Of a stretch of DNA of 55,311 bases, positions 1-55,311 are shown piece by piece. The stretch is taken from positions 1 through 55,311 of IMG/VR virus record IMGVR_UViG_3300044846_001238. One strand, written 5' to 3'. The notes under the pieces were generated by a model. It was not told where the DNA came from. It was given only the letters and a program-made list of their open reading frames with translations, and did not search any database. Numbering within the stretch: the stretch's first letter is position 1; every line of letters starts with the position of its first letter. Source of the stretch: a virus. Made by a program: the position numbers and the translations under genes.

Positions 1-3000
1 GGCAGTTTACCGTCAGGAAGCTTAGCTAAATAATCTTTAAGCGACACAGGTGTTCTTGGGACTATAACAAAAGTGCGTTTGAATATTTTATTACCAAGAG
101 AGTCGTACCCAATAGAACAGTCCACCCTATAATCAAAGCCATCAATAGTGTTTGAATATGTCTCCAATAGCTGAGCAACGTTAGTTAAATCACTTCCTCT
201 AATAATGCTATTTTGGTAAGTGTTGTTGCTGTAGTCAGTCTCAGAAAAATCTAGTCCACCTAAATCGGAGTTGTCGGGGAACTCACCAAAAGTTCTGCCG
301 ACAACAACAGGTCTTTTTTCTACCTGAGCCGAGTAAGAAACTCTACCATCAACAGCTGCGCCAGTAACGCTATTAGCATCAGCAACGCTATATAAAATAG
401 TATTTGCAGTTACACCAGTAATTTTAACTGGCTCGTTGTTGTTGTTATATCGAACGTTAGCTTTTTTGTAGATAAACACAACCACATAGTCCCCGACCTT
501 AAATGAATGATTTGGGATAGTTAGTATACACCCAGTTCCAGATTTTTCAGCATACGTAACTTCTTCTGCACTTCCGTGAGGTTGATAGTCAATATATGCT
601 GTACCAGCGGCTGCAATTGTAGAGTGTGCATTAGCATTCGCTCCGCCTGATGGAGTAGAGCCAGAAGCTATAGTACCACTAGTGGATGTTGTGTAAGTAA
701 AAGTCTTAGCTGTAGCATTTACGCCTGTAATAACATACTGACCATTTAACGACTTATGAACACCGGAAACATACACATACTCACCAATTGCATACCCATG
801 CGTGGTTAAGCTTGTAAGAGTTGCAGTGTTTCCTGATCTAGCTCTGGTAACTATAGTTACGTTACCAACGTCAGATCCAACGCTTGCATAGGTAAAATGA
901 TCGTCATCTAGTACTTCAGAAATTTTAAAAGTGTCTTCATTATTTTCAAAACTAGTTTGGCTAGTCATGTCTACAGTTATATTATCTCCAACAATAAAAT
1001 CATGGTTTGTAGATTTTACAGTAGCAGTGTTGTTTTTTCTGCCAACGCGAGAAATAGTTGCCTGCAATCGAGGATAGAAGCCAACTTTAGATTCAATCCT
1101 TGTAATACTTCCGCCAATTTCTTGGTACTTATAGTCTTTAGTTGGCAGGCTCTTATCATCTTCTGATATTTTATATGTAAATGAATCTTCTCTAGGAGTA
1201 GTTTGTACCGTAAATACTCCTTCATACACTTCATTTTTATCAGCATCGACATTTATTTTTACTCTATCTCCAACAGACAAACCGTGACGCTGAGCGGTAA
1301 ATATTGTAACAATCTTTCCTGTAACAGAGTAGGAACGCTTAGATAGAGCTATTATGTCGTCTGGCTCTTTTACAGTTCCATACTCTGGCATATCAAAAGC
1401 AATCCAACTATCGCCATACGTATTTGCTGTACCGTAATCTGATAGGGACCCCGCTTTTGTTACCACGTTGCCGGTACTTTTGTATCTAAAAAATGCAACT
1501 CCGTCTCCAGCATTAGCCGGGTCTGAAACGCTAGTAATTTTGTATGTGCCATTAAATGTAGCATCAGACATTCCAGTAATAACTGCCATATCTCCAACAT
1601 CATATCCATGATTGTCGGCTGTATATAAGGTAGTTCTACCGGTAGCATTTCTTTCTCTGTTACGAATCATAGAAGAGTCTACGTCAAGCTCTGTTATGGT
1701 CTTATACCCGTCATACAACGGTGTAGACCAAGTGTAGCCATCAACTCCGCCAACATAGATGTAATCGCCAATCTGATATGTGTGTGTATCAGCTGTTTTC
1801 AAAATTAGTTTTTTAACTTGAGTAGCCAACTTAGCTGTGTTCTTTTTGTTGGTTTTTAGTTCTACTCTTTCTCCATCTTTAGTTTTGATGTCTGCTGTAG
1901 CAGCGCTCTGGTCATCCTGATAGTAGCTAAATGACCTAGCGGTAACGCTAGTTATAACTACCGGAATCTGCGAATTATTTAAAGATGCGTATTTATCGTT
2001 TGTATCACTAGAAGTGACTTTTATAGATATATCGACTTTATCTGCTCGGTTAAACTTATGGTCTGTTTTAGTCCACATGGTCACTTTACCAGACTGTCTA
2101 ATTACGTGTGTAACTGTTTTTGGACCAGTGGATTGTATTTTTCTAGTATAAACTCTGAAGTTAGTTGGATTAAGGACAGACAGATTTTGCGAGACATCTG
2201 GAACAGAGACAGTTCCGCCAGCAGACGTCTTACTAACATTGCTACCAACATTTACATAGCTAAAACTATTGCTAGTTGTTTCAGTAATAGTTACCGTACC
2301 GTCAAATGAGCTATGAGCGCTGGTAGCTACCGTTATTTGGCCTCCAACAGGAATCTTTACTACATTAGTTCCGCCAGAAGTGTTTACATAAACAGTTGCA
2401 ACATTGCCGTCTCGTTTTACATTTGTAATGCTATACACAGGTATAGAGTATTTAAACTGGTTAGGTGTAGTGACAGCAGTTACCTTATACTTACCGTTTA
2501 GCTGGTTACTTAGATTTTTAACATCTACAACCTGACCAACCACATACCCATGGTTTTCAGAAGTAGTTATAGTTACTTCGTTGCTGGTACAAGATCTGTA
2601 TGTAATTGTGCTTTGCTGCTTGACTCCAGGAGTAATAATCTCACTTGCAAACTCAACGTCTGAAAAGTCTATGGCTATGTCTTTTAAAAGCTCTCTAATA
2701 TAGTCATAAGTATCTACTCTGGCAGAAATTGTCACGCTAGAGTAGACTCCAGCTGACCCAGGTAGTTCTGGAATATCTACATAAAACGTTGTTTGAGTAG
2801 GTTCTTGGCTGCTGTCATCTTGAACCATGTTGTAGTAGTTGCTGTATTTAATAAGAGATGCATCAGAAAAACTTACAAAAACCTTTGTTTTATTTCCAGA
2901 GCCATCTTGCACAACAAAAGGAGATCTAAGAGTTTTATTTTTTAGGGTTACCTTAACTCGGTCAGCTTTGTTTGTCTTAAGTAGCTCAGCTTCAAAAGAG

Positions 3001-3368
3001 TAAGTATATGTTTTCCAAATATGTCTACGGTTAAAGTAGCTAGTAAACTCGCCAGCACTTACGGTCAGGCTTCTCCCGGTCATGTCATAGCCACGGCTCC
3101 AAATAATGCCACCCCAAACGCAGACATCGTTTCTCATAACATACAAAGCAGTTTTTCCAGGCATAGTGCTGTTATATAGGTCTAGATCCTGGGTCTGCTC
3201 AGTTGTAGTTATTTTTCCAGTAAACTGTCCAGCCTGCTTGAGCGAACGTTCGTAGCTCACATCTTCAAAAGGAATCTGAGCTAGAGGCGTGTTTGTGACA
3301 ATATCAACCACATAGTATGAATACTTAGCTGCGGTTGCAGAGGTAGTCGGGGTTAGAATATCGGCCAT
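1..3368 (-). CDS. Repeat-rich minor tail protein (partial, C-terminus cut by window edge)
   Basis: An open frame starts at the ATG at 3366-3368 and runs without a stop off the left edge, giving at least 1122 residues. The first ~190 residues, including NDVCVWGGIIW, resemble the N-terminal region of tail-hub or minor tail proteins. After that come about nine degenerate repeats of 45-60 residues. Each has a pattern like 'V-T-x-T-x-x-x-H-G-[YF]-x-V-G-D-x-V-x-[IV]', then 'F-N-G-T-Y-x-I-T-x-V', ending in 'F-x-Y'. Such small beta-rich repeats are common in phage tail and fibre proteins and are often annotated as E1 FCCH-like. The gene follows the Dit-like gene by 34 bases, the normal place for a tail-tip or fibre gene. 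The role as a host-contact protein is inferred from position and repeats. No enzyme motif was seen in the visible part. Confidence 0.75.
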   Translation of the reverse strand, partial: MADILTPTTSATAAKYSYYVVDIVTNTPLAQIPFEDVSYERSLKQAGQFTGKITTTEQTQDLDLYNSTMPGKTALYVMRNDVCVWGGIIWSRGYDMTGRSLTVSAGEFTSYFNRRHIWKTYTYSFEAELLKTNKADRVKVTLKNKTLRSPFVVQDGSGNKTKVFVSFSDASLIKYSNYYNMVQDDSSQEPTQTTFYVDIPELPGSAGVYSSVTISARVDTYDYIRELLKDIAIDFSDVEFASEIITPGVKQQSTITYRSCTSNEVTITTSENHGYVVGQVVDVKNLSNQLNGKYKVTAVTTPNQFKYSIPVYSITNVKRDGNVATVYVNTSGGTNVVKIPVGGQITVATSAHSSFDGTVTITETTSNSFSYVNVGSNVSKTSAGGTVSVPDVSQNLSVLNPTNFRVYTRKIQSTGPKTVTHVIRQSGKVTMWTKTDHKFNRADKVDISIKVTSSDTNDKYASLNNSQIPVVITSVTARSFSYYQDDQSAATADIKTKDGERVELKTNKKNTAKLATQVKKLILKTADTHTYQIGDYIYVGGVDGYTWSTPLYDGYKTITELDVDSSMIRNRERNATGRTTLYTADNHGYDVGDMAVITGMSDATFNGTYKITSVSDPANAGDGVAFFRYKSTGNVVTKAGSLSDYGTANTYGDSWIAFDMPEYGTVKEPDDIIALSKRSYSVTGKIVTIFTAQRHGLSVGDRVKINVDADKNEVYEGVFTVQTTPREDSFTYKISEDDKSLPTKDYKYQEIGGSITRIESKVGFYPRLQATISRVGRKNNTATVKSTNHDFIVGDNITVDMTSQTSFENNEDTFKISEVLDDDHFTYASVGSDVGNVTIVTRARSGNTATLTSLTTHGYAIGEYVYVSGVHKSLNGQYVITGVNATAKTFTYTTSTSGTIASGSTPSGGANANAHSTIAAAGTAYIDYQPHGSAEEVTYAEKSGTGCILTIPNHSFKVGDYVVVFIYKKANVRYNNNNEPVKITGVTANTILYSVADANSVTGAAVDGRVSYSAQVEKRPVVVGRTFGEFPDNSDLGGLDFSETDYSNNTYQNSIIRGSDLTNVAQLLETYSNTIDGFDYRVDCSIGYDSLGNKIFKRTFVIVPRTPVSLKDYLAKLPDGKL

Positions 3369-3402
3369 TTATTTCTCGCGTCTGTCGTCTTTCATATAAA
3401 TT

Positions 3403-5268
3403 CTACCCTATCCAGCCGGACCTGTATTTTATAGTTGCGGAAGCTGGAGTACCGTCGGTTTTTTCTATACGAATGTTGTTAACTCCAGGTTGTAGTTTAA
3501 TCCAATCAATATCAACGTCAACAGTAGACCTAGCCGAGTCAGGCAAACCTCGATACAAAACCGTAGTATTGTAAGTATCTATTTGAAGAGTGTCCGAGTT
3601 ACTTAAAACCACAGTTCCAGGATCAGCTCCGCTAACTACGTCTAGGGAAGCATTGCCATCATATGCGGCAGGTGTGTCAGGTGCGGTTCTAAGGTATTGA
3701 AATGCACTGCTACTTGTTACGTTAGATACTAAATAAGTGCCGTCATACGGATATCCTAAATTAGATATGTACACAGAGTCACTCAAACTAAATCCATGTG
3801 ACGGTGCTACAACAGAAACAACGTTGCTAGTCAGCGTTGCACTGGTGATAGATGTGCCAGCGTCAACGTAACTAAAGGTATTATCAGTCACTGAAGAAAT
3901 AGTAAACGTTCCACTAAATGTGCTAGGAGCTACGTTTGCCACGGTAACAACATCTCCAACTAAAAAGCCGTGATTTGAAGAAGTTGTAATAGTAGAAACC
4001 TTAGAGGTTCTAGATCTACTTGCGGCTGTAGCTGAGTAAGTATTATCTCTTAAAGACTTTATAATCTTAATGCTTTGGTTACTAGTAACGTTTCTAATAT
4101 ACGCAGGAGCAGTCATTGGACCCGTAATAGAGAACACAGCGGTAACGTTGGTGTTTCCAGCATTGGTTACGGAGGTGCTAGTTGTATTGCCAATTGCTAC
4201 AGGGGTTAGGTTTGTTGTAGTAATGCCGTTTTCATCGTTTGGGTTCCAGCTATATTTAAGAGGGTCAACTGACCTAAGTGGTAGGCTAAAGTCTATGCGA
4301 CCACGAGCATTGACGTTCTCAATAGTAGGCTTTCCATACAATCTAACGTAGGCAGATTTCACAGTGCCATCGTCAACAAGAAGCCAACCACCTGTGTAGA
4401 CAAGGGCTAAGGCTTCAATCAGGGTTTGCCTAGCTACTACGCCATTAGCCGGTGTAGGAGGCAAAATAGAGCCTTTTAGGACCAAATCACGGGCCTTCCA
4501 GCGACCACGTACGTCATAGGAACCGTCATCAAGTCCACGAGGAATGTCTGGAATTTCTGGGTCAGGTAGGTTCCACCAGCCCTCAATGTCTGTGCAAACC
4601 CAAACAACGTCATCTTGATCAACGGTGTTTAGTACTAAGCCATTTATGCTGATATCAGCTAGAAGCTTTAGACCCGTTACATAGGGCTTAGTGACTATGT
4701 CTCCAGGAAGAAGACTTCTTAGTCCTTGGTTCGTGATGCTTGTTTCTAGAGTTTGCTCAAATGAATCAACAAACTGAGTGGCAATAGTAGAGTTTTCAAA
4801 CTGAACAGCGTCGACGTGATAAATGTCATTTGAAGTTGTAGAAGTGGTCTGCAAAACAGAAACTTTTGCGTAAGCTGAAGTTGCGGGGGCAATCTGAGTT
4901 CTTTGTAGTCTAACCCAGCCGTCTGCTGAGGTTATGGCTGCAGGTGTGGAAGCGTATGCTGACCCAATTAAACTGTTGCCGGAAGTGAAAAAAGAAATCG
5001 ATACCGAGAATGAGCCAGACTCGGCTCCGGTAGGAACTTTAATGTAGGCAGAAGCGGTGTAGCTACTACCAACAACAACCGACATACTTGTTACGTTTGT
5101 AGTAAGTCCTGTACCAGAGTTACCAGCGGTCTTATTTACTTGAACGCAGAAGGTGTTACTGTATCCACCATTTAGTAGAGCAGTCAGCGTTGTTCCAGTG
5201 CCAGCGGCTACCCAGTCGGTAGTTCCGCTAGTAAAGGATGGGTTAGGTACTAAGTTAGTGTATATCAT
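3403..5268 (-). CDS. Distal-tail (Dit-like) minor tail protein with N-terminal jelly-roll-like domain
   Basis: This 621-residue protein has three parts. Residues ~1-170 ('NLVPNPSFTSGTTDW...') look like a carbohydrate-binding jelly-roll, of the kind seen at the front of phage tail proteins. The middle and end resemble siphovirus Dit-type proteins; the closing part has 'TLQIDTYNTTVLYRG', 'WIKLQPGVNNIRI' and 'YRSGW', typical of that family's C-terminus. Two FCCH-like repeats (about residues 415-530) are inserted between them and match those of the next gene. The ATG overlaps the tape-measure stop by one base (TAATG), so translation is probably coupled. It likely joins tail tube to tip and contributes to host binding. 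The Dit assignment rests on motif recall and gene order. Confidence 0.72.
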   Translation of the reverse strand: MIYTNLVPNPSFTSGTTDWVAAGTGTTLTALLNGGYSNTFCVQVNKTAGNSGTGLTTNVTSMSVVVGSSYTASAYIKVPTGAESGSFSVSISFFTSGNSLIGSAYASTPAAITSADGWVRLQRTQIAPATSAYAKVSVLQTTSTTSNDIYHVDAVQFENSTIATQFVDSFEQTLETSITNQGLRSLLPGDIVTKPYVTGLKLLADISINGLVLNTVDQDDVVWVCTDIEGWWNLPDPEIPDIPRGLDDGSYDVRGRWKARDLVLKGSILPPTPANGVVARQTLIEALALVYTGGWLLVDDGTVKSAYVRLYGKPTIENVNARGRIDFSLPLRSVDPLKYSWNPNDENGITTTNLTPVAIGNTTSTSVTNAGNTNVTAVFSITGPMTAPAYIRNVTSNQSIKIIKSLRDNTYSATAASRSRTSKVSTITTSSNHGFLVGDVVTVANVAPSTFSGTFTISSVTDNTFSYVDAGTSITSATLTSNVVSVVAPSHGFSLSDSVYISNLGYPYDGTYLVSNVTSSSAFQYLRTAPDTPAAYDGNASLDVVSGADPGTVVLSNSDTLQIDTYNTTVLYRGLPDSARSTVDVDIDWIKLQPGVNNIRIEKTDGTPASATIKYRSGWIG

Positions 5269-8200
5269 TAGCCCACAACTCCATTGCTAACTTCATAAGT
5301 ACTTACAACTTTACCATCTTTATCTTTAAGCTCAATAGTTTGTTGTCTAGGGTTATTTAGTGCAGTTTTGATATCTCTTAAAAGACCGACTTGGATTCCA
5401 GCTTGAGTCATACTATTTTTATAAAAACTTGTGGTAGGTGTTGGAAGTGGGTCCGGTAACTTTTTAGGTTTACCAATACTAGCCATAGCCGCTCTAAACG
5501 CCGCATCGTCAGCTTTTTCTTTAGCCGTTACAGGTACTTTAACTTTATTTGCCTCTTGAATTGCAGCGGCTGGAGCTTTTATAATTTCCATAAGCTCAGC
5601 TTGTTTTTTATTAGTCAATGCTTCTAACTCGTTGTATCCGATATTTAGAAGTTCTTTAGTGCTAACGCCTATAAGTTTAGCATATTTATCTTGAGTCTCT
5701 TTACTAGCAAATGAAAGATCGCCCTGCTGAGCCATAGATAACCCAGAGAATAGAGTAACTGCGTCCATCTGAGCAGCTTTTGCAGCAGTTTGAAGTGTCT
5801 TTATTCCTTCGTTTTGTGCTTGTTTTGCTGCAGTAATGACGTTGCCTGACTCATCCACTCTAGAGTCTCCGACTCTGCCCTCAAACGCTTTAATTCCTGC
5901 AATACCCTTACCTTGACCATCTTCTCCAGTAAACGCAGCCTCTAAAGCACTCTGTAGTGCATCATAGTTAATAACGCTTTGTCCAGACGCATCGGTGATC
6001 GTGTAAATACCTGAAGCTGCACCTGCAGTAGCTGCTTTGATAATTGCGTTTCTGGTAGAAGTGCTAATAGTAGCATCAGCTAGGACATTAGAACTTAGTA
6101 GGCTAGAAACTAATTGATCTGAATTTACAGGCTCTACGTTTTTAATAGTGTTGAGAGATGTTTTAGCCGCATCAGTAATCTTGCTAAGAGTTTTATTTGC
6201 CCCCGCAACATCTTGACCTTTACCAACCAATGCTCCTAAAGCAGTTCGTTTTTCATTCAGCTTGTCTGCCTGCAGCTCAACAAGTTTTGCCTTAAGTTCA
6301 ATTCGCTTTTGTTCTTTTTCAGCTTCTTTTTCTTTATTAGCCTGCTCAAAACCGGAAACAATAGATCCAACAATAGATACCCCAATACCAGCCATCATAC
6401 CAACGCCAGGAAGGAAGGAAAGTCCAGCACCCACAGCCGAGATACCGGCTCCAAGACCTCCACCGCCAGTTTGAATTGCAGATGCCGCACCTCCTAGAGC
6501 CAAAGCTCCAGCACCAACCCTACCGCTTATTCTGCCAAACTTAGCAACTTTATCTTGAGTTGCAGCATATTTATCTAAACCAAAAGTGGCGGCAGCGGCA
6601 CTTTTTTGAACGTTAGCACTCCAATTTCTAGCTGATTGAGCGTTTTTATCAAGAGTGGCTGTTAAAGTTTTGTACGAAGCGTTTAGTGCGTCTATTTTTC
6701 TTTTTAATAAATCAGATTCTTTTTTACCCTCAACTGTTTTTAAGTTCAGTTGACTCATTCTCTGTTTAAGAGCCGCTATTTGCCTCTGCTTATCACCTTT
6801 AGCAATGTCTTTTAAAATTTCTACACGCTTGAGGCTAGCCGCTTCAGCTTTAAGCTCTCTCATGACTTGGATAACGCCGCCAATACGCTTTGTAAGAGGT
6901 TGGCCATCGTTGGCAGCTGCAACAATTTTTGCTCTAAAGTTTTGGAAAGCGGTAGTAGCAAAACCAGCAACTCGGAATAGTTTCATCATGATACCCATGA
7001 TGATTTGGATAGCCTTGCGAAGAACTATGCCTACTGTAGCTATAGCCAAGAATATACCATGGAAAGCACCCATTACGTGCAGTACAGGGGCAATCGCTCT
7101 AGCAAAGTTAGCCATAGCATTTACTAGCATTTGAAGAGTCGTGAAGAAAAACTCTAAAGCCGCTGAGTCAGAGAATTGAGCTATAAGCTCAGCAATTGAA
7201 ACTACAAGTCTTCCAAATGCAGGACCAGCTTTTTGACCATCCTCAAGAATCTTTTTAACAAACGGCACTGCATCCCGAATAATCATCCAGAATTCTTGGT
7301 TAGCTGGGTTAGCTGCTAGATCTATGAAAATCTTTAAGAAACTACCTAAAGTTTGTAGGGCAATCTTAGCATTTTCAGTTGCACCTTTTAGCCAACCAGA
7401 AAACTCGTTGGTTCCAGTAAATAACTTGAACCCAGCACCGATTTCTTTTAGCCACTGTAAAATAACTCCACCGGCACCGCTGTTTGCTCCGTTAGGGAAT
7501 GTAGCTTCAACTATGTTTTTAAACCCACCAAATACAAGTTTAAAAGCTTTACCGAGCTCAGACGCCACGTCACCAGCGAGTTTGAAGAACCTTCTTAAAT
7601 TATCTTGTCCAGCTCCCTTACCAAGTTGGTCAAATCTTTCTGAAACAGTAAAAATCCATCTAGCAAATCTGTCAGTAATTGGTTGGGCTGCTTTAAGAAT
7701 AGCTAAAATACCACCAAATGCGTTAGCGGCAGCTGCGCCTAGGATTCTTAGTGTAGGTTTAGAGTTTGTTAAAAAGTCTCGGAAAAGTTCAATATTTTCT
7801 TTATCTTTAAAGGCATCTGTAAAGTTTCTAGATGCTTGACCTAAAGCCTCACCAATATCGTTAAGACCTTCTTTTAATACAGGGAATACGTTTTTAACAA
7901 CTACGTCGATAGACTTTTGTAGCGGTGGTAAGAATGAGGAAGCAGCAGCTTCCTTAAGACCTTGAATTACTGGCTTAAGCGTTACTAAGTATTTTGCAAA
8001 AGCAACCTGAGACTTAGTCAAGTTGTTTAGAGGATCCTGAGATCTATCTACTCCAGCCCTAGGACCCTTCTTTAGCTGATCATTTGTGTCCTTGACTCTA
8101 GCTTTTGCACGTCTATAGTTTAGCTCTGCTCTTTGGAAATCCAGTTCTGCTTCTCTGCGTACTCGGCTGTCGGCCGGGAGATCTTGTACTCTGGCTAAGC

Positions 8201-9212
8201 TTTCTCTAGCTTTTTCAAGAGCAATAGCAGCTTCTTGCTCACTGAGGGCTGCATCTTCTGCTTCAAATCTTAAATCACGGAAAGCTTTTTTAGCATCACG
8301 TAGGGCTCTGTTGTACTGGTTTTGACCACTCCAAAGCTGCTGAACAGCTGCACCGACCCCAGAAAGAGCAAACTTGGCTGTCATCATACCAGCACCAAGG
8401 TTTGCCATCGCACCAGCAACTGCAATCAAAGATCCAGCGGCTGCGCCCGCAACACCGACTAGACCCATCATTCCGCCAACTAAATCACCAATGGTACCAG
8501 CAAGAACACCAAGTGCTGCTTGAGCAGCATAAGCTACTCTTTGGAAAACATAGAAAGCGTCAGCAAATCTTTCCGCTGGATGGCGTACTCTGTCAAAAGC
8601 TGTAGATGCAATACCTAAAGAACGCTCAAGTTTATATATAGCGTTTTCTTCAGAGTGGAATCGCTCGCTAATAGCGGTACCTTTTTCCATACCTCTACGG
8701 AGATTTTCTCTAAGGCTACGAGTTCTGTCACGCTTATCTAACCTATCCGCGTATCTACCGCTTTCCATGCTAGATCTTTTAACAAACTGAGCATAGTCTT
8801 CCTGCTCCGCATTTCTACGCTTAGCGTAGTCAAGGAGAATTTCTTCTCCCTTTTCTAGTTTTTTAAGTTCTTTGTTGGCTTCTCTAATCTCTTTAGCTCT
8901 GTCAAGATCTTTATTTTGTCTTATTATCTTTTCATGTATTTTTTGAAGCTTTTCAGCAAATTGAAATCTTTCTCTATTTGCTATAAGTTCAAGCTTTATT
9001 AGCTTGGTATTTATATCATACTGAGATGTTCTTTCTTTTTCTTTTTTTATAGCATCGTCTAGAAGTTTTTTTCTGTCCGTTAGTTTTTTTATTTCATCTT
9101 GTAAAGGCCCATTAATTGCCTCTTGAGTCGCTTTACGGACTTGTTCAAGTTGCTTTTTAGCTTCTCCAGTACGAGTTTGTACCTTAATAAAAATGTCTTC
9201 AACCATTGCCAT
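5268..9212 (-). CDS. Tape measure protein
   Basis: This 1314-residue protein is the longest in the tail module and directly follows the tail assembly chaperones, the standard tape-measure position. Residues ~1-190 are highly charged and predicted coiled coil (many K/E/R). They are followed by Ala/Gly-rich hydrophobic stretches near residues 220-290 and around 900-980, which could be membrane-interacting. Several further helical stretches follow. No lysozyme or peptidase motif was recognised. The start ATG has a strong AGGAGG nine bases upstream. Tape-measure length sets tail length in siphoviruses; at roughly 0.15 nm per residue this would suggest a tail near 200 nm, a rule-of-thumb inference. 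Confidence 0.88.
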   Translation of the reverse strand: MAMVEDIFIKVQTRTGEAKKQLEQVRKATQEAINGPLQDEIKKLTDRKKLLDDAIKKEKERTSQYDINTKLIKLELIANRERFQFAEKLQKIHEKIIRQNKDLDRAKEIREANKELKKLEKGEEILLDYAKRRNAEQEDYAQFVKRSSMESGRYADRLDKRDRTRSLRENLRRGMEKGTAISERFHSEENAIYKLERSLGIASTAFDRVRHPAERFADAFYVFQRVAYAAQAALGVLAGTIGDLVGGMMGLVGVAGAAAGSLIAVAGAMANLGAGMMTAKFALSGVGAAVQQLWSGQNQYNRALRDAKKAFRDLRFEAEDAALSEQEAAIALEKARESLARVQDLPADSRVRREAELDFQRAELNYRRAKARVKDTNDQLKKGPRAGVDRSQDPLNNLTKSQVAFAKYLVTLKPVIQGLKEAAASSFLPPLQKSIDVVVKNVFPVLKEGLNDIGEALGQASRNFTDAFKDKENIELFRDFLTNSKPTLRILGAAAANAFGGILAILKAAQPITDRFARWIFTVSERFDQLGKGAGQDNLRRFFKLAGDVASELGKAFKLVFGGFKNIVEATFPNGANSGAGGVILQWLKEIGAGFKLFTGTNEFSGWLKGATENAKIALQTLGSFLKIFIDLAANPANQEFWMIIRDAVPFVKKILEDGQKAGPAFGRLVVSIAELIAQFSDSAALEFFFTTLQMLVNAMANFARAIAPVLHVMGAFHGIFLAIATVGIVLRKAIQIIMGIMMKLFRVAGFATTAFQNFRAKIVAAANDGQPLTKRIGGVIQVMRELKAEAASLKRVEILKDIAKGDKQRQIAALKQRMSQLNLKTVEGKKESDLLKRKIDALNASYKTLTATLDKNAQSARNWSANVQKSAAAATFGLDKYAATQDKVAKFGRISGRVGAGALALGGAASAIQTGGGGLGAGISAVGAGLSFLPGVGMMAGIGVSIVGSIVSGFEQANKEKEAEKEQKRIELKAKLVELQADKLNEKRTALGALVGKGQDVAGANKTLSKITDAAKTSLNTIKNVEPVNSDQLVSSLLSSNVLADATISTSTRNAIIKAATAGAASGIYTITDASGQSVINYDALQSALEAAFTGEDGQGKGIAGIKAFEGRVGDSRVDESGNVITAAKQAQNEGIKTLQTAAKAAQMDAVTLFSGLSMAQQGDLSFASKETQDKYAKLIGVSTKELLNIGYNELEALTNKKQAELMEIIKAPAAAIQEANKVKVPVTAKEKADDAAFRAAMASIGKPKKLPDPLPTPTTSFYKNSMTQAGIQVGLLRDIKTALNNPRQQTIELKDKDGKVVSTYEVSNGVVG

Positions 9213-9225
9213 GAGTAGTCACCTC

Positions 9226-9965
9226 CTAACCCATAGGTCCGTCTAGGACAGACCCAAAAGGCTTGGAACTGTCTTCGTCAAAATTGGTAGGCTCAATAAA
9301 CCTTTTAACACTCTTAGCTCGAGGGTTAAATGGTTCTATAACTTCTTTTTCGTTTTCTAAAGGAGCGTCTAGTTCTAACTCATTGTCCCTATAGTCAGGA
9401 GTGTCATCATTAGATTGACCAAAAGAATACTCAGAGTCATATAGGTTTTTAAAGATACTTGATCTAAATTGATCTTTAAATGACGCTTCGTCAAACGAAG
9501 CATACCGATGATCGTCTTCAAAATAGTAATGGATAACGTCTAACATGTCTGATGCCTCCATTTCTGCTAAACGTAATCCGTTACTTAATCCTTTGCCGTT
9601 AATGTACGGCCAGAGGCTTATTCCCCAGTCGAGGAGGCCTCTGACTGCGGCAAAGGGCGGTTAGTGTACTCCTCAATAAGCCAAGAAGAAATACTTGTAA
9701 TGGCTTCTAGGGTAACTACCTTTTCTTTGCTGTCCAGCAATGCTTTAAACCTCGTTAGACTTTCATCAGTCAAAACGTGGTCAAAAAATTTGAAAGTCAT
9801 TTCAGTTGACGCTACTGCATCATCTACTGATACAGATACAAGCTCTAGAAGGAGCTTTCCCTGTAGGTTTGATACACAGTGAAACTCTTCTCCGTGTAGC
9901 TTAAATACAACTGGCTCGTCGCTTGCAACGGCTCCGCCACTACCAAAATCTTTAAATCTGGCCAT
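9226..9965 (-). CDS. Tail assembly chaperone, G-T fusion made by -1 frameshift
   Basis: Two overlapping frames form the usual chaperone pair. The upstream frame (9618-9965) contains C-CCT-TTG at 9651-9657, a canonical X-XXY-YYZ slippery heptamer, 11 codons before its stop. Slipping back one base enters a frame with no stop until 9226-9228. The join reads PFAAVRGLLDWGISLWPY and continues through MEASDMLDVIHYYFEDD, which resembles GT products of actinophages. The fusion would be about 246 residues (join 9965..9651, 9651..9226). The downstream part is acidic. GT fusions help load tail tube subunits onto the tape measure, whose gene follows after 13 bases. A free-standing downstream start (ATG at 9561) lacks a good ribosome site and is less likely. 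Confidence 0.85.
9618..9965 (-). CDS. Tail assembly chaperone, short (G) product
   Basis: This is the zero-frame product of the chaperone pair, 115 residues, ending EASSTGE. The ATG at 9963-9965 has AAGGA upstream (AAGGAATAAAAG-ATG). The text 'FKDFGSGGAVASDEPVVFKLHGEEFHC' followed by a helical region is typical of small tail chaperones of actinophages. Most ribosomes should make this form; a minority would shift at 9651-9657 to make the longer fusion. It lies between the HK97 gp10-like connector gene and the tape measure gene, as expected. Confidence 0.85.
   Translation of the reverse strand: MARFKDFGSGGAVASDEPVVFKLHGEEFHCVSNLQGKLLLELVSVSVDDAVASTEMTFKFFDHVLTDESLTRFKALLDSKEKVVTLEAITSISSWLIEEYTNRPLPQSEASSTGE
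9651..9657 (-). promoter_or_regulatory. -1 ribosomal frameshift slippery site
   Basis: The minus strand reads C CCT TTG in the zero frame, matching X-XXY-YYZ, so both tRNAs can re-pair after a one-base backward slip (CCC TTT). The -1 frame is open both across the site and through to the second chaperone domain. No stimulatory hairpin or pseudoknot was worked out; GC-rich sequence follows (GAGGCCTCC, nearly self-complementary), which may help pausing. Confidence 0.8.
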
Positions 9966-10002
9966 CTTTTATTCCTTAATGTTATTCGTAATTAGAAATG
10001 TC

Positions 10003-10428
10003 TTACTTAGACATATACATAAATTTTACATTATCTTTCAAAAACCTATTTGGCTTAGTTCCCCTGTGATGGACCTGTCTAGTGTAAATATACCCACCAG
10101 ACGCACCGATTACATTGCCGCTTTTGAACTTTAAAACTTGCTTACGTCTTGGGTAAATCATGTGAGGTTTTGTTCCGTCGTGGACGTATTTTGCATACGG
10201 AACAGACGTCCCTATTCTTAAAGTTTGACCCATGGCATTTCTGCTGTGGCCGTAGACCCTAATAGATCTTTTAAGTCTGCCAGTCTTTACCGGTACCTGA
10301 CGCTTAGCCGCGTCTCTAACTCGGTTAGCTCTTCTTTTAAGTTCTAAACCGATTTCTTTGTTTGGGCTATATAAAAATGCATCTAGTTTATTGCTATTTT
10401 TAGACCCCATCATGCCTATAGTTGGCAT
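10003..10428 (-). CDS. HK97 gp10-like head-tail connector
   Basis: This basic 141-residue protein contains 'LKRRANRVRDAAKRQVPVKTGRLKRSI' followed by 'GTSVPYAKYVHDGTKPHMI', the hallmark of HK97 gp10-family proteins. Those sit at the head-tail joining region or in tail completion. Its ATG overlaps the previous gene's stop by one base (TAATG), implying coupled translation. The next gene is the tail chaperone, which fits a neck protein made just before tail genes. Confidence 0.85.
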   Translation of the reverse strand: MPTIGMMGSKNSNKLDAFLYSPNKEIGLELKRRANRVRDAAKRQVPVKTGRLKRSIRVYGHSRNAMGQTLRIGTSVPYAKYVHDGTKPHMIYPRRKQVLKFKSGNVIGASGGYIYTRQVHHRGTKPNRFLKDNVKFMYMSK

Positions 10429-10934
10429 TATGGCACCGCTAGAGTTAGGTCCATATTTACGATTTGAAATCCGCCCTCAGGCTCAGAAACATCAACTGTA
10501 GCAATGACGCCAAGACCATAGCTGCCATCGTCCCATTGATCAAATAGGTTTAGGGATTCCATAAGAACCCAAGCATCAATAGCAGATACCGAGGAAGCTA
10601 GTTCGATTTTTTCTGCAGATGGAGGTCTACCGTTTTGCCCTACAACAGGAACTGCACGAGCAATAGTGATAGTTACGGTGGCGGTTCTTGGCATGTTACA
10701 TCTTTGAGGGTCACCCACCTGTGAGCCTGGAGCACCTAGATACATGCTGTTGAATGAGACCACAACTTGGTCGCAGTCAATAGCTGGGGTACCTAGGGTC
10801 CAATAGCGTCTTGCTGGTAGCTGGACATTGTATGACTGAAAGACGGTACATACCTTTTCAAGTATGCCGTCCATCATATACTTTAGATTTAATGCATCCT
10901 CGGATACATCACTAATGTCCGTTGCTATACCCAC
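10428..10934 (-). CDS. Tail completion / tail terminator-like protein
   Basis: This 168-residue protein starts at a GTG (10932-10934) with GAGGAG upstream. Its text 'CDQVVVSFNSMYLGAPG...RCNMPRTATVTITIARAVPVV' resembles a neck protein commonly found between the head-tail adaptor and gp10-like genes of actinophages. It is most likely a tail terminator or stopper at the head-tail joint. The exact neck role (stopper or terminator) cannot be settled by eye. The gene is flanked by a small Val/Pro/Glu-rich gene and the gp10-like gene. Confidence 0.6.
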   Translation of the reverse strand: MGIATDISDVSEDALNLKYMMDGILEKVCTVFQSYNVQLPARRYWTLGTPAIDCDQVVVSFNSMYLGAPGSQVGDPQRCNMPRTATVTITIARAVPVVGQNGRPPSAEKIELASSVSAIDAWVLMESLNLFDQWDDGSYGLGVIATVDVSEPEGGFQIVNMDLTLAVP

Positions 10935-10937
10935 AGA

Positions 10938-11141
10938 TTACTCCTCGGTTGACTCTGGAGCGTCTTCTACAACAACCTCAGGCTCAACTACTGGCTCTTC
11001 AACCACTACTGGCTCTTCGACAACAGCCTCAACCTTTGGTGTAACTTTTTTAGCAGCAGGCTTAACAACCTCAACTACGGCTTCCACCTTAGCTGGGCCA
11101 CCTAGCATGTCTACTGCTCGGAAGTTTGTTTGAACTGACAT
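10938..11141 (-). CDS. Small Val/Pro/Glu-rich protein
   Basis: This is a 67-residue ORF with ATG at 11139-11141 and a purine-rich ribosome site (GAAGAGAAT). After a short N-terminal part (NFRAVDMLGGPAK) it consists of alternating Val, Glu, Pro and Ala, with a Lys patch in the middle and an acidic end. No family was recognised. It sits tightly between two connector genes (12 bases after one, 3 before the next), which supports it being real. Function unknown; a disordered linker or small virion component is possible. Confidence 0.6.
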   Translation of the reverse strand: MSVQTNFRAVDMLGGPAKVEAVVEVVKPAAKKVTPKVEAVVEEPVVVEEPVVEPEVVVEDAPESTEE

Positions 11142-11153
11142 ATTCTCTTCTTT

Positions 11154-12266
11154 CTAACTATATAGCTTGATCTGGAGGTTTCCAGTTTCAAGTTCTGATA
11201 CGGTCTGAACGCCACCAATTACTTTAGTAGCATACAGAGTCCATGACCCTGGGTCATACATACCCACGGTCTTGTAGGCGTCATCATAAGAAATACTAAA
11301 AGTAACTTTCTCATTTATAACGTCTACAACAATATTACTTGAATCGATGTCAAGTGACTTGCCTCCAGAGTTGTTTCTGATGGTCAAGAGAGGAGCCCAG
11401 CCAACTTCGTCAAAGAAAATTGTTACGTCAGAGCCAGCTGCCTCAGATGAATCCCAAGTCGCAGGTGTGTTTCTGACAACACTTATGTCGAACTCAGCGT
11501 TTGCTACAATCGGAGCGTCTTTAGGGTTTGTCCTACGTGCTCTAGGAATGTCAGGAGAAAACACCCTAGACTTGGCTCTAGCTTTGTCTGGGTTTACAGT
11601 CTTTAGGAATAAGTCAACCGCGTACAGTCCAGTACGCATTTCTTCAATAAAGTCTTGGCTATCTAGCAAAGTGTAAGAAACACCTTGACGAGAGATAGAC
11701 GTTACACGCTGAGGAAGGGCGCAGTCATCGTCACCGTTCCAAAGTTTGCAGAACTCCATGGCTAGAGTACGGGCAGCCATCTTTCCTACAGCTGGGACAG
11801 GAGAGCCGTAGGTGTATGTAATCTCTGTGTTACAAGGAGTCCAAGGAACTCCAGCCGCAGCTTGGATAACTGCGTGGTCTACCAAGTAGTAACTGCTTGG
11901 GTCTAGAATACGTCCATCGCGGGTACGTACAGTGTGGATTTTAGTGATTGGACGCCCACGTAGACGGATTCTAGACTCGGGAGAGAGACCGTCCGAAACC
12001 AACTCAGCGTATTCCTGAAAGTCGGTAATCGGAATGTTGTAAACTTCACCGGCAATAAGTGTGCCGTAATAGTTCTTGGAAGATGGCCCCATGCGGTAAG
12101 CACGCTTAGCACAGACGTAACGCTCGGTTACGGTGACTTCTCCAGTGTATTTACGTCCAGACATAGCCCACATAAGGTATGACGCAGTTTCAGCCGCCTC
12201 CTGAGCAAACTCAGTGTCGGCATACGCTCCCAGCTCTGCTGGCTGGATCCATAAAGAAGTTCCCAT
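11154..12266 (-). CDS. Head-to-tail adaptor with extra C-terminal beta domain
   Basis: The first ~235 residues resemble actinophage head-tail adaptors: an early helical segment 'QEAAETASYLMWAMSGRKY', then 'VTERYVCAKRAYRM', 'RIRLRGRPITKIHTV' and 'PSSYYLVDHAVIQ', finishing in 'AARTLAMEFCKLWNGDDDC'. Residues ~250-370 ('ANAEFDISVVRNTPATW...') form a separate beta-rich stretch, possibly an Ig-like decoration. The ATG has AGGAAG upstream. Adaptors normally follow the capsid genes; here the major tail gene intervenes. The adaptor role is supported by recognisable sequence; the C-terminal addition is of unknown role. Confidence 0.7.
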   Translation of the reverse strand: MGTSLWIQPAELGAYADTEFAQEAAETASYLMWAMSGRKYTGEVTVTERYVCAKRAYRMGPSSKNYYGTLIAGEVYNIPITDFQEYAELVSDGLSPESRIRLRGRPITKIHTVRTRDGRILDPSSYYLVDHAVIQAAAGVPWTPCNTEITYTYGSPVPAVGKMAARTLAMEFCKLWNGDDDCALPQRVTSISRQGVSYTLLDSQDFIEEMRTGLYAVDLFLKTVNPDKARAKSRVFSPDIPRARRTNPKDAPIVANAEFDISVVRNTPATWDSSEAAGSDVTIFFDEVGWAPLLTIRNNSGGKSLDIDSSNIVVDVINEKVTFSISYDDAYKTVGMYDPGSWTLYATKVIGGVQTVSELETGNLQIKLYS

Positions 12267-12288
12267 AATATCTTCCTAGATATGAGTT

Positions 12289-12331
12289 AGGCGGCGTACC
12301 GGCATGACTTGCATACCAAGGCACGCCGCCT
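12289..12331 (-). terminator. Strong stem-loop after the major tail gene (possible terminator or mRNA stabiliser)
   Basis: Nine bases, AGGCGGCGT, pair perfectly with ACGCCGCCT across a 25-base loop, inside which GGTATG can pair with CATGCC. It lies between the major tail gene stop and the adaptor start. No U-run follows on the transcribed strand, so it may be a U-less terminator, a partial attenuator, or a 3' end stabiliser lowering expression of the connectors relative to the tail tube. Confidence 0.5.
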
Positions 12332-12345
12332 TCATCAATCGTTTG

Positions 12346-13668
12346 TTACGCGGTTGGGTTCTCGTTCGAGTTAATAACTCGGTCAACGCTCAAGTCTGGG
12401 TTGAAGTCCTTGTTTCCAGGGACGTTGTATCCAGTAGTTGAGCTAGTTAGAGATCCAACAGAGGCTACAGCACCGTTAGGTGATGTAATTGTTGTGATGT
12501 TTGCTCTGTTAATTGCAACTGTAGCACGGTCGTTGAATGTGAATGTGTTAGAAGTTACACTATCAATTGTGGCTGTTGTGTTGAAGAAGTTGCGAACAGC
12601 TGCACCACTAGAAGTAGCTGATGTTACGTTTGCAGCAACCTTAGCGTAAGTGAATGTCTTAGCTCCAGTATCTACACCAGTAACAGTGTAAACACCGTTG
12701 AATGTAGCATCTACACCAGTAACAGTAACTGTGTCATCAACAGCAAGCTGGTTAGCAGTTAGGGCAGATACAGTCAATGTAGCAACGTTAGATGTTAGAG
12801 CCTTGTTAGTCACAACTAGAGCAGCTTCAGCACCACTAATAGTTACTGACTGGTTCACAGCAAAGCTGTGTGCAGCTGTTGTAGTAACAGTAGCAACGTT
12901 AGAAGTCAATGCAACAGATGCAATTTCAGCACTGATACCATCTAGGTTAGTTACATCGTTGTAGGTTCTGTCCTCAGCTGAGCCTTCGCCAACGTAGTTC
13001 CATGTGTAGAAACCAGCTAGACCAACAGGTGCCCAAGTAGTACGAGCATAGCTGTAAGGACGCTCAGCAGCAACTGGGAACTCCCAGTAGCCATCAGGAC
13101 CGCTACCGAACTGAGTGTTTCCTAGGCCGTAGCCTTCGAAAGTAGTCGCAAGCATACCGTTTTCAATAACACGGTCACCTGACTGACGTAGCTTAGCGTA
13201 TGGGAATACCCAGTGGAAGTAAGGAAGAGTAGTGCTCTTCTTTCCATCCTTGATTGCGTGTGACCATACTTCGATAGAGACACCAAAGCCTGAAGGGTCG
13301 TCACCAACAGCTGGTGATGCCCAACCGACAGACTTGTTGTCTGGGCTAGCGAAGGTTCCAAGGTTCTTGCGAAGTAGCAAACCACCTGAAATCAGGTTAG
13401 AGATTTCTGGGTCTGGCTCACAAATAGCGAGTTCCATGGTGATACGCTTTAGTACGTCTGGAGACTTGTAAGTCACACAAACGATACCGTTAGCGTTCTT
13501 TTCGGTGATTTCGTCACCTTCTTCGTATTCTGGAGTGAAAGATACACGCATGAAAGCTGACGTTACGTAGCTATCACCCGGACCGTTCAATAGGTTGCCA
13601 GCTGCGTCTAGGCGGGTGACACGGATCGACACACCTTGAATGCTGGCTGCATATTCTTGAGTAGCCAT
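12346..13668 (-). CDS. Major tail tube protein with Ig/FCCH-like C-terminal repeats
   Basis: This 440-residue protein starts 'MATQEYAASIQGVSIRV', and its 'GIVCVTYKSPDVLKRITMEL' and 'PDPEISNLISGG' stretches are typical of actinophage major tail proteins. Residues ~1-240 form the tube domain. From ~245 to ~385 two repeats ('TSNVATVTTTAAHSFAV', 'TFNGVYTVTGV') match the small beta repeats of the minor tail genes and probably decorate the tail surface. The ATG has AAGGAG upstream. It lies upstream of the connector genes, not downstream as in many siphoviruses. Confidence 0.8.
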   Translation of the reverse strand: MATQEYAASIQGVSIRVTRLDAAGNLLNGPGDSYVTSAFMRVSFTPEYEEGDEITEKNANGIVCVTYKSPDVLKRITMELAICEPDPEISNLISGGLLLRKNLGTFASPDNKSVGWASPAVGDDPSGFGVSIEVWSHAIKDGKKSTTLPYFHWVFPYAKLRQSGDRVIENGMLATTFEGYGLGNTQFGSGPDGYWEFPVAAERPYSYARTTWAPVGLAGFYTWNYVGEGSAEDRTYNDVTNLDGISAEIASVALTSNVATVTTTAAHSFAVNQSVTISGAEAALVVTNKALTSNVATLTVSALTANQLAVDDTVTVTGVDATFNGVYTVTGVDTGAKTFTYAKVAANVTSATSSGAAVRNFFNTTATIDSVTSNTFTFNDRATVAINRANITTITSPNGAVASVGSLTSSTTGYNVPGNKDFNPDLSVDRVINSNENPTA

Positions 13669-13689
13669 TTAGCTATTCTCCTTATTTGT

Positions 13690-14781
13690 TTAGGCTGTTA
13701 GATCGACTCTGACAGCTAGGTGGATTGACGTATCAAAATAAACCGCCGCTGGGCGAACTGCTTTGAGACGCATGTCATTTGCGTTGCCCGACACATCGTA
13801 AGCTTGTGCCAAGTTATCATTTACTACATCGATATCGCCCACGTAAGTGCGGACAGTACCAGTTGCGTAAATCCATTTTGCAGAGTTGGTTCCCAACTGC
13901 TGAATAAAACCAGTTACCGCTTCCTGAGAACGGTTAGTGGCGCTTGCAATAGTAATTGTTACTGTGTCAGCGTCGACTTTAGTGACGACTGCTGTAGAAG
14001 TAGAGGACTGATTGATGTTTGCTCCAACAACAGAGTAGCGAACAGTGTCACCTGCAAGTAGGTAGTGGTCGCCTGCTGTGTTGATAGTTAGCGTAGTGCT
14101 ACCGCTGATAGTTGCAGTAGCAACAGAAATACGAGGGCCGTTACCAGTGTAGCCACCACCAACAACGACAGGTGTTCCACCCATAGTTTGTAGGTGGTCT
14201 TTGTCAGTCTCGTGGAAAAGCATGTTTGAGTTGCTTGAAAGAAGAGCAACTACATCGCGAGTTGCGTGGATGATTCCTTGCTCGCCAGCATCTGATGCCA
14301 GACCAATACCATTTTCTAGCACTGCCAAAGCACGCTTTGATGCAAGCCCTGAACCATCTAGTACGGTAACACCAGAAGAAACTAGAGCACGGTTAGGGTG
14401 GTTTTCGCCAATTCGGATAGCTCCGTCCCAAAGCTCCTGCTCTATGCCATTCTGAGTAACTGCTTCAAGTTGACGCTTAATGCGCTCAATACGGTCTAGT
14501 CCTAGAAATCCAAAAGTAGAGCGGTACTCTTCCGCTTCAATAAAGAAAGGGTCAATTTTAGTAAAATAATTAGGAACACCTGGAGCTACAAGTACAGAGC
14601 TAGTGGTATCAGTGTCATCCCAGTTTGTAGCTGAGTAAAGTTCAGTTTCATACTCCTGTGAAAAACCACGAATCCACATGTCTTCGTCAGCTGAATTCTC
14701 AGGCTTTACTACAGCGAGTAGGCCAAAAGCGGAGGGCACAATCTTCGGTGCCTCTACAACGCCATTCTTTGGAAAAGCCAT
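13690..14781 (-). CDS. Second capsid-like protein (possible pentamer/vertex protein)
   Basis: This 363-residue protein follows the major capsid gene. It contains 'KRQLEAVTQNGIEQELWDG', resembling the segment around the E-loop/spine helix of HK97-fold shell proteins, then 'GIGLASDAGEQGIIHATRDVV' and 'GGTPVVVGGGYTGNGP'. Some actinophages encode a separate capsid pentamer protein with similar text. One beta repeat ('LTINTAGDHYLLAGDTVRY' to 'DTVTITI') is inserted around residues 220-275, near the end. The alternative is a non-shell head protein. ATG start with AAGGA some distance upstream. Moderately confident that it is structural, less so about the vertex role. Confidence 0.55.
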   Translation of the reverse strand: MAFPKNGVVEAPKIVPSAFGLLAVVKPENSADEDMWIRGFSQEYETELYSATNWDDTDTTSSVLVAPGVPNYFTKIDPFFIEAEEYRSTFGFLGLDRIERIKRQLEAVTQNGIEQELWDGAIRIGENHPNRALVSSGVTVLDGSGLASKRALAVLENGIGLASDAGEQGIIHATRDVVALLSSNSNMLFHETDKDHLQTMGGTPVVVGGGYTGNGPRISVATATISGSTTLTINTAGDHYLLAGDTVRYSVVGANINQSSTSTAVVTKVDADTVTITIASATNRSQEAVTGFIQQLGTNSAKWIYATGTVRTYVGDIDVVNDNLAQAYDVSGNANDMRLKAVRPAAVYFDTSIHLAVRVDLTA

Positions 14782-14819
14782 CTTTCAAATCCTTAGTTTA
14801 AAGTATTAGTCCTATTGCG

Positions 14820-14845
14820 GGGGTGACCTCTGAAGAGGCCACCCC
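14820..14845 (-). terminator. Strong hairpin downstream of the major capsid gene
   Basis: GGGGTGGCCTCT and AGAGGTCACCCC pair with one G-T wobble and a very short loop. It sits between the capsid stop (14866) and the next start (14781). No U-tract follows, so readthrough is likely. It may be a leaky terminator or mRNA 3' end stabiliser that helps keep capsid expression high. Confidence 0.55.
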
Positions 14846-14865
14846 AACAACTAGGGGTTTATCGA

Positions 14866-16884
14866 TTAAAGCTCGATAGTAGCTGCGGCAGTGTTGCCAG
14901 TGGTGTCGCGCAGAGCTGCTGCAACACCGTTGATGCTGATTGTTGAAGTGATAGCGAGAGACTCGATACCAACCTTCGCAATACCTTCGAAGGTTTCAAT
15001 GAACATCTTGTAGTCGTTTGTGCCAACAAGAGTGCTGTCACGAATGATTCCAAGGTCCAAAGTTCCACCATCTAGGAATAGGAAGGTACCTTCTGCAAAC
15101 AAGAACCACTTGAAGCTGTCTGGGAACTCAAGCAACGCAGCTGCACCCTGTGATCCGAATACGGATGAAGGTGAAGTGCTGTTTGTGTTGTCTAGAACAG
15201 GAGTAAGTGATACGTTTACGTGTGATAGGTAGCCATCGATCTCAGACTTGCTAAGAGCGATAGTTCCATCTCCAGGCATTGACAGGGTCAAGTCAGCTGC
15301 CATAGCGTCGTAAACCCAGATTGGGATTACAGCCTGTAGCTGAGTGTTTGGGTCAATGCGGTGACGTGAACGGTAAGCAACAGCAGCGCGACGGATCTGA
15401 ACTAGGAAGTCACGACCAAAACCGATTAGGTTTGTGGTTGTAACAGCAGTTGAACCTGCGTTGATCTTGCTAACTAGATACTCTTCAGCTTCGCGAGCGT
15501 GCTGTACTAGAGCAAGTTCGTTGTGACGAGCAATCAACTCTGGGTAAGCACGAGTCATCAAGTTACCGAACTGTAGCTGTAGTGTTACAGCGTCAGTCTG
15601 AGCGGTCTGCTCTGCTGCTGCGGTTACAGTTAGAGAGCTCTTGGCTGCTGGGCTAGGAGTTGTTGCTGAGTCGTTAGCTGAAGTCCACACGTCGACTGCA
15701 CCGGCGTAGCTGCCGTCTGCAAAGCTAGGTGGGGTTACGTAACGGACACCACCACGGTCAGCCTGGAACTTCGGAAGTGAATCGCGAAGTGGGCGGACTG
15801 TAGTAGAACCAACACCATAGATGTCATACTTAACTTCGAACGGCGCAGCGTGTCCACCAGAAGCAACAAGTGCCTCCTGGCCTACAACAGCGTTGATCTT
15901 AGCTTGGTTTTCTTCTGGGTTAGTTGAGAGGGTTCTTTCCTCTGGGTACTGAGTGGTTAGGGAAGCAACGATGTGCTGCTCTCCGTCTCCACCGTTGACA
16001 CGACGTAGAGAATGAATTCTCTTTTCCATAGCAGATGCTACTTCGTACATGTCTCTGATTTCGGTGCCAGCTGTGTAACCTGGGATGTCAGCACCAGCGG
16101 TAATTGCTACCTTAGCTGGCTCTGAAACCTGAATTACAGGCTGACGGTCAGCTGGAGCTTGGAAGCTCTCTTCTGCTGCTGCGGTCACTGGGGCCTGCTC
16201 TTTCTGCTCTTCTGGAGCGGTTTCGGTTTCTGTTTGGATTTCTTCAGTAGCAAATTCTGCTACGTCAGGGGTGGTTTCTACAACCTCGGTATCTACCACA
16301 ACTGCGGCTTCAACTTGGACATCGGCTACAACAGCCTCTGCCACTGGTACTTCGGATACTACTTCTTCAGTAGCAACTTCGGCTGGCACTTCGACATCGT
16401 TAGATGACTCTGAACCTTCTACCGCATCAACAGACGCAACGACAGACTCGGTGGTGGAATAGGACTTCATGTCTTTCTTCTTCTTTTCCTCGTCCTCTGT
16501 AGCAGATGCTGCTTCGTCCATGTCTTCAGGCATTTCCTCTTCAGGCATGTCTTCTTCAGGCATTTCTTCAACTGGGGCGGCAGGCTCTTCAGAAACATCT
16601 TCTGAAGGCATTTCGCCATCCATCTGCTCACCCTCGCCTTTGACACGCATGGCAGCTTCAGCAGCTCTCGCAGAGAGCTCTTGGAATTCTGCCTCACGGC
16701 GCTGGACTTCAGAACGTACTGTGTCCAACATGTCAGCAAGGGATGTCATAGCGTCAACTGTTTCAGCGGTAGGGTCTTGTGTCTCATACGACTCAAATTC
16801 GCCAACAATAGCTTCCTGTAGAGCTGCGACTTGTTCGTCGTTAAGCTCGGCAAGGCTATCTACTTGCGATCTAATCTGATCCAC
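14866..16884 (-). CDS. Major capsid protein with fused N-terminal scaffold-like region
   Basis: Residues ~280-672 form the HK97-fold shell protein: 'FEVKYDIYGVGSTTVRPLRDSLPKF', 'EEYLVSKI' and 'FLFLDGGTLDLGIIRDSTL', then 'MFIETFEGIAKVGIESLAI', which resembles actinophage major capsid proteins. Residues ~1-240 are acidic, helical and Ala/Val/Glu-rich. They resemble an internal scaffold (delta domain) that is removed during maturation in HK97, but longer than HK97's ~100 residues. The start is GTG at 16882-16884 behind an excellent AAGGAGGATCA site. The protease gene lies just upstream, as expected. The cleavage point is not visible; the junction near residues 270-290 is the likely place. Confidence 0.88.
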   Translation of the reverse strand: MDQIRSQVDSLAELNDEQVAALQEAIVGEFESYETQDPTAETVDAMTSLADMLDTVRSEVQRREAEFQELSARAAEAAMRVKGEGEQMDGEMPSEDVSEEPAAPVEEMPEEDMPEEEMPEDMDEAASATEDEEKKKKDMKSYSTTESVVASVDAVEGSESSNDVEVPAEVATEEVVSEVPVAEAVVADVQVEAAVVVDTEVVETTPDVAEFATEEIQTETETAPEEQKEQAPVTAAAEESFQAPADRQPVIQVSEPAKVAITAGADIPGYTAGTEIRDMYEVASAMEKRIHSLRRVNGGDGEQHIVASLTTQYPEERTLSTNPEENQAKINAVVGQEALVASGGHAAPFEVKYDIYGVGSTTVRPLRDSLPKFQADRGGVRYVTPPSFADGSYAGAVDVWTSANDSATTPSPAAKSSLTVTAAAEQTAQTDAVTLQLQFGNLMTRAYPELIARHNELALVQHAREAEEYLVSKINAGSTAVTTTNLIGFGRDFLVQIRRAAVAYRSRHRIDPNTQLQAVIPIWVYDAMAADLTLSMPGDGTIALSKSEIDGYLSHVNVSLTPVLDNTNSTSPSSVFGSQGAAALLEFPDSFKWFLFAEGTFLFLDGGTLDLGIIRDSTLVGTNDYKMFIETFEGIAKVGIESLAITSTISINGVAAALRDTTGNTAAATIEL

Positions 16885-16906
16885 TGATCCTCCTTAAGGA
16901 CAGTTG

Positions 16907-16927
16907 AATAGGTGGATTTCACCTATT
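16907..16927 (-). promoter_or_regulatory. Hairpin in the major capsid 5' leader
   Basis: AATAGGTG and CACCTATT form a perfect 8-base-pair stem with a 5-base loop, ending 23 bases upstream of the GTG and close to its ribosome site. The surrounding 135-base gap (16885-17019) has no gene; it also holds a small TGGAGGCACTCCA inverted repeat. I see no convincing promoter. A role in mRNA stability or translation of the capsid is plausible but unproven. Confidence 0.45.
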
Positions 16928-17019
16928 GCTTTCGGTCAAGGTAAAGGGACTTCATGCATAAAAACATGGAGGCACTCCACCTAGGTACAATTTTACATTG
17001 TTTTTTGTTTTTCTATTAT

Positions 17020-20000
17020 TTAAGTTAGAAGGCGCAACATTCTTGCCATTTGAGAAGAGATGTCCGACTGACTGTATAAGTCAGATCCAGACATAAAGCC
17101 CTTTAGCTCTCTAGTGGCAATATCTGCGTCTTTTTTACCTAATTTCTTCTCAACCCGCTCAACCATAGTTTCCATGAGGTTTCGTAGGGCTGGAGGAAGA
17201 TCTGAGAACCGCACCTTTTGAGCCTGATTGGTAAAAGGCAGCGGTAAGTTGGAGATAACTTTTCCAAGTTCTGCCGCTGTTTTGCGGACATTCTCCAATG
17301 AAACATTATTTAGTGAACCCTCGTCTAGACGGTTTAGAAGGCTTAGCAGGTCTTGACCAGCTTGGGCTGCTTCTTCGTAGTTTCCAAGGCCGGTAATGTT
17401 CTCAACCTTTTTAACTTCGTCAACAACATCCTGAAGACCAGCAACCCCTAAGTCATCCTTAAGTCTGGCTAGAACCTGACGGAAACGTCCTTGAACGTCG
17501 CGTGGTTGGTTTTTGCCAGGAATAAACTTTGCTCGATCTTCAGACTCGTCTTTTGGGGTATCGAGCTCCTCGATAACAACATCTTCTACTAGATTAGGAG
17601 CTTCTTCAATAATCTCTTTTACTTCGTCTTCGACAGCAAAAGTAGCTTCTTTAATAGCCTCTAGCTTAGATCTTAGTTTCTCAGCACTTGCTGTTACTGC
17701 GTCAGAAGAAGCTGTCTTAAAGCTGTCTGGAATGAGGTGGCGGAAGTTAAGCTGGTGAGCACGCTTCATAATGTGCTTGCGTACATCTGCGCGGTCTGAC
17801 TTCTTTGAACGTCCGTAGGCTTGAATAGCATTCTTCAGGTCATCAACGTTACGAATAGGGTAAGAACCGTCTGGAAGAGCATGACCCTTCTTAGCTAGCT
17901 TTTCACGGTCATCACGGGAAATATAAGCAAACTCGGTTTTAGCCTCGTCTACCTTAGATTTAAGAGATGCTACTCTTGCCTGTAGTTCTTCTTTAGGGGT
18001 AGCAAACTTTTCAAGCTTTTCAATACGAGCAGACATTTCTGCAATTGGGTCAGCCTTCATCTTAGCTAGTGTTGCTGCTCCCGCTGCAACCAGAGCCATA
18101 ACAGCACCAGAAGCGACACGAGCACGTGCAATCGGGAAGCCAGGAACGTTGACCTGACATACAGCAACAAGCTCAAGACCACCACGGATTGGACGCCAGT
18201 CACCTGAAGGAGCAGAAGCACGAAGTGCACGAATCTGCTCAGGTGATGCTGATGGACGTAGTGCTCCAGATACCCAGATGCCGTAGGCGTCTTCGCCTGC
18301 GTGAACATCTGCAATAGCAGAGCCAGTGTCGTCGTAGTGCTTGACTGCATCCATAGCAGAGGCCTCCAGAGAAGCGTGACCACCAGCAAGAGTCAACTGA
18401 CCAACTGGAACATCGGTTCCAGCGTCAGTACGAACAACGCCAGTGTGGAAGTAAGAATAGTTGCTGCGTGAGCGTGGCGGCTTAGTGCCATAAGACATAC
18501 CGATGTGGTCGACATTCCAAGCAGCAATGTGACCGTACACTCTACCCATATCATCAACGGTAAGTGGTGTAGCCTGCTTTAGCTTAGGGTTGTTGAACCA
18601 CTCGGCTGGTGGGGTTACTGGGATTGCGCCAGCGACAATGCCGCAAGCAACTAGGGCTTGGGCGTCGGCGACGTCTGCGTCGTCGACATAGATTCCATCT
18701 GGAATCACGGTATCCTCCTTGTATGGTAGCGGATTTTCGTCAATTAGGGAGATAAAGCACTCCTGAAAAGCAGGCTTTGGTACTATTGTAGCAGCCATTA
18801 CACGGGCCTTATTTATACTAATTTTGCTCTTTGAAATTTCTTTATCTTTTTTATTGCCTTTCTTTCCAGCTTCCATATTTTCTGAATCTGAAAAGTCTTC
18901 TTGTTCTTCGGTCGCTTCAAACTGATCCATGTCAGCAGAAATACCTCTAATAAAGCCGTTTTTGATAAGCCTTTCGACTTCTTGGGCATAAGGTCCACTA
19001 TCTAGCACACCGTAGGCATTTCCCAGCCCTCTGTCGGTACGCTCTAGACGTTCGATTTTTCCAACAACAACGGAGCCGTCATGACCATTAGCGGTCTTGA
19101 TTTGCCATAGCAAAGGAAGAGGTAGGTCTCTCATTTGGATAGAGCCTTTTTTGAACTTTCTACCGTCGCCCGACTCAACGTTTTCTGGAATAAGAAGAGG
19201 GATGTAGAACTTAGCTCCCATGCCATCATTTGCAGATGCAGTCATAGAAACTCTTTGTTTGGCGTCTTCGGTTCTAGCAGTCATAGTTGCTGCAATTAGG
19301 ACCTGTGAAGTTGATGTTATATACTCGGTGCTGAACAAGCTTGGCTTACCTTTTTTACGTCCGTAGAGTTGACGGTTGCGTTTGTCACCAGTCCAAACAC
19401 CAGTCATTTCTTTGTGACGAAGGGCACAGTAGCCCTTGGATCTAGGTCCCATATATTTAGTCAACTGTCGAACACATCTAGTCCAGTCTCCACCGGTACC
19501 CCAGCGGACCTTTGCTGCACCCTTACCAACAGTCCAGTAACGACGAAGCTTTTCCGCATTGCCTCTGTTTTTGTCTAAACCGCCAGCGGCAGCCATAGCG
19601 AAAACTGCTTTGAAATTCTCGTCAAAAGTCATATTTTTGTCTAGATTTTCAATAAACTCAGGGCTGTAGGTATCAATGATTTCCTGCTTTGGCCCCCACA
19701 AAACCATAAGCAATTGGTCAGCCGAGAACACCCCTGATGCAGTGGTGGTTGACTTGTCTACTTGAAGCAATACGTCGTTCAAAATTTCAGAGGTTAGAGG
19801 TATAACTGGAGGTGGAGTTGCTGATTTAAAATCTTTAAGTATAGAGTCATCTCTTGTCCACTTATTATTTTCGCGCTTGTATGTCATCGGCTCAGTGGAA
19901 GTTGAGCTGGCAGGAACAATCGCAACCAAGTCTAAAACAGCACGAGGGTCGTCTTCAGCAACAATAGCCATATACAAAGGTTGAACGTCAGAAGTTTCTG

Positions 20001-21639
20001 GAGTCATTTTGCGCTCAGGCTTGCTACCCTTTGCTGGGGCAGCTGGAGCAGCTACAACTGGACTAGCCCATTCAGAGCCAGGCTCTTGCTCGTTAGTGCT
20101 CTCAAGACCTTTTCTCCACTTACGCAATAGCGGGTGGTTGTAAGCTTCTTCTTCTTTTTTTGGCTCTTCTTTTGGCTCTTCTTTTACGTCTCCAGCACTT
20201 TGAAGCCCTTTATCTAGACCAGCTGCTCTTTGAGACTGTACCCACCCAGACCAGTTAAATAGGACATCGTGTAAATCATCCTTAGTCATGGATGGCAAAG
20301 TTTTAGGCATTTGCGCATGAGGCTGGTTAATAGGGGTTCTAGGCTCGCCTAAGATTCCAGAAACATCTAGTGGACGTTCAAAGTCGGTAGCCGGGAGCTT
20401 GTTTACGGTGTCTTCAGGTTGAGTGGACTTTGCTGGGACAACCGATACGTTGCCTTGATCATCAGTAACCTCTACTGTACCGTCGTTGTTGGCTTTGGTG
20501 ATAGTTCCAACTTTTGAAGCATTGCCGTCAATAGCAACTCTTTGACCAGTTTGAGCAAATCGACCTAAAGCATTTCTCATCTGGCTGGTGGCATTTTGCG
20601 AACGTTCTTCAGGACTATAGATATTGTCGTCTGGGTTAATACCAGCGGCGGTCATCGTGTAGTCAACAATGTCCCAATCCATTTCGGAAGCAGCTAGGGC
20701 AACTAGTGCAGCTTCTTCCTCGTCAATCTCCATTATCGAAATTCTCTTAAAAGGCTCTTGGTGGTGTTTAGCAGCGACCACAATAGCCGACTCAGGGTCA
20801 ATAGGGATGTGAGTTTTTTCTACGGTGTCGTAAGGGTCGTCTAGGGCCTTGTCATAAGTCCAGATGTCACCATCAGAGTGACCTAGGGAGTCCCAGCAGC
20901 CATCGTCCCAAACATATACGCTGCCATCTAAATCAATCTTGTATAGGCGGTCAATACCGGACCCATCTAGCCTAACGCGAACCATAAACTCTGGAGCATT
21001 CATCGGGTCTAGATACATAGCCTTATTGAAAGACTCTAGTTCTGGACCAGCAATACCGCTAGCAGTTTTAGCCTTCTTGTTTTCACGTTCTACAATAGCT
21101 GCGGCCCAACGCCAAGCGACGTCACCGCCCCACAAGGCCCACGCGATTCGTCCGTTGCTCGGGAAGTTGTCTTGACCTGGAGACCAACCTTTACCCTGTT
21201 TGTCAACTTCATGACGAGGGAAGTATTTGGCAATGTGGCGGACTTTTCTAATCCCAATTTGTCCACCGCGAGCAAGGGTACGAGCAGTGTTTAAACCTAC
21301 AGGGGTGCCACCACGCTTGTGTTCTTTACGCCATTCCAAAGCTTTTTTAGCTTCGGCTTGAGCTCCCTTAGGGATAGTGTACATTCTGTCTCCGCCAGCG
21401 GTTAAAACAGAGATATTTAGGTCTGTTAGGGCGGATTCAGCTAGCTCTATAGTTACTAGAGGGATGTCTTCTAGTAAGTCTGTGTTCCAATCAGCCATGG
21501 CATAGATATCTGAATATGTACCAGAATCAACCACCATATTGGTTTTAGTGTCAATGACCACGGCACTGTTGTCCAAGCTAAAAAGTGCCAAAGATTCAGA
21601 AGTCCCTACAATGGACAACATTTTTTCTGAATCGTTCAT
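17020..21639 (-). CDS. Large capsid maturation protease polyprotein
   Basis: This 1539-residue protein includes the phage's likely prohead protease. Domains in order: residues ~95-185, a conserved phage domain ('YFPRHEVDKQGKGWSPG', 'GRIAWALWGGDVAWRW'); ~365-400, an 'R-N-A-L-G-R-F-A' module; ~690-770, another actinophage domain ('RGNAEKLRRYW', 'GDWTRCVRQLTKYMGPRSK'); ~800-960, the protease core; ~1020-1170, an associated domain ('RVYGHIAAWN', 'GDWRPIRGGLELVAVC', 'NVPGFPIAR'); ~1245-1290 ('HALPDGSYPIRNVDDLKNA'); then a helical C-terminus starting 'QPRDVQGRF'. It lies directly before the capsid gene. It is much longer than typical proteases, so it probably also contributes internal head proteins. 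ATG start with GGAGG upstream. Confidence 0.82.
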   Translation of the reverse strand: MNDSEKMLSIVGTSESLALFSLDNSAVVIDTKTNMVVDSGTYSDIYAMADWNTDLLEDIPLVTIELAESALTDLNISVLTAGGDRMYTIPKGAQAEAKKALEWRKEHKRGGTPVGLNTARTLARGGQIGIRKVRHIAKYFPRHEVDKQGKGWSPGQDNFPSNGRIAWALWGGDVAWRWAAAIVERENKKAKTASGIAGPELESFNKAMYLDPMNAPEFMVRVRLDGSGIDRLYKIDLDGSVYVWDDGCWDSLGHSDGDIWTYDKALDDPYDTVEKTHIPIDPESAIVVAAKHHQEPFKRISIMEIDEEEAALVALAASEMDWDIVDYTMTAAGINPDDNIYSPEERSQNATSQMRNALGRFAQTGQRVAIDGNASKVGTITKANNDGTVEVTDDQGNVSVVPAKSTQPEDTVNKLPATDFERPLDVSGILGEPRTPINQPHAQMPKTLPSMTKDDLHDVLFNWSGWVQSQRAAGLDKGLQSAGDVKEEPKEEPKKEEEAYNHPLLRKWRKGLESTNEQEPGSEWASPVVAAPAAPAKGSKPERKMTPETSDVQPLYMAIVAEDDPRAVLDLVAIVPASSTSTEPMTYKRENNKWTRDDSILKDFKSATPPPVIPLTSEILNDVLLQVDKSTTTASGVFSADQLLMVLWGPKQEIIDTYSPEFIENLDKNMTFDENFKAVFAMAAAGGLDKNRGNAEKLRRYWTVGKGAAKVRWGTGGDWTRCVRQLTKYMGPRSKGYCALRHKEMTGVWTGDKRNRQLYGRKKGKPSLFSTEYITSTSQVLIAATMTARTEDAKQRVSMTASANDGMGAKFYIPLLIPENVESGDGRKFKKGSIQMRDLPLPLLWQIKTANGHDGSVVVGKIERLERTDRGLGNAYGVLDSGPYAQEVERLIKNGFIRGISADMDQFEATEEQEDFSDSENMEAGKKGNKKDKEISKSKISINKARVMAATIVPKPAFQECFISLIDENPLPYKEDTVIPDGIYVDDADVADAQALVACGIVAGAIPVTPPAEWFNNPKLKQATPLTVDDMGRVYGHIAAWNVDHIGMSYGTKPPRSRSNYSYFHTGVVRTDAGTDVPVGQLTLAGGHASLEASAMDAVKHYDDTGSAIADVHAGEDAYGIWVSGALRPSASPEQIRALRASAPSGDWRPIRGGLELVAVCQVNVPGFPIARARVASGAVMALVAAGAATLAKMKADPIAEMSARIEKLEKFATPKEELQARVASLKSKVDEAKTEFAYISRDDREKLAKKGHALPDGSYPIRNVDDLKNAIQAYGRSKKSDRADVRKHIMKRAHQLNFRHLIPDSFKTASSDAVTASAEKLRSKLEAIKEATFAVEDEVKEIIEEAPNLVEDVVIEELDTPKDESEDRAKFIPGKNQPRDVQGRFRQVLARLKDDLGVAGLQDVVDEVKKVENITGLGNYEEAAQAGQDLLSLLNRLDEGSLNNVSLENVRKTAAELGKVISNLPLPFTNQAQKVRFSDLPPALRNLMETMVERVEKKLGKKDADIATRELKGFMSGSDLYSQSDISSQMARMLRLLT
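18760..19242 (-). other. Prohead protease core domain within the 1539-residue protein
   Basis: Residues ~800-960 include 'GSIQMRDLPLPLLWQIKTANGHDG', where the His of 'NGHDG' (~852) is the candidate catalytic histidine. 'GFIRGISADMDQF' supplies the candidate Ser (~899), and 'ARVMAATIVPKPAF' closes the fold. This layout matches serine maturation proteases of HK97-type heads. It is the most likely enzyme to cut the capsid scaffold and, if the hypothesis is right, the giant polyproteins. Confidence 0.72.
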
Positions 21640-21694
21640 CTTAGATTTTCCTCCGAGGGAATGCGAAAATATGGGTTATTATTTAACAACTTAG

Positions 21695-21901
21695 TTATAT
21701 TTTATCAGTATTGTCTTCAGGGCTATTTTGAGCAATACGAGCTCTTAGCTCATATAAAGCGGCTTTCTGACCAGAGCTGGCATACATAATCAGCTCATCT
21801 TCAGATAGGGTTTTTGGATCTAAAACAACCTCTTTAGACCCACCTTCATAATCTACGATATATCGTATTTTAGTTGGTATTTCTTTATTATTTAATATCA
21901 C
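21695..21901 (-). CDS. Small protein of the 'TLSE-EL-YAS-G' paralogue family (copy 3)
   Basis: This 68-residue protein starts at GTG (21899-21901) with a strong AGGAG site, 11 bases after the 5852-residue gene. Its core 'LDPKTLSEDELIMYASSGQKAALYELRARI' aligns with the 84-residue protein at 39810-40064 ('TLSEEQLDVYASMGAEEAIDELKSRI') and more weakly with the 100-residue protein at 39515-39817. No known family was recognised. The three copies bracket the larger giant gene, which suggests a role linked to it, such as chaperone, tether or regulator. Function not known. Confidence 0.7.
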   Translation of the reverse strand: MILNNKEIPTKIRYIVDYEGGSKEVVLDPKTLSEDELIMYASSGQKAALYELRARIAQNSPEDNTDKI

Positions 21902-21912
21902 GATTTCTCCTA

Positions 21913-22374
21913 CTATTCCGAGTTTCTTACGTTTATTCTATTTTTTATTTCATCTACTAGGGCCTCGTCCATAAATACTCTATCGGAGTACCCTAGTTGG
22001 CTCAGTACAGGCTGTAAGACCAGCCCAGCGTATGATTCAGCAAAATACTCAGACAAGCTGGATAAAGCATAACCATCTAGCATTTCTTTAGCTCTGTTTT
22101 GCATACCAGACTTGATAAGATTTTCAAGAACTACAGAGAGTCTTTCTCCATTTTCAGAGAACGCGTTATCTAGTAAGTGGCCATACTCATGGGCAAGGAC
22201 ATAGGTGAGCTTGTCTTCTTCGCTAACTCTATCTCTTACATTTTTAAATGCCAATTTGTAAACCTGATTTATGTCTAAATCTATTTGATCTTGGTCAGGA
22301 GAGAACATGCCAGCAGCTTTTTTCATTATATAAGATAGATCTTTTAGGTGAATATCCATAGCACCGCCACCAAT
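21913..22374 (-). other. Zincin-like metallopeptidase domain 3 (C-terminal)
   Basis: 'VLAHEYGHLLDN' (H5761) and 'SEYFAESYAG' form a full HExxH plus downstream Glu. It lies after the last P-x-V-D motif, so cleavage there would free it as a ~300-residue protein. Confidence 0.65.
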
Positions 22375-25300
22375 AAAGTACCCGCTATCTAAAATACGTT
22401 TGTGAGCGGCTGTAGCCCTTAAAATGTCCGCGTCTGAAGCATTTTTATTGGAGAAAAGACCATCCTCTAAATGACGCTTAATAGTGGTGCCAGTCTCAGC
22501 GTGCTCGTAAATGTCAGCTTTACCGTGAGCCACAATCAGTGAAACAAGAAGTTTCTGCTCTGAGTGCAGATTTTCAACTTTTTCAGACATAATAGCATTT
22601 AGATTTTGCTTAAAGCTTTCCTCTTCTCCGTAACCAAACTGAGAGAAGAAGTAGTCAGACAAGTCTCTAGTTCCCCAGTCTGAAGGTAAGTTAGGGATTG
22701 GCTTTGCTCTGTGCTCTAAGATTTTTTTAGCTGTTTTTACATCGGCTTTTGTAACATTTTTAAATAGAATTTTATCTGTGGAGCCGACTTTTTTGTCTAC
22801 AGTAGGGCCTTCAGGCGCTTTTGCAGCATCTGCCTCAGCTTTTAAGCTTTCCTGAGTAATTTTTACTAAGTTTTCATAGTATCGCTCGTTATCTTCATCC
22901 ACTAGGAAATCCTTGTAGTCGAGCTTTCTAGTTAAGAAAAGACCATTTTTAGAAGTTAGACGACTCAAAGCCACGTACAGTTGACCAGCAGCAAATGCCT
23001 TGCCATCGGTTCCATCAGCGTTTTGTAGATCTACAATAGCTCTTTCTATAGACAGACCCTGAGATTTGTGGATAGTCATTGCATACGCAGGCAGCATAGG
23101 TATTTGAGTATATTCAGCCAAAACTCCAATACCGCTCTTTTCTACAACCTTACCGGTAAGTTCGTCTATTTGTGTATAGCCTTCTGCGCCTTTAGCCGTA
23201 GACTTACCGTAACCAACCTTAACTCTATTTTTTGTACCGTCTTCTGAAACTATTTCAACAATCGGTAGACCATCGTCTTCGTCAAAATCAACTACAGTAC
23301 CTTGCGTACCATTAGTCCAGCGGTTTGTTTTTCCAGCAAAACCTGCTTCTCTTCTCAAATCTGCATTGTCATTAAGAACAAATATTACTTTTTCACCAAC
23401 GTAATAGGTAATTTTTTCAGGCACGTGTAGATTATCCTCTGTGAATGCAGACTTACCTTCTCCTGTAAATGTGCCTTCAAACTCTATCCCCAGAGCACCA
23501 GATTGCTGAAGTTTTCTAACTTCTACTTCATTAATTGATCGAGCTCTTTCGTTAGTTAGAACTAGACGAATAATTCCTCTATCCAAAATTTCTTTAGGAA
23601 CTTCAACATTTGATTCATTGAAGTACGCTAGTTCGCTCGCAGTTACTTGGGCTTTAGGAATTTTTTGAAGAGCTTCAGCATATGGTTTATCTTTTTCTTG
23701 ACGTCTGTTTTTTGTCAACATGTAGGCTAGAGGATTAGACACTCCAAGAACGTTAGATTTATACCATCTGTAGCCGCCATATTCTGACAGCATATAGTTG
23801 TGCTTATCTCTATCAAATTTAGAAGCCTTGATACGTGCTAACTTTTTATTTTCGGTCTCTTGTTGGTTTTTATCAGCAAAGCTAAGATCGTCTATTTCCT
23901 TCAAATCAGCTTCAAGTTTAGCCTGCTTATTTGGAGACCAAGCTTCCACCGGAGGCAGCTGATTGTCATCTCCAAATGCTACTACTTTTACTCCACCAAA
24001 AGGCTTTTGGTTGTTTCTAGCAACCCTAAGAGATAAATCTATAAGCTCCATAGTATTAGCGTCTACCATTGAAATTTCATCGATTGTAAGGATATCTGCG
24101 TCTCTAAAAAGTCTAAGTCTCTTTGTATCTCTTCTCAACTCTCTAATGAAAAAATCTAAGGTAGAAATTTGTTGGCCAGGATTTTCTGGATCTTCTTGAG
24201 TAAACCCCTCAGCCACAATTACGTTAGGATTTATTCGGAAAACTGAGTGAATAGTGGCACTTTTTCCCTCTCCAACATTGTGAGCAGCTACTCCTGTAGA
24301 TGCTACAGAAATAATATTTTTTCTAGGTTCTAGCTCAAATATCAATCTCCTAAGAACGGTTGACTTACCTGTACCAGCACCTCCAGTTATTAGCAGTAGA
24401 GATCCTGGAAGTAGTCCTGTATCTATAAAGCTAATTAAGTCTCTAGTTTCTTCATCGTCATCAATGATTTCAGTTTGTTCGCCGTACGGGCTACCGTCTA
24501 AGTTAGAATTAGGAGTGTAGTTTTCTAGTTTATCCTTAGTTTCTTGCTTCAGTCCCTGAGGCACATTAATTCCAGAAATTGGTTCATTGTTTTCTATACG
24601 CTTCTGAAGTCTTTTTGCCCTAAGAATTTCTAGATAGTCAGAAGCTGTTCCAGCTGTAGCCATTGCCAGTGAATTTAAAATTATGTCTCTTTCTTCATCT
24701 GAAATGTAAGAGTTGTTGTAGCCGCTAATCTCGCTCAAAATATCGATAATTTCACGTACTTCTTCTATTGAAGGTTTACTAATAGGGTTCTGGCTGTCTG
24801 GTATAGGAGTAGGCCCATTTACTTTTCTATCTACGCTAGGAACGCCATTTCGGTTTTTATTTTCCTCATACAACTGACGGAAAGACATCCTGCCCTTAAC
24901 TATTGGACGTTCAGCAGGAGGCGGAGTAGCCGGGGCGGCCGGAGTCGCAGGTCTAGCTGGAGTGACTGGAGTGGTGGTAGCTGGAGCAGAGTCGGTTGAT
25001 TCTGGAGCAGGACCTAGTTGCGCTCTTACATTCTTAGTTAGAACCATTTTTTTAAGTTTGCCAGAATCTTCTAATATACTTCTTCTTCTCTGGCTAAGTT
25101 TTAGTAGGCTCTTGTACATATCTTCAATACCAGAATTAGTTTGGAATTTACCATCAACAGCAGTAGACATTGAAGTATAGAATTCTGTACTCAAAAAACC
25201 TTTGCTATACAAAGAGTTTAGCAGGAGTGTTATTTTATCAACTGTACTAGGATTCGGCTTCATATCGTTTGAAAGGTAGGCTGGCTCTGAACCAATAGTT

Positions 25301-28300
25301 TCTCTTTGGTGTTGAATAGGCACTAAATCTGTTACAGGGACTTCGTAGAAGTCGTAGGATTTATTGCCATCCTTGTCAATATTGGTCAACACTGCAAGCT
25401 CTACTACACCAGGAGATATAAATTTACTGATACGCCCCTTTTTACCACCCTTAGTCCAAACAAAGAACATAGATTCTGCAACAATAAAGGACTGTCCTCC
25501 AGATTTAACAAAAGATTCAGTAACATCTTCTAGGTCCTCGATAGACCTTAGCTCGGCTTCATACTGTCTTAGATCGTTGTATGGATCCTCATCATTTATC
25601 GATATGCTACCGCTAGTTAGATATATTTTACCGGAGGCGTCAAAATTAAATCTTCCGTCAATAAGCTGCGTTTCTCTCACGGCGTCCATGTCTGGGTCGT
25701 CGGCTATGCCAGCAAAACGTACTACAATAACTTTTCCTGTAGGAGTTCCGTCTTTTTCTTGATACTCATCTAGCACTTGGTAAATCTGACCAGTAACACT
25801 GTCTTTAACCAGTCTACCCATAAGTTTAGAGATTTCATCCATGTCAGGAGAAAGTCCTTCAACGCCAGACTTTAGAACAACTCTATCGCGTAGAGGGTCT
25901 ACAATAGGGGCGTCTTCTAGTCTAGTAACCAAGTCATCATTGTTAAACACAAAATAAGGGTTGACGTGCATTGGCCACTCTTTAGAGCTGAATGGAACGT
26001 TTGACCGTGACCACTCCTTACCCACTACCTTTGGAGATAGGTATTCGCTTGATTCAAACTCACCAGTTATTACTCTGGTCGGGATGTGAGTCAACCCTAT
26101 ACGCTTCGCTGCTTCAACGTGGTGGTTGCCGTCGGCTACAACAGACTGTCCAGTTTTTGGATTATAGTAAACAACAACAGGATCAGAGAATCCCTTATTG
26201 GCGTTGATTTTTTCAATAAGTTCTTGAACTCTATCTTCGTTAACTTCATTACCAGCAATCGAGCTTAAAGTTTCAACTGATACAGCACCAACTACGCTAT
26301 TGTTTGGACCAAGACCTCCGCCAGTAGATGAAGAGTAGTCCTTTGATCCATTAAATACAGGGTTATTTAGGTACTCAGAGGCAACCTGAGCAATCAGGTC
26401 TTCTTCTATAGAGTCTCTGTTGTCAGGGTTAAAGTTTATTCTAGTTCGCTCTCCAAAACTTTGAGATGTCTGTCCAGCTAAAAGGGCGGGGTCTGCTATA
26501 GGGCTTACGTTAGACGGGTTTAAGCCGCTTTCAGAGTTAGTAAACGCAGGGAGCCCTAGGTGGTTTTTCGGGTTCTGATCTACTGAACGTGCCCATGCAT
26601 CTTCTTGAACAGTCTGCTCAGTACCAAAACGTAAATACTTAGTGCTATTCTGCTTAGCAAACGCCAGCATAGCTGTAGCAAGGCCTCTACGACGGTAAGC
26701 ACCGTCAACTTTAGTACCTTGGATTTCAAGTTCTCCGCGATCTAAAGTTCCACCCGCTATGTGGTTTCTAATCTTTAATTGACCAGCTGAATTCTTGATC
26801 AGGTCATTTAGAGTAGAGTCAAAGCCGACAAAGTCACCTAAAGTTTGGTTTGGCTTAGATACAAAGACATAAGCTGATTCTGAAACATCGTCAGCAGGAT
26901 TTGACGGCTCGCTAGAAACATATGCAATTTGGTAAGTATTTCCAGACGCATCCGTGTAGGAACCAACCACAAAATTGTTGTTAAACTTTGAATCACTAGA
27001 AGCGTATCTTAGTGGTACGAACGGCTTATCAGTCTGCCATCTACGGAAAGACCCTGGCTCGGTTGAGGTAACAATGCTGTCGAAAATAGTGTCTACAGTT
27101 TGACGAGGATTGTTTTTAGGGTAAGAGAAGAACTTAGCGTTGTATAGGTCATTTACAGTGGACGCGTAGGCAGCGTATCTGTAGAAGTTTTCTGATGAAG
27201 GGTTTTTAAGATACCTAGCTTTAGTTCCTTCAGCTAAGGTATAAGCCATGAATAGGACTTCATCGAAATCTGCATCTACTGGAAGTCCATAAGGATCTAA
27301 GCCATTAGAGTAGAATGCTGACCTACGACCATAAGTGTAAAGATCTGAATTAGCATCACGACTCTTCGCAGCCCTAGGGAATCTAGGAGAAGGAGATTCC
27401 ATCTTATCGACGCTAGCTAGGTCGCTTCCAGTCTTGTCGGTCTTAAGCATAGGGCTTAGTGTGGTGACTAGAGGGTCTAGGTATTGTAGGAATCTCTTGA
27501 TTTCTGGGTGGCCATCGGTTGTCTGACCATTGCGCATAAGTAGGTAGCCAGCTCTTACAAACTCAGCGAAACTCTCTTTAATGCTTTCATTACCGTACAC
27601 GCTAACAGGGTGTTTATCATCACTACTGTATAGAGGGAACTTGGACTCAAACTCTTTAAATCTCTCGTCATGCTTACCCTTGCCATTTATATCTTGACCC
27701 AAGAAAACCTTAGCTAGTCCGTGGCCCAAGTACTCGTGGATTAAAGTATTTAATATACCTTTTTCTGGAATAGGTTTTTTAAAGTTATTTCTAGGGTTTT
27801 CTTCGTGCTTAGCGGTAGTGTTTAAGACTATGTGCATTTGAGTCTTGCTTTGGTTTAGTACGTTAAAACCTTCATACTTGTCGTTTAAAAATTCACCAGC
27901 CATGGTAAAAGTGTTACTTTCAGCGAGAGTAACAATAACAGGCATACCACCCATGTCATTAAATCTATTTAGCTCTTTTAGCTCATTAACGATGCTTGAA
28001 AGAATTTCTGGCGTAACCGACCCATCTTTAGTTCTAATGTGGATGTTAGTTTCCGGTACTTCAAATACCCTGTATGTACGGCTATCTTTCCTTTGAGCCT
28101 CGATTATTGGATCAAGTCTGTTTCTAACTTGAGCCAGAACAAGAGCTTGCTGCTCTGAGCTAAGGTTTGCAAAGTCTTCCTCACTTACACCAGCAACAGA
28201 AGAATATCTTGCAGCCACTTTATCGTCAGATAGGTTTGGAAGATAGCCAGCAGATTCATCTGTTTCTCTTAACCAAGCGCCCCAAGTGCCGTTGTTTGCA

Positions 28301-31300
28301 TTAGTAGCATTTTCAAACTGCTTAAGCTCTTCTTCTGTTTTTTCAATCAAGTCTGGAATTTCTTGATTGCCAACCTTAGCAACGATTCTTCTAGGCTGTA
28401 TGCCACCTTCTCCAAAGAAAGGACCCTTTTTATCTAGTCTTAGCGGATCGATTCGTCCGTCTTCTTTGGCTTTTTCGATAAAGTTTTTAAAGTCTTGTGA
28501 CGCAGGTTTAGTATCAGTAAGAATGCTGTAGCCCAAGTCTGCCATATGCTCAGCAAAGTTTTCTGACATATTTTCTTCGGCATATAGTGTTAACTCAGAA
28601 TTTTTAAATTCTTCGATAAAGTCTTTTCTAGCTTGGCCGCCTAAAGCTACTTCGTCATACACGTGACCGTACTCGTGAGCAAGAGTAAATACAGCGTCAT
28701 CGATAGTGCCTTCAACACCTTGTCTAGGATCTTTCCCTGTTCTACCGATAGTTGATGAAGAAATACCTATGTGTGCTAGTTTATCTGTAACTACAGCGGC
28801 ACCAACAATAGTACCCTGATTCAAAAGTTCGAGTTGCTCTGGAGAGTAGATACTTACTCTAAGCTCTCTACCATCTAATGGAAGCTCTTTTTGTAGTTTC
28901 ACTGCAGCACGTAAAAGACCCGGAGCTTTTAGAGTCTCATCAGCTGAGTAAGTTAAACTAACGTTACCCTCTCTAATAGTTTTTGTTTTACCACGCTTTT
29001 TAAGACTCTGACTCCACGCGTAGTATAGGTCTCTTTCTCTACTACGAATTGCAGCTATCTTAGGGTCATTAGATAGTATGAACTCATAGCTTTCTTTAAC
29101 GCTTGGGATAAGTCCACGATCTACTAAATAGGTTCTAAATCCCCTATCTTTTTCGATGTCACTAAAACTCTTACGATTTCTTATGTGATCGTTGAAGTAC
29201 TCGTTTACTTTTTTTAGCTCTTCAAAGTAGTTCGGCTCGCCTTTTAACTTTTCTAGTTTATTAGACATGATTCTTGCTTTAGTCTTAGATACTCCATAAT
29301 GCACCATAAGGTCGTACATGTCGGTTTTAGAAGTTAGAATGTTGATTAAATCATCGGTGTCTTTTTCAGTAGTTACTGGGTTACCAGATTCTAAAATTTG
29401 AATTGGTTCGCCTGCTTCAGAAAGTTTTTGAAGCTCGTTGATGTTGTCAAGTAGCTCACGAATTCTAGCTCTTTCTTCTGGAAGATAGTCAGACAAATCA
29501 ACAGAAAGTCGGTCAGAAGGTAGCTGTTCTGGTACCACTGTAGTTGGAGGTGGCGTTGGGGTAGGGGTTACGGCCGGAGGCTGGTCTCCAGGTTCTTCGG
29601 CAGCTGGAGTAGCAGCTTGCCCTGGCTGCTCATCGGAGTCGTTTATTGCAACTTCTGAAGGTTTTTCTTCTTCGTAAACTGCAACTAGAGCATTTAGTTT
29701 TACAGTTAGGGTTTCAGAAGAGCCATCTTCATAATCTACAGAAAGTTTTACAAACCCTGCATTTTTTCTGTCTATAGATTTAATAATTCCATAAACGTCT
29801 GAGTCTTTAGCTCTGATTCTGTCGCCAATTGATAAGTCTTTAGCTCTCTTACTTACTTCAAACTCTCTAAGTCCGCCATTCTGAGGCTCCCCGTTTGGAA
29901 CGGTGTTTGAAGATCTAGCAGGTACAAACGTTGCCTTAGATTTTTCTAGAGCCTTTTTGATGTCAGGGTCTTTTCCAGAACGAGCATCGCTCAAAATACT
30001 TGCAATATACTCTTCAGCTTGACCTCTAGTCATGTTTTGGACTGGAGCAATGATTTCTTTAATTTTTTCTTCTGGAACTTCAAGTTTTCTTAGGTCAGGA
30101 GCGAAACCTTCAGGCTTGTATCCAGGGTTAGTTTTAGGGTTTAAGCTCTTTTGCTTGTCTGTAGCAGGAGTGGCAGATCCGATTGCCTTGAGATAAGAAA
30201 TTAGGTCTTTATCTGCTTGCTGCGCAATCTTATCAAAATCTAGGAACCTGTGCCCAAGAGCATTTGTAGATTCTTTTTCTGGGTTTTTGATTAGCCAATC
30301 TAGAATATTGTTTAGAATTCTAGATGCATCGTAAGCATCTGCGTCAGCTCGGTGCCAACCAGTCGGCTCTAGGCCAAAGAATTTCAAAACATCTTCTAGT
30401 TTTGCGCTAGCTCTAAAGTGAGCAGGGTTGTTAGGGTCAACATCTTCGGACTTCATTCCGTCTTTTTGACGCTTAGGTGCGTCTAACTCTACTGGCTTGC
30501 CCTTACTATCGTCTGCATTATATTTAGGTAGGGCGGTGTTGACAAAGTCTAGAGTGTCAATAGCACCAAGAACATCTAGAGATAGGCCGTTACGGTCTAA
30601 GGCTTCTTCAAGAACGCTAATGTCAAAGTTTGCATTGTGGGCAAGAAGAATGGCATCCGCGCCTATAAATTTAATAAACTCTTCTAGAACTTCTTTTTCG
30701 CTCTTTTGCTGGTCAAGCCACTCTTTGTCAATCTTTACAAACTCGCCGGTAGGGTTGCCGTTTTCGTCTAATACTGGACGCTCTAGATTCTTTGCTGACC
30801 ACTCACTCATCACCACGCCATCTTCTTGACGAATAAACTGATTAAAGAATATTTGCTCCCCGTTAGCGCCTTTCTTAGATGCACCAAGCTGGACAATTCT
30901 GTTTCCAGGTTTAAGTTGCCCGTCATAGCTTGACATACCAGTAGATTCAATATCGAAAGGAGTAACGTTAGAGTTGTCTAAAAAGTCTTGAATACCCTGA
31001 ACCCCACCGGTTTTATATGCCTGAGCGATGCGAGCTTGAAGAGCTGCGCCTCTAAATGCACCGCCCTTAGGGGCATAGGCAGGTCTACCGTCAGCGTTAA
31101 AGTTGTCCATGGTCTGAGGTAGAGACGGGGTGCCGGTTTGTGCGCCTAGGTTGCTAGGCTTAGGGGCGGCTGCAGGCTTTTCCTTTGTAACCTCTTCAGT
31201 TGTAGGCTTTTCTGCGGCTGGCTTTTCTTCTGTAGTAGCTGGAGTAGCTTGCTGCTTCCCTCCAAATCTTCTAATAAACTCATTAAGTATAGAGTCTATT

Positions 31301-34300
31301 TCGGATTTGTAGATAAACGGAAGCCAGTCTCCTCCTCTATCGTTTGCATGGCTATCTGCTAACTTAGCAATACGGTCAAACATATTTTTTAGAATTTCGG
31401 CAGTAAGTAAATTATTCTCTGTTACTTTTTTCATATAGTCAAATAAAATAACGTCAATATCTTCTTTAGAGTATTCTTCTCTAGGATTGTTTTTTAAAGC
31501 ATAGTCAATAAGGCCATACAAGTTACCAAAAATAGTCATTGCATCCTGCTCTGCAGGTTTTTCTTCTTCTTCTACAACTGGCTCGGCGGCTGGCTTTTCT
31601 GGCGTAGGCTCGGCGGCTGGCTTTTTGTCTTCGGCTGCAGGCTGCTGAGGTAGAGGGTTGCCGTTGATGTCTTTAGTTGGCTTGTAGGTCTTGATTCTTT
31701 GGACAACCTGAATCGGGGTTACGCCTAGGTCAATGATAGGCGGGGTCATATTAACTCCACGGCTATCGTCTAGGGTCCAACCGTTGTTGATGCGCCAAAT
31801 AGTTTCAGCTAAGTCTAGAGTCCTAACGATTCTTTCGATTTCATCTTTAGTTAGGTCAGGCTTTTCTAGAATGGCAACTAGTGCGTTACGCTGCTCCTGA
31901 GTAACTACCCCTGAAGAGAACTGACGGTTAATGTAGTTTCTTTGGTTTTGCGTTAGGTTAGCTTTAGCTACAGCAGGAGTCGCTGCTTCAATTTTCTTTT
32001 TAAGACTCTCTACAGCCTGCTGAATTGTTTCTTTTTTATTAGTAGAGGTTTTTATGTCGTAATCTATTTCAAGCTTGTAGTCGGCACTAATTACCTTAGC
32101 GGCTACGGCTTTTTGGATAACGTCGTCAAGCTCTGCTTGAAGTTTTGGAAGTTCGTATTCTTCAAAAAGAGTTTCGATTATGTCATTAGCTTGCTCTTTT
32201 GTAGTGTTGTTATTAAAAGCTTTTAAGAAGTATGCAATCGAGGTTTCATCCATGTCGGGTTTGTATTTACCCATAAGACGGGCATACTCTTTGAATTGAT
32301 CGTCAGTAGCCAGATTCTCTTCTGGAATACGAGCATCTCTTCTTTCTTTGATAAGATTTTTTAGACTGTCAGTGCCTTGGCTCTTATCTTCAAAAAGCTC
32401 GCCTGGGTCTTTAAAGCCTTGAGGAATAGTTACGGTAGAGATTTCGTAGTTATATCCAGAATCTTTTAGAGTCTCGTACACGCCTTTAGTGGCTTTTTTA
32501 CCTGGCTCATCGGAGTCAAGGCTAAGAATGATTTCCTTTAAATCGCCGCCAAAAGTATCTTGAAGTAGTTCAATTTGCTTAGGAGAAATACTAACACCGC
32601 TGATTGCAACAACGTTGTTTATTCCTGCCTCTCTATAGGCAAGGACGTCGGCTTGGCCCTCAACAAGAATAAGTTGACCGGTCTCTTTTACAGAATCAAG
32701 AGTGTTCTCTAGGTTGTATAAAACTTCGCTTTTATTAAATACAGATTTATTTGTCTCGTTAGGCCCAGCCGTAAGTATGTATTTAATAGCCCCGCTTTTG
32801 CCACTAATGTCTCTTCCGTTAAACCCTACAACTCTACCCTTCGAGTCCTTAAACGGGAATAGAACTCGATTACTAAAGCTATCTAATAGCCTGTCTTCAA
32901 ATCTGTTTACAAGACCTGTAGCAAGTATTTCGTCTACAGTAAATCCTAGGGAAGTTAGGTGCGCAGATAAAGATAATTTAGAATCTCCAGCAAAAACAAT
33001 GCCGAGCTCTTCTACTGACTTACGGCTATAGCCCCTACCTTCTAGGTATTTAATTCCTTTATTATCCTTAGACGCCATCTGCTTGGCATAGAACTCAAAG
33101 GCTGCTTGCATGATGTCATAGGTTTTTTGTCTGTCTTCTTCGACAACCTCTTCTTCAACTTCTTCTTCAACTTCTTCTTCAACTTCTTCTTCAGCGCTAT
33201 CACCGGCGACATACTTCTTAATAGCAGCTAGTACTTCACTTCTAAGAACATTTATGTCTTGGCCAGACTGAGCAAAAACCTCAATTTCTCCTGAGTCAGG
33301 ATCTAGAATTACATTTTCTTCAGGATAGATATCAAAAAGGTGGTCTGCAAGGTCTTCATAGCCCTCAGGGATGTTTCCAACTATAGAAATCTTTCCATTG
33401 TTTTGGACAGAGTAAGTGACTCTAGGAGAGTCTGATAAAATTCCAGTGGTGTTTACCTCGCCAGTGATAGGTTCATCTTTAGAAGTCTGAGCCGTCTGTA
33501 CCGCAGGTGCTTCGTCAAATTCTTTTTGTATAGCGTTAATTAAGTTCTCTACTAGAACCTGTACTGACTCTGACTCTCCTGGATTAAGCTCTATTACCCA
33601 GTTTTTTCTTTTCTCGTCTTCGCTAAGGAAGTCTTGTCTACCTTGGCCATCCGCTGATTTTTTAGTTCCGTCACCGTTGTAAAAGAAAGGAGGGGTAAAC
33701 TTACCAAGTGTGCTTGGCATTTTAGCTACTGCATTTTGTAGAGTTATGTGGGTAGGTGAGTTGGTGGCTATACTCGGGAATCCGAAAATCATCAGTACCC
33801 TACCGTTACCTAGAACTTCATAAGATACGCGGCGTTTTCCGCCTTTTGTTTTTATAAAAGTACCCTTAGAGCCCGGAAGACCCTTAGCACCAGGAACTGC
33901 AACAGTTGGCTCCGCTGCGGCTTTGGCCTTAGACTTGCTTCCCATTTTTGCAGCTGTTTTTACAACGTCTTCGTACTTATAGTCGACTTCTGGTATAAAT
34001 TCTTTACCCTTAGAGTCTTTTAGTACTAGTTGAACAGTGCCGTCTTCGTTTTCGTCGGCAGCAACAAATCTATAGGTTTTGCCCTCAATAACAACAATGT
34101 CATTGACTTTTAGGTCTTCAACAGCTTTTTGACCGTCTGTGGTAGTAGTAGCTGGCTCTTCTTCATCTTCTTCAGACTCACCTTGATTAGGTTTGCCCTC
34201 TACATTAGGTTTTCTGTAAACATTTTCTAATTTGTAAGGATCTTTTTCATTAGCTTTTTTAGATTTTTGTACTAAAACTCGATATAGCTCGTCTGGATTT

Positions 34301-37300
34301 AAATTTAAAGCTACTACTTTTCCGTCAGGGGCTTGAAAAGTTGCACGTAGGACACGTTTGTTGTTCTTATCTCTATCCGCCTTAGTAGCCACCGAGATAA
34401 CTATAAATTCTGCACCATCGTCTCTTCTAACTACGTCACCGTATTTTAGAGATACCGGGCTACGCTTAGCTCCGTTAGCTAAAGCATCTTCGTATTTTTG
34501 TTTTTCTAAATCTGTTTTTGTTGGTTTAGGGGCGACACCCGCTGTGTCTTCAGTACCTGTAGATATAAAATTAACTTTTTCTTCGGCAGTAAACTCTAGT
34601 GGGTCTTCGTCTTCTTTAGTAGTGACTCGAGTTATCGGCAAATAAGTTTCTACTGTTATAAGACCATAATCTTCGTCTTCAAATTGAAGATCACCGTCTT
34701 CATTCTCGTCAAGAGAGTTTTTTAAGTCTTCATCATACTCATAGAATATCTCTACTTCTTTACCAAGTTCAGTAGTTGCCCAGACTTTTAAAGTTTTTTC
34801 TACTTCAGTTACATTTTTTGTCTCTCCATCGACAATAATCTGGTCTCCGGGGGTAAGTTCCGAGGCAAGCTTAGTCTTTGGCTTTGCTGCCTTTGATGGC
34901 TTTGCATCAGCTTGCTTTTCTTCTATTCTGTATCCAATAATGTCAGCAACTTTTCTAACCGCGTCTGTAAAAGATACGTTTTCAATGTCACGGATAAATT
35001 GGAATACATCTCCACCTTTACCGTCAACAAAACATTTGTAAAGACCATTTTTAGAATCTATAGTTAGAGAAGGAGATGTGTCATCGTGGAATGGACAGAT
35101 TGCTTTAAACTTACCGTTACCGGCTGGCGTAACTTTTGTATATCTTCCGATTACCTCAGCAATATCCGCTCTGGCTTTAATAGCGGCAACATCTTCTTTA
35201 GAGATGCCTTTTTCTTTTTTAGCGTCAACAATAGGACCAGAATCTTCTTGCTGCTGACCGCGAGGTACAAAGAATGTTTTGCCCATAAGCTCTTGCATAA
35301 CAGAGAGAACTTTGATGGCTCTATCGTATTCGTCACCGGCTTTTGGATTATTAAAGTATTTATCTACCCCTCCGCCTATTGTGTGTAACCACTGAGCCTG
35401 AAGACCCCACTTAATTTTTCCATCTTTATCTTTAAATTCTTTAAAGAGTGGTTCGTAATTATGAGAACGTGGTGTTTCTCTGCCCCAGTCTCTTTCCCAA
35501 GCTCCCTCGCCAAAGAGTTCGTCATATTTGCCAGGTATAGCACCCTCTTGAAGACCGTTGGCTTCGTAAAATGCTGCCCAATTATTTCCTTCACCAAACG
35601 GTGAGCTATCTAATGGATAGTAGTCAAATTGACCTAGTGGCTTATTTTGTCTAAACGGGCTTGCTCCTGTACTTCTATCATACTTACCGTCCGCTGATTT
35701 TAAGTTTGCTAAATCAAACCACGAGGCATTGTCTGGGTTTGGAATCTCTAAATCACCGAGTCTTTTAACTCTTCCAGGGATAGCAGTGACTTTATCACTA
35801 ATTACAACGCCAATTTCATCAGCAATTCGACTGAATCCAAGTAGACCAGTTACTTCATCTGGACGTGCTTTAATTTCATATCTTCCAATATTAGGGCCGC
35901 CATCTTCGATTCCTCGACCAACGTTGTAGTCAAAAGCCATGTATCTATCTAGACTTGCGTATCCAGCTGCTGCCTTGGCTTCATCATTTGTTCTTCTAAT
36001 ATTGTTTCTATAGAACGATATAAGCCCGCCGGGCTTTACCCCAAGGAATTTTTCAGCATAAAGAGTATTTACTCTTTTTATTAAATTCTCTATTTTTTCT
36101 GGGTCGTTCCATTGGGTGCCTATGTCAGTTGCATACCCCCTGATATGGTCCCAAAACTGTTCTGGAGTTTCTATATCTTGCCTCGGTTTAAAATTACCGT
36201 TTTCGTCTGTATAATAGTAGACGCCTTTTAGTAGTTCAGGATTTTCTCTTTTTATTTGCTCAAAGAAACTCTTGTATTGTTTGCTAACGGTATCTTCAAT
36301 ATCTTTAGCACTTCTAATTATAGGGAATCTACCCTGAGCCTCAAGATCTTTTGCAATAGCAGAGCGGATAGTTTGAAGTGCTTCATCACCGCTGATTTCG
36401 TCTTTAAGCTCCTGAGCAGGTTCAGCGGCTGGCTCTTCCTGTACTGCCTCGGAGGTAGGGGCGGCTTCTTCTTGACTTTCGGTTGGAGTTGCGGCCTGAG
36501 AGTCTCCGGCCTTAAAACTTTCAAGTGCCTCTTTACGCTGAGCGGCGTTTTCTTCTGGGGTTAGTCTGTTGTCTTGAGCATAAGCTCTGGATACAATACC
36601 ATCAATGCCCTCATTGGTGACGTCAGGCCCCTCAGGGCGATTTGAGTCGACAGGGGTGTTCCAGCCGTCGTCTTCGACTGGTTCAGCTGTTTTATAGTAC
36701 TCTTCTAATACGGCTTGGTACTGCCTTTGAGCCTCTTCAATTTGTTTGTACGCACTGGAGTTTTCAATTGCCTTTAAGACTTCTTCTTTAGTGCCTCCGC
36801 TAAGAATAAGGTCTTTTATAGAGCCGTCTTCATCGTATACCGAAATGGAGTCTAAAACTCCTGAAAGCCTGTCGGATATAGGTTGATGGCCAGGGTTTTC
36901 GTATCGATCGTAGCCGGCTTCTAATTCTGAAACTATTTCTTCGCGGAGTGCTAAATCTTCTTCCATATAGGAAGCTGCTTCCAAATCACCCTCTGATTTT
37001 AGCTGCTCAATATACTTTTTAGTACTCTCTACACCAGATTTAGCGTCTTCTATTTGCTGTCTACGATACTCGGCTGCCTTGTTTTCAACTTCTTTGTCTG
37101 CAGCAATTTTTCGCTTGGTGGCTTCAGAAATTATTTCAAGTTGTTTCTCTCTATCAAGGGTAATACCTAGACCCCTATTGCTTGCAAAATAGCCAGCACT
37201 ACGAGCTGGGTACGAGGTGTCCCTAGTTAAAAGGTCATTTATGCGATTTTGATTTTCATCAAACTCTTTTTGTTCTTGTTCGGTGAGCTTTAAATTTTCA

Positions 37301-39471
37301 GGAATCTCTACACTAGGAATAAGAGAATACATCTCTACTTCTTCGGCAGTTAGATTGACAGTGCTTTGATCAACTGGGGCAAATAGAGTTTTAGCTTCTA
37401 GGTTAACGGCTTCTTTACTACGGTTGTAGTTGTTTACAACTAGAACATTACCAGTTGCTCTTTGAAATTCATTAATAAATCTAAGAGTCTGGTCGCTCAG
37501 GCCACTTGATTTAAGTGTTATAGTAGAGTCTGGATTAACTTCAAAATTTTCTTCACTTATGCGTCTATTTCTATCAACCTCTGGTTTAAACCTTTTAATC
37601 TCATCCAACACGCTGGCTTCAACGGGGAGTACCTGCCAGTTTACAGACTTAATATTGCCATAAAATCTAAGCCAGTTGTCTCCTGAAGTTCCGCTGACTA
37701 TTCTTTTAACATTTCCTGGCCCTTCTGGTTTAACTATATCTCTTTGTATACCATTAAATTGTAGATTTTGTAGAGTACCACCGGTTGCCTCGTTTGGACT
37801 GATAGAAAGCGGCATTTCGTCTGGGGTTATGCCGAGCTCTCCGCCACCTTCGCTAACTCCAATAAGTCCAATAACGTCATTAACTGCAATTTCTGCAGAA
37901 AGCCGCCCTTCAAAGTTTTTTAATGTGGTGCTTGAGTTAGTATTAAAAGAGTATGCAAAATCCCTATCAAAACTCCAGTACCCAGCCGCAGCGTGCTCTA
38001 TGTTTTTGTAGCTATATATTAAAGAGTTAGCGTTTCTATAGATTTTAATTTTACCATCCGGGTTAAGCTTGAGAATAAGCTCAGCGAATCGTCTGTTGAT
38101 GCGTTTTTGTAGGGCTCTTTGCTCTTCAGTGAACTCCCTGCTCCAGTCGCTCGGTGCCGTACCCTCTCTATCTACCACCAGACCAGTTCCGACAAACATT
38201 TTGTCATTGATTGCTAGTTTATTTAGTAGATTAGAGCGGTCGTTAAAAGTTGGGTAAGCTTTTTTAAATTCAGGGTCTTCGGCTGCTAATGACTCTAAGA
38301 CTTTTTCATATAAATCTCTTATAACTTTTTTTGCACTTGCAGAATCTGACTGTTCTTTAGTGTAGTTGTAGGGTAGGTTTACCTGCCTTTCAGCAAATAT
38401 TGCCATCATCAAGTGCTTGATATCATTGCCATCAACAGCGTCTACAAGCTCGGCATTGTCATCAAAGTAGCGAGCCAAGAATCCGCTTCTAACGTCGTCT
38501 AGGTTAGGAGTAATCTCTGGTCCGGCTGCCTCTCCAGCAACTAGTATTTCAGCATTTTTTAAATCTTCTTCGCGAGTTTGGTTATATTCCTCCGCAATAT
38601 TTACTATTGGATACGGCAGATTCTTTTCTTTTTGAGCACGAACAATGGCCGCCTCCCGCTCTCCCTGCTTATCTGTTATAGGAGCAGGAGCGGCGGTTGG
38701 CTCTTCTTGAGTTGTTGTAGTAGCAGGGGCGGCTTCTTGCTTGCCTTCAGACCACACCTTGATTTCTTGGTCGGCAGGTAGGTTGGTTAGTTCCTGAACT
38801 TGGTTGTTGCTCCAGCGGACAATTGCGTCTACGTTTCCGCTACCGTCTGGGCTAGGTCCAACAGCTTCAACAGAACCATATCTTTTAAGGGCCTCGTCGT
38901 AAACAATGTCGCCCTCTTTAAGCTGAGAAGCAGTTTTTGCACCCTCGGTGCGAGACTTTAGCTCCTCGTCAAGATTGCGAGGAGGTGGCATTCTGTTTTC
39001 AGTCTTTATCTCGTTGGCTTCTTCCTCCGTTAGTTGGCTAGGAGTTAGAGCGGAAAAGTCGATTACAGGAAGTTTAGATGGTACACCGAGGTCGTCTAGG
39101 TTACGGCCAATAGACTTGTAGTAGTTCTCTAGGTAGTCGCCAACCTTAGTGCCTTCGGCAAAGTAGAACTTAACTGGATCAACCGACCCTGCGTCTAGGT
39201 CGTAAACACCTTCTTGGACGCCATCAACGCCCTTAACGTAGAATCTACCGTGGTTAGGCTTGTCAGAAAAACCTACATATACAGCGTCGCCAGTTCCGAT
39301 AGAGCCGTCTGCTTTTTGGTAACGGAAGCGCGAGCTGCGCCCCATCTCAATCCACTCACCAGCGTCGTCTCCGTTTTGGTCACGAAGTTGGCGTTTTGCC
39401 CAGTTACCCCAGTCGGCTCGGCTATGACCGCCGCCCGCAGCAGTAAGGGGTACGTATTCTTCGAAATCCAC
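21913..39471 (-). CDS. Giant 5852-residue polyvalent protein (primase, helicase, exonuclease, ART, zincin domains)
   Basis: An uninterrupted 17.6 kb frame from GTG (39469-39471; the upstream in-frame stop leaves no earlier start) encodes a protein of roughly 640 kDa. Order: residues 1-150, a module shared with the other giant ('EWIEMGRSSRF'); two ADP-ribosyltransferase-like domains (~430-600, ~1110-1250); DnaG zinc and catalytic parts (1412-~2360); DEDDh exonuclease (~2835-3065); zincin 1 (~3480-3680) and 2 (~3810-4000); GNAT-like (~4140-4300); ParB-like (~4385-4490); PIF1-like helicase (~5010-5530); zincin 3 (~5700-5852). Between them are Pro/Ala/Glu/Thr linkers and short beta-barrel-like spacers ('L-x-x-G-D-x-[IV]'). 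Four P-x-V-D motifs fall at boundaries. The architecture fits polyvalent proteins injected with phage DNA; packaging is inferred from position among head genes. Confidence 0.85.
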   Translation of the reverse strand: MDFEEYVPLTAAGGGHSRADWGNWAKRQLRDQNGDDAGEWIEMGRSSRFRYQKADGSIGTGDAVYVGFSDKPNHGRFYVKGVDGVQEGVYDLDAGSVDPVKFYFAEGTKVGDYLENYYKSIGRNLDDLGVPSKLPVIDFSALTPSQLTEEEANEIKTENRMPPPRNLDEELKSRTEGAKTASQLKEGDIVYDEALKRYGSVEAVGPSPDGSGNVDAIVRWSNNQVQELTNLPADQEIKVWSEGKQEAAPATTTTQEEPTAAPAPITDKQGEREAAIVRAQKEKNLPYPIVNIAEEYNQTREEDLKNAEILVAGEAAGPEITPNLDDVRSGFLARYFDDNAELVDAVDGNDIKHLMMAIFAERQVNLPYNYTKEQSDSASAKKVIRDLYEKVLESLAAEDPEFKKAYPTFNDRSNLLNKLAINDKMFVGTGLVVDREGTAPSDWSREFTEEQRALQKRINRRFAELILKLNPDGKIKIYRNANSLIYSYKNIEHAAAGYWSFDRDFAYSFNTNSSTTLKNFEGRLSAEIAVNDVIGLIGVSEGGGELGITPDEMPLSISPNEATGGTLQNLQFNGIQRDIVKPEGPGNVKRIVSGTSGDNWLRFYGNIKSVNWQVLPVEASVLDEIKRFKPEVDRNRRISEENFEVNPDSTITLKSSGLSDQTLRFINEFQRATGNVLVVNNYNRSKEAVNLEAKTLFAPVDQSTVNLTAEEVEMYSLIPSVEIPENLKLTEQEQKEFDENQNRINDLLTRDTSYPARSAGYFASNRGLGITLDREKQLEIISEATKRKIAADKEVENKAAEYRRQQIEDAKSGVESTKKYIEQLKSEGDLEAASYMEEDLALREEIVSELEAGYDRYENPGHQPISDRLSGVLDSISVYDEDGSIKDLILSGGTKEEVLKAIENSSAYKQIEEAQRQYQAVLEEYYKTAEPVEDDGWNTPVDSNRPEGPDVTNEGIDGIVSRAYAQDNRLTPEENAAQRKEALESFKAGDSQAATPTESQEEAAPTSEAVQEEPAAEPAQELKDEISGDEALQTIRSAIAKDLEAQGRFPIIRSAKDIEDTVSKQYKSFFEQIKRENPELLKGVYYYTDENGNFKPRQDIETPEQFWDHIRGYATDIGTQWNDPEKIENLIKRVNTLYAEKFLGVKPGGLISFYRNNIRRTNDEAKAAAGYASLDRYMAFDYNVGRGIEDGGPNIGRYEIKARPDEVTGLLGFSRIADEIGVVISDKVTAIPGRVKRLGDLEIPNPDNASWFDLANLKSADGKYDRSTGASPFRQNKPLGQFDYYPLDSSPFGEGNNWAAFYEANGLQEGAIPGKYDELFGEGAWERDWGRETPRSHNYEPLFKEFKDKDGKIKWGLQAQWLHTIGGGVDKYFNNPKAGDEYDRAIKVLSVMQELMGKTFFVPRGQQQEDSGPIVDAKKEKGISKEDVAAIKARADIAEVIGRYTKVTPAGNGKFKAICPFHDDTSPSLTIDSKNGLYKCFVDGKGGDVFQFIRDIENVSFTDAVRKVADIIGYRIEEKQADAKPSKAAKPKTKLASELTPGDQIIVDGETKNVTEVEKTLKVWATTELGKEVEIFYEYDEDLKNSLDENEDGDLQFEDEDYGLITVETYLPITRVTTKEDEDPLEFTAEEKVNFISTGTEDTAGVAPKPTKTDLEKQKYEDALANGAKRSPVSLKYGDVVRRDDGAEFIVISVATKADRDKNNKRVLRATFQAPDGKVVALNLNPDELYRVLVQKSKKANEKDPYKLENVYRKPNVEGKPNQGESEEDEEEPATTTTDGQKAVEDLKVNDIVVIEGKTYRFVAADENEDGTVQLVLKDSKGKEFIPEVDYKYEDVVKTAAKMGSKSKAKAAAEPTVAVPGAKGLPGSKGTFIKTKGGKRRVSYEVLGNGRVLMIFGFPSIATNSPTHITLQNAVAKMPSTLGKFTPPFFYNGDGTKKSADGQGRQDFLSEDEKRKNWVIELNPGESESVQVLVENLINAIQKEFDEAPAVQTAQTSKDEPITGEVNTTGILSDSPRVTYSVQNNGKISIVGNIPEGYEDLADHLFDIYPEENVILDPDSGEIEVFAQSGQDINVLRSEVLAAIKKYVAGDSAEEEVEEEVEEEVEEEVVEEDRQKTYDIMQAAFEFYAKQMASKDNKGIKYLEGRGYSRKSVEELGIVFAGDSKLSLSAHLTSLGFTVDEILATGLVNRFEDRLLDSFSNRVLFPFKDSKGRVVGFNGRDISGKSGAIKYILTAGPNETNKSVFNKSEVLYNLENTLDSVKETGQLILVEGQADVLAYREAGINNVVAISGVSISPKQIELLQDTFGGDLKEIILSLDSDEPGKKATKGVYETLKDSGYNYEISTVTIPQGFKDPGELFEDKSQGTDSLKNLIKERRDARIPEENLATDDQFKEYARLMGKYKPDMDETSIAYFLKAFNNNTTKEQANDIIETLFEEYELPKLQAELDDVIQKAVAAKVISADYKLEIDYDIKTSTNKKETIQQAVESLKKKIEAATPAVAKANLTQNQRNYINRQFSSGVVTQEQRNALVAILEKPDLTKDEIERIVRTLDLAETIWRINNGWTLDDSRGVNMTPPIIDLGVTPIQVVQRIKTYKPTKDINGNPLPQQPAAEDKKPAAEPTPEKPAAEPVVEEEEKPAEQDAMTIFGNLYGLIDYALKNNPREEYSKEDIDVILFDYMKKVTENNLLTAEILKNMFDRIAKLADSHANDRGGDWLPFIYKSEIDSILNEFIRRFGGKQQATPATTEEKPAAEKPTTEEVTKEKPAAAPKPSNLGAQTGTPSLPQTMDNFNADGRPAYAPKGGAFRGAALQARIAQAYKTGGVQGIQDFLDNSNVTPFDIESTGMSSYDGQLKPGNRIVQLGASKKGANGEQIFFNQFIRQEDGVVMSEWSAKNLERPVLDENGNPTGEFVKIDKEWLDQQKSEKEVLEEFIKFIGADAILLAHNANFDISVLEEALDRNGLSLDVLGAIDTLDFVNTALPKYNADDSKGKPVELDAPKRQKDGMKSEDVDPNNPAHFRASAKLEDVLKFFGLEPTGWHRADADAYDASRILNNILDWLIKNPEKESTNALGHRFLDFDKIAQQADKDLISYLKAIGSATPATDKQKSLNPKTNPGYKPEGFAPDLRKLEVPEEKIKEIIAPVQNMTRGQAEEYIASILSDARSGKDPDIKKALEKSKATFVPARSSNTVPNGEPQNGGLREFEVSKRAKDLSIGDRIRAKDSDVYGIIKSIDRKNAGFVKLSVDYEDGSSETLTVKLNALVAVYEEEKPSEVAINDSDEQPGQAATPAAEEPGDQPPAVTPTPTPPPTTVVPEQLPSDRLSVDLSDYLPEERARIRELLDNINELQKLSEAGEPIQILESGNPVTTEKDTDDLINILTSKTDMYDLMVHYGVSKTKARIMSNKLEKLKGEPNYFEELKKVNEYFNDHIRNRKSFSDIEKDRGFRTYLVDRGLIPSVKESYEFILSNDPKIAAIRSRERDLYYAWSQSLKKRGKTKTIREGNVSLTYSADETLKAPGLLRAAVKLQKELPLDGRELRVSIYSPEQLELLNQGTIVGAAVVTDKLAHIGISSSTIGRTGKDPRQGVEGTIDDAVFTLAHEYGHVYDEVALGGQARKDFIEEFKNSELTLYAEENMSENFAEHMADLGYSILTDTKPASQDFKNFIEKAKEDGRIDPLRLDKKGPFFGEGGIQPRRIVAKVGNQEIPDLIEKTEEELKQFENATNANNGTWGAWLRETDESAGYLPNLSDDKVAARYSSVAGVSEEDFANLSSEQQALVLAQVRNRLDPIIEAQRKDSRTYRVFEVPETNIHIRTKDGSVTPEILSSIVNELKELNRFNDMGGMPVIVTLAESNTFTMAGEFLNDKYEGFNVLNQSKTQMHIVLNTTAKHEENPRNNFKKPIPEKGILNTLIHEYLGHGLAKVFLGQDINGKGKHDERFKEFESKFPLYSSDDKHPVSVYGNESIKESFAEFVRAGYLLMRNGQTTDGHPEIKRFLQYLDPLVTTLSPMLKTDKTGSDLASVDKMESPSPRFPRAAKSRDANSDLYTYGRRSAFYSNGLDPYGLPVDADFDEVLFMAYTLAEGTKARYLKNPSSENFYRYAAYASTVNDLYNAKFFSYPKNNPRQTVDTIFDSIVTSTEPGSFRRWQTDKPFVPLRYASSDSKFNNNFVVGSYTDASGNTYQIAYVSSEPSNPADDVSESAYVFVSKPNQTLGDFVGFDSTLNDLIKNSAGQLKIRNHIAGGTLDRGELEIQGTKVDGAYRRRGLATAMLAFAKQNSTKYLRFGTEQTVQEDAWARSVDQNPKNHLGLPAFTNSESGLNPSNVSPIADPALLAGQTSQSFGERTRINFNPDNRDSIEEDLIAQVASEYLNNPVFNGSKDYSSSTGGGLGPNNSVVGAVSVETLSSIAGNEVNEDRVQELIEKINANKGFSDPVVVYYNPKTGQSVVADGNHHVEAAKRIGLTHIPTRVITGEFESSEYLSPKVVGKEWSRSNVPFSSKEWPMHVNPYFVFNNDDLVTRLEDAPIVDPLRDRVVLKSGVEGLSPDMDEISKLMGRLVKDSVTGQIYQVLDEYQEKDGTPTGKVIVVRFAGIADDPDMDAVRETQLIDGRFNFDASGKIYLTSGSISINDEDPYNDLRQYEAELRSIEDLEDVTESFVKSGGQSFIVAESMFFVWTKGGKKGRISKFISPGVVELAVLTNIDKDGNKSYDFYEVPVTDLVPIQHQRETIGSEPAYLSNDMKPNPSTVDKITLLLNSLYSKGFLSTEFYTSMSTAVDGKFQTNSGIEDMYKSLLKLSQRRRSILEDSGKLKKMVLTKNVRAQLGPAPESTDSAPATTTPVTPARPATPAAPATPPPAERPIVKGRMSFRQLYEENKNRNGVPSVDRKVNGPTPIPDSQNPISKPSIEEVREIIDILSEISGYNNSYISDEERDIILNSLAMATAGTASDYLEILRAKRLQKRIENNEPISGINVPQGLKQETKDKLENYTPNSNLDGSPYGEQTEIIDDDEETRDLISFIDTGLLPGSLLLITGGAGTGKSTVLRRLIFELEPRKNIISVASTGVAAHNVGEGKSATIHSVFRINPNVIVAEGFTQEDPENPGQQISTLDFFIRELRRDTKRLRLFRDADILTIDEISMVDANTMELIDLSLRVARNNQKPFGGVKVVAFGDDNQLPPVEAWSPNKQAKLEADLKEIDDLSFADKNQQETENKKLARIKASKFDRDKHNYMLSEYGGYRWYKSNVLGVSNPLAYMLTKNRRQEKDKPYAEALQKIPKAQVTASELAYFNESNVEVPKEILDRGIIRLVLTNERARSINEVEVRKLQQSGALGIEFEGTFTGEGKSAFTEDNLHVPEKITYYVGEKVIFVLNDNADLRREAGFAGKTNRWTNGTQGTVVDFDEDDGLPIVEIVSEDGTKNRVKVGYGKSTAKGAEGYTQIDELTGKVVEKSGIGVLAEYTQIPMLPAYAMTIHKSQGLSIERAIVDLQNADGTDGKAFAAGQLYVALSRLTSKNGLFLTRKLDYKDFLVDEDNERYYENLVKITQESLKAEADAAKAPEGPTVDKKVGSTDKILFKNVTKADVKTAKKILEHRAKPIPNLPSDWGTRDLSDYFFSQFGYGEEESFKQNLNAIMSEKVENLHSEQKLLVSLIVAHGKADIYEHAETGTTIKRHLEDGLFSNKNASDADILRATAAHKRILDSGYFIGGGAMDIHLKDLSYIMKKAAGMFSPDQDQIDLDINQVYKLAFKNVRDRVSEEDKLTYVLAHEYGHLLDNAFSENGERLSVVLENLIKSGMQNRAKEMLDGYALSSLSEYFAESYAGLVLQPVLSQLGYSDRVFMDEALVDEIKNRINVRNSE
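22786..22809 (-). other. Boundary motif GPTVDKKV (residues 5555-5562)
   Basis: It lies between the helicase and the C-terminal zincin. Closely resembles GPVVDKKV at 40537-40560. Confidence 0.65.
22882..24444 (-). other. PIF1/RecD2-like SF1B helicase domain
   Basis: Walker A 'GGAGTGKST' (K5036), Walker B 'LTIDEISMVD' (D5131), 'VVAFGDDNQLPPV', 'YAMTIHKSQGLSIERAIVDL' and 'GQLYVALSRLTS' are all present. This is a complete DNA helicase of the PIF1-like group, expected to unwind 5'-3'. Confidence 0.85.
24820..24846 (-). other. Boundary motif GVPSVDRKV (residues 4876-4884)
   Basis: It lies just before the helicase region and after a Pro/Ala/Thr-rich linker. Confidence 0.6.
25888..25911 (-). other. 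Boundary motif variant APIVDPLR (residues 4521-4528)
   Basis: It lies between the ParB-like domain and the beta-rich spacer region. It is a looser match (no Lys pair). Confidence 0.45.
26002..26319 (-). other. ParB/Srx-like nucleotide-binding or nuclease domain
   Basis: 'VVVYYNPKTGQSVVADGNHH' followed by 'VEAAKRIGLTHIPTRVI' matches the ParB-type 'DGNHRxxAA' signature (D4447). Such domains act as CTPases, kinases or nucleases; which applies here is not known. Confidence 0.6.
26572..27054 (-). other. GNAT acetyltransferase-like domain
   Basis: 'ELEIQGTKVDGAYRRRGLATAMLAFA' (split: 'ELEIQGTKVDG' then 'AYRRRGLATAML', Y4259 to G4263) resembles GNAT motif A, which binds the acetyl-CoA pyrophosphate. 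The substrate is unknown. Confidence 0.5.
27472..28044 (-). other. Zincin-like domain 2 with atypical H-E-x-x-x-H
   Basis: 'NTLIHEYLGHGLAKVF' has H3912, E3913 and H3917, one residue more than a standard HExxH. 'ESFAEFVRAGY' follows, as in the other two zincins. It could be inactive or a variant site. Confidence 0.5.
28432..29034 (-). other. Zincin-like metallopeptidase domain 1 of the giant protein
   Basis: 'LAHEYGHVYDE' gives a standard HExxH (H3599, E3600, H3603), with 'ENFAEHMADLGY' downstream supplying a possible third ligand (Glu). The exact boundaries are estimates. Confidence 0.65.
30277..30969 (-). other. DEDDh 3'-5' exonuclease domain of the giant protein
   Basis: All motifs are present: 'FDIESTG' (D2840, E2842), 'AHNANFD' (D2950) and 'HRADADA' (H3040, with D3043/D3045). 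This is a DnaQ-like proofreading or DNA-degrading exonuclease fold. A second, diverged copy lies in the 3075-residue protein. Confidence 0.85.
33148..33192 (-). repeat. Short in-frame tandem repeat encoding Glu-Glu-Glu-Val
   Basis: A 12-base unit repeats about four times and encodes an acidic EEEV linker before the primase catalytic core. Likely a disordered spacer prone to length change. Confidence 0.7.
35215..35238 (-). other. Boundary motif GPIVDAKK (giant residues 1412-1419)
   Basis: It lies directly before the primase zinc region and after the second ART domain. It is identical in protein sequence to the copy at 43468-43491 in the other giant but differs in several synonymous bases. Confidence 0.7.
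35722..36144 (-). other. ADP-ribosyltransferase-like domain 2 of the giant protein
   Basis: Residues ~1110-1250 repeat domain 1: 'LISFYRNNIRR' (R1155), 'AAAGYASLDRYMAFDYN' and 'DEIGVVI' (E1219). R-to-E spacing is 64, against 66 in copy 1, supporting duplication. Both copies precede the primase. Confidence 0.5.
37672..38184 (-). other. ADP-ribosyltransferase-like domain 1 of the giant protein
   Basis: Around residues 430-600, 'KIKIYRNANS' (R479), 'AAAGYWSFDRDFAYSFN' and 'GGGELGI' (E545) give the Arg / Ser-aromatic / Glu order expected of an ART fold. It is a diverged copy of domain 2. If active, it would modify host or phage targets with ADP-ribose from NAD. Activity is not certain because the classical E-x-E is not clear. 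Confidence 0.5.
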
Positions 39472-39514
39472 AGATAAGTCTTTCTTTGGTGGTAAGGCCT
39501 ATAGCAATTTTAGT

Positions 39515-39817
39515 CTAGTTTTGTTGGTTTGATTCTTTGGCGTGTTTGATTCTAGCTTCCAACCAGTATTCAGGAATCTCTGTGCCTTTGTTTCTTTTTT
39601 GCCACTCGTAGCTCCAGTCGTTCTCTTCAAAAGTTGGAGGACGCTTGTACCAAACTGGATCCCAACCTTCTCGCTCTCTGTACTCTAGGCGAGCATCTTC
39701 AAAGCCAAGCTCCATATAAAACTGAAGCAACTGCTCCGAGGTCATTTCAGACCAGACAACTTCTTTTGTAATATCGCCGTCTTTTGTTCTAATGTTGATA
39801 ATTACTTTTTCACTCAT
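39515..39817 (-). CDS. Small paralogue family protein (copy 2)
   Basis: This 100-residue protein starts at the ATG at 39815-39817 (MSEKVIINIRTKDG). That start overlaps the end of the upstream gene by eight bases and has GGAAG upstream. A longer reading from 39871 would simply use the upstream gene's Lys-rich coding bases and is rejected. Its 'KEVVWSEMTSEQLLQFYMEL' aligns with the 'TLSE-x-x-L-x-x-Y' core of the two neighbours, followed by an extra aromatic, basic C-terminus ('WDPVWYKRPP', 'WSYEWQKRN'). It directly precedes the 5852-residue gene. Function unknown. Confidence 0.7.
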   Translation of the reverse strand: MSEKVIINIRTKDGDITKEVVWSEMTSEQLLQFYMELGFEDARLEYREREGWDPVWYKRPPTFEENDWSYEWQKRNKGTEIPEYWLEARIKHAKESNQQN

Positions 39818-40064
39818 TGCTGTTGTCTTCCTTCTTTTTCTTTTTCTTTTGAGATTTCTTCCACTTAGCATACCTCTCGACGTCTTTATCAGACATCTCT
39901 TCTAAAGGTTTGTACGGGTTAAATCCTATACGAGATTTTAGCTCATCAATAGCTTCTTCTGCGCCCATAGATGCGTAGACGTCTAGTTGCTCTTCAGACA
40001 GGGTTTTGACATCAATATCAACTACCTTGCTAGTGCCGTCAGCTAGAGTGAAGTGAACCTTCAT
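39810..40064 (-). CDS. Small paralogue family protein (copy 1)
   Basis: This 84-residue protein has ATG at 40062-40064 behind AAGGA. It contains 'VKTLSEEQLDVYASMGAEEAIDELKSRIGF' (core shared with the 68-residue protein at 21695-21901) and ends in a strongly basic Lys run (KKSQKKKKKKED). The basic tail could bind nucleic acid or acidic partners such as the acidic linkers of the giants. It sits between the two giant genes, with a possible promoter just upstream. No known family recognised. Confidence 0.7.
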   Translation of the reverse strand: MKVHFTLADGTSKVVDIDVKTLSEEQLDVYASMGAEEAIDELKSRIGFNPYKPLEEMSDKDVERYAKWKKSQKKKKKKEDNSNE

Positions 40065-40089
40065 TTTCGTCCTTACTATTGATTAATCT

Positions 40090-40098
40090 AGTATAGCA
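40090..40098 (-). promoter_or_regulatory. Candidate extended -10 promoter
   Basis: TGC-TATACT on the minus strand matches an extended -10 (TGnTATAAT-like). It lies in the 43-base gap after the 3075-residue gene and about 25 bases before the next ATG. No clear -35 is seen. It could give the small paralogues and the 5852-residue gene their own transcript. Confidence 0.4.
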
Positions 40099-40107
40099 AA
40101 AAATAGA

Positions 40108-43100
40108 CTACTCAATACCAAGTCGGTTGTCAAGTTCAGCTAAAGCTAGCCTAATCTTAGGGGTAGGATCGGGGTCTAAAGCTCCAGAAGAACCTAGGCT
40201 ACTCATGCCTAAGTAGGCAAATAGTCTGTTTCTATCTTCAGGAGATAGCTCGGTTAGTCCTGTTCCAGACTCTAGCATAGCTAAGATTTGTAGAAGACCT
40301 AATCTGCTAGTTTCGTCCCTTTGACGCTTAGCGTTAGGGTTAGCTTGCAAATCAGCAATTTCTCTATTAGTCATCTCGATTTCGCCGTTAACATCAGCAT
40401 CAGTAGCAAACCTAAACGGAACGATTCTCTGCATGTAAGGAGTTTTTAAAGACAGCTTAAGTGACTTTATGTAAGAAAGCTTTCTTTCCATAAGATCTCT
40501 ATTGAACTTAGAATAGTAGTCTTCTCCAGATGGGCTGACTTTTTTGTCTACAACAGGACCATCGGCGTCCTGTTCATTAGACTTATTAAAGTCTTCGGCA
40601 GTGAGACCCATCTTTAATCCCATTTCTATTAGCTCTTCTTCTGTGGCGTCAGGATTTTCGTCTCTTAGAATAAGCATAGATGCATTTTTTAGAGCTTCTG
40701 GCGTTATGTAATTAGCTAGTCCGCCAAAGTCTATTCTACGCTTGGCTCTGGTTCCGGAAACGTACCAGCCGTTAACCTCCTGCCTATTTATGGCCTTGTT
40801 AATCTTTTCTTGCTTTTCTTTTGCAAGACGTTCTTCTTGTTGTTCGTCGGTTTCACCTTCTAGCTTTTCTGGCTTAGCTTTAGCAACACCCTCTTCTTCT
40901 GGTTCGTATGTAGGATCCCAGTCTTTCCAAAGTCTAACGTTCTCTTGCTCTAGACCCTTAGCTGTGTGTGAAGTAAGGAACTGAACTGCAGCGTCTGATC
41001 CGCTAAGGGCGTTGTATACCGCAAGTATTTCATTCTTTAGGGATACCTCATCGGTTGAGTCAATAGCTTTAATCCACTCAGCCGCACGGTACATTTTACC
41101 AGTTTCCTGTCTGTCTGGAACCATTTCGGTGCTTCTTTCAAAACCTAGGCTTTCTAGAAGAGGAGCGTTTTCAAACAAAGGAGACTTTTTGCCTTCTCTT
41201 CTGTAAGATCCAGGTTTCTTAGCTCCACCCGGCAGGATTACCAAATTACCGTCTCTAACAGAATAAGCAATTTCATTACCAAAGAATCCGTTTAGACCTA
41301 CTTCTTCTGGCATCTTATAGTCATTGTTTACAATCCTATAATCATTTATTCTTCTAGATAGTTCGATAAGAGCAGGTCCAGGAAGTAACCTTCTACCTTT
41401 AGTTCCTTTTTCTGGGTCGGCCGGTCCTCTTAGTTTACTCATCAAACTAAAAATAACCCTAGTGTCTTCGTCAGCAGTGCCAGCTTTAATTGCTGCTTCG
41501 ATGCTTCCCCATGTAGCTCCAATCAAATCCGCTGGCCTTACAACAGGTGGTTTTGCATTTTCAATTCTAGACCTAGTAGCTTCAACTTCACCCGCTAATT
41601 TCATATAATCTTCAATCTGCGTAAGAGTTAGACTTCTGTCTTCTCTCTTAGATAGAGATTCAATTGCATTTTTAAGCTCTAACTTAGCTTCTCTAATTTC
41701 ACTAGCTGTAGTCATAGGAGTGTAGATTGGAGCTCTTGGATTTGTTCTGTCAACTCTAACTAAAATAGGCTCTTTAGTTGTTGGGTCTATACCTCTATAG
41801 GCAACTTTAAGTTCTTCATATGCGGCTTTTAGTTTAGGAGCTTCTACAAGAAGAGCAGCTGCAGCTTCATTGAGTTTTCGTAACTTAGCGTTGTTTAGGT
41901 CGTCATAGTATAGATATTTCATAGTGTCTACGTGAGCAGACACTCTTTGCTTAAGTCCTGCAGTGATAGCAAAATACTTACCGTCATAAAAACTTTCGGT
42001 TTCTAGATCAAGAGTCGCGTCTAAGATACCAGCGTTAGTTCTAGTAATTAAGAACATGTCATCTAGCAGCATGGTGTTAGGCTCAAAAATCTCTCCAGAC
42101 TCGTTAACCGCGCTTTGAAGGAATATTAGTGAACCTAGTGCTTTTAGTATGTCATTAGCTGGCCCTAAAATTTCTGGTGAAGACCTTCTGTTGACTGTCA
42201 ATGGGAACTCAGCGTCAGCTACTAACTCATTAAGAGCGTTAGCGGTACCACTAAATCCAAAAATACTTTGATTCGTATCTCCTACAGTAATAAATTGGAT
42301 ACCGTTACCTTTTTGACGCTTCATAATGTCAATAAACACAGGGTTTAGGTCCTGAGCCTCATCCAACATAATAACGTTAGGTATTTTAGGTAGACCTAGT
42401 TCACTGGTGACGCCGCCTCTCGGGCCAACTGTAGCTGAAGATAGGTCTATATTACCTAGAGACCAGTTCTTTACCATGTGTTGCTCTCTAACAACTAACT
42501 GACGTTTGTTTGGGTCGTGCGGAGATAGAATGTCTTGCCAAAAATCTTGTGCAATTAGTGCAAGTTGCTCTATAAATACTCCTTCATTTCTAGAAGCATC
42601 TTCTGGAATGTCAACTATATATTCCTCACTGTAACTGAAATCATCGCCTTCAATTTCTACAGGAGTAGTTCCCTCGTTAAAAATCTCGACTATTCTTCCG
42701 TCGACATCTTTTCTTACATAGCGCTTTCCGATAAATACTCCGTCTTCGCCAACAAGCTCGCCTACTTTAAGAGAGAGTGGGTCAAGATCATTTATGTCCT
42801 TATCCTTGCCGACAGTTAAGAACTTACGCGCTCCTGGCGACCAGCTTGGGTTAAGAGAAAGCATATTTAAAAAGTCTTTAAAATGCTTTCTAGAAATTTC
42901 TGTATCTGCAGAGTTAACCCAGTTTTCTAGACCATCATATGCGAGTCTTGCTAAATCTACACCGCGCAGGTAAACACCGTATTGCTCTTGTATAGCGTCG
43001 CCATACTGATCTTCGAGGAAGAAGCTTTCCGCAATGTCATACGCTGAGTAGCGTATGGTCATACCTTCACTATCGCCAAGCTGTTTAGGAATAGCATCGT

Positions 43101-46100
43101 ATTTTCTTCTCAGTTCTTGGTTTGGCTTAACTCCCATAGCAACAGAGTGTAGAGTTCTAGCTGCAATGTTTTTAACGCCATCTAGTCTAGCTTCAGCTTC
43201 TTCTTGGTTTTCCTTACCGAAAACCATGTACAGTAGGTTCTTGTCTGGGTTCATCGCCGCATAGACATATGCTAGAACCTCTAGCATGGTAGTTTTACCT
43301 GTACCCGCAAGCGCGTTTACAATTAAATCCGGTCTATTGTCAGATAAAGCTGCCTTAAGAATATTTTCAAGCTCACTGGTTAGTTGAACTTTAGGCATAT
43401 ACCTATTAACTAGAGATAAATTAAGAACAGTTTTGTCATATTTTTCAGTTACTAGTTTAGGAGTTTTTTTCTTAGCATCTACAATAGGGCCTGCAGAGCT
43501 AGAAGCACTCTGCTCAGCGGTAGGTAGAGCCTCAGGAGTGTCTTTGTTAGCCTTTACTATGTTTTGCTGTTCTCTAGAGTTAACAAGCATTGAAATCAGG
43601 TTGTTTAGGGCAACACGAGGATATGAGTCACTTTTAATGCTGCTTTTTACGGCATTAGCAAAATCCCTAGACAAAGCCTTAGAAGCCAACAACTCGTCTA
43701 CCAAATCTAAAGCGGTGTCTTTGTTTTCTTTTTCAGAAACCGGCACTCCCGCATACGGAAGAACGGAAATTTCATTTACTGGAACCTTGTAAATCTTTTC
43801 GCCATTTTTAATAATGCCTACTCCGATACCATTAAACCCAGAGAAAGTTCCTGCCTCGTTGTCGCCTAGAGAAGAGTGAGTTACAGTCATTCCCAAATCT
43901 AAAGCCATACCGTTTTTAGAGACAATAGCTTCGGTAGCGTTGTATAGGATTGAAGGCTTAACTTTTTGAAGAGTAGTTCTACCAGAAGATAGATACTCAG
44001 CCGCAGGGAACTCAACTAGAACTAAACCTTCTCCAGTAGATCCGTATGATCTACCAATCTGATTTGTTAAAACGTTTAGAACGTAGCTACCTGCCCCGAG
44101 CTCAGAAACTACTCTGCTGGCTGGCATTGTTGAAGTTCTGTCTTCAGGTCTTTCAACCACTCTTCTGCTAGCTATTTCTTCTAGTGAACTGAGAATTTGA
44201 TTAGACGCTTCAGCAGAGTTTGAGTCTGCAGATTGTCTATTTTTATCCAAGATGTTGTTGACAAACATAGCATAGTCAAATAGTTTTCTACCAAGCAGGT
44301 AGTCAGCAACTTGATTCTTATATTCTTCGCTTGCTGTTGCGTACTCAGAGTCTGACCAGCCATTCTTAGAACCCTCAAAGTCAAAAGTTCTGCCCTTATC
44401 GGATTTTCCTTCAGCAGCAAAATCAAGTATTTTACCTAGGATTTCCAAAGTAGATACAACGTCAGCATCCGCTTCGTGACGTCCGTTGTTAGATAGACCG
44501 AAGTATGTCACCAAAGCTTCTAGGCTGTCTGACGGTACTTGGACACCATATTTACCTTGGCTAGGGAAATCGCTCAACCTAAATGGTGCGTTAGGGGTGC
44601 TTGCTGACCATCTAGGCATGACGTACTTAGATAGACCGAAAGTGTCAATAAAGCCACCAAACTTGTACTGAGGCAGTCCTGACTCTAGTAGGGTTCTGTT
44701 TAGTACTTCCATATCAAACATAAATCCATTGTGACCAACTAGCACGGCACCCTCAGGAACCATGTCTAAAAAGTCTTGCATAGCATTTAGTTTGCTCTTT
44801 TGATCCTGCAAAAACTCTTTAGTTACTTTTTTGCCAGTGCCGTCACCAATAGTGTTCATAGTGAACTGGCTAAGCTGGGATTCTGGATTTATGTATGAGT
44901 TGTATTGCTCTTGAATTGCAAAGTTGAATGCTTTTGCGATAGCAAGCTGAATAGGGTCATTTTTGATTTCAGGGGCGTCAACGTCGAAAATACCTGTTGT
45001 TTCAAAGTCAAAAACGTATAGAACTAGCTTAGAGATAAAATCTCTAACCTGCTCCCAATCAGACATGTTTCTAAGTGGCTCCAGTGCTTCACCTGCGAAA
45101 GCCGGTGGAGTAAATCTTTTCATGTTTGGCTTAGGAGAGTTGATGTCAATTTTTCTATCAACAATCGGACTGTCTTCCATGTCCTGGCCAGCAGTATATG
45201 CCCCGACCAAGTCAGAGACTACAATAGAAGCCGCGTCTTCTAGGTTACGTAGAGTTTTTTCTTTAGGGTTTCTTATTTTACCGTAGCTGTAACTAGCTGT
45301 TGGTATGTTAGCTAAGGCAGTACCAATAAGTTTTACTCTGCGATCAAACTCAGCTGGAGACTGTTGCATAATATTTTTACGTCTACCATCTAGAGCACCT
45401 CTAAGTGATGAAAGTTCCTCAATCGCTTGTTGAACAAAGCGCTTACCATCAGAGTTTAGTTCCCTATTAGATTTCTTTAACATCTCTCTTAGCTGCTTTA
45501 CAACAGCATCGATGTCTATTCTAGTAGCTTTAGCAGCCTCTTGTCTGGCTAACTTAGCTCTTAGTGCAGCCTGCTGCTCTTCATTAGTTCCTAGGTTGTC
45601 ATCTAAGTTTTCCGCAGCACTAGATAGTGCCTCAATAATAGGTGTCCACCAAGGATCTAGTCCGTGTCTTTCAACCAACGTCGGTAGGAACTTGTTACTG
45701 GATTTATTTCTAAGTTTTTGAAGATCTTCTGCAGGGAAGTCGGCTCCAACGTTAGCATCTAGCGGAGCATAGGAGTCAGGTACAATAAAGTTACTCGGTC
45801 TTTTTAAATCAGTAAGATCTAATCCATTACGCATCGCGTACTCAAAAACTAATAGATCGAAATCTTCTTCGTATCTTCTAGTTACATCTATGAGTTTTGC
45901 AAACCACCTTTTATCTTTTGTTTTGTAGTTTTGCAGTAGGAAGTCGGAAAGAGCTTTTGGAAATGCTCCCTTAGCTAAGCTACGCTCAACGGATGCTAAC
46001 TGCTTAGCTGAAGGTCCGCCTTCTTTTTCTGGAATAGCCTGAGTAAATACTTTTGGAACAAACTTTTCTAGTTTTTCTTGTCCCCAAAGTGCATTAAAGT

Positions 46101-49100
46101 CATACCACTCATTAATTGGCATTTTTCGGTGGTTTTTCATAAAATATCTAAGTGCGGCTGGACTTATATCATAGTTATCAATAACTTGCTTAGCCTTTAC
46201 CATTATTGATTTAGTAGGTGCTTTAGTACCGACTAAGTCTGTACCAAGAGGGGCATATTCAGACTCAGGAATGTCATCTAGCCCTCTTCCTTCAGCAATT
46301 TCAATAGCGGTAATGTCAATAGTCTCGGTAATGTCAGTAGTCTCAGCACCGTCGACAGCTTTTGGCTTTGCTCTGTATAGCTTATACTGAGCAATCTTTT
46401 CATTCATCTTGCTCTGAGAATATTTGTGCATTCCTGCTAAGTCGTTTAGACTTTCTTGTATTTTGTCTTCAGGGACGTTTCGGTCTCTAATTAGAGTTTT
46501 TAAAAACTTTCTTTGATCCGGGCTTCCTGTTACACCTTCTTCAGCAGTACGCTGGATAGCAATTGCTGACGCACGATTAAGTGTGTCTTGCACTTCCTTA
46601 AAACCATAGTTGTCTAGGTTATTAGCTATTTCATATAGTCTGTCAACAAGGAATGCGTCGTCAACAATAGCGTAAAAAGCTAGAAATTTTAATCTGTTCT
46701 TAATTTTATCAGAAAGAGGGTTGGAAACATCCTTAGGGTCTTTCTTACCTTCTGTTATTTTAGGGTCTGGACCGTCTCCGGTAAGAATAGGGGTTTCGGT
46801 TGCAGGTGTCTCTGAAACACTGGCCTTACCACTCTTTAGTTCTGCGTCTCGTCTTAGATTTTCTTCAGTCGGCAGAACGCCTGAACCGCGATATACAGAA
46901 ACAGGCTCGTCTTTCTTGACTCGTATAAACCCACCTGCTACACCCTCGCTATCACCCTTGAAGTAGATACCTAGGCTGTCTGGTTTATCAGGGTTTTCTT
47001 CTATTCTTAAGATTTCCTGAGGGACTCCGTTTTCACCAACTATAGCGTCAGAGACGATTACTTCACTACCTAGAACCTTTTTTACGTCTTTAAAAGTTAG
47101 TCCGCGTTTTACGTTACTTCCTCGGTAGTTGTTAAGGACAGCATTGATTTGCGCTAAAAATGAACTTCCTTCATATGTAGGAGCAAACCTAAACTGATCT
47201 ATTTTAGCTTGTAAGTTTGCGTATTCCGCTGGCGGTACCTTATAGTTCGATAGATTCGCAATTGCTCTACGAATTTTTTCTCTCTGCTGAGGGTAAATTA
47301 GAGATCCCTTTGGGTTCACATCTGCAAGACCACCGTGATATAGGTTGTAGTACAGAGTTGCTAAATCTTTTACAGTAAACTCTTGAGGATAGTCATGCAT
47401 CTCATCCCATAGATCGACTGCCTCGGGCAAGCCTTTTCTTCTTAGTAAGTCTTTATCAAGTGACATGTAAAATCCAGAGTTTTGTATTTCAGATAGGATT
47501 ACACCCTCTCCTACACCCTCTACACCAAGCTTAGCCTCGTATCCTCCAGCATTGAGAACATTTTTAGTTTGGGCGGCCTTTTCAATCTTTGCAGCGATAT
47601 CTTCGTTCAAAGGCTCCAAAAACTTTTTGCGTTCAGGTAGCAGGGAATCCTTGTCTACAGGTGCTTTATCAGCAACATCGCCGGCTGCCATTCTGTCAAC
47701 GATAGGTAGGTCTTCATCTTCTTCGTAGCTACGAGTAAATCTTTCAACACTATCCCAACTAAAGACTGAAGCAATGTAGTGTCCAGTTCTGTTGGAGTAG
47801 ATGTTCATTGTTCCAGGAGTAATTAGCGGGGCATCTCCAACATATCTTTCACCAGTTTCAATATCCAGTGTGTCAACAGATTCTGTTCCAACAGATAGGT
47901 CACCATACTCGGCTACATATAGGCCGTCGACTGAGAGGAACGTGTTAGGCTGCTCTGTCTGTCTCCAAGTTCTAGGTAGAGATTGGATAGGGTTAAATCC
48001 AGGCAGTTCTGTGTCGTCTTCTGTTTCGTCTTCTTCTAGCACTTCTTCTTGCACTTCAGGAAGTTCGGCAACTACCTGTGGTTGAGCAACTTCTTCAATT
48101 GGCTCGTTTTCAGCGTCTGGATAGTTAGTGTCTTCTGCAGTAGTCATCTGCTGAACTCCGGACCAGTCCTGAGCGTATCCAACTACTTCTTCTTGACCAC
48201 GCTTTGTAGAAATAAGCTCATAAACAGGCTTATCTCCCTCTAGAGTGTCAGTACCCTTAGTGTTTAGTACTGTTGCTCCAAATTTATCCCGAGCCTCGGC
48301 TACGCGGTTTTCTAGAGCTTCAGTTACTCCGTTATACATAGCCAAACGGTAACCGTCTCCAGTTGCATAGTTTTGTGCTGGCTTTACGTTAGTGCTTAGC
48401 AGAGCTGCTCCAGCGGCTGATTCGGTTGTGTACCAGCTTGTAGGGAGGTCCTTACGAATCATGTCTGCAATGTCAATAAAGTTTACGCCTAGTCCAGGCC
48501 CTACTGGAGAAGACTTTTCGATAGCTTCGGCTGGAAGAATGGCCTTGAAGAACTTAGTCATGTCTGACGGAACGGTATAGATGCCAGGAGTGATTCCAGG
48601 AACATCGGTGATTTCTAAATCGATACCCTTAGGGTCGTTCTCAGGAATACCAGCAATCTTACCAACCACAGAGATAATGTTTCCCATAGGCATTTTGACG
48701 TATAGACGAGCTCCGCCACCCATCTCGGCGAACTGACCTTCTTCGTCACGACGCTGCCCTTCGGCACGCATCTTTCTGTGCCAGAAGCTGTTCTTACCGG
48801 CGTACGGATCACCAAAAGCAAGAATTGGTCTAATACGTAGGTCGCTAGGGATTTGGTCTCTTACAGAGCTTAGACGGATCATGTTGTAGTGGAAATCTAG
48901 GCTGTTAGGGTTGCTACCATAAACAGCAGCAACAATAGCTCTGGCGTTCTCGTCTGTGATTCTAGGGTCTGAGGCAATCCATTCAGCCCGTAGCTGACGT
49001 AGCTCTAGTGAGGAGAACTCGTGGGCTGCAGTTGAGTTAGGGTGGTTTACAGGAAGTAGGTCTGTGTGCTTAGCCACTGTTTCTGAGATATTTCCCTCAG

Positions 49101-49335
49101 AGGCAAAAGTAACAAAGTTGGTAACTTCACGAATAACATTAAAGTGCTGAACGTCAGTAGCAAGTGCAGCACTGGCAGTTAGAGCGCGCTCTGCAACGCT
49201 AAAGACAGCGTCGTCTGAAACTTTACGAGCTTCTGGGACATCTACGTTCCTAGTCTCAATGATGTCGATAATAGAGTCTCTTAGACCTATTCCGCCATCG
49301 TAGTTTTCATCGAACTGATCAATTAAGTTACTCAA
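40108..49335 (-). CDS. Giant 3075-residue polyvalent protein (DEDDh exonuclease and UvrD-like helicase)
   Basis: This 9.2 kb frame begins at TTG (49333-49335), four bases after the previous stop, with GAGGAAG upstream. Residues ~185-290 hold a module shared with the larger giant ('RRDEEGQFAEMGGGARL', 'DVPGITPGIYTVPSDM'). Acidic linkers and helical regions follow to ~1390. Then come the exonuclease (~1435-1640), beta spacers, the UvrD-like helicase (~1975-2880) and a helical C-terminus. Four P-x-V-D motifs (543, 1389, 1949, 2926) fall between these blocks. The region ~590-1380 was not recognised. Together the enzymes suggest DNA processing at entry or replication start. Packaging in the head is inferred. 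Confidence 0.83.
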   Translation of the reverse strand: MSNLIDQFDENYDGGIGLRDSIIDIIETRNVDVPEARKVSDDAVFSVAERALTASAALATDVQHFNVIREVTNFVTFASEGNISETVAKHTDLLPVNHPNSTAAHEFSSLELRQLRAEWIASDPRITDENARAIVAAVYGSNPNSLDFHYNMIRLSSVRDQIPSDLRIRPILAFGDPYAGKNSFWHRKMRAEGQRRDEEGQFAEMGGGARLYVKMPMGNIISVVGKIAGIPENDPKGIDLEITDVPGITPGIYTVPSDMTKFFKAILPAEAIEKSSPVGPGLGVNFIDIADMIRKDLPTSWYTTESAAGAALLSTNVKPAQNYATGDGYRLAMYNGVTEALENRVAEARDKFGATVLNTKGTDTLEGDKPVYELISTKRGQEEVVGYAQDWSGVQQMTTAEDTNYPDAENEPIEEVAQPQVVAELPEVQEEVLEEDETEDDTELPGFNPIQSLPRTWRQTEQPNTFLSVDGLYVAEYGDLSVGTESVDTLDIETGERYVGDAPLITPGTMNIYSNRTGHYIASVFSWDSVERFTRSYEEDEDLPIVDRMAAGDVADKAPVDKDSLLPERKKFLEPLNEDIAAKIEKAAQTKNVLNAGGYEAKLGVEGVGEGVILSEIQNSGFYMSLDKDLLRRKGLPEAVDLWDEMHDYPQEFTVKDLATLYYNLYHGGLADVNPKGSLIYPQQREKIRRAIANLSNYKVPPAEYANLQAKIDQFRFAPTYEGSSFLAQINAVLNNYRGSNVKRGLTFKDVKKVLGSEVIVSDAIVGENGVPQEILRIEENPDKPDSLGIYFKGDSEGVAGGFIRVKKDEPVSVYRGSGVLPTEENLRRDAELKSGKASVSETPATETPILTGDGPDPKITEGKKDPKDVSNPLSDKIKNRLKFLAFYAIVDDAFLVDRLYEIANNLDNYGFKEVQDTLNRASAIAIQRTAEEGVTGSPDQRKFLKTLIRDRNVPEDKIQESLNDLAGMHKYSQSKMNEKIAQYKLYRAKPKAVDGAETTDITETIDITAIEIAEGRGLDDIPESEYAPLGTDLVGTKAPTKSIMVKAKQVIDNYDISPAALRYFMKNHRKMPINEWYDFNALWGQEKLEKFVPKVFTQAIPEKEGGPSAKQLASVERSLAKGAFPKALSDFLLQNYKTKDKRWFAKLIDVTRRYEEDFDLLVFEYAMRNGLDLTDLKRPSNFIVPDSYAPLDANVGADFPAEDLQKLRNKSSNKFLPTLVERHGLDPWWTPIIEALSSAAENLDDNLGTNEEQQAALRAKLARQEAAKATRIDIDAVVKQLREMLKKSNRELNSDGKRFVQQAIEELSSLRGALDGRRKNIMQQSPAEFDRRVKLIGTALANIPTASYSYGKIRNPKEKTLRNLEDAASIVVSDLVGAYTAGQDMEDSPIVDRKIDINSPKPNMKRFTPPAFAGEALEPLRNMSDWEQVRDFISKLVLYVFDFETTGIFDVDAPEIKNDPIQLAIAKAFNFAIQEQYNSYINPESQLSQFTMNTIGDGTGKKVTKEFLQDQKSKLNAMQDFLDMVPEGAVLVGHNGFMFDMEVLNRTLLESGLPQYKFGGFIDTFGLSKYVMPRWSASTPNAPFRLSDFPSQGKYGVQVPSDSLEALVTYFGLSNNGRHEADADVVSTLEILGKILDFAAEGKSDKGRTFDFEGSKNGWSDSEYATASEEYKNQVADYLLGRKLFDYAMFVNNILDKNRQSADSNSAEASNQILSSLEEIASRRVVERPEDRTSTMPASRVVSELGAGSYVLNVLTNQIGRSYGSTGEGLVLVEFPAAEYLSSGRTTLQKVKPSILYNATEAIVSKNGMALDLGMTVTHSSLGDNEAGTFSGFNGIGVGIIKNGEKIYKVPVNEISVLPYAGVPVSEKENKDTALDLVDELLASKALSRDFANAVKSSIKSDSYPRVALNNLISMLVNSREQQNIVKANKDTPEALPTAEQSASSSAGPIVDAKKKTPKLVTEKYDKTVLNLSLVNRYMPKVQLTSELENILKAALSDNRPDLIVNALAGTGKTTMLEVLAYVYAAMNPDKNLLYMVFGKENQEEAEARLDGVKNIAARTLHSVAMGVKPNQELRRKYDAIPKQLGDSEGMTIRYSAYDIAESFFLEDQYGDAIQEQYGVYLRGVDLARLAYDGLENWVNSADTEISRKHFKDFLNMLSLNPSWSPGARKFLTVGKDKDINDLDPLSLKVGELVGEDGVFIGKRYVRKDVDGRIVEIFNEGTTPVEIEGDDFSYSEEYIVDIPEDASRNEGVFIEQLALIAQDFWQDILSPHDPNKRQLVVREQHMVKNWSLGNIDLSSATVGPRGGVTSELGLPKIPNVIMLDEAQDLNPVFIDIMKRQKGNGIQFITVGDTNQSIFGFSGTANALNELVADAEFPLTVNRRSSPEILGPANDILKALGSLIFLQSAVNESGEIFEPNTMLLDDMFLITRTNAGILDATLDLETESFYDGKYFAITAGLKQRVSAHVDTMKYLYYDDLNNAKLRKLNEAAAALLVEAPKLKAAYEELKVAYRGIDPTTKEPILVRVDRTNPRAPIYTPMTTASEIREAKLELKNAIESLSKREDRSLTLTQIEDYMKLAGEVEATRSRIENAKPPVVRPADLIGATWGSIEAAIKAGTADEDTRVIFSLMSKLRGPADPEKGTKGRRLLPGPALIELSRRINDYRIVNNDYKMPEEVGLNGFFGNEIAYSVRDGNLVILPGGAKKPGSYRREGKKSPLFENAPLLESLGFERSTEMVPDRQETGKMYRAAEWIKAIDSTDEVSLKNEILAVYNALSGSDAAVQFLTSHTAKGLEQENVRLWKDWDPTYEPEEEGVAKAKPEKLEGETDEQQEERLAKEKQEKINKAINRQEVNGWYVSGTRAKRRIDFGGLANYITPEALKNASMLILRDENPDATEEELIEMGLKMGLTAEDFNKSNEQDADGPVVDKKVSPSGEDYYSKFNRDLMERKLSYIKSLKLSLKTPYMQRIVPFRFATDADVNGEIEMTNREIADLQANPNAKRQRDETSRLGLLQILAMLESGTGLTELSPEDRNRLFAYLGMSSLGSSGALDPDPTPKIRLALAELDNRLGIE
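40537..40560 (-). other. Boundary motif GPVVDKKV (residues 2926-2933)
   Basis: It lies between the helicase and the C-terminal helical segment. Confidence 0.65.
40696..43413 (-). other. UvrD-like SF1A helicase domain of the 3075-residue protein
   Basis: Walker A 'NALAGTGKTTMLEVLA' (K2014), 'RTLHSVA', 'MLDEAQDLNP' (D2325), 'FITVGDTNQSIFGF', 'LTVNRRSSPEIL', 'FLTSHTAKGLEQENV' (~2789) and 'YVSGTRAKRR' (~2859) are in order. This is a complete helicase core. Confidence 0.85.
43468..43491 (-). other. Boundary motif GPIVDAKK (residues 1949-1956)
   Basis: It lies directly before the helicase. Same eight residues as at 35215-35238 in the larger giant, with four synonymous codon differences. Confidence 0.7.
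44416..45033 (-). other. DEDDh exonuclease domain of the 3075-residue protein
   Basis: 'FDFETTG' (D1443, E1445), 'VGHNGFMFDME' (~1531) and 'RHEADADV' (H1620, D1623/D1625) give a complete DnaQ-like set. It differs clearly from the copy in the larger giant. Confidence 0.85.
45151..45171 (-). other. Boundary motif SPIVDRK (residues 1389-1395)
   Basis: It lies about 50 residues before the exonuclease domain. Confidence 0.65.
47689..47709 (-). other. Boundary motif LPIVDRM (residues 543-549)
   Basis: It lies after an acidic stretch that follows the N-terminal module. A weak related APVDKD follows within about 20 residues. Confidence 0.45.
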
Positions 49336-49339
49336 TTTA

Positions 49340-51559
49340 TTAGTCTTCCTCTGGTTTTGGTAAAAGGTCAGCGTCTTCGCTGTCGTATAAATCTATAGCA
49401 AGGCTAGCAGCTCTATCGAACGGTGATTCAGATGCAGCAACGCCACGTCTCCATGCAGCCCTAAAGATTGGAATGCTTTCTAGACCTAAGCCAGAAAACT
49501 CTGCAAAAGCGTAGATAGCCTCTTCTGGATCAGCGTACTCAGATTCATCTTTAAGTTCGATATACAAATCGCGATCTGCAAGTGCAGAAGCTGTGATGCC
49601 AGCGTCAGCCTTGATTGAGCTCTTTGGGTGGCCCTTAGGTAATAGGTCATTGTCCTGAACATACTTAGGGTTTGAAGGCTTGCCTGACTTAACTAGTTGT
49701 AGAAAAGCATTTACGCGAGCCATAGCCCATGAGTTTCTGTTCTGGTCAGGGCGGTGTGAGGTAGAGAATGCTCCAGCTCCGCGACGGTAAACTGCTTTAA
49801 GTTGAGACATAGTAACCTTGCGACTTGCGCTCTCTACGCTCTTGTTGTGGCTCTCAACTTTATCCTTTAGAGAGTCTTCGGTCTTCTTGGAGAAAGTTAC
49901 TTTACGTCCGCCAGCTGCAGAACCTTTAGGGTTCTTTTTTGAGCCCTTGATTTGGTCTTTCTTAGGGGCTGGCTTTGAACCTGCAGTTGCAGTTACAGAT
50001 GCTTCGTTGTCTGGGACGCAGTTAGGAACCATCTTGCCGTTTTTTTCCTTCATACCAACTTGCTTATAGCCGTCCCAGCAAGGGCCGTCTGCTGAAAATT
50101 CCATGTCTTCTTCGTCAATAGCGACTGGCTCAAAACCAGTTGCGTTGATAACAGATAGCTCAGTATCTTCTGTTACAGGTCCACCAGCGGCCCATGCGTT
50201 ACATGTGCGCTTTGATGCACACTTAAAGTCTAAAGCGTTGCAGTAGCCAAGCTCGCCGGCTTCAATTGAGCCTTCTGCTTCTTGGTTACCTAGTCCGATA
50301 CCTTCTTCTAGGCATTCAAGCATCTTCGGGCTGCGAACAAAGAAGATGCAGTTTCCACAAACAGCTGACTTGGCTTCTTCAACGTCGGTATTCCAACGGT
50401 CAGCTTTGTCTTGCCAGAACTCTTCGTTCGGCTCCGCTGGGTTTAGTGGTCCATAACCAACGTTGTCAATAGCTTTTTGTCTGTTTTCAAGGTTTAGCTG
50501 GATGTCCTGAGTTGCAGGAGGGCACTTGCCTCCGTAGCCGCCGACGTCAGCAGTTAGAGTAATAACCTTTGGCTTCTTAACCTTGCTCATGTCTAGGACT
50601 TCTGCAGGGGCTCCTGCGCCGCCAGCAAACTCTCCAGGCATATACTCGTGGTCGTGCTTGTATTGCTTGTCCTTAGGTGCCTTGGCTGGGTCAACAGTGC
50701 CGTCAGGTAGGACTGCAAAACGGCAGTAACCCTCCGGGTCAACCTTGAATGCAACAACTGCACATTCTCCGCCTCCGCGGAATAGTACACAGTTGCCACA
50801 CTTGACGCCCATCTCAGCGAGAGGGTTGTCTTCTGGCTCGTGGTAGTCTGCCCAAATGCCAGTTTGGTCTTCATCAAACTTGCCGTACTTGTCGGCAATT
50901 TCAATCAGAGCCTCTGCTAAATCTCTTTCTTCTGGTACTAGTCGTCCAGCAGCAAGAAGTGCTGCACGAATTGATTCAGGTGTAGGCTGAAGTTCCGCAA
51001 TTGTAACGTTGTTATCGTTATCAACTGCTAGTAGAGGAACTCCAGCCTTAGATTTTCCCATATCAATATCAAGAGTGTGGATGGTAGTTGCGTCAGCACC
51101 AATAGTTGTGCCTAGCTGCCAAACCCAAGTCTCAACTGCACTGATACGTCCAGCTAGGAAGTCTGCAACACCCTGAGCATTAATCGCGTTAGCAATGTTG
51201 AAGGCATCGCATAGGCGGTTAAGTGTACACAAAGAGCCTTCGTAAAGTACGGCAGACATCTGGATAGGGTCTCCGCTGACAATGCGGGCCTCAACTGCGG
51301 TTAGTTCGCTGAAGTGGTGTAGTAGAAACGGTGCGTCATAGCCAAGCTTACGGATACTTTCCGCGTTCTCGTCTTCTGAGTTAGCAAAATCTTCATAGAT
51401 TTTACCAAAGAACTTGTGAAACTGAGAGAACTCAGGTCCCTTGACGTTCCAGTGGTAACCCTGTGCAAGATAGTGCAAAGTAACGGCGTCTGAAAGAATC
51501 TCTGCGAGAGCCTTAGCAAGACCTTCCTTACTTAGATCATATGGATGTTCGTGTTCCAT
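49340..51559 (-). CDS. Dps-like ferritin fused to Cys-rich and phage structural domains
   Basis: This 739-residue protein begins with a Dps-type domain (~1-170), whose ferroxidase ligands are complete. Next come two Cys clusters beginning C-G-N-C: C254, C257, C266, C279, and C401, C404, C416, C440, C447, C453. They are reminiscent of iron-sulfur (HiPIP-like) or zinc sites. 'PCWDGYKQVGMKEKNGKMVP' follows near 495. Residues ~590-660 hold a conserved phage domain ('LKAVYRRGAGAFSTSHRP', 'WAMARVNAFL', 'NPKYVQDNDLLPKGHP'). The ATG has GGAAAAG upstream. It lies between the portal and giant genes, implying an internal head protein. DNA protection or iron/redox chemistry in the virion or newly infected cell is inferred. 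Confidence 0.8.
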   Translation of the reverse strand: MEHEHPYDLSKEGLAKALAEILSDAVTLHYLAQGYHWNVKGPEFSQFHKFFGKIYEDFANSEDENAESIRKLGYDAPFLLHHFSELTAVEARIVSGDPIQMSAVLYEGSLCTLNRLCDAFNIANAINAQGVADFLAGRISAVETWVWQLGTTIGADATTIHTLDIDMGKSKAGVPLLAVDNDNNVTIAELQPTPESIRAALLAAGRLVPEERDLAEALIEIADKYGKFDEDQTGIWADYHEPEDNPLAEMGVKCGNCVLFRGGGECAVVAFKVDPEGYCRFAVLPDGTVDPAKAPKDKQYKHDHEYMPGEFAGGAGAPAEVLDMSKVKKPKVITLTADVGGYGGKCPPATQDIQLNLENRQKAIDNVGYGPLNPAEPNEEFWQDKADRWNTDVEEAKSAVCGNCIFFVRSPKMLECLEEGIGLGNQEAEGSIEAGELGYCNALDFKCASKRTCNAWAAGGPVTEDTELSVINATGFEPVAIDEEDMEFSADGPCWDGYKQVGMKEKNGKMVPNCVPDNEASVTATAGSKPAPKKDQIKGSKKNPKGSAAGGRKVTFSKKTEDSLKDKVESHNKSVESASRKVTMSQLKAVYRRGAGAFSTSHRPDQNRNSWAMARVNAFLQLVKSGKPSNPKYVQDNDLLPKGHPKSSIKADAGITASALADRDLYIELKDESEYADPEEAIYAFAEFSGLGLESIPIFRAAWRRGVAASESPFDRAASLAIDLYDSEDADLLPKPEED
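51050..51559 (-). other. Dps/ferritin-like domain with intact ferroxidase site
   Basis: 'YHWNVKGPEFSQFHKFFGKIY' (split: H36 and H48) and 'EDENAESIRKLG' (D63, E67) keep the canonical spacing of Dps ligands (12, 15 and 4 residues). Dps proteins oxidise Fe(II) at dimer interfaces and bind DNA. An N-terminal position would leave its assembly surfaces free. Confidence 0.85.
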
Positions 51560-51576
51560 TATTCTTTTCCTTATTG

Positions 51577-53373
51577 TTATTGAACTTCACTTTGGGAAGT
51601 GGTAGGTTCAGCTAATTGGGTAGGTGGTAGTTCCTCGGCTTGTTGCTCTGGAGGTAGCGGGGCTGCGGTTGGAGCCGGAGCCGGAGCCGGAGCCTCCGGA
51701 GCTGGTGCGCCTGGAGCCGGAGCTCCTGGCTGGCCTTGAAGCATTTGTTGAAGCTGGTCTGGCATCGGTCCAACGCTTGAAGCCTGTTGAGCCTGTCTTG
51801 CAGCGTCAATAATCTCTGGAGCAACCGCGGCAAGCATCGCTTCAGAAAGTTCTGGGGTGATCATACCCTTTTGGAGTAGGATTCGTAGTCCAAGTTCTGT
51901 TGGGCTAGGTGCATCGGACTCTGAGAAGCCGTGACTACGTCTCCAAGTCTCGAATGAGACGGCCATACGGTCAAAACCGTTGTCTGAATCGGCTGCACGG
52001 TCATTTCTGGTCGCTACAGCTGATGGGTCGTACCAAATTACCAGTCTGTCAACGTCAACGTCGGCATATCCGTTAGCTTTTAGGTACGGACGTAGGTAAA
52101 CAACGGTAAAAGCGTCAACAATGAGCAACATAAGAGGCTCAATGTGAGTTTTGTAGAGAGTTTCGTCGATTTGTAGAGCATTTGAGTACTTTACGTTCGC
52201 AAGACCGGTAACAATGTCCTTAGGGACGTCGAGACCCTGCAAAATACGCTCCAAAACGCGGTCAGAACGCTCCGCCAAGGCTGGATCGAAGCTACGTTCG
52301 AACTTGAACTGCTTAATCTTGTCTCCGAGCTCTGCTGGGCCTCTAATAATCAGTGGAACAACGGCTGAAGCTGAATCTTCGTCGCGAATCGGGGTTGTCA
52401 TCGCGTCGATTAGCTGATCTTCGAACTCATCGGCCAATTCTTCAGGAGTTGGCTCTGAATAAATGCCATCTGCATCGTCATATGGGTAGTTTGGGTCCGG
52501 AGTTGCAGCTACGGACAAGCCATCAGGCAAATAGAGCGCACCAGCGTTCAGTCTGGAACGCGCAGTTGCACGGAATGTGCGGTTTAGGAGCAAAAGTTCG
52601 GCACAAAGGTCAAGCATACCCTTTAGGCTGGAGTCAGCTTCGTCAGAAAAACGTGGGTGAGCTCGCCAAATGCGGCCAACGAACGCTGTGCTAGGAAGTT
52701 TTGTAAGTCCACGCTGCGCCGGGTTGGTAGTTGAGTTACCAGCTTGGTATTCTCGACGTGCAGCAATAACGTAGTTGCCCTTTGAGTCGATGCTTAGCTC
52801 GTCAACTGAGCGGATATCCCAAGATTCTGGAACTCCGTGGCCAGCTAGTTGTGGAGATTGAACAAGGTAGCACTCTCCAGTAACAGAAAGGTTGAGGGCA
52901 GCGTCACGAAGAAGACCTGCTTGGCCTCCGTAAGCTGAATCTAGACGTGCAAGGGCACGTTCGGCTGCTGTAGCCAAATCTAGAGGGATAGTTGCGCTCA
53001 TGCGAACTGGTTTTGGGGCTTCTGACGGGTCTTCTACAATCGCAGCGTAAAGACGGATGCGAGAGATGACGGAAGCAACAAGGTTGAAAGCATATTTTAC
53101 TTCGCCGATGGCGTCGTAGTATTCCCAAGCTTCGGTTTGCCAGCCTGAAGACTGCGCTGTGCGACGGTTACGGAATTTTTCAGCTTCGCCTTTATCGTTT
53201 AGACGTACCTGAGTAGCCGCGGCAGTAAGTGAGCGGATAGCTGTGTAAGCCGCTGCTTGATATCTGCCATCTTGGCTGAGAAAGACTGAATTTGGAGGCA
53301 ACTGACTAGCTGCTGAATATGCAGCACTACCTCTGAGTGGCTCGTTAGCCGGGGTGCGATTGAAAACGCCCAA
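51577..53373 (-). CDS. Portal protein
   Basis: This 598-residue protein starts at TTG (53371-53373; MGVFNRTPANEP) with AGGAG six bases upstream. Its body matches actinophage portals: 'EAWEYYDAIGEVKYAFNLVAS', 'RIWRAHPRFSDEADSS', 'LLLLNRTFRATARSRL', 'GLDVPKDIVTGLANVKYSN' and 'THIEPLMLLIVDAFTVVYL'. The last ~70 residues are a Pro/Ala/Gln-rich tail (APAPGAPAPEAPAPAPAP), probably disordered. It forms the dodecameric DNA gate at one capsid vertex. No large terminase gene is adjacent. Confidence 0.9.
   Translation of the reverse strand: MGVFNRTPANEPLRGSAAYSAASQLPPNSVFLSQDGRYQAAAYTAIRSLTAAATQVRLNDKGEAEKFRNRRTAQSSGWQTEAWEYYDAIGEVKYAFNLVASVISRIRLYAAIVEDPSEAPKPVRMSATIPLDLATAAERALARLDSAYGGQAGLLRDAALNLSVTGECYLVQSPQLAGHGVPESWDIRSVDELSIDSKGNYVIAARREYQAGNSTTNPAQRGLTKLPSTAFVGRIWRAHPRFSDEADSSLKGMLDLCAELLLLNRTFRATARSRLNAGALYLPDGLSVAATPDPNYPYDDADGIYSEPTPEELADEFEDQLIDAMTTPIRDEDSASAVVPLIIRGPAELGDKIKQFKFERSFDPALAERSDRVLERILQGLDVPKDIVTGLANVKYSNALQIDETLYKTHIEPLMLLIVDAFTVVYLRPYLKANGYADVDVDRLVIWYDPSAVATRNDRAADSDNGFDRMAVSFETWRRSHGFSESDAPSPTELGLRILLQKGMITPELSEAMLAAVAPEIIDAARQAQQASSVGPMPDQLQQMLQGQPGAPAPGAPAPEAPAPAPAPTAAPLPPEQQAEELPPTQLAEPTTSQSEVQ
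51655..51735 (-). repeat. Short tandem repeats encoding the portal Pro-Ala tail
   Basis: GGAGCC-type six-base units on the plus strand repeat imperfectly and encode alternating Ala-Pro. Probably a flexible tail that varies in length. Confidence 0.6.
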
Positions 53374-53408
53374 AATAAGCTCCTGTCATTTAAAACGGAA
53401 CGGAGTTA

Positions 53409-53705
53409 CTAATCAACCCGCGCGGTTATTATTCCAGCAACTGCCGAAAGGGCAAGCGGTATAGAAAAAATCACCACTGTTGCTGAGTCTATTGTATACC
53501 AAATTGTCAGAAGTGATCCGAACCAAATTGACATACACCACACGCATGTAAATAGATACCCCGTTAGGGTTTCTGGGCCTTTACGCTTCCAAATGCGTTC
53601 ACGTAAGGGCTCAAAGATAACGTCTATGGTCAGTAGACGGGCTAGCCTGTAAGTTGCTAAGGCTAAAATAATGAATTGAAAAAGGGTAGGTTCCTGTAAT
53701 TCCAT
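53409..53705 (-). CDS. Small DUF1360-like membrane protein
   Basis: This 98-residue protein starts at the ATG at 53703-53705 (MELQEPTLFQF), one base after the previous gene's stop. An upstream TTG at 53807 would add 34 residues lying wholly over another gene and is rejected. Two or three hydrophobic segments and 'RLARLLTIDVIFEPLRERIW' followed by 'CVWCMSIWFGS' match the DUF1360 membrane family, also found in phages. Role unknown; membrane modification is a guess. Confidence 0.75.
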   Translation of the reverse strand: MELQEPTLFQFIILALATYRLARLLTIDVIFEPLRERIWKRKGPETLTGYLFTCVWCMSIWFGSLLTIWYTIDSATVVIFSIPLALSAVAGIITARVD

Positions 53706-53706
53706 G

Positions 53707-54075
53707 CTACTCTTTCGGGTCTCGGACTGAGTTGAGGGTTTTGTAAGGATTCCAAGAACGTAGACGTGAGCCACAACCGCAGTTGGTGTCCTTACGGAAG
53801 GCAACAAACTTTCCGGACTCTGTAATTATATATGAAGTCTCTGCTTCTTTGGCTCCCTTTTCGAAAAAAGAGTAACGTTCGTTAAAAACTATTTGAGCAC
53901 CGTTTGGGGCATCTTGGGCAACGGTGATGTGAGTGTCGGTAACTATAACCCGAGTGGTTTGAACACGGGCTCCCTGAGGCGGAGGGCTGATTGGACTAAG
54001 ATCGTGGACGTCGGTGAGGATGTTGGGAGGGGCAACGGTCAAGTTGGCTGGGAAAACGTCTTGAAGTATTTTCAT
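53707..54075 (-). CDS. Hypothetical protein with Cys-rich C-terminal motif
   Basis: This 122-residue protein has ATG at 54073-54075, nine bases after the preceding stop (AGGA overlaps that stop). A Pro-rich N-terminus ('FPANLTVAPPNIL', 'PISPPPQGA') leads to a beta-rich middle ('RVIVTDTHITVAQDAPNGAQIVF') and ends 'DTNCGCGSRLRSWNP'. No family can be named. It is part of the run from the HTH gene to the portal. Confidence 0.65.
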   Translation of the reverse strand: MKILQDVFPANLTVAPPNILTDVHDLSPISPPPQGARVQTTRVIVTDTHITVAQDAPNGAQIVFNERYSFFEKGAKEAETSYIITESGKFVAFRKDTNCGCGSRLRSWNPYKTLNSVRDPKE

Positions 54076-54084
54076 GTATCTATC

Positions 54085-54594
54085 CTACTTGGAAAGTCGA
54101 CGGGCTATTGCACGGTGGGTGACTCCGGCTGCTCGGGCGATGTCGGCAATGGAGACGTCGTTAGCTCGGAGGGAGTGGACTATTTGATCCATCTCTTCGT
54201 TGGCTTGGTATTCCTTGGTAACTGAGGACATTCGGGCTCGGTAGTTTTTGGCTATGGGAGCTATCTCCTTAAGGACGTCGGCTATTTCGGGTGGGACTCC
54301 AGGGGAAACTGGGGTCTTGCGTTGGTAGCCGCCGTCGGGAGTTCGTAGACGTGGGATAGGGACGTCGGAGCTGACGTCTAGTAGGAGTAGGTCGCGTTGG
54401 GAGTAGCGGTCAACCCAAGACTTTATGGTTGAGCGACCTTTGGGTGGGGTGAGAGCTTCGCCGATAGATTGGAGAGTCCAGCCAGCGTGGAAGAGTTGGG
54501 CGACGCGCTTATGGAGATTGGGGCCTGAAAGGGAGTTTAGGAACTCGGCTTCCTTTTTGGGGATTGATTGTAGACGGGCTGATCTTCTGGACAT
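54085..54594 (-). CDS. Two-HTH DNA-binding protein, possible small terminase
   Basis: This basic 169-residue protein carries two helix-turn-helix-like stretches: residues ~35-65 ('LFHAGWTLQSIGEAL', 'GRSTIKSWVDRY') and ~143-168 ('NDVSIADIARAAGVTHRAIA'). First gene of the structural run, next to the repeat array and upstream of the portal, it fits a small terminase subunit that recognises packaging DNA. A regulator is an equally reasonable alternative because no large terminase is next to it. The ATG has no ribosome site but a -10-like TACAAT six bases upstream, suggesting a leaderless mRNA. Confidence 0.55.
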   Translation of the reverse strand: MSRRSARLQSIPKKEAEFLNSLSGPNLHKRVAQLFHAGWTLQSIGEALTPPKGRSTIKSWVDRYSQRDLLLLDVSSDVPIPRLRTPDGGYQRKTPVSPGVPPEIADVLKEIAPIAKNYRARMSSVTKEYQANEEMDQIVHSLRANDVSIADIARAAGVTHRAIARRLSK

Positions 54595-54600
54595 GGGACT

Positions 54601-54606
54601 ATTGTA
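54601..54606 (-). promoter_or_regulatory. Candidate -10 element giving a leaderless transcript
   Basis: TACAAT on the minus strand ends six bases before the ATG at 54594, so transcription would begin at or near the start codon. No Shine-Dalgarno sequence lies upstream of that ATG. Leaderless mRNAs are common in actinobacteria. No clear -35. Confidence 0.45.
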
Positions 54607-54780
54607 TCATGAATGGGGCTATTGTTTATGTACTGTATTTAATAATGATACCTTAACGTTTTTTGGTTTTGGCCTGCGAGAAGGCAGCACTATGTTTCTG
54701 GTGTCGTCAAATTCGTTTCCAAAATTCAATACCCCCCCTATGAAATTGTTATTAATTTGTGATAATTTAATTTTCACTTG
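54607..54780. other. AT-rich leader between repeat array and first gene
   Basis: No gene seen. Includes T-rich stretches and a short CTGC/GCAG inverted repeat near 54677-54692. TTGACG on the minus strand (54705-54710) could be a -35 but no -10 follows at proper spacing. With the repeat region, it makes a gene-free stretch of over 700 bases. Confidence 0.5.
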
Positions 54781-55311
54781 ACCTGCCTAACCTGCCTAAA
54801 TTTACCTGCCTAGACCCTGCCCTGCCCCCCTGACCTGCCCTGCCTAAATTACCCTGCCCCCCTGACCTGCCCTAACCTGCCCGGACCTGCCTATACCCCC
54901 CCCCTGCCTAACCTGCCTAACCTGCCTAACCTGCCTAACCTGCCTAATTTGCCTAATCTCACCTGCCTAAGACCTAACCTGACCTACCTAGACCCTGCCC
55001 TGCCCTGCCTAGACCCTGCCTAGACCCCCCTGACCCCCTGACCTGACCTGACCTACCTAGACCCTGCCCTGCCCTGCCTAGACCCTGCCAAAGCCCTAAT
55101 TTAGCCTAAGCCGCATAGACCCTGCCCTACCCTAACCTAAGCCCTGACCTGACCTGCCTAGACCTGACCTGCCCTAACCTGCCCTAACCTGCCTAGACCC
55201 TGCCTAGACCCTAATTAGCCCTTATCCGTATAGCCCTGACCTGACCTGCCTAGACCTGACCTGCCTAACCCCCTGACCTAACCTGACCTGACCCCCCCCC
55301 CCTGCCTGACC
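54781..55311. repeat. C-rich short-repeat non-coding region
   Basis: About 530 bases made almost entirely of CCTG, CCTAA, CCTGA and CCTAGA words. It includes five perfect tandem CCTGCCTAA copies (54903-54947, plus a degenerate copy to 54956) and C runs of 9 and 11 bases (54896-54904, 55292-55302). The minus strand is G-rich and could form two-tetrad G-quadruplexes. No ORF is seen. Position beside a possible small terminase suggests a packaging or origin site; a genome end or assembly artefact are alternatives. Confidence 0.75.

Follow-up and report, generated by a model that had tools for sequence, protein, structure and literature searches.

What does a short peptide motif do when it recurs at the domain joints of two giant proteins encoded inside a phage head gene cluster? 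This question is raised by the window considered here, i.e. the whole stretch of 55,311 nt analysed from one virus record (IMGVR_UViG_3300044846_001238, positions 1 to 55,311). On its minus strand, the gene order is portal (51577-53373), Dps-domain fusion (49340-51559), giant B (40108..49335; 3075 aa, with exonuclease and UvrD modules), two small proteins, giant A (21913..39471; 5852 aa, with CHC2, DNAG_N/Toprim, exonuclease, zincin, ParB-like and PIF1 modules), head maturation protease fusion (17020..21639; 1539 aa) and major capsid protein. From this gene order alone, the giants may be packaged in the head. In the Dps-domain fusion, the Dps-like domain (phrog_3636) is joined to a virion-cluster protein otherwise without known identity. 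Besides, an RRDxxGxFAxMGG-like element, a possible head-targeting domain, is common to several head-cluster proteins, being found in giant B (residues ~190-208), giant A (~30-50), the protease fusion and locus L002. Regarding the host, a search via genome contigs returned just short, weak matches to archaeal MAGs, which were set aside.

The motif P-[IVST]-V-D is present in eight copies across the two giants, at residues 1413, 4522, 4878 and 5556 of giant A and 544, 1390, 1950 and 2927 of giant B. The preliminary description, in which these copies were taken for possible polyprotein cleavage sites, had listed all eight, each one or two residues earlier. In giant A, PIVDAK (A1413; 35218..35235) stands 7 residues before the module detected with a DnaG CHC2 zinc-finger query, PIVD (A4522; 25897..25908) between the ParB-like module and a module of unknown nature, PSVDRK (A4878; 24823..24840) 128 aa before the PIF1 helicase, and PTVDKK (A5556; 22789..22806) 20 aa before the C-terminal zincin module. 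In giant B, PIVDRM (B544; 47689..47706) is followed by PIVDRK (B1390; 45151..45168) before the exonuclease, PIVDAK (B1950; 43471..43488) before the UvrD helicase and PVVDKK (B2927; 40540..40557) after it. Two copies are loose, A4522 (PIVDPL) and B544 (PIVDRM), while PEVDYK at A1827 (33976..33993) matches P.VD.K but is probably stray. The claimed placement at domain joints holds for the CHC2 zinc finger, PIF1, exonuclease and UvrD, and the recurrence of one consensus at several joints within one genome is as expected of polyprotein sites. At B1390, the one site modelled, the linker is the lowest-confidence stretch of an otherwise confident AlphaFold2 model of the exonuclease and is thus predicted to be probably disordered.

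Counting A1827, P.VD.K occurs seven times in the two giants against 0.15 expected, ranks first among all 4-letter gapped patterns there, and its score was matched by 0/150 shuffles in which residues were shuffled within 60-residue blocks; the strict motif was found nowhere outside the giants in a six-frame search of the window. The peptide GPIVDAKK is encoded in both giants with differing synonymous codons, as previously described, and codons also vary across the other copies, from which it follows that the protein sequence is what selection keeps.

Querying the viral collection with single proteins brought no close relative of giant A; relatives came through giant B, a profile of its N-terminus gathering 80 viral loci. 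The sole annotated or isolated phage relative found was DSL-LC01, for the N-terminus of B, and there was none for residues 4380-4960 of A. The expectation that homologues would keep the motif failed in its literal form, as PxVDxK is not kept in relatives aligned to giant B, but a blind pattern count repeated on the giants of each relative uncovered, at equivalent joints, a recurring tag proper to each. These tags are SAVD/S.VD.M in G001, ID[KR]MA ([IL]D[KR]M[AS]) in G008 and G007 (16 sites in G008), VEE[SMF][SA] in G004 and G006, IEDM in L004, and P[QM][FL]MxF in G003, G010, L015 and L007, the latter being among the top patterns but not always first, and unlisted in the partial L007. The apparent break in giant B of G001 was rejected as a real split, a run of 10 N marking a scaffold gap. 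The top or near-top unsupervised pattern varies by lineage and exceeds every shuffle in the seven genomes so tested. An exonuclease profile then brought three previously unused contigs, each with its own top-ranked tag at these joints: PI[ILM]KK in L116 and EQEM[AS] in L119, both exceeding all 60 shuffles, and, by ranking, DID[NE]M in L124. Remoter giants bear IMDPP (L029, L031, L047) or VNYAP (L071, L072, L076), which suggests that the phenomenon extends beyond this phage family. The giant of DSL-LC01 and many distant loci yielded no pattern above shuffles and served as an internal negative control.

Six joints can be aligned across lineages by their flanks (B544, B1390, B1950, B2927, A4522 and A4878). 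At these joints, different sites of the same lineage resemble one another far beyond what is obtained when lineages are permuted within sites (z = 12.7, 0/5000), while z is ~0.1 in control windows of 7 residues at -21, -14 and -7; the window immediately after the tag gives z = 4.7, some tags exceeding 7 residues, and nothing is seen further right. As these sites were picked after the motifs were known, the permutation describes the pattern against a control and is no blind test; evidence of a more independent kind comes from the shuffles and from the three lineages added later. The position of the tag is equally regular: 42-46 residues before the B exonuclease in 16/16 genomes, the window and some close kin included, 128-133 residues before PIF1 in 7/7 and 45-58 residues after the ParB-like module in 7/7, the site orthologous to A4522 being tagged in G001, G003, G004, G006, G008 and G010. 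Orthologous joints therefore retain their sites while the linkers around them diverge and the spelling shifts in concert in each genome. Such retention amid diverging linkers is the pattern that polyprotein recognition sites would be expected to leave; this part of the cleavage proposal stands, whereas the conservation of the PxVDxK letters themselves does not.

The tag is thus best regarded as a short linear motif read in trans, a conclusion that is well supported (probability about 0.85). It would be a recognition site at flexible joints of two modular giants encoded inside the head gene cluster, all copies being read by what we infer to be a single trans-acting factor; a shift in the specificity of this reader would drag all copies along and generate a lineage-specific spelling. 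The reader could well be a protease cutting the giants at their joints and freeing the enzymes, i.e. primase parts, exonucleases and helicases, in the manner of a polyprotein. Sequence cannot decide between cutting and docking, and proteolytic processing at the tags, possibly by the zincins of giant A, is put slightly short of an even chance. The lean to cutting comes from the sites being at fixed places beside complete enzyme modules, and from the virus-specific repeated cleavage consensus being the closest known pattern (PMC6357015). The diversity of the tags, which may be acidic (VEE), basic (PIIKK) or aromatic (PQFMRF), speaks against a protease, as no protease position is kept. In RNA-virus 3C-like proteases, P1 is usually retained.

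If the tags are cut, the likeliest cutter would be a zincin metallopeptidase carried in giant A, where a zincin pair (residues 3480-4000; 27472..29034) is a candidate. HExxH is present in giant A of each genome with a long A sequence, and in the zincin region it is accompanied by a downstream ExxxD, the downstream acidic ligands being conserved in the alignment. The pair was modelled with modest confidence (pLDDT 74, pTM 0.55), and the matches of this model in the PDB are weak, to general zinc metallopeptidases. The second zincin of the window (giant A ~3912) reads HEYLGH, one residue too long by comparison with HEYGH or HEYAH in relatives, and may be inactive in this phage. The zincin could not be established as the only possible reader, since the L031 giant, which has its own recurring IMDPP tag, bears no HExxH in the sequence examined and zincin 1 is not unusually divergent.

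Alternatively, the tag could be a short linear peptide docking on one phage partner, with copies at every joint tethering, chaperoning or packing the chain without any cutting, which is a serious if less favoured possibility. The concerted spelling, the flexible linkers and the confinement to the giants would fit docking equally well, and short targeting peptides are known to load encapsulin HK97-fold shells with cargo (PMC10960027). Candidate partners, as readers or chaperones, are the paralogous small proteins 1 (39810..40064) and 2 (39515..39871) encoded between the giants. Where sequence of both giants is available, small homologues occupy the interval between B and A, usually as a pair but as a single protein in L116 and in L119; in the window, a weak third one comes after giant A (21698-21937). 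As universal readers, however, the small proteins were set aside, their model matching none in the tagged L031 or L072. The capsid protein, which would be the obvious anchor, is likewise disfavoured as a reader, being almost the same in lineages whose tags differ. Besides, docking has no need for fixed placement beside modules, which is where the cleavage reading does better.

The cutter had been suggested to be the prohead protease encoded in this gene cluster, and the head maturation protease gene does adjoin giant A; moreover, the spellings VEE, IED, EQE and SAVD hold an acidic residue, like the AXE sites of the giant phage SPN3US (PMC10052503). It is nonetheless an improbable reader. On the contigs scanned, the tag is essentially confined to giants: in the 135 kb record G014, VNYAP has five copies in one giant (VSYAP included) and a further one in the 2957-residue protein next to it, with one variant, VHYAP, elsewhere. 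In none of the lineages scanned was the lineage tag found in the capsid protein, portal or protease fusion. These strongly conserved proteins share instead [LIVM]TA[AGS], an element that stays unchanged across all lineages and DSL-LC01. This makes the head protease a poor candidate: the constancy of this element, itself a candidate head protease cut site, implies that the protease seems unchanged in specificity. The protease fusion of the window holds five such elements against 0.7 expected; others lie within 14866-16884, in the Dps-domain fusion, in the portal and at residues 9-12 of giant A, near the N-terminus of which the element is also found in several lineages.

It had also been envisaged that the motif is a linker used in module shuffling, i.e. 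a landing or joining sequence merely carried along in domain swaps. Modules do move: in the window the CHC2 finger belongs to giant A, 7 residues after PIVD, and in L119 to giant B, 4 residues after EQEM, with none found in the other giants examined, while DNAG_N is carried by giant A in the window and G001 but by giant B in G004, G006, G007, G008 and L004. In the window, the CHC2 zinc finger occupies residues 1424-1519 of giant A, the primase halves being far apart within one chain. A hitch-hiking linker should keep its donor spelling, however, whereas the relocated CHC2 in L119 follows EQEM rather than PxVD and so bears the spelling of its resident genome; codons also differ within a lineage, which implies no recent DNA copying. 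Shuffling accounts for the mobility of the modules but leaves the concerted spelling unexplained, and is very unlikely as the origin of the tags. A signal at the DNA or RNA level, whether an internal start, which the M then A or S of several spellings resembles, a recombination site or another DNA-level repeat, is hardly credible given the synonymous codon variation and the lack of ATG in the strict copies of the window, VEESS and most PIIKK copies, and so is chance, with 0/150 shuffles as good.

Whatever the reader, a recognition code has been replaced in a concerted manner at ~4 to 16 sites of two proteins, a single phage family showing about nine spellings, which amounts to a natural experiment in the co-evolution of a reader and its targets; the literature search found no paper describing such tags. 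If cleavage is true, tailed DNA phages would have a polyprotein strategy and supply a natural series of proteases whose specificities are new; if docking is true, the tags would reveal the way in which giant enzymes are retained in the phage head or loaded into it. Under either reading, the partner can be sought through co-variation. More speculatively, and on somewhat doubtful ground, a group of DNA phages may produce enzymes as giant polyproteins of the head cluster, the self-encoded protease and all its sites having been repeatedly replaced, as a private password of each lineage.

Among known systems, the Actinomycetia phage DSL-LC01 (OQ999401; giant WJZ48510) has a similar head gene order and its giant is homologous to the first 300 residues of giant B, but no recurring tag was found in it and no homology was seen to the helicase, primase or exonuclease modules. 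As with encapsulin targeting peptides, the tags are short and in flexible regions of a would-be cargo with an HK97-fold shell nearby; unlike for encapsulins, the capsid protein shows no variation in step with the tag and the docking role is putative. The sites cut by SPN3US gp245 (AXE) offer another parallel, with a short consensus in head-cluster proteins of which some are probably ejected. In contrast to the giants, SPN3US proteins mostly lose N-terminal propeptides upon cutting, and one motif is used for the portal and other head proteins alike, whereas the capsid proteins of the tagged phages are devoid of the tag. With respect to RNA-virus polyproteins, the giants differ in being DNA phage proteins, known here from sequence, in which no tag position, not even the most constant one, is kept across lineages. 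Yet, just as the NIa protease of TEV recognises the virus-specific consensus ExxYxQ/(S,G) (PMC6357015), one short virus-specific consensus is repeated in these phages at the joints between enzyme domains.
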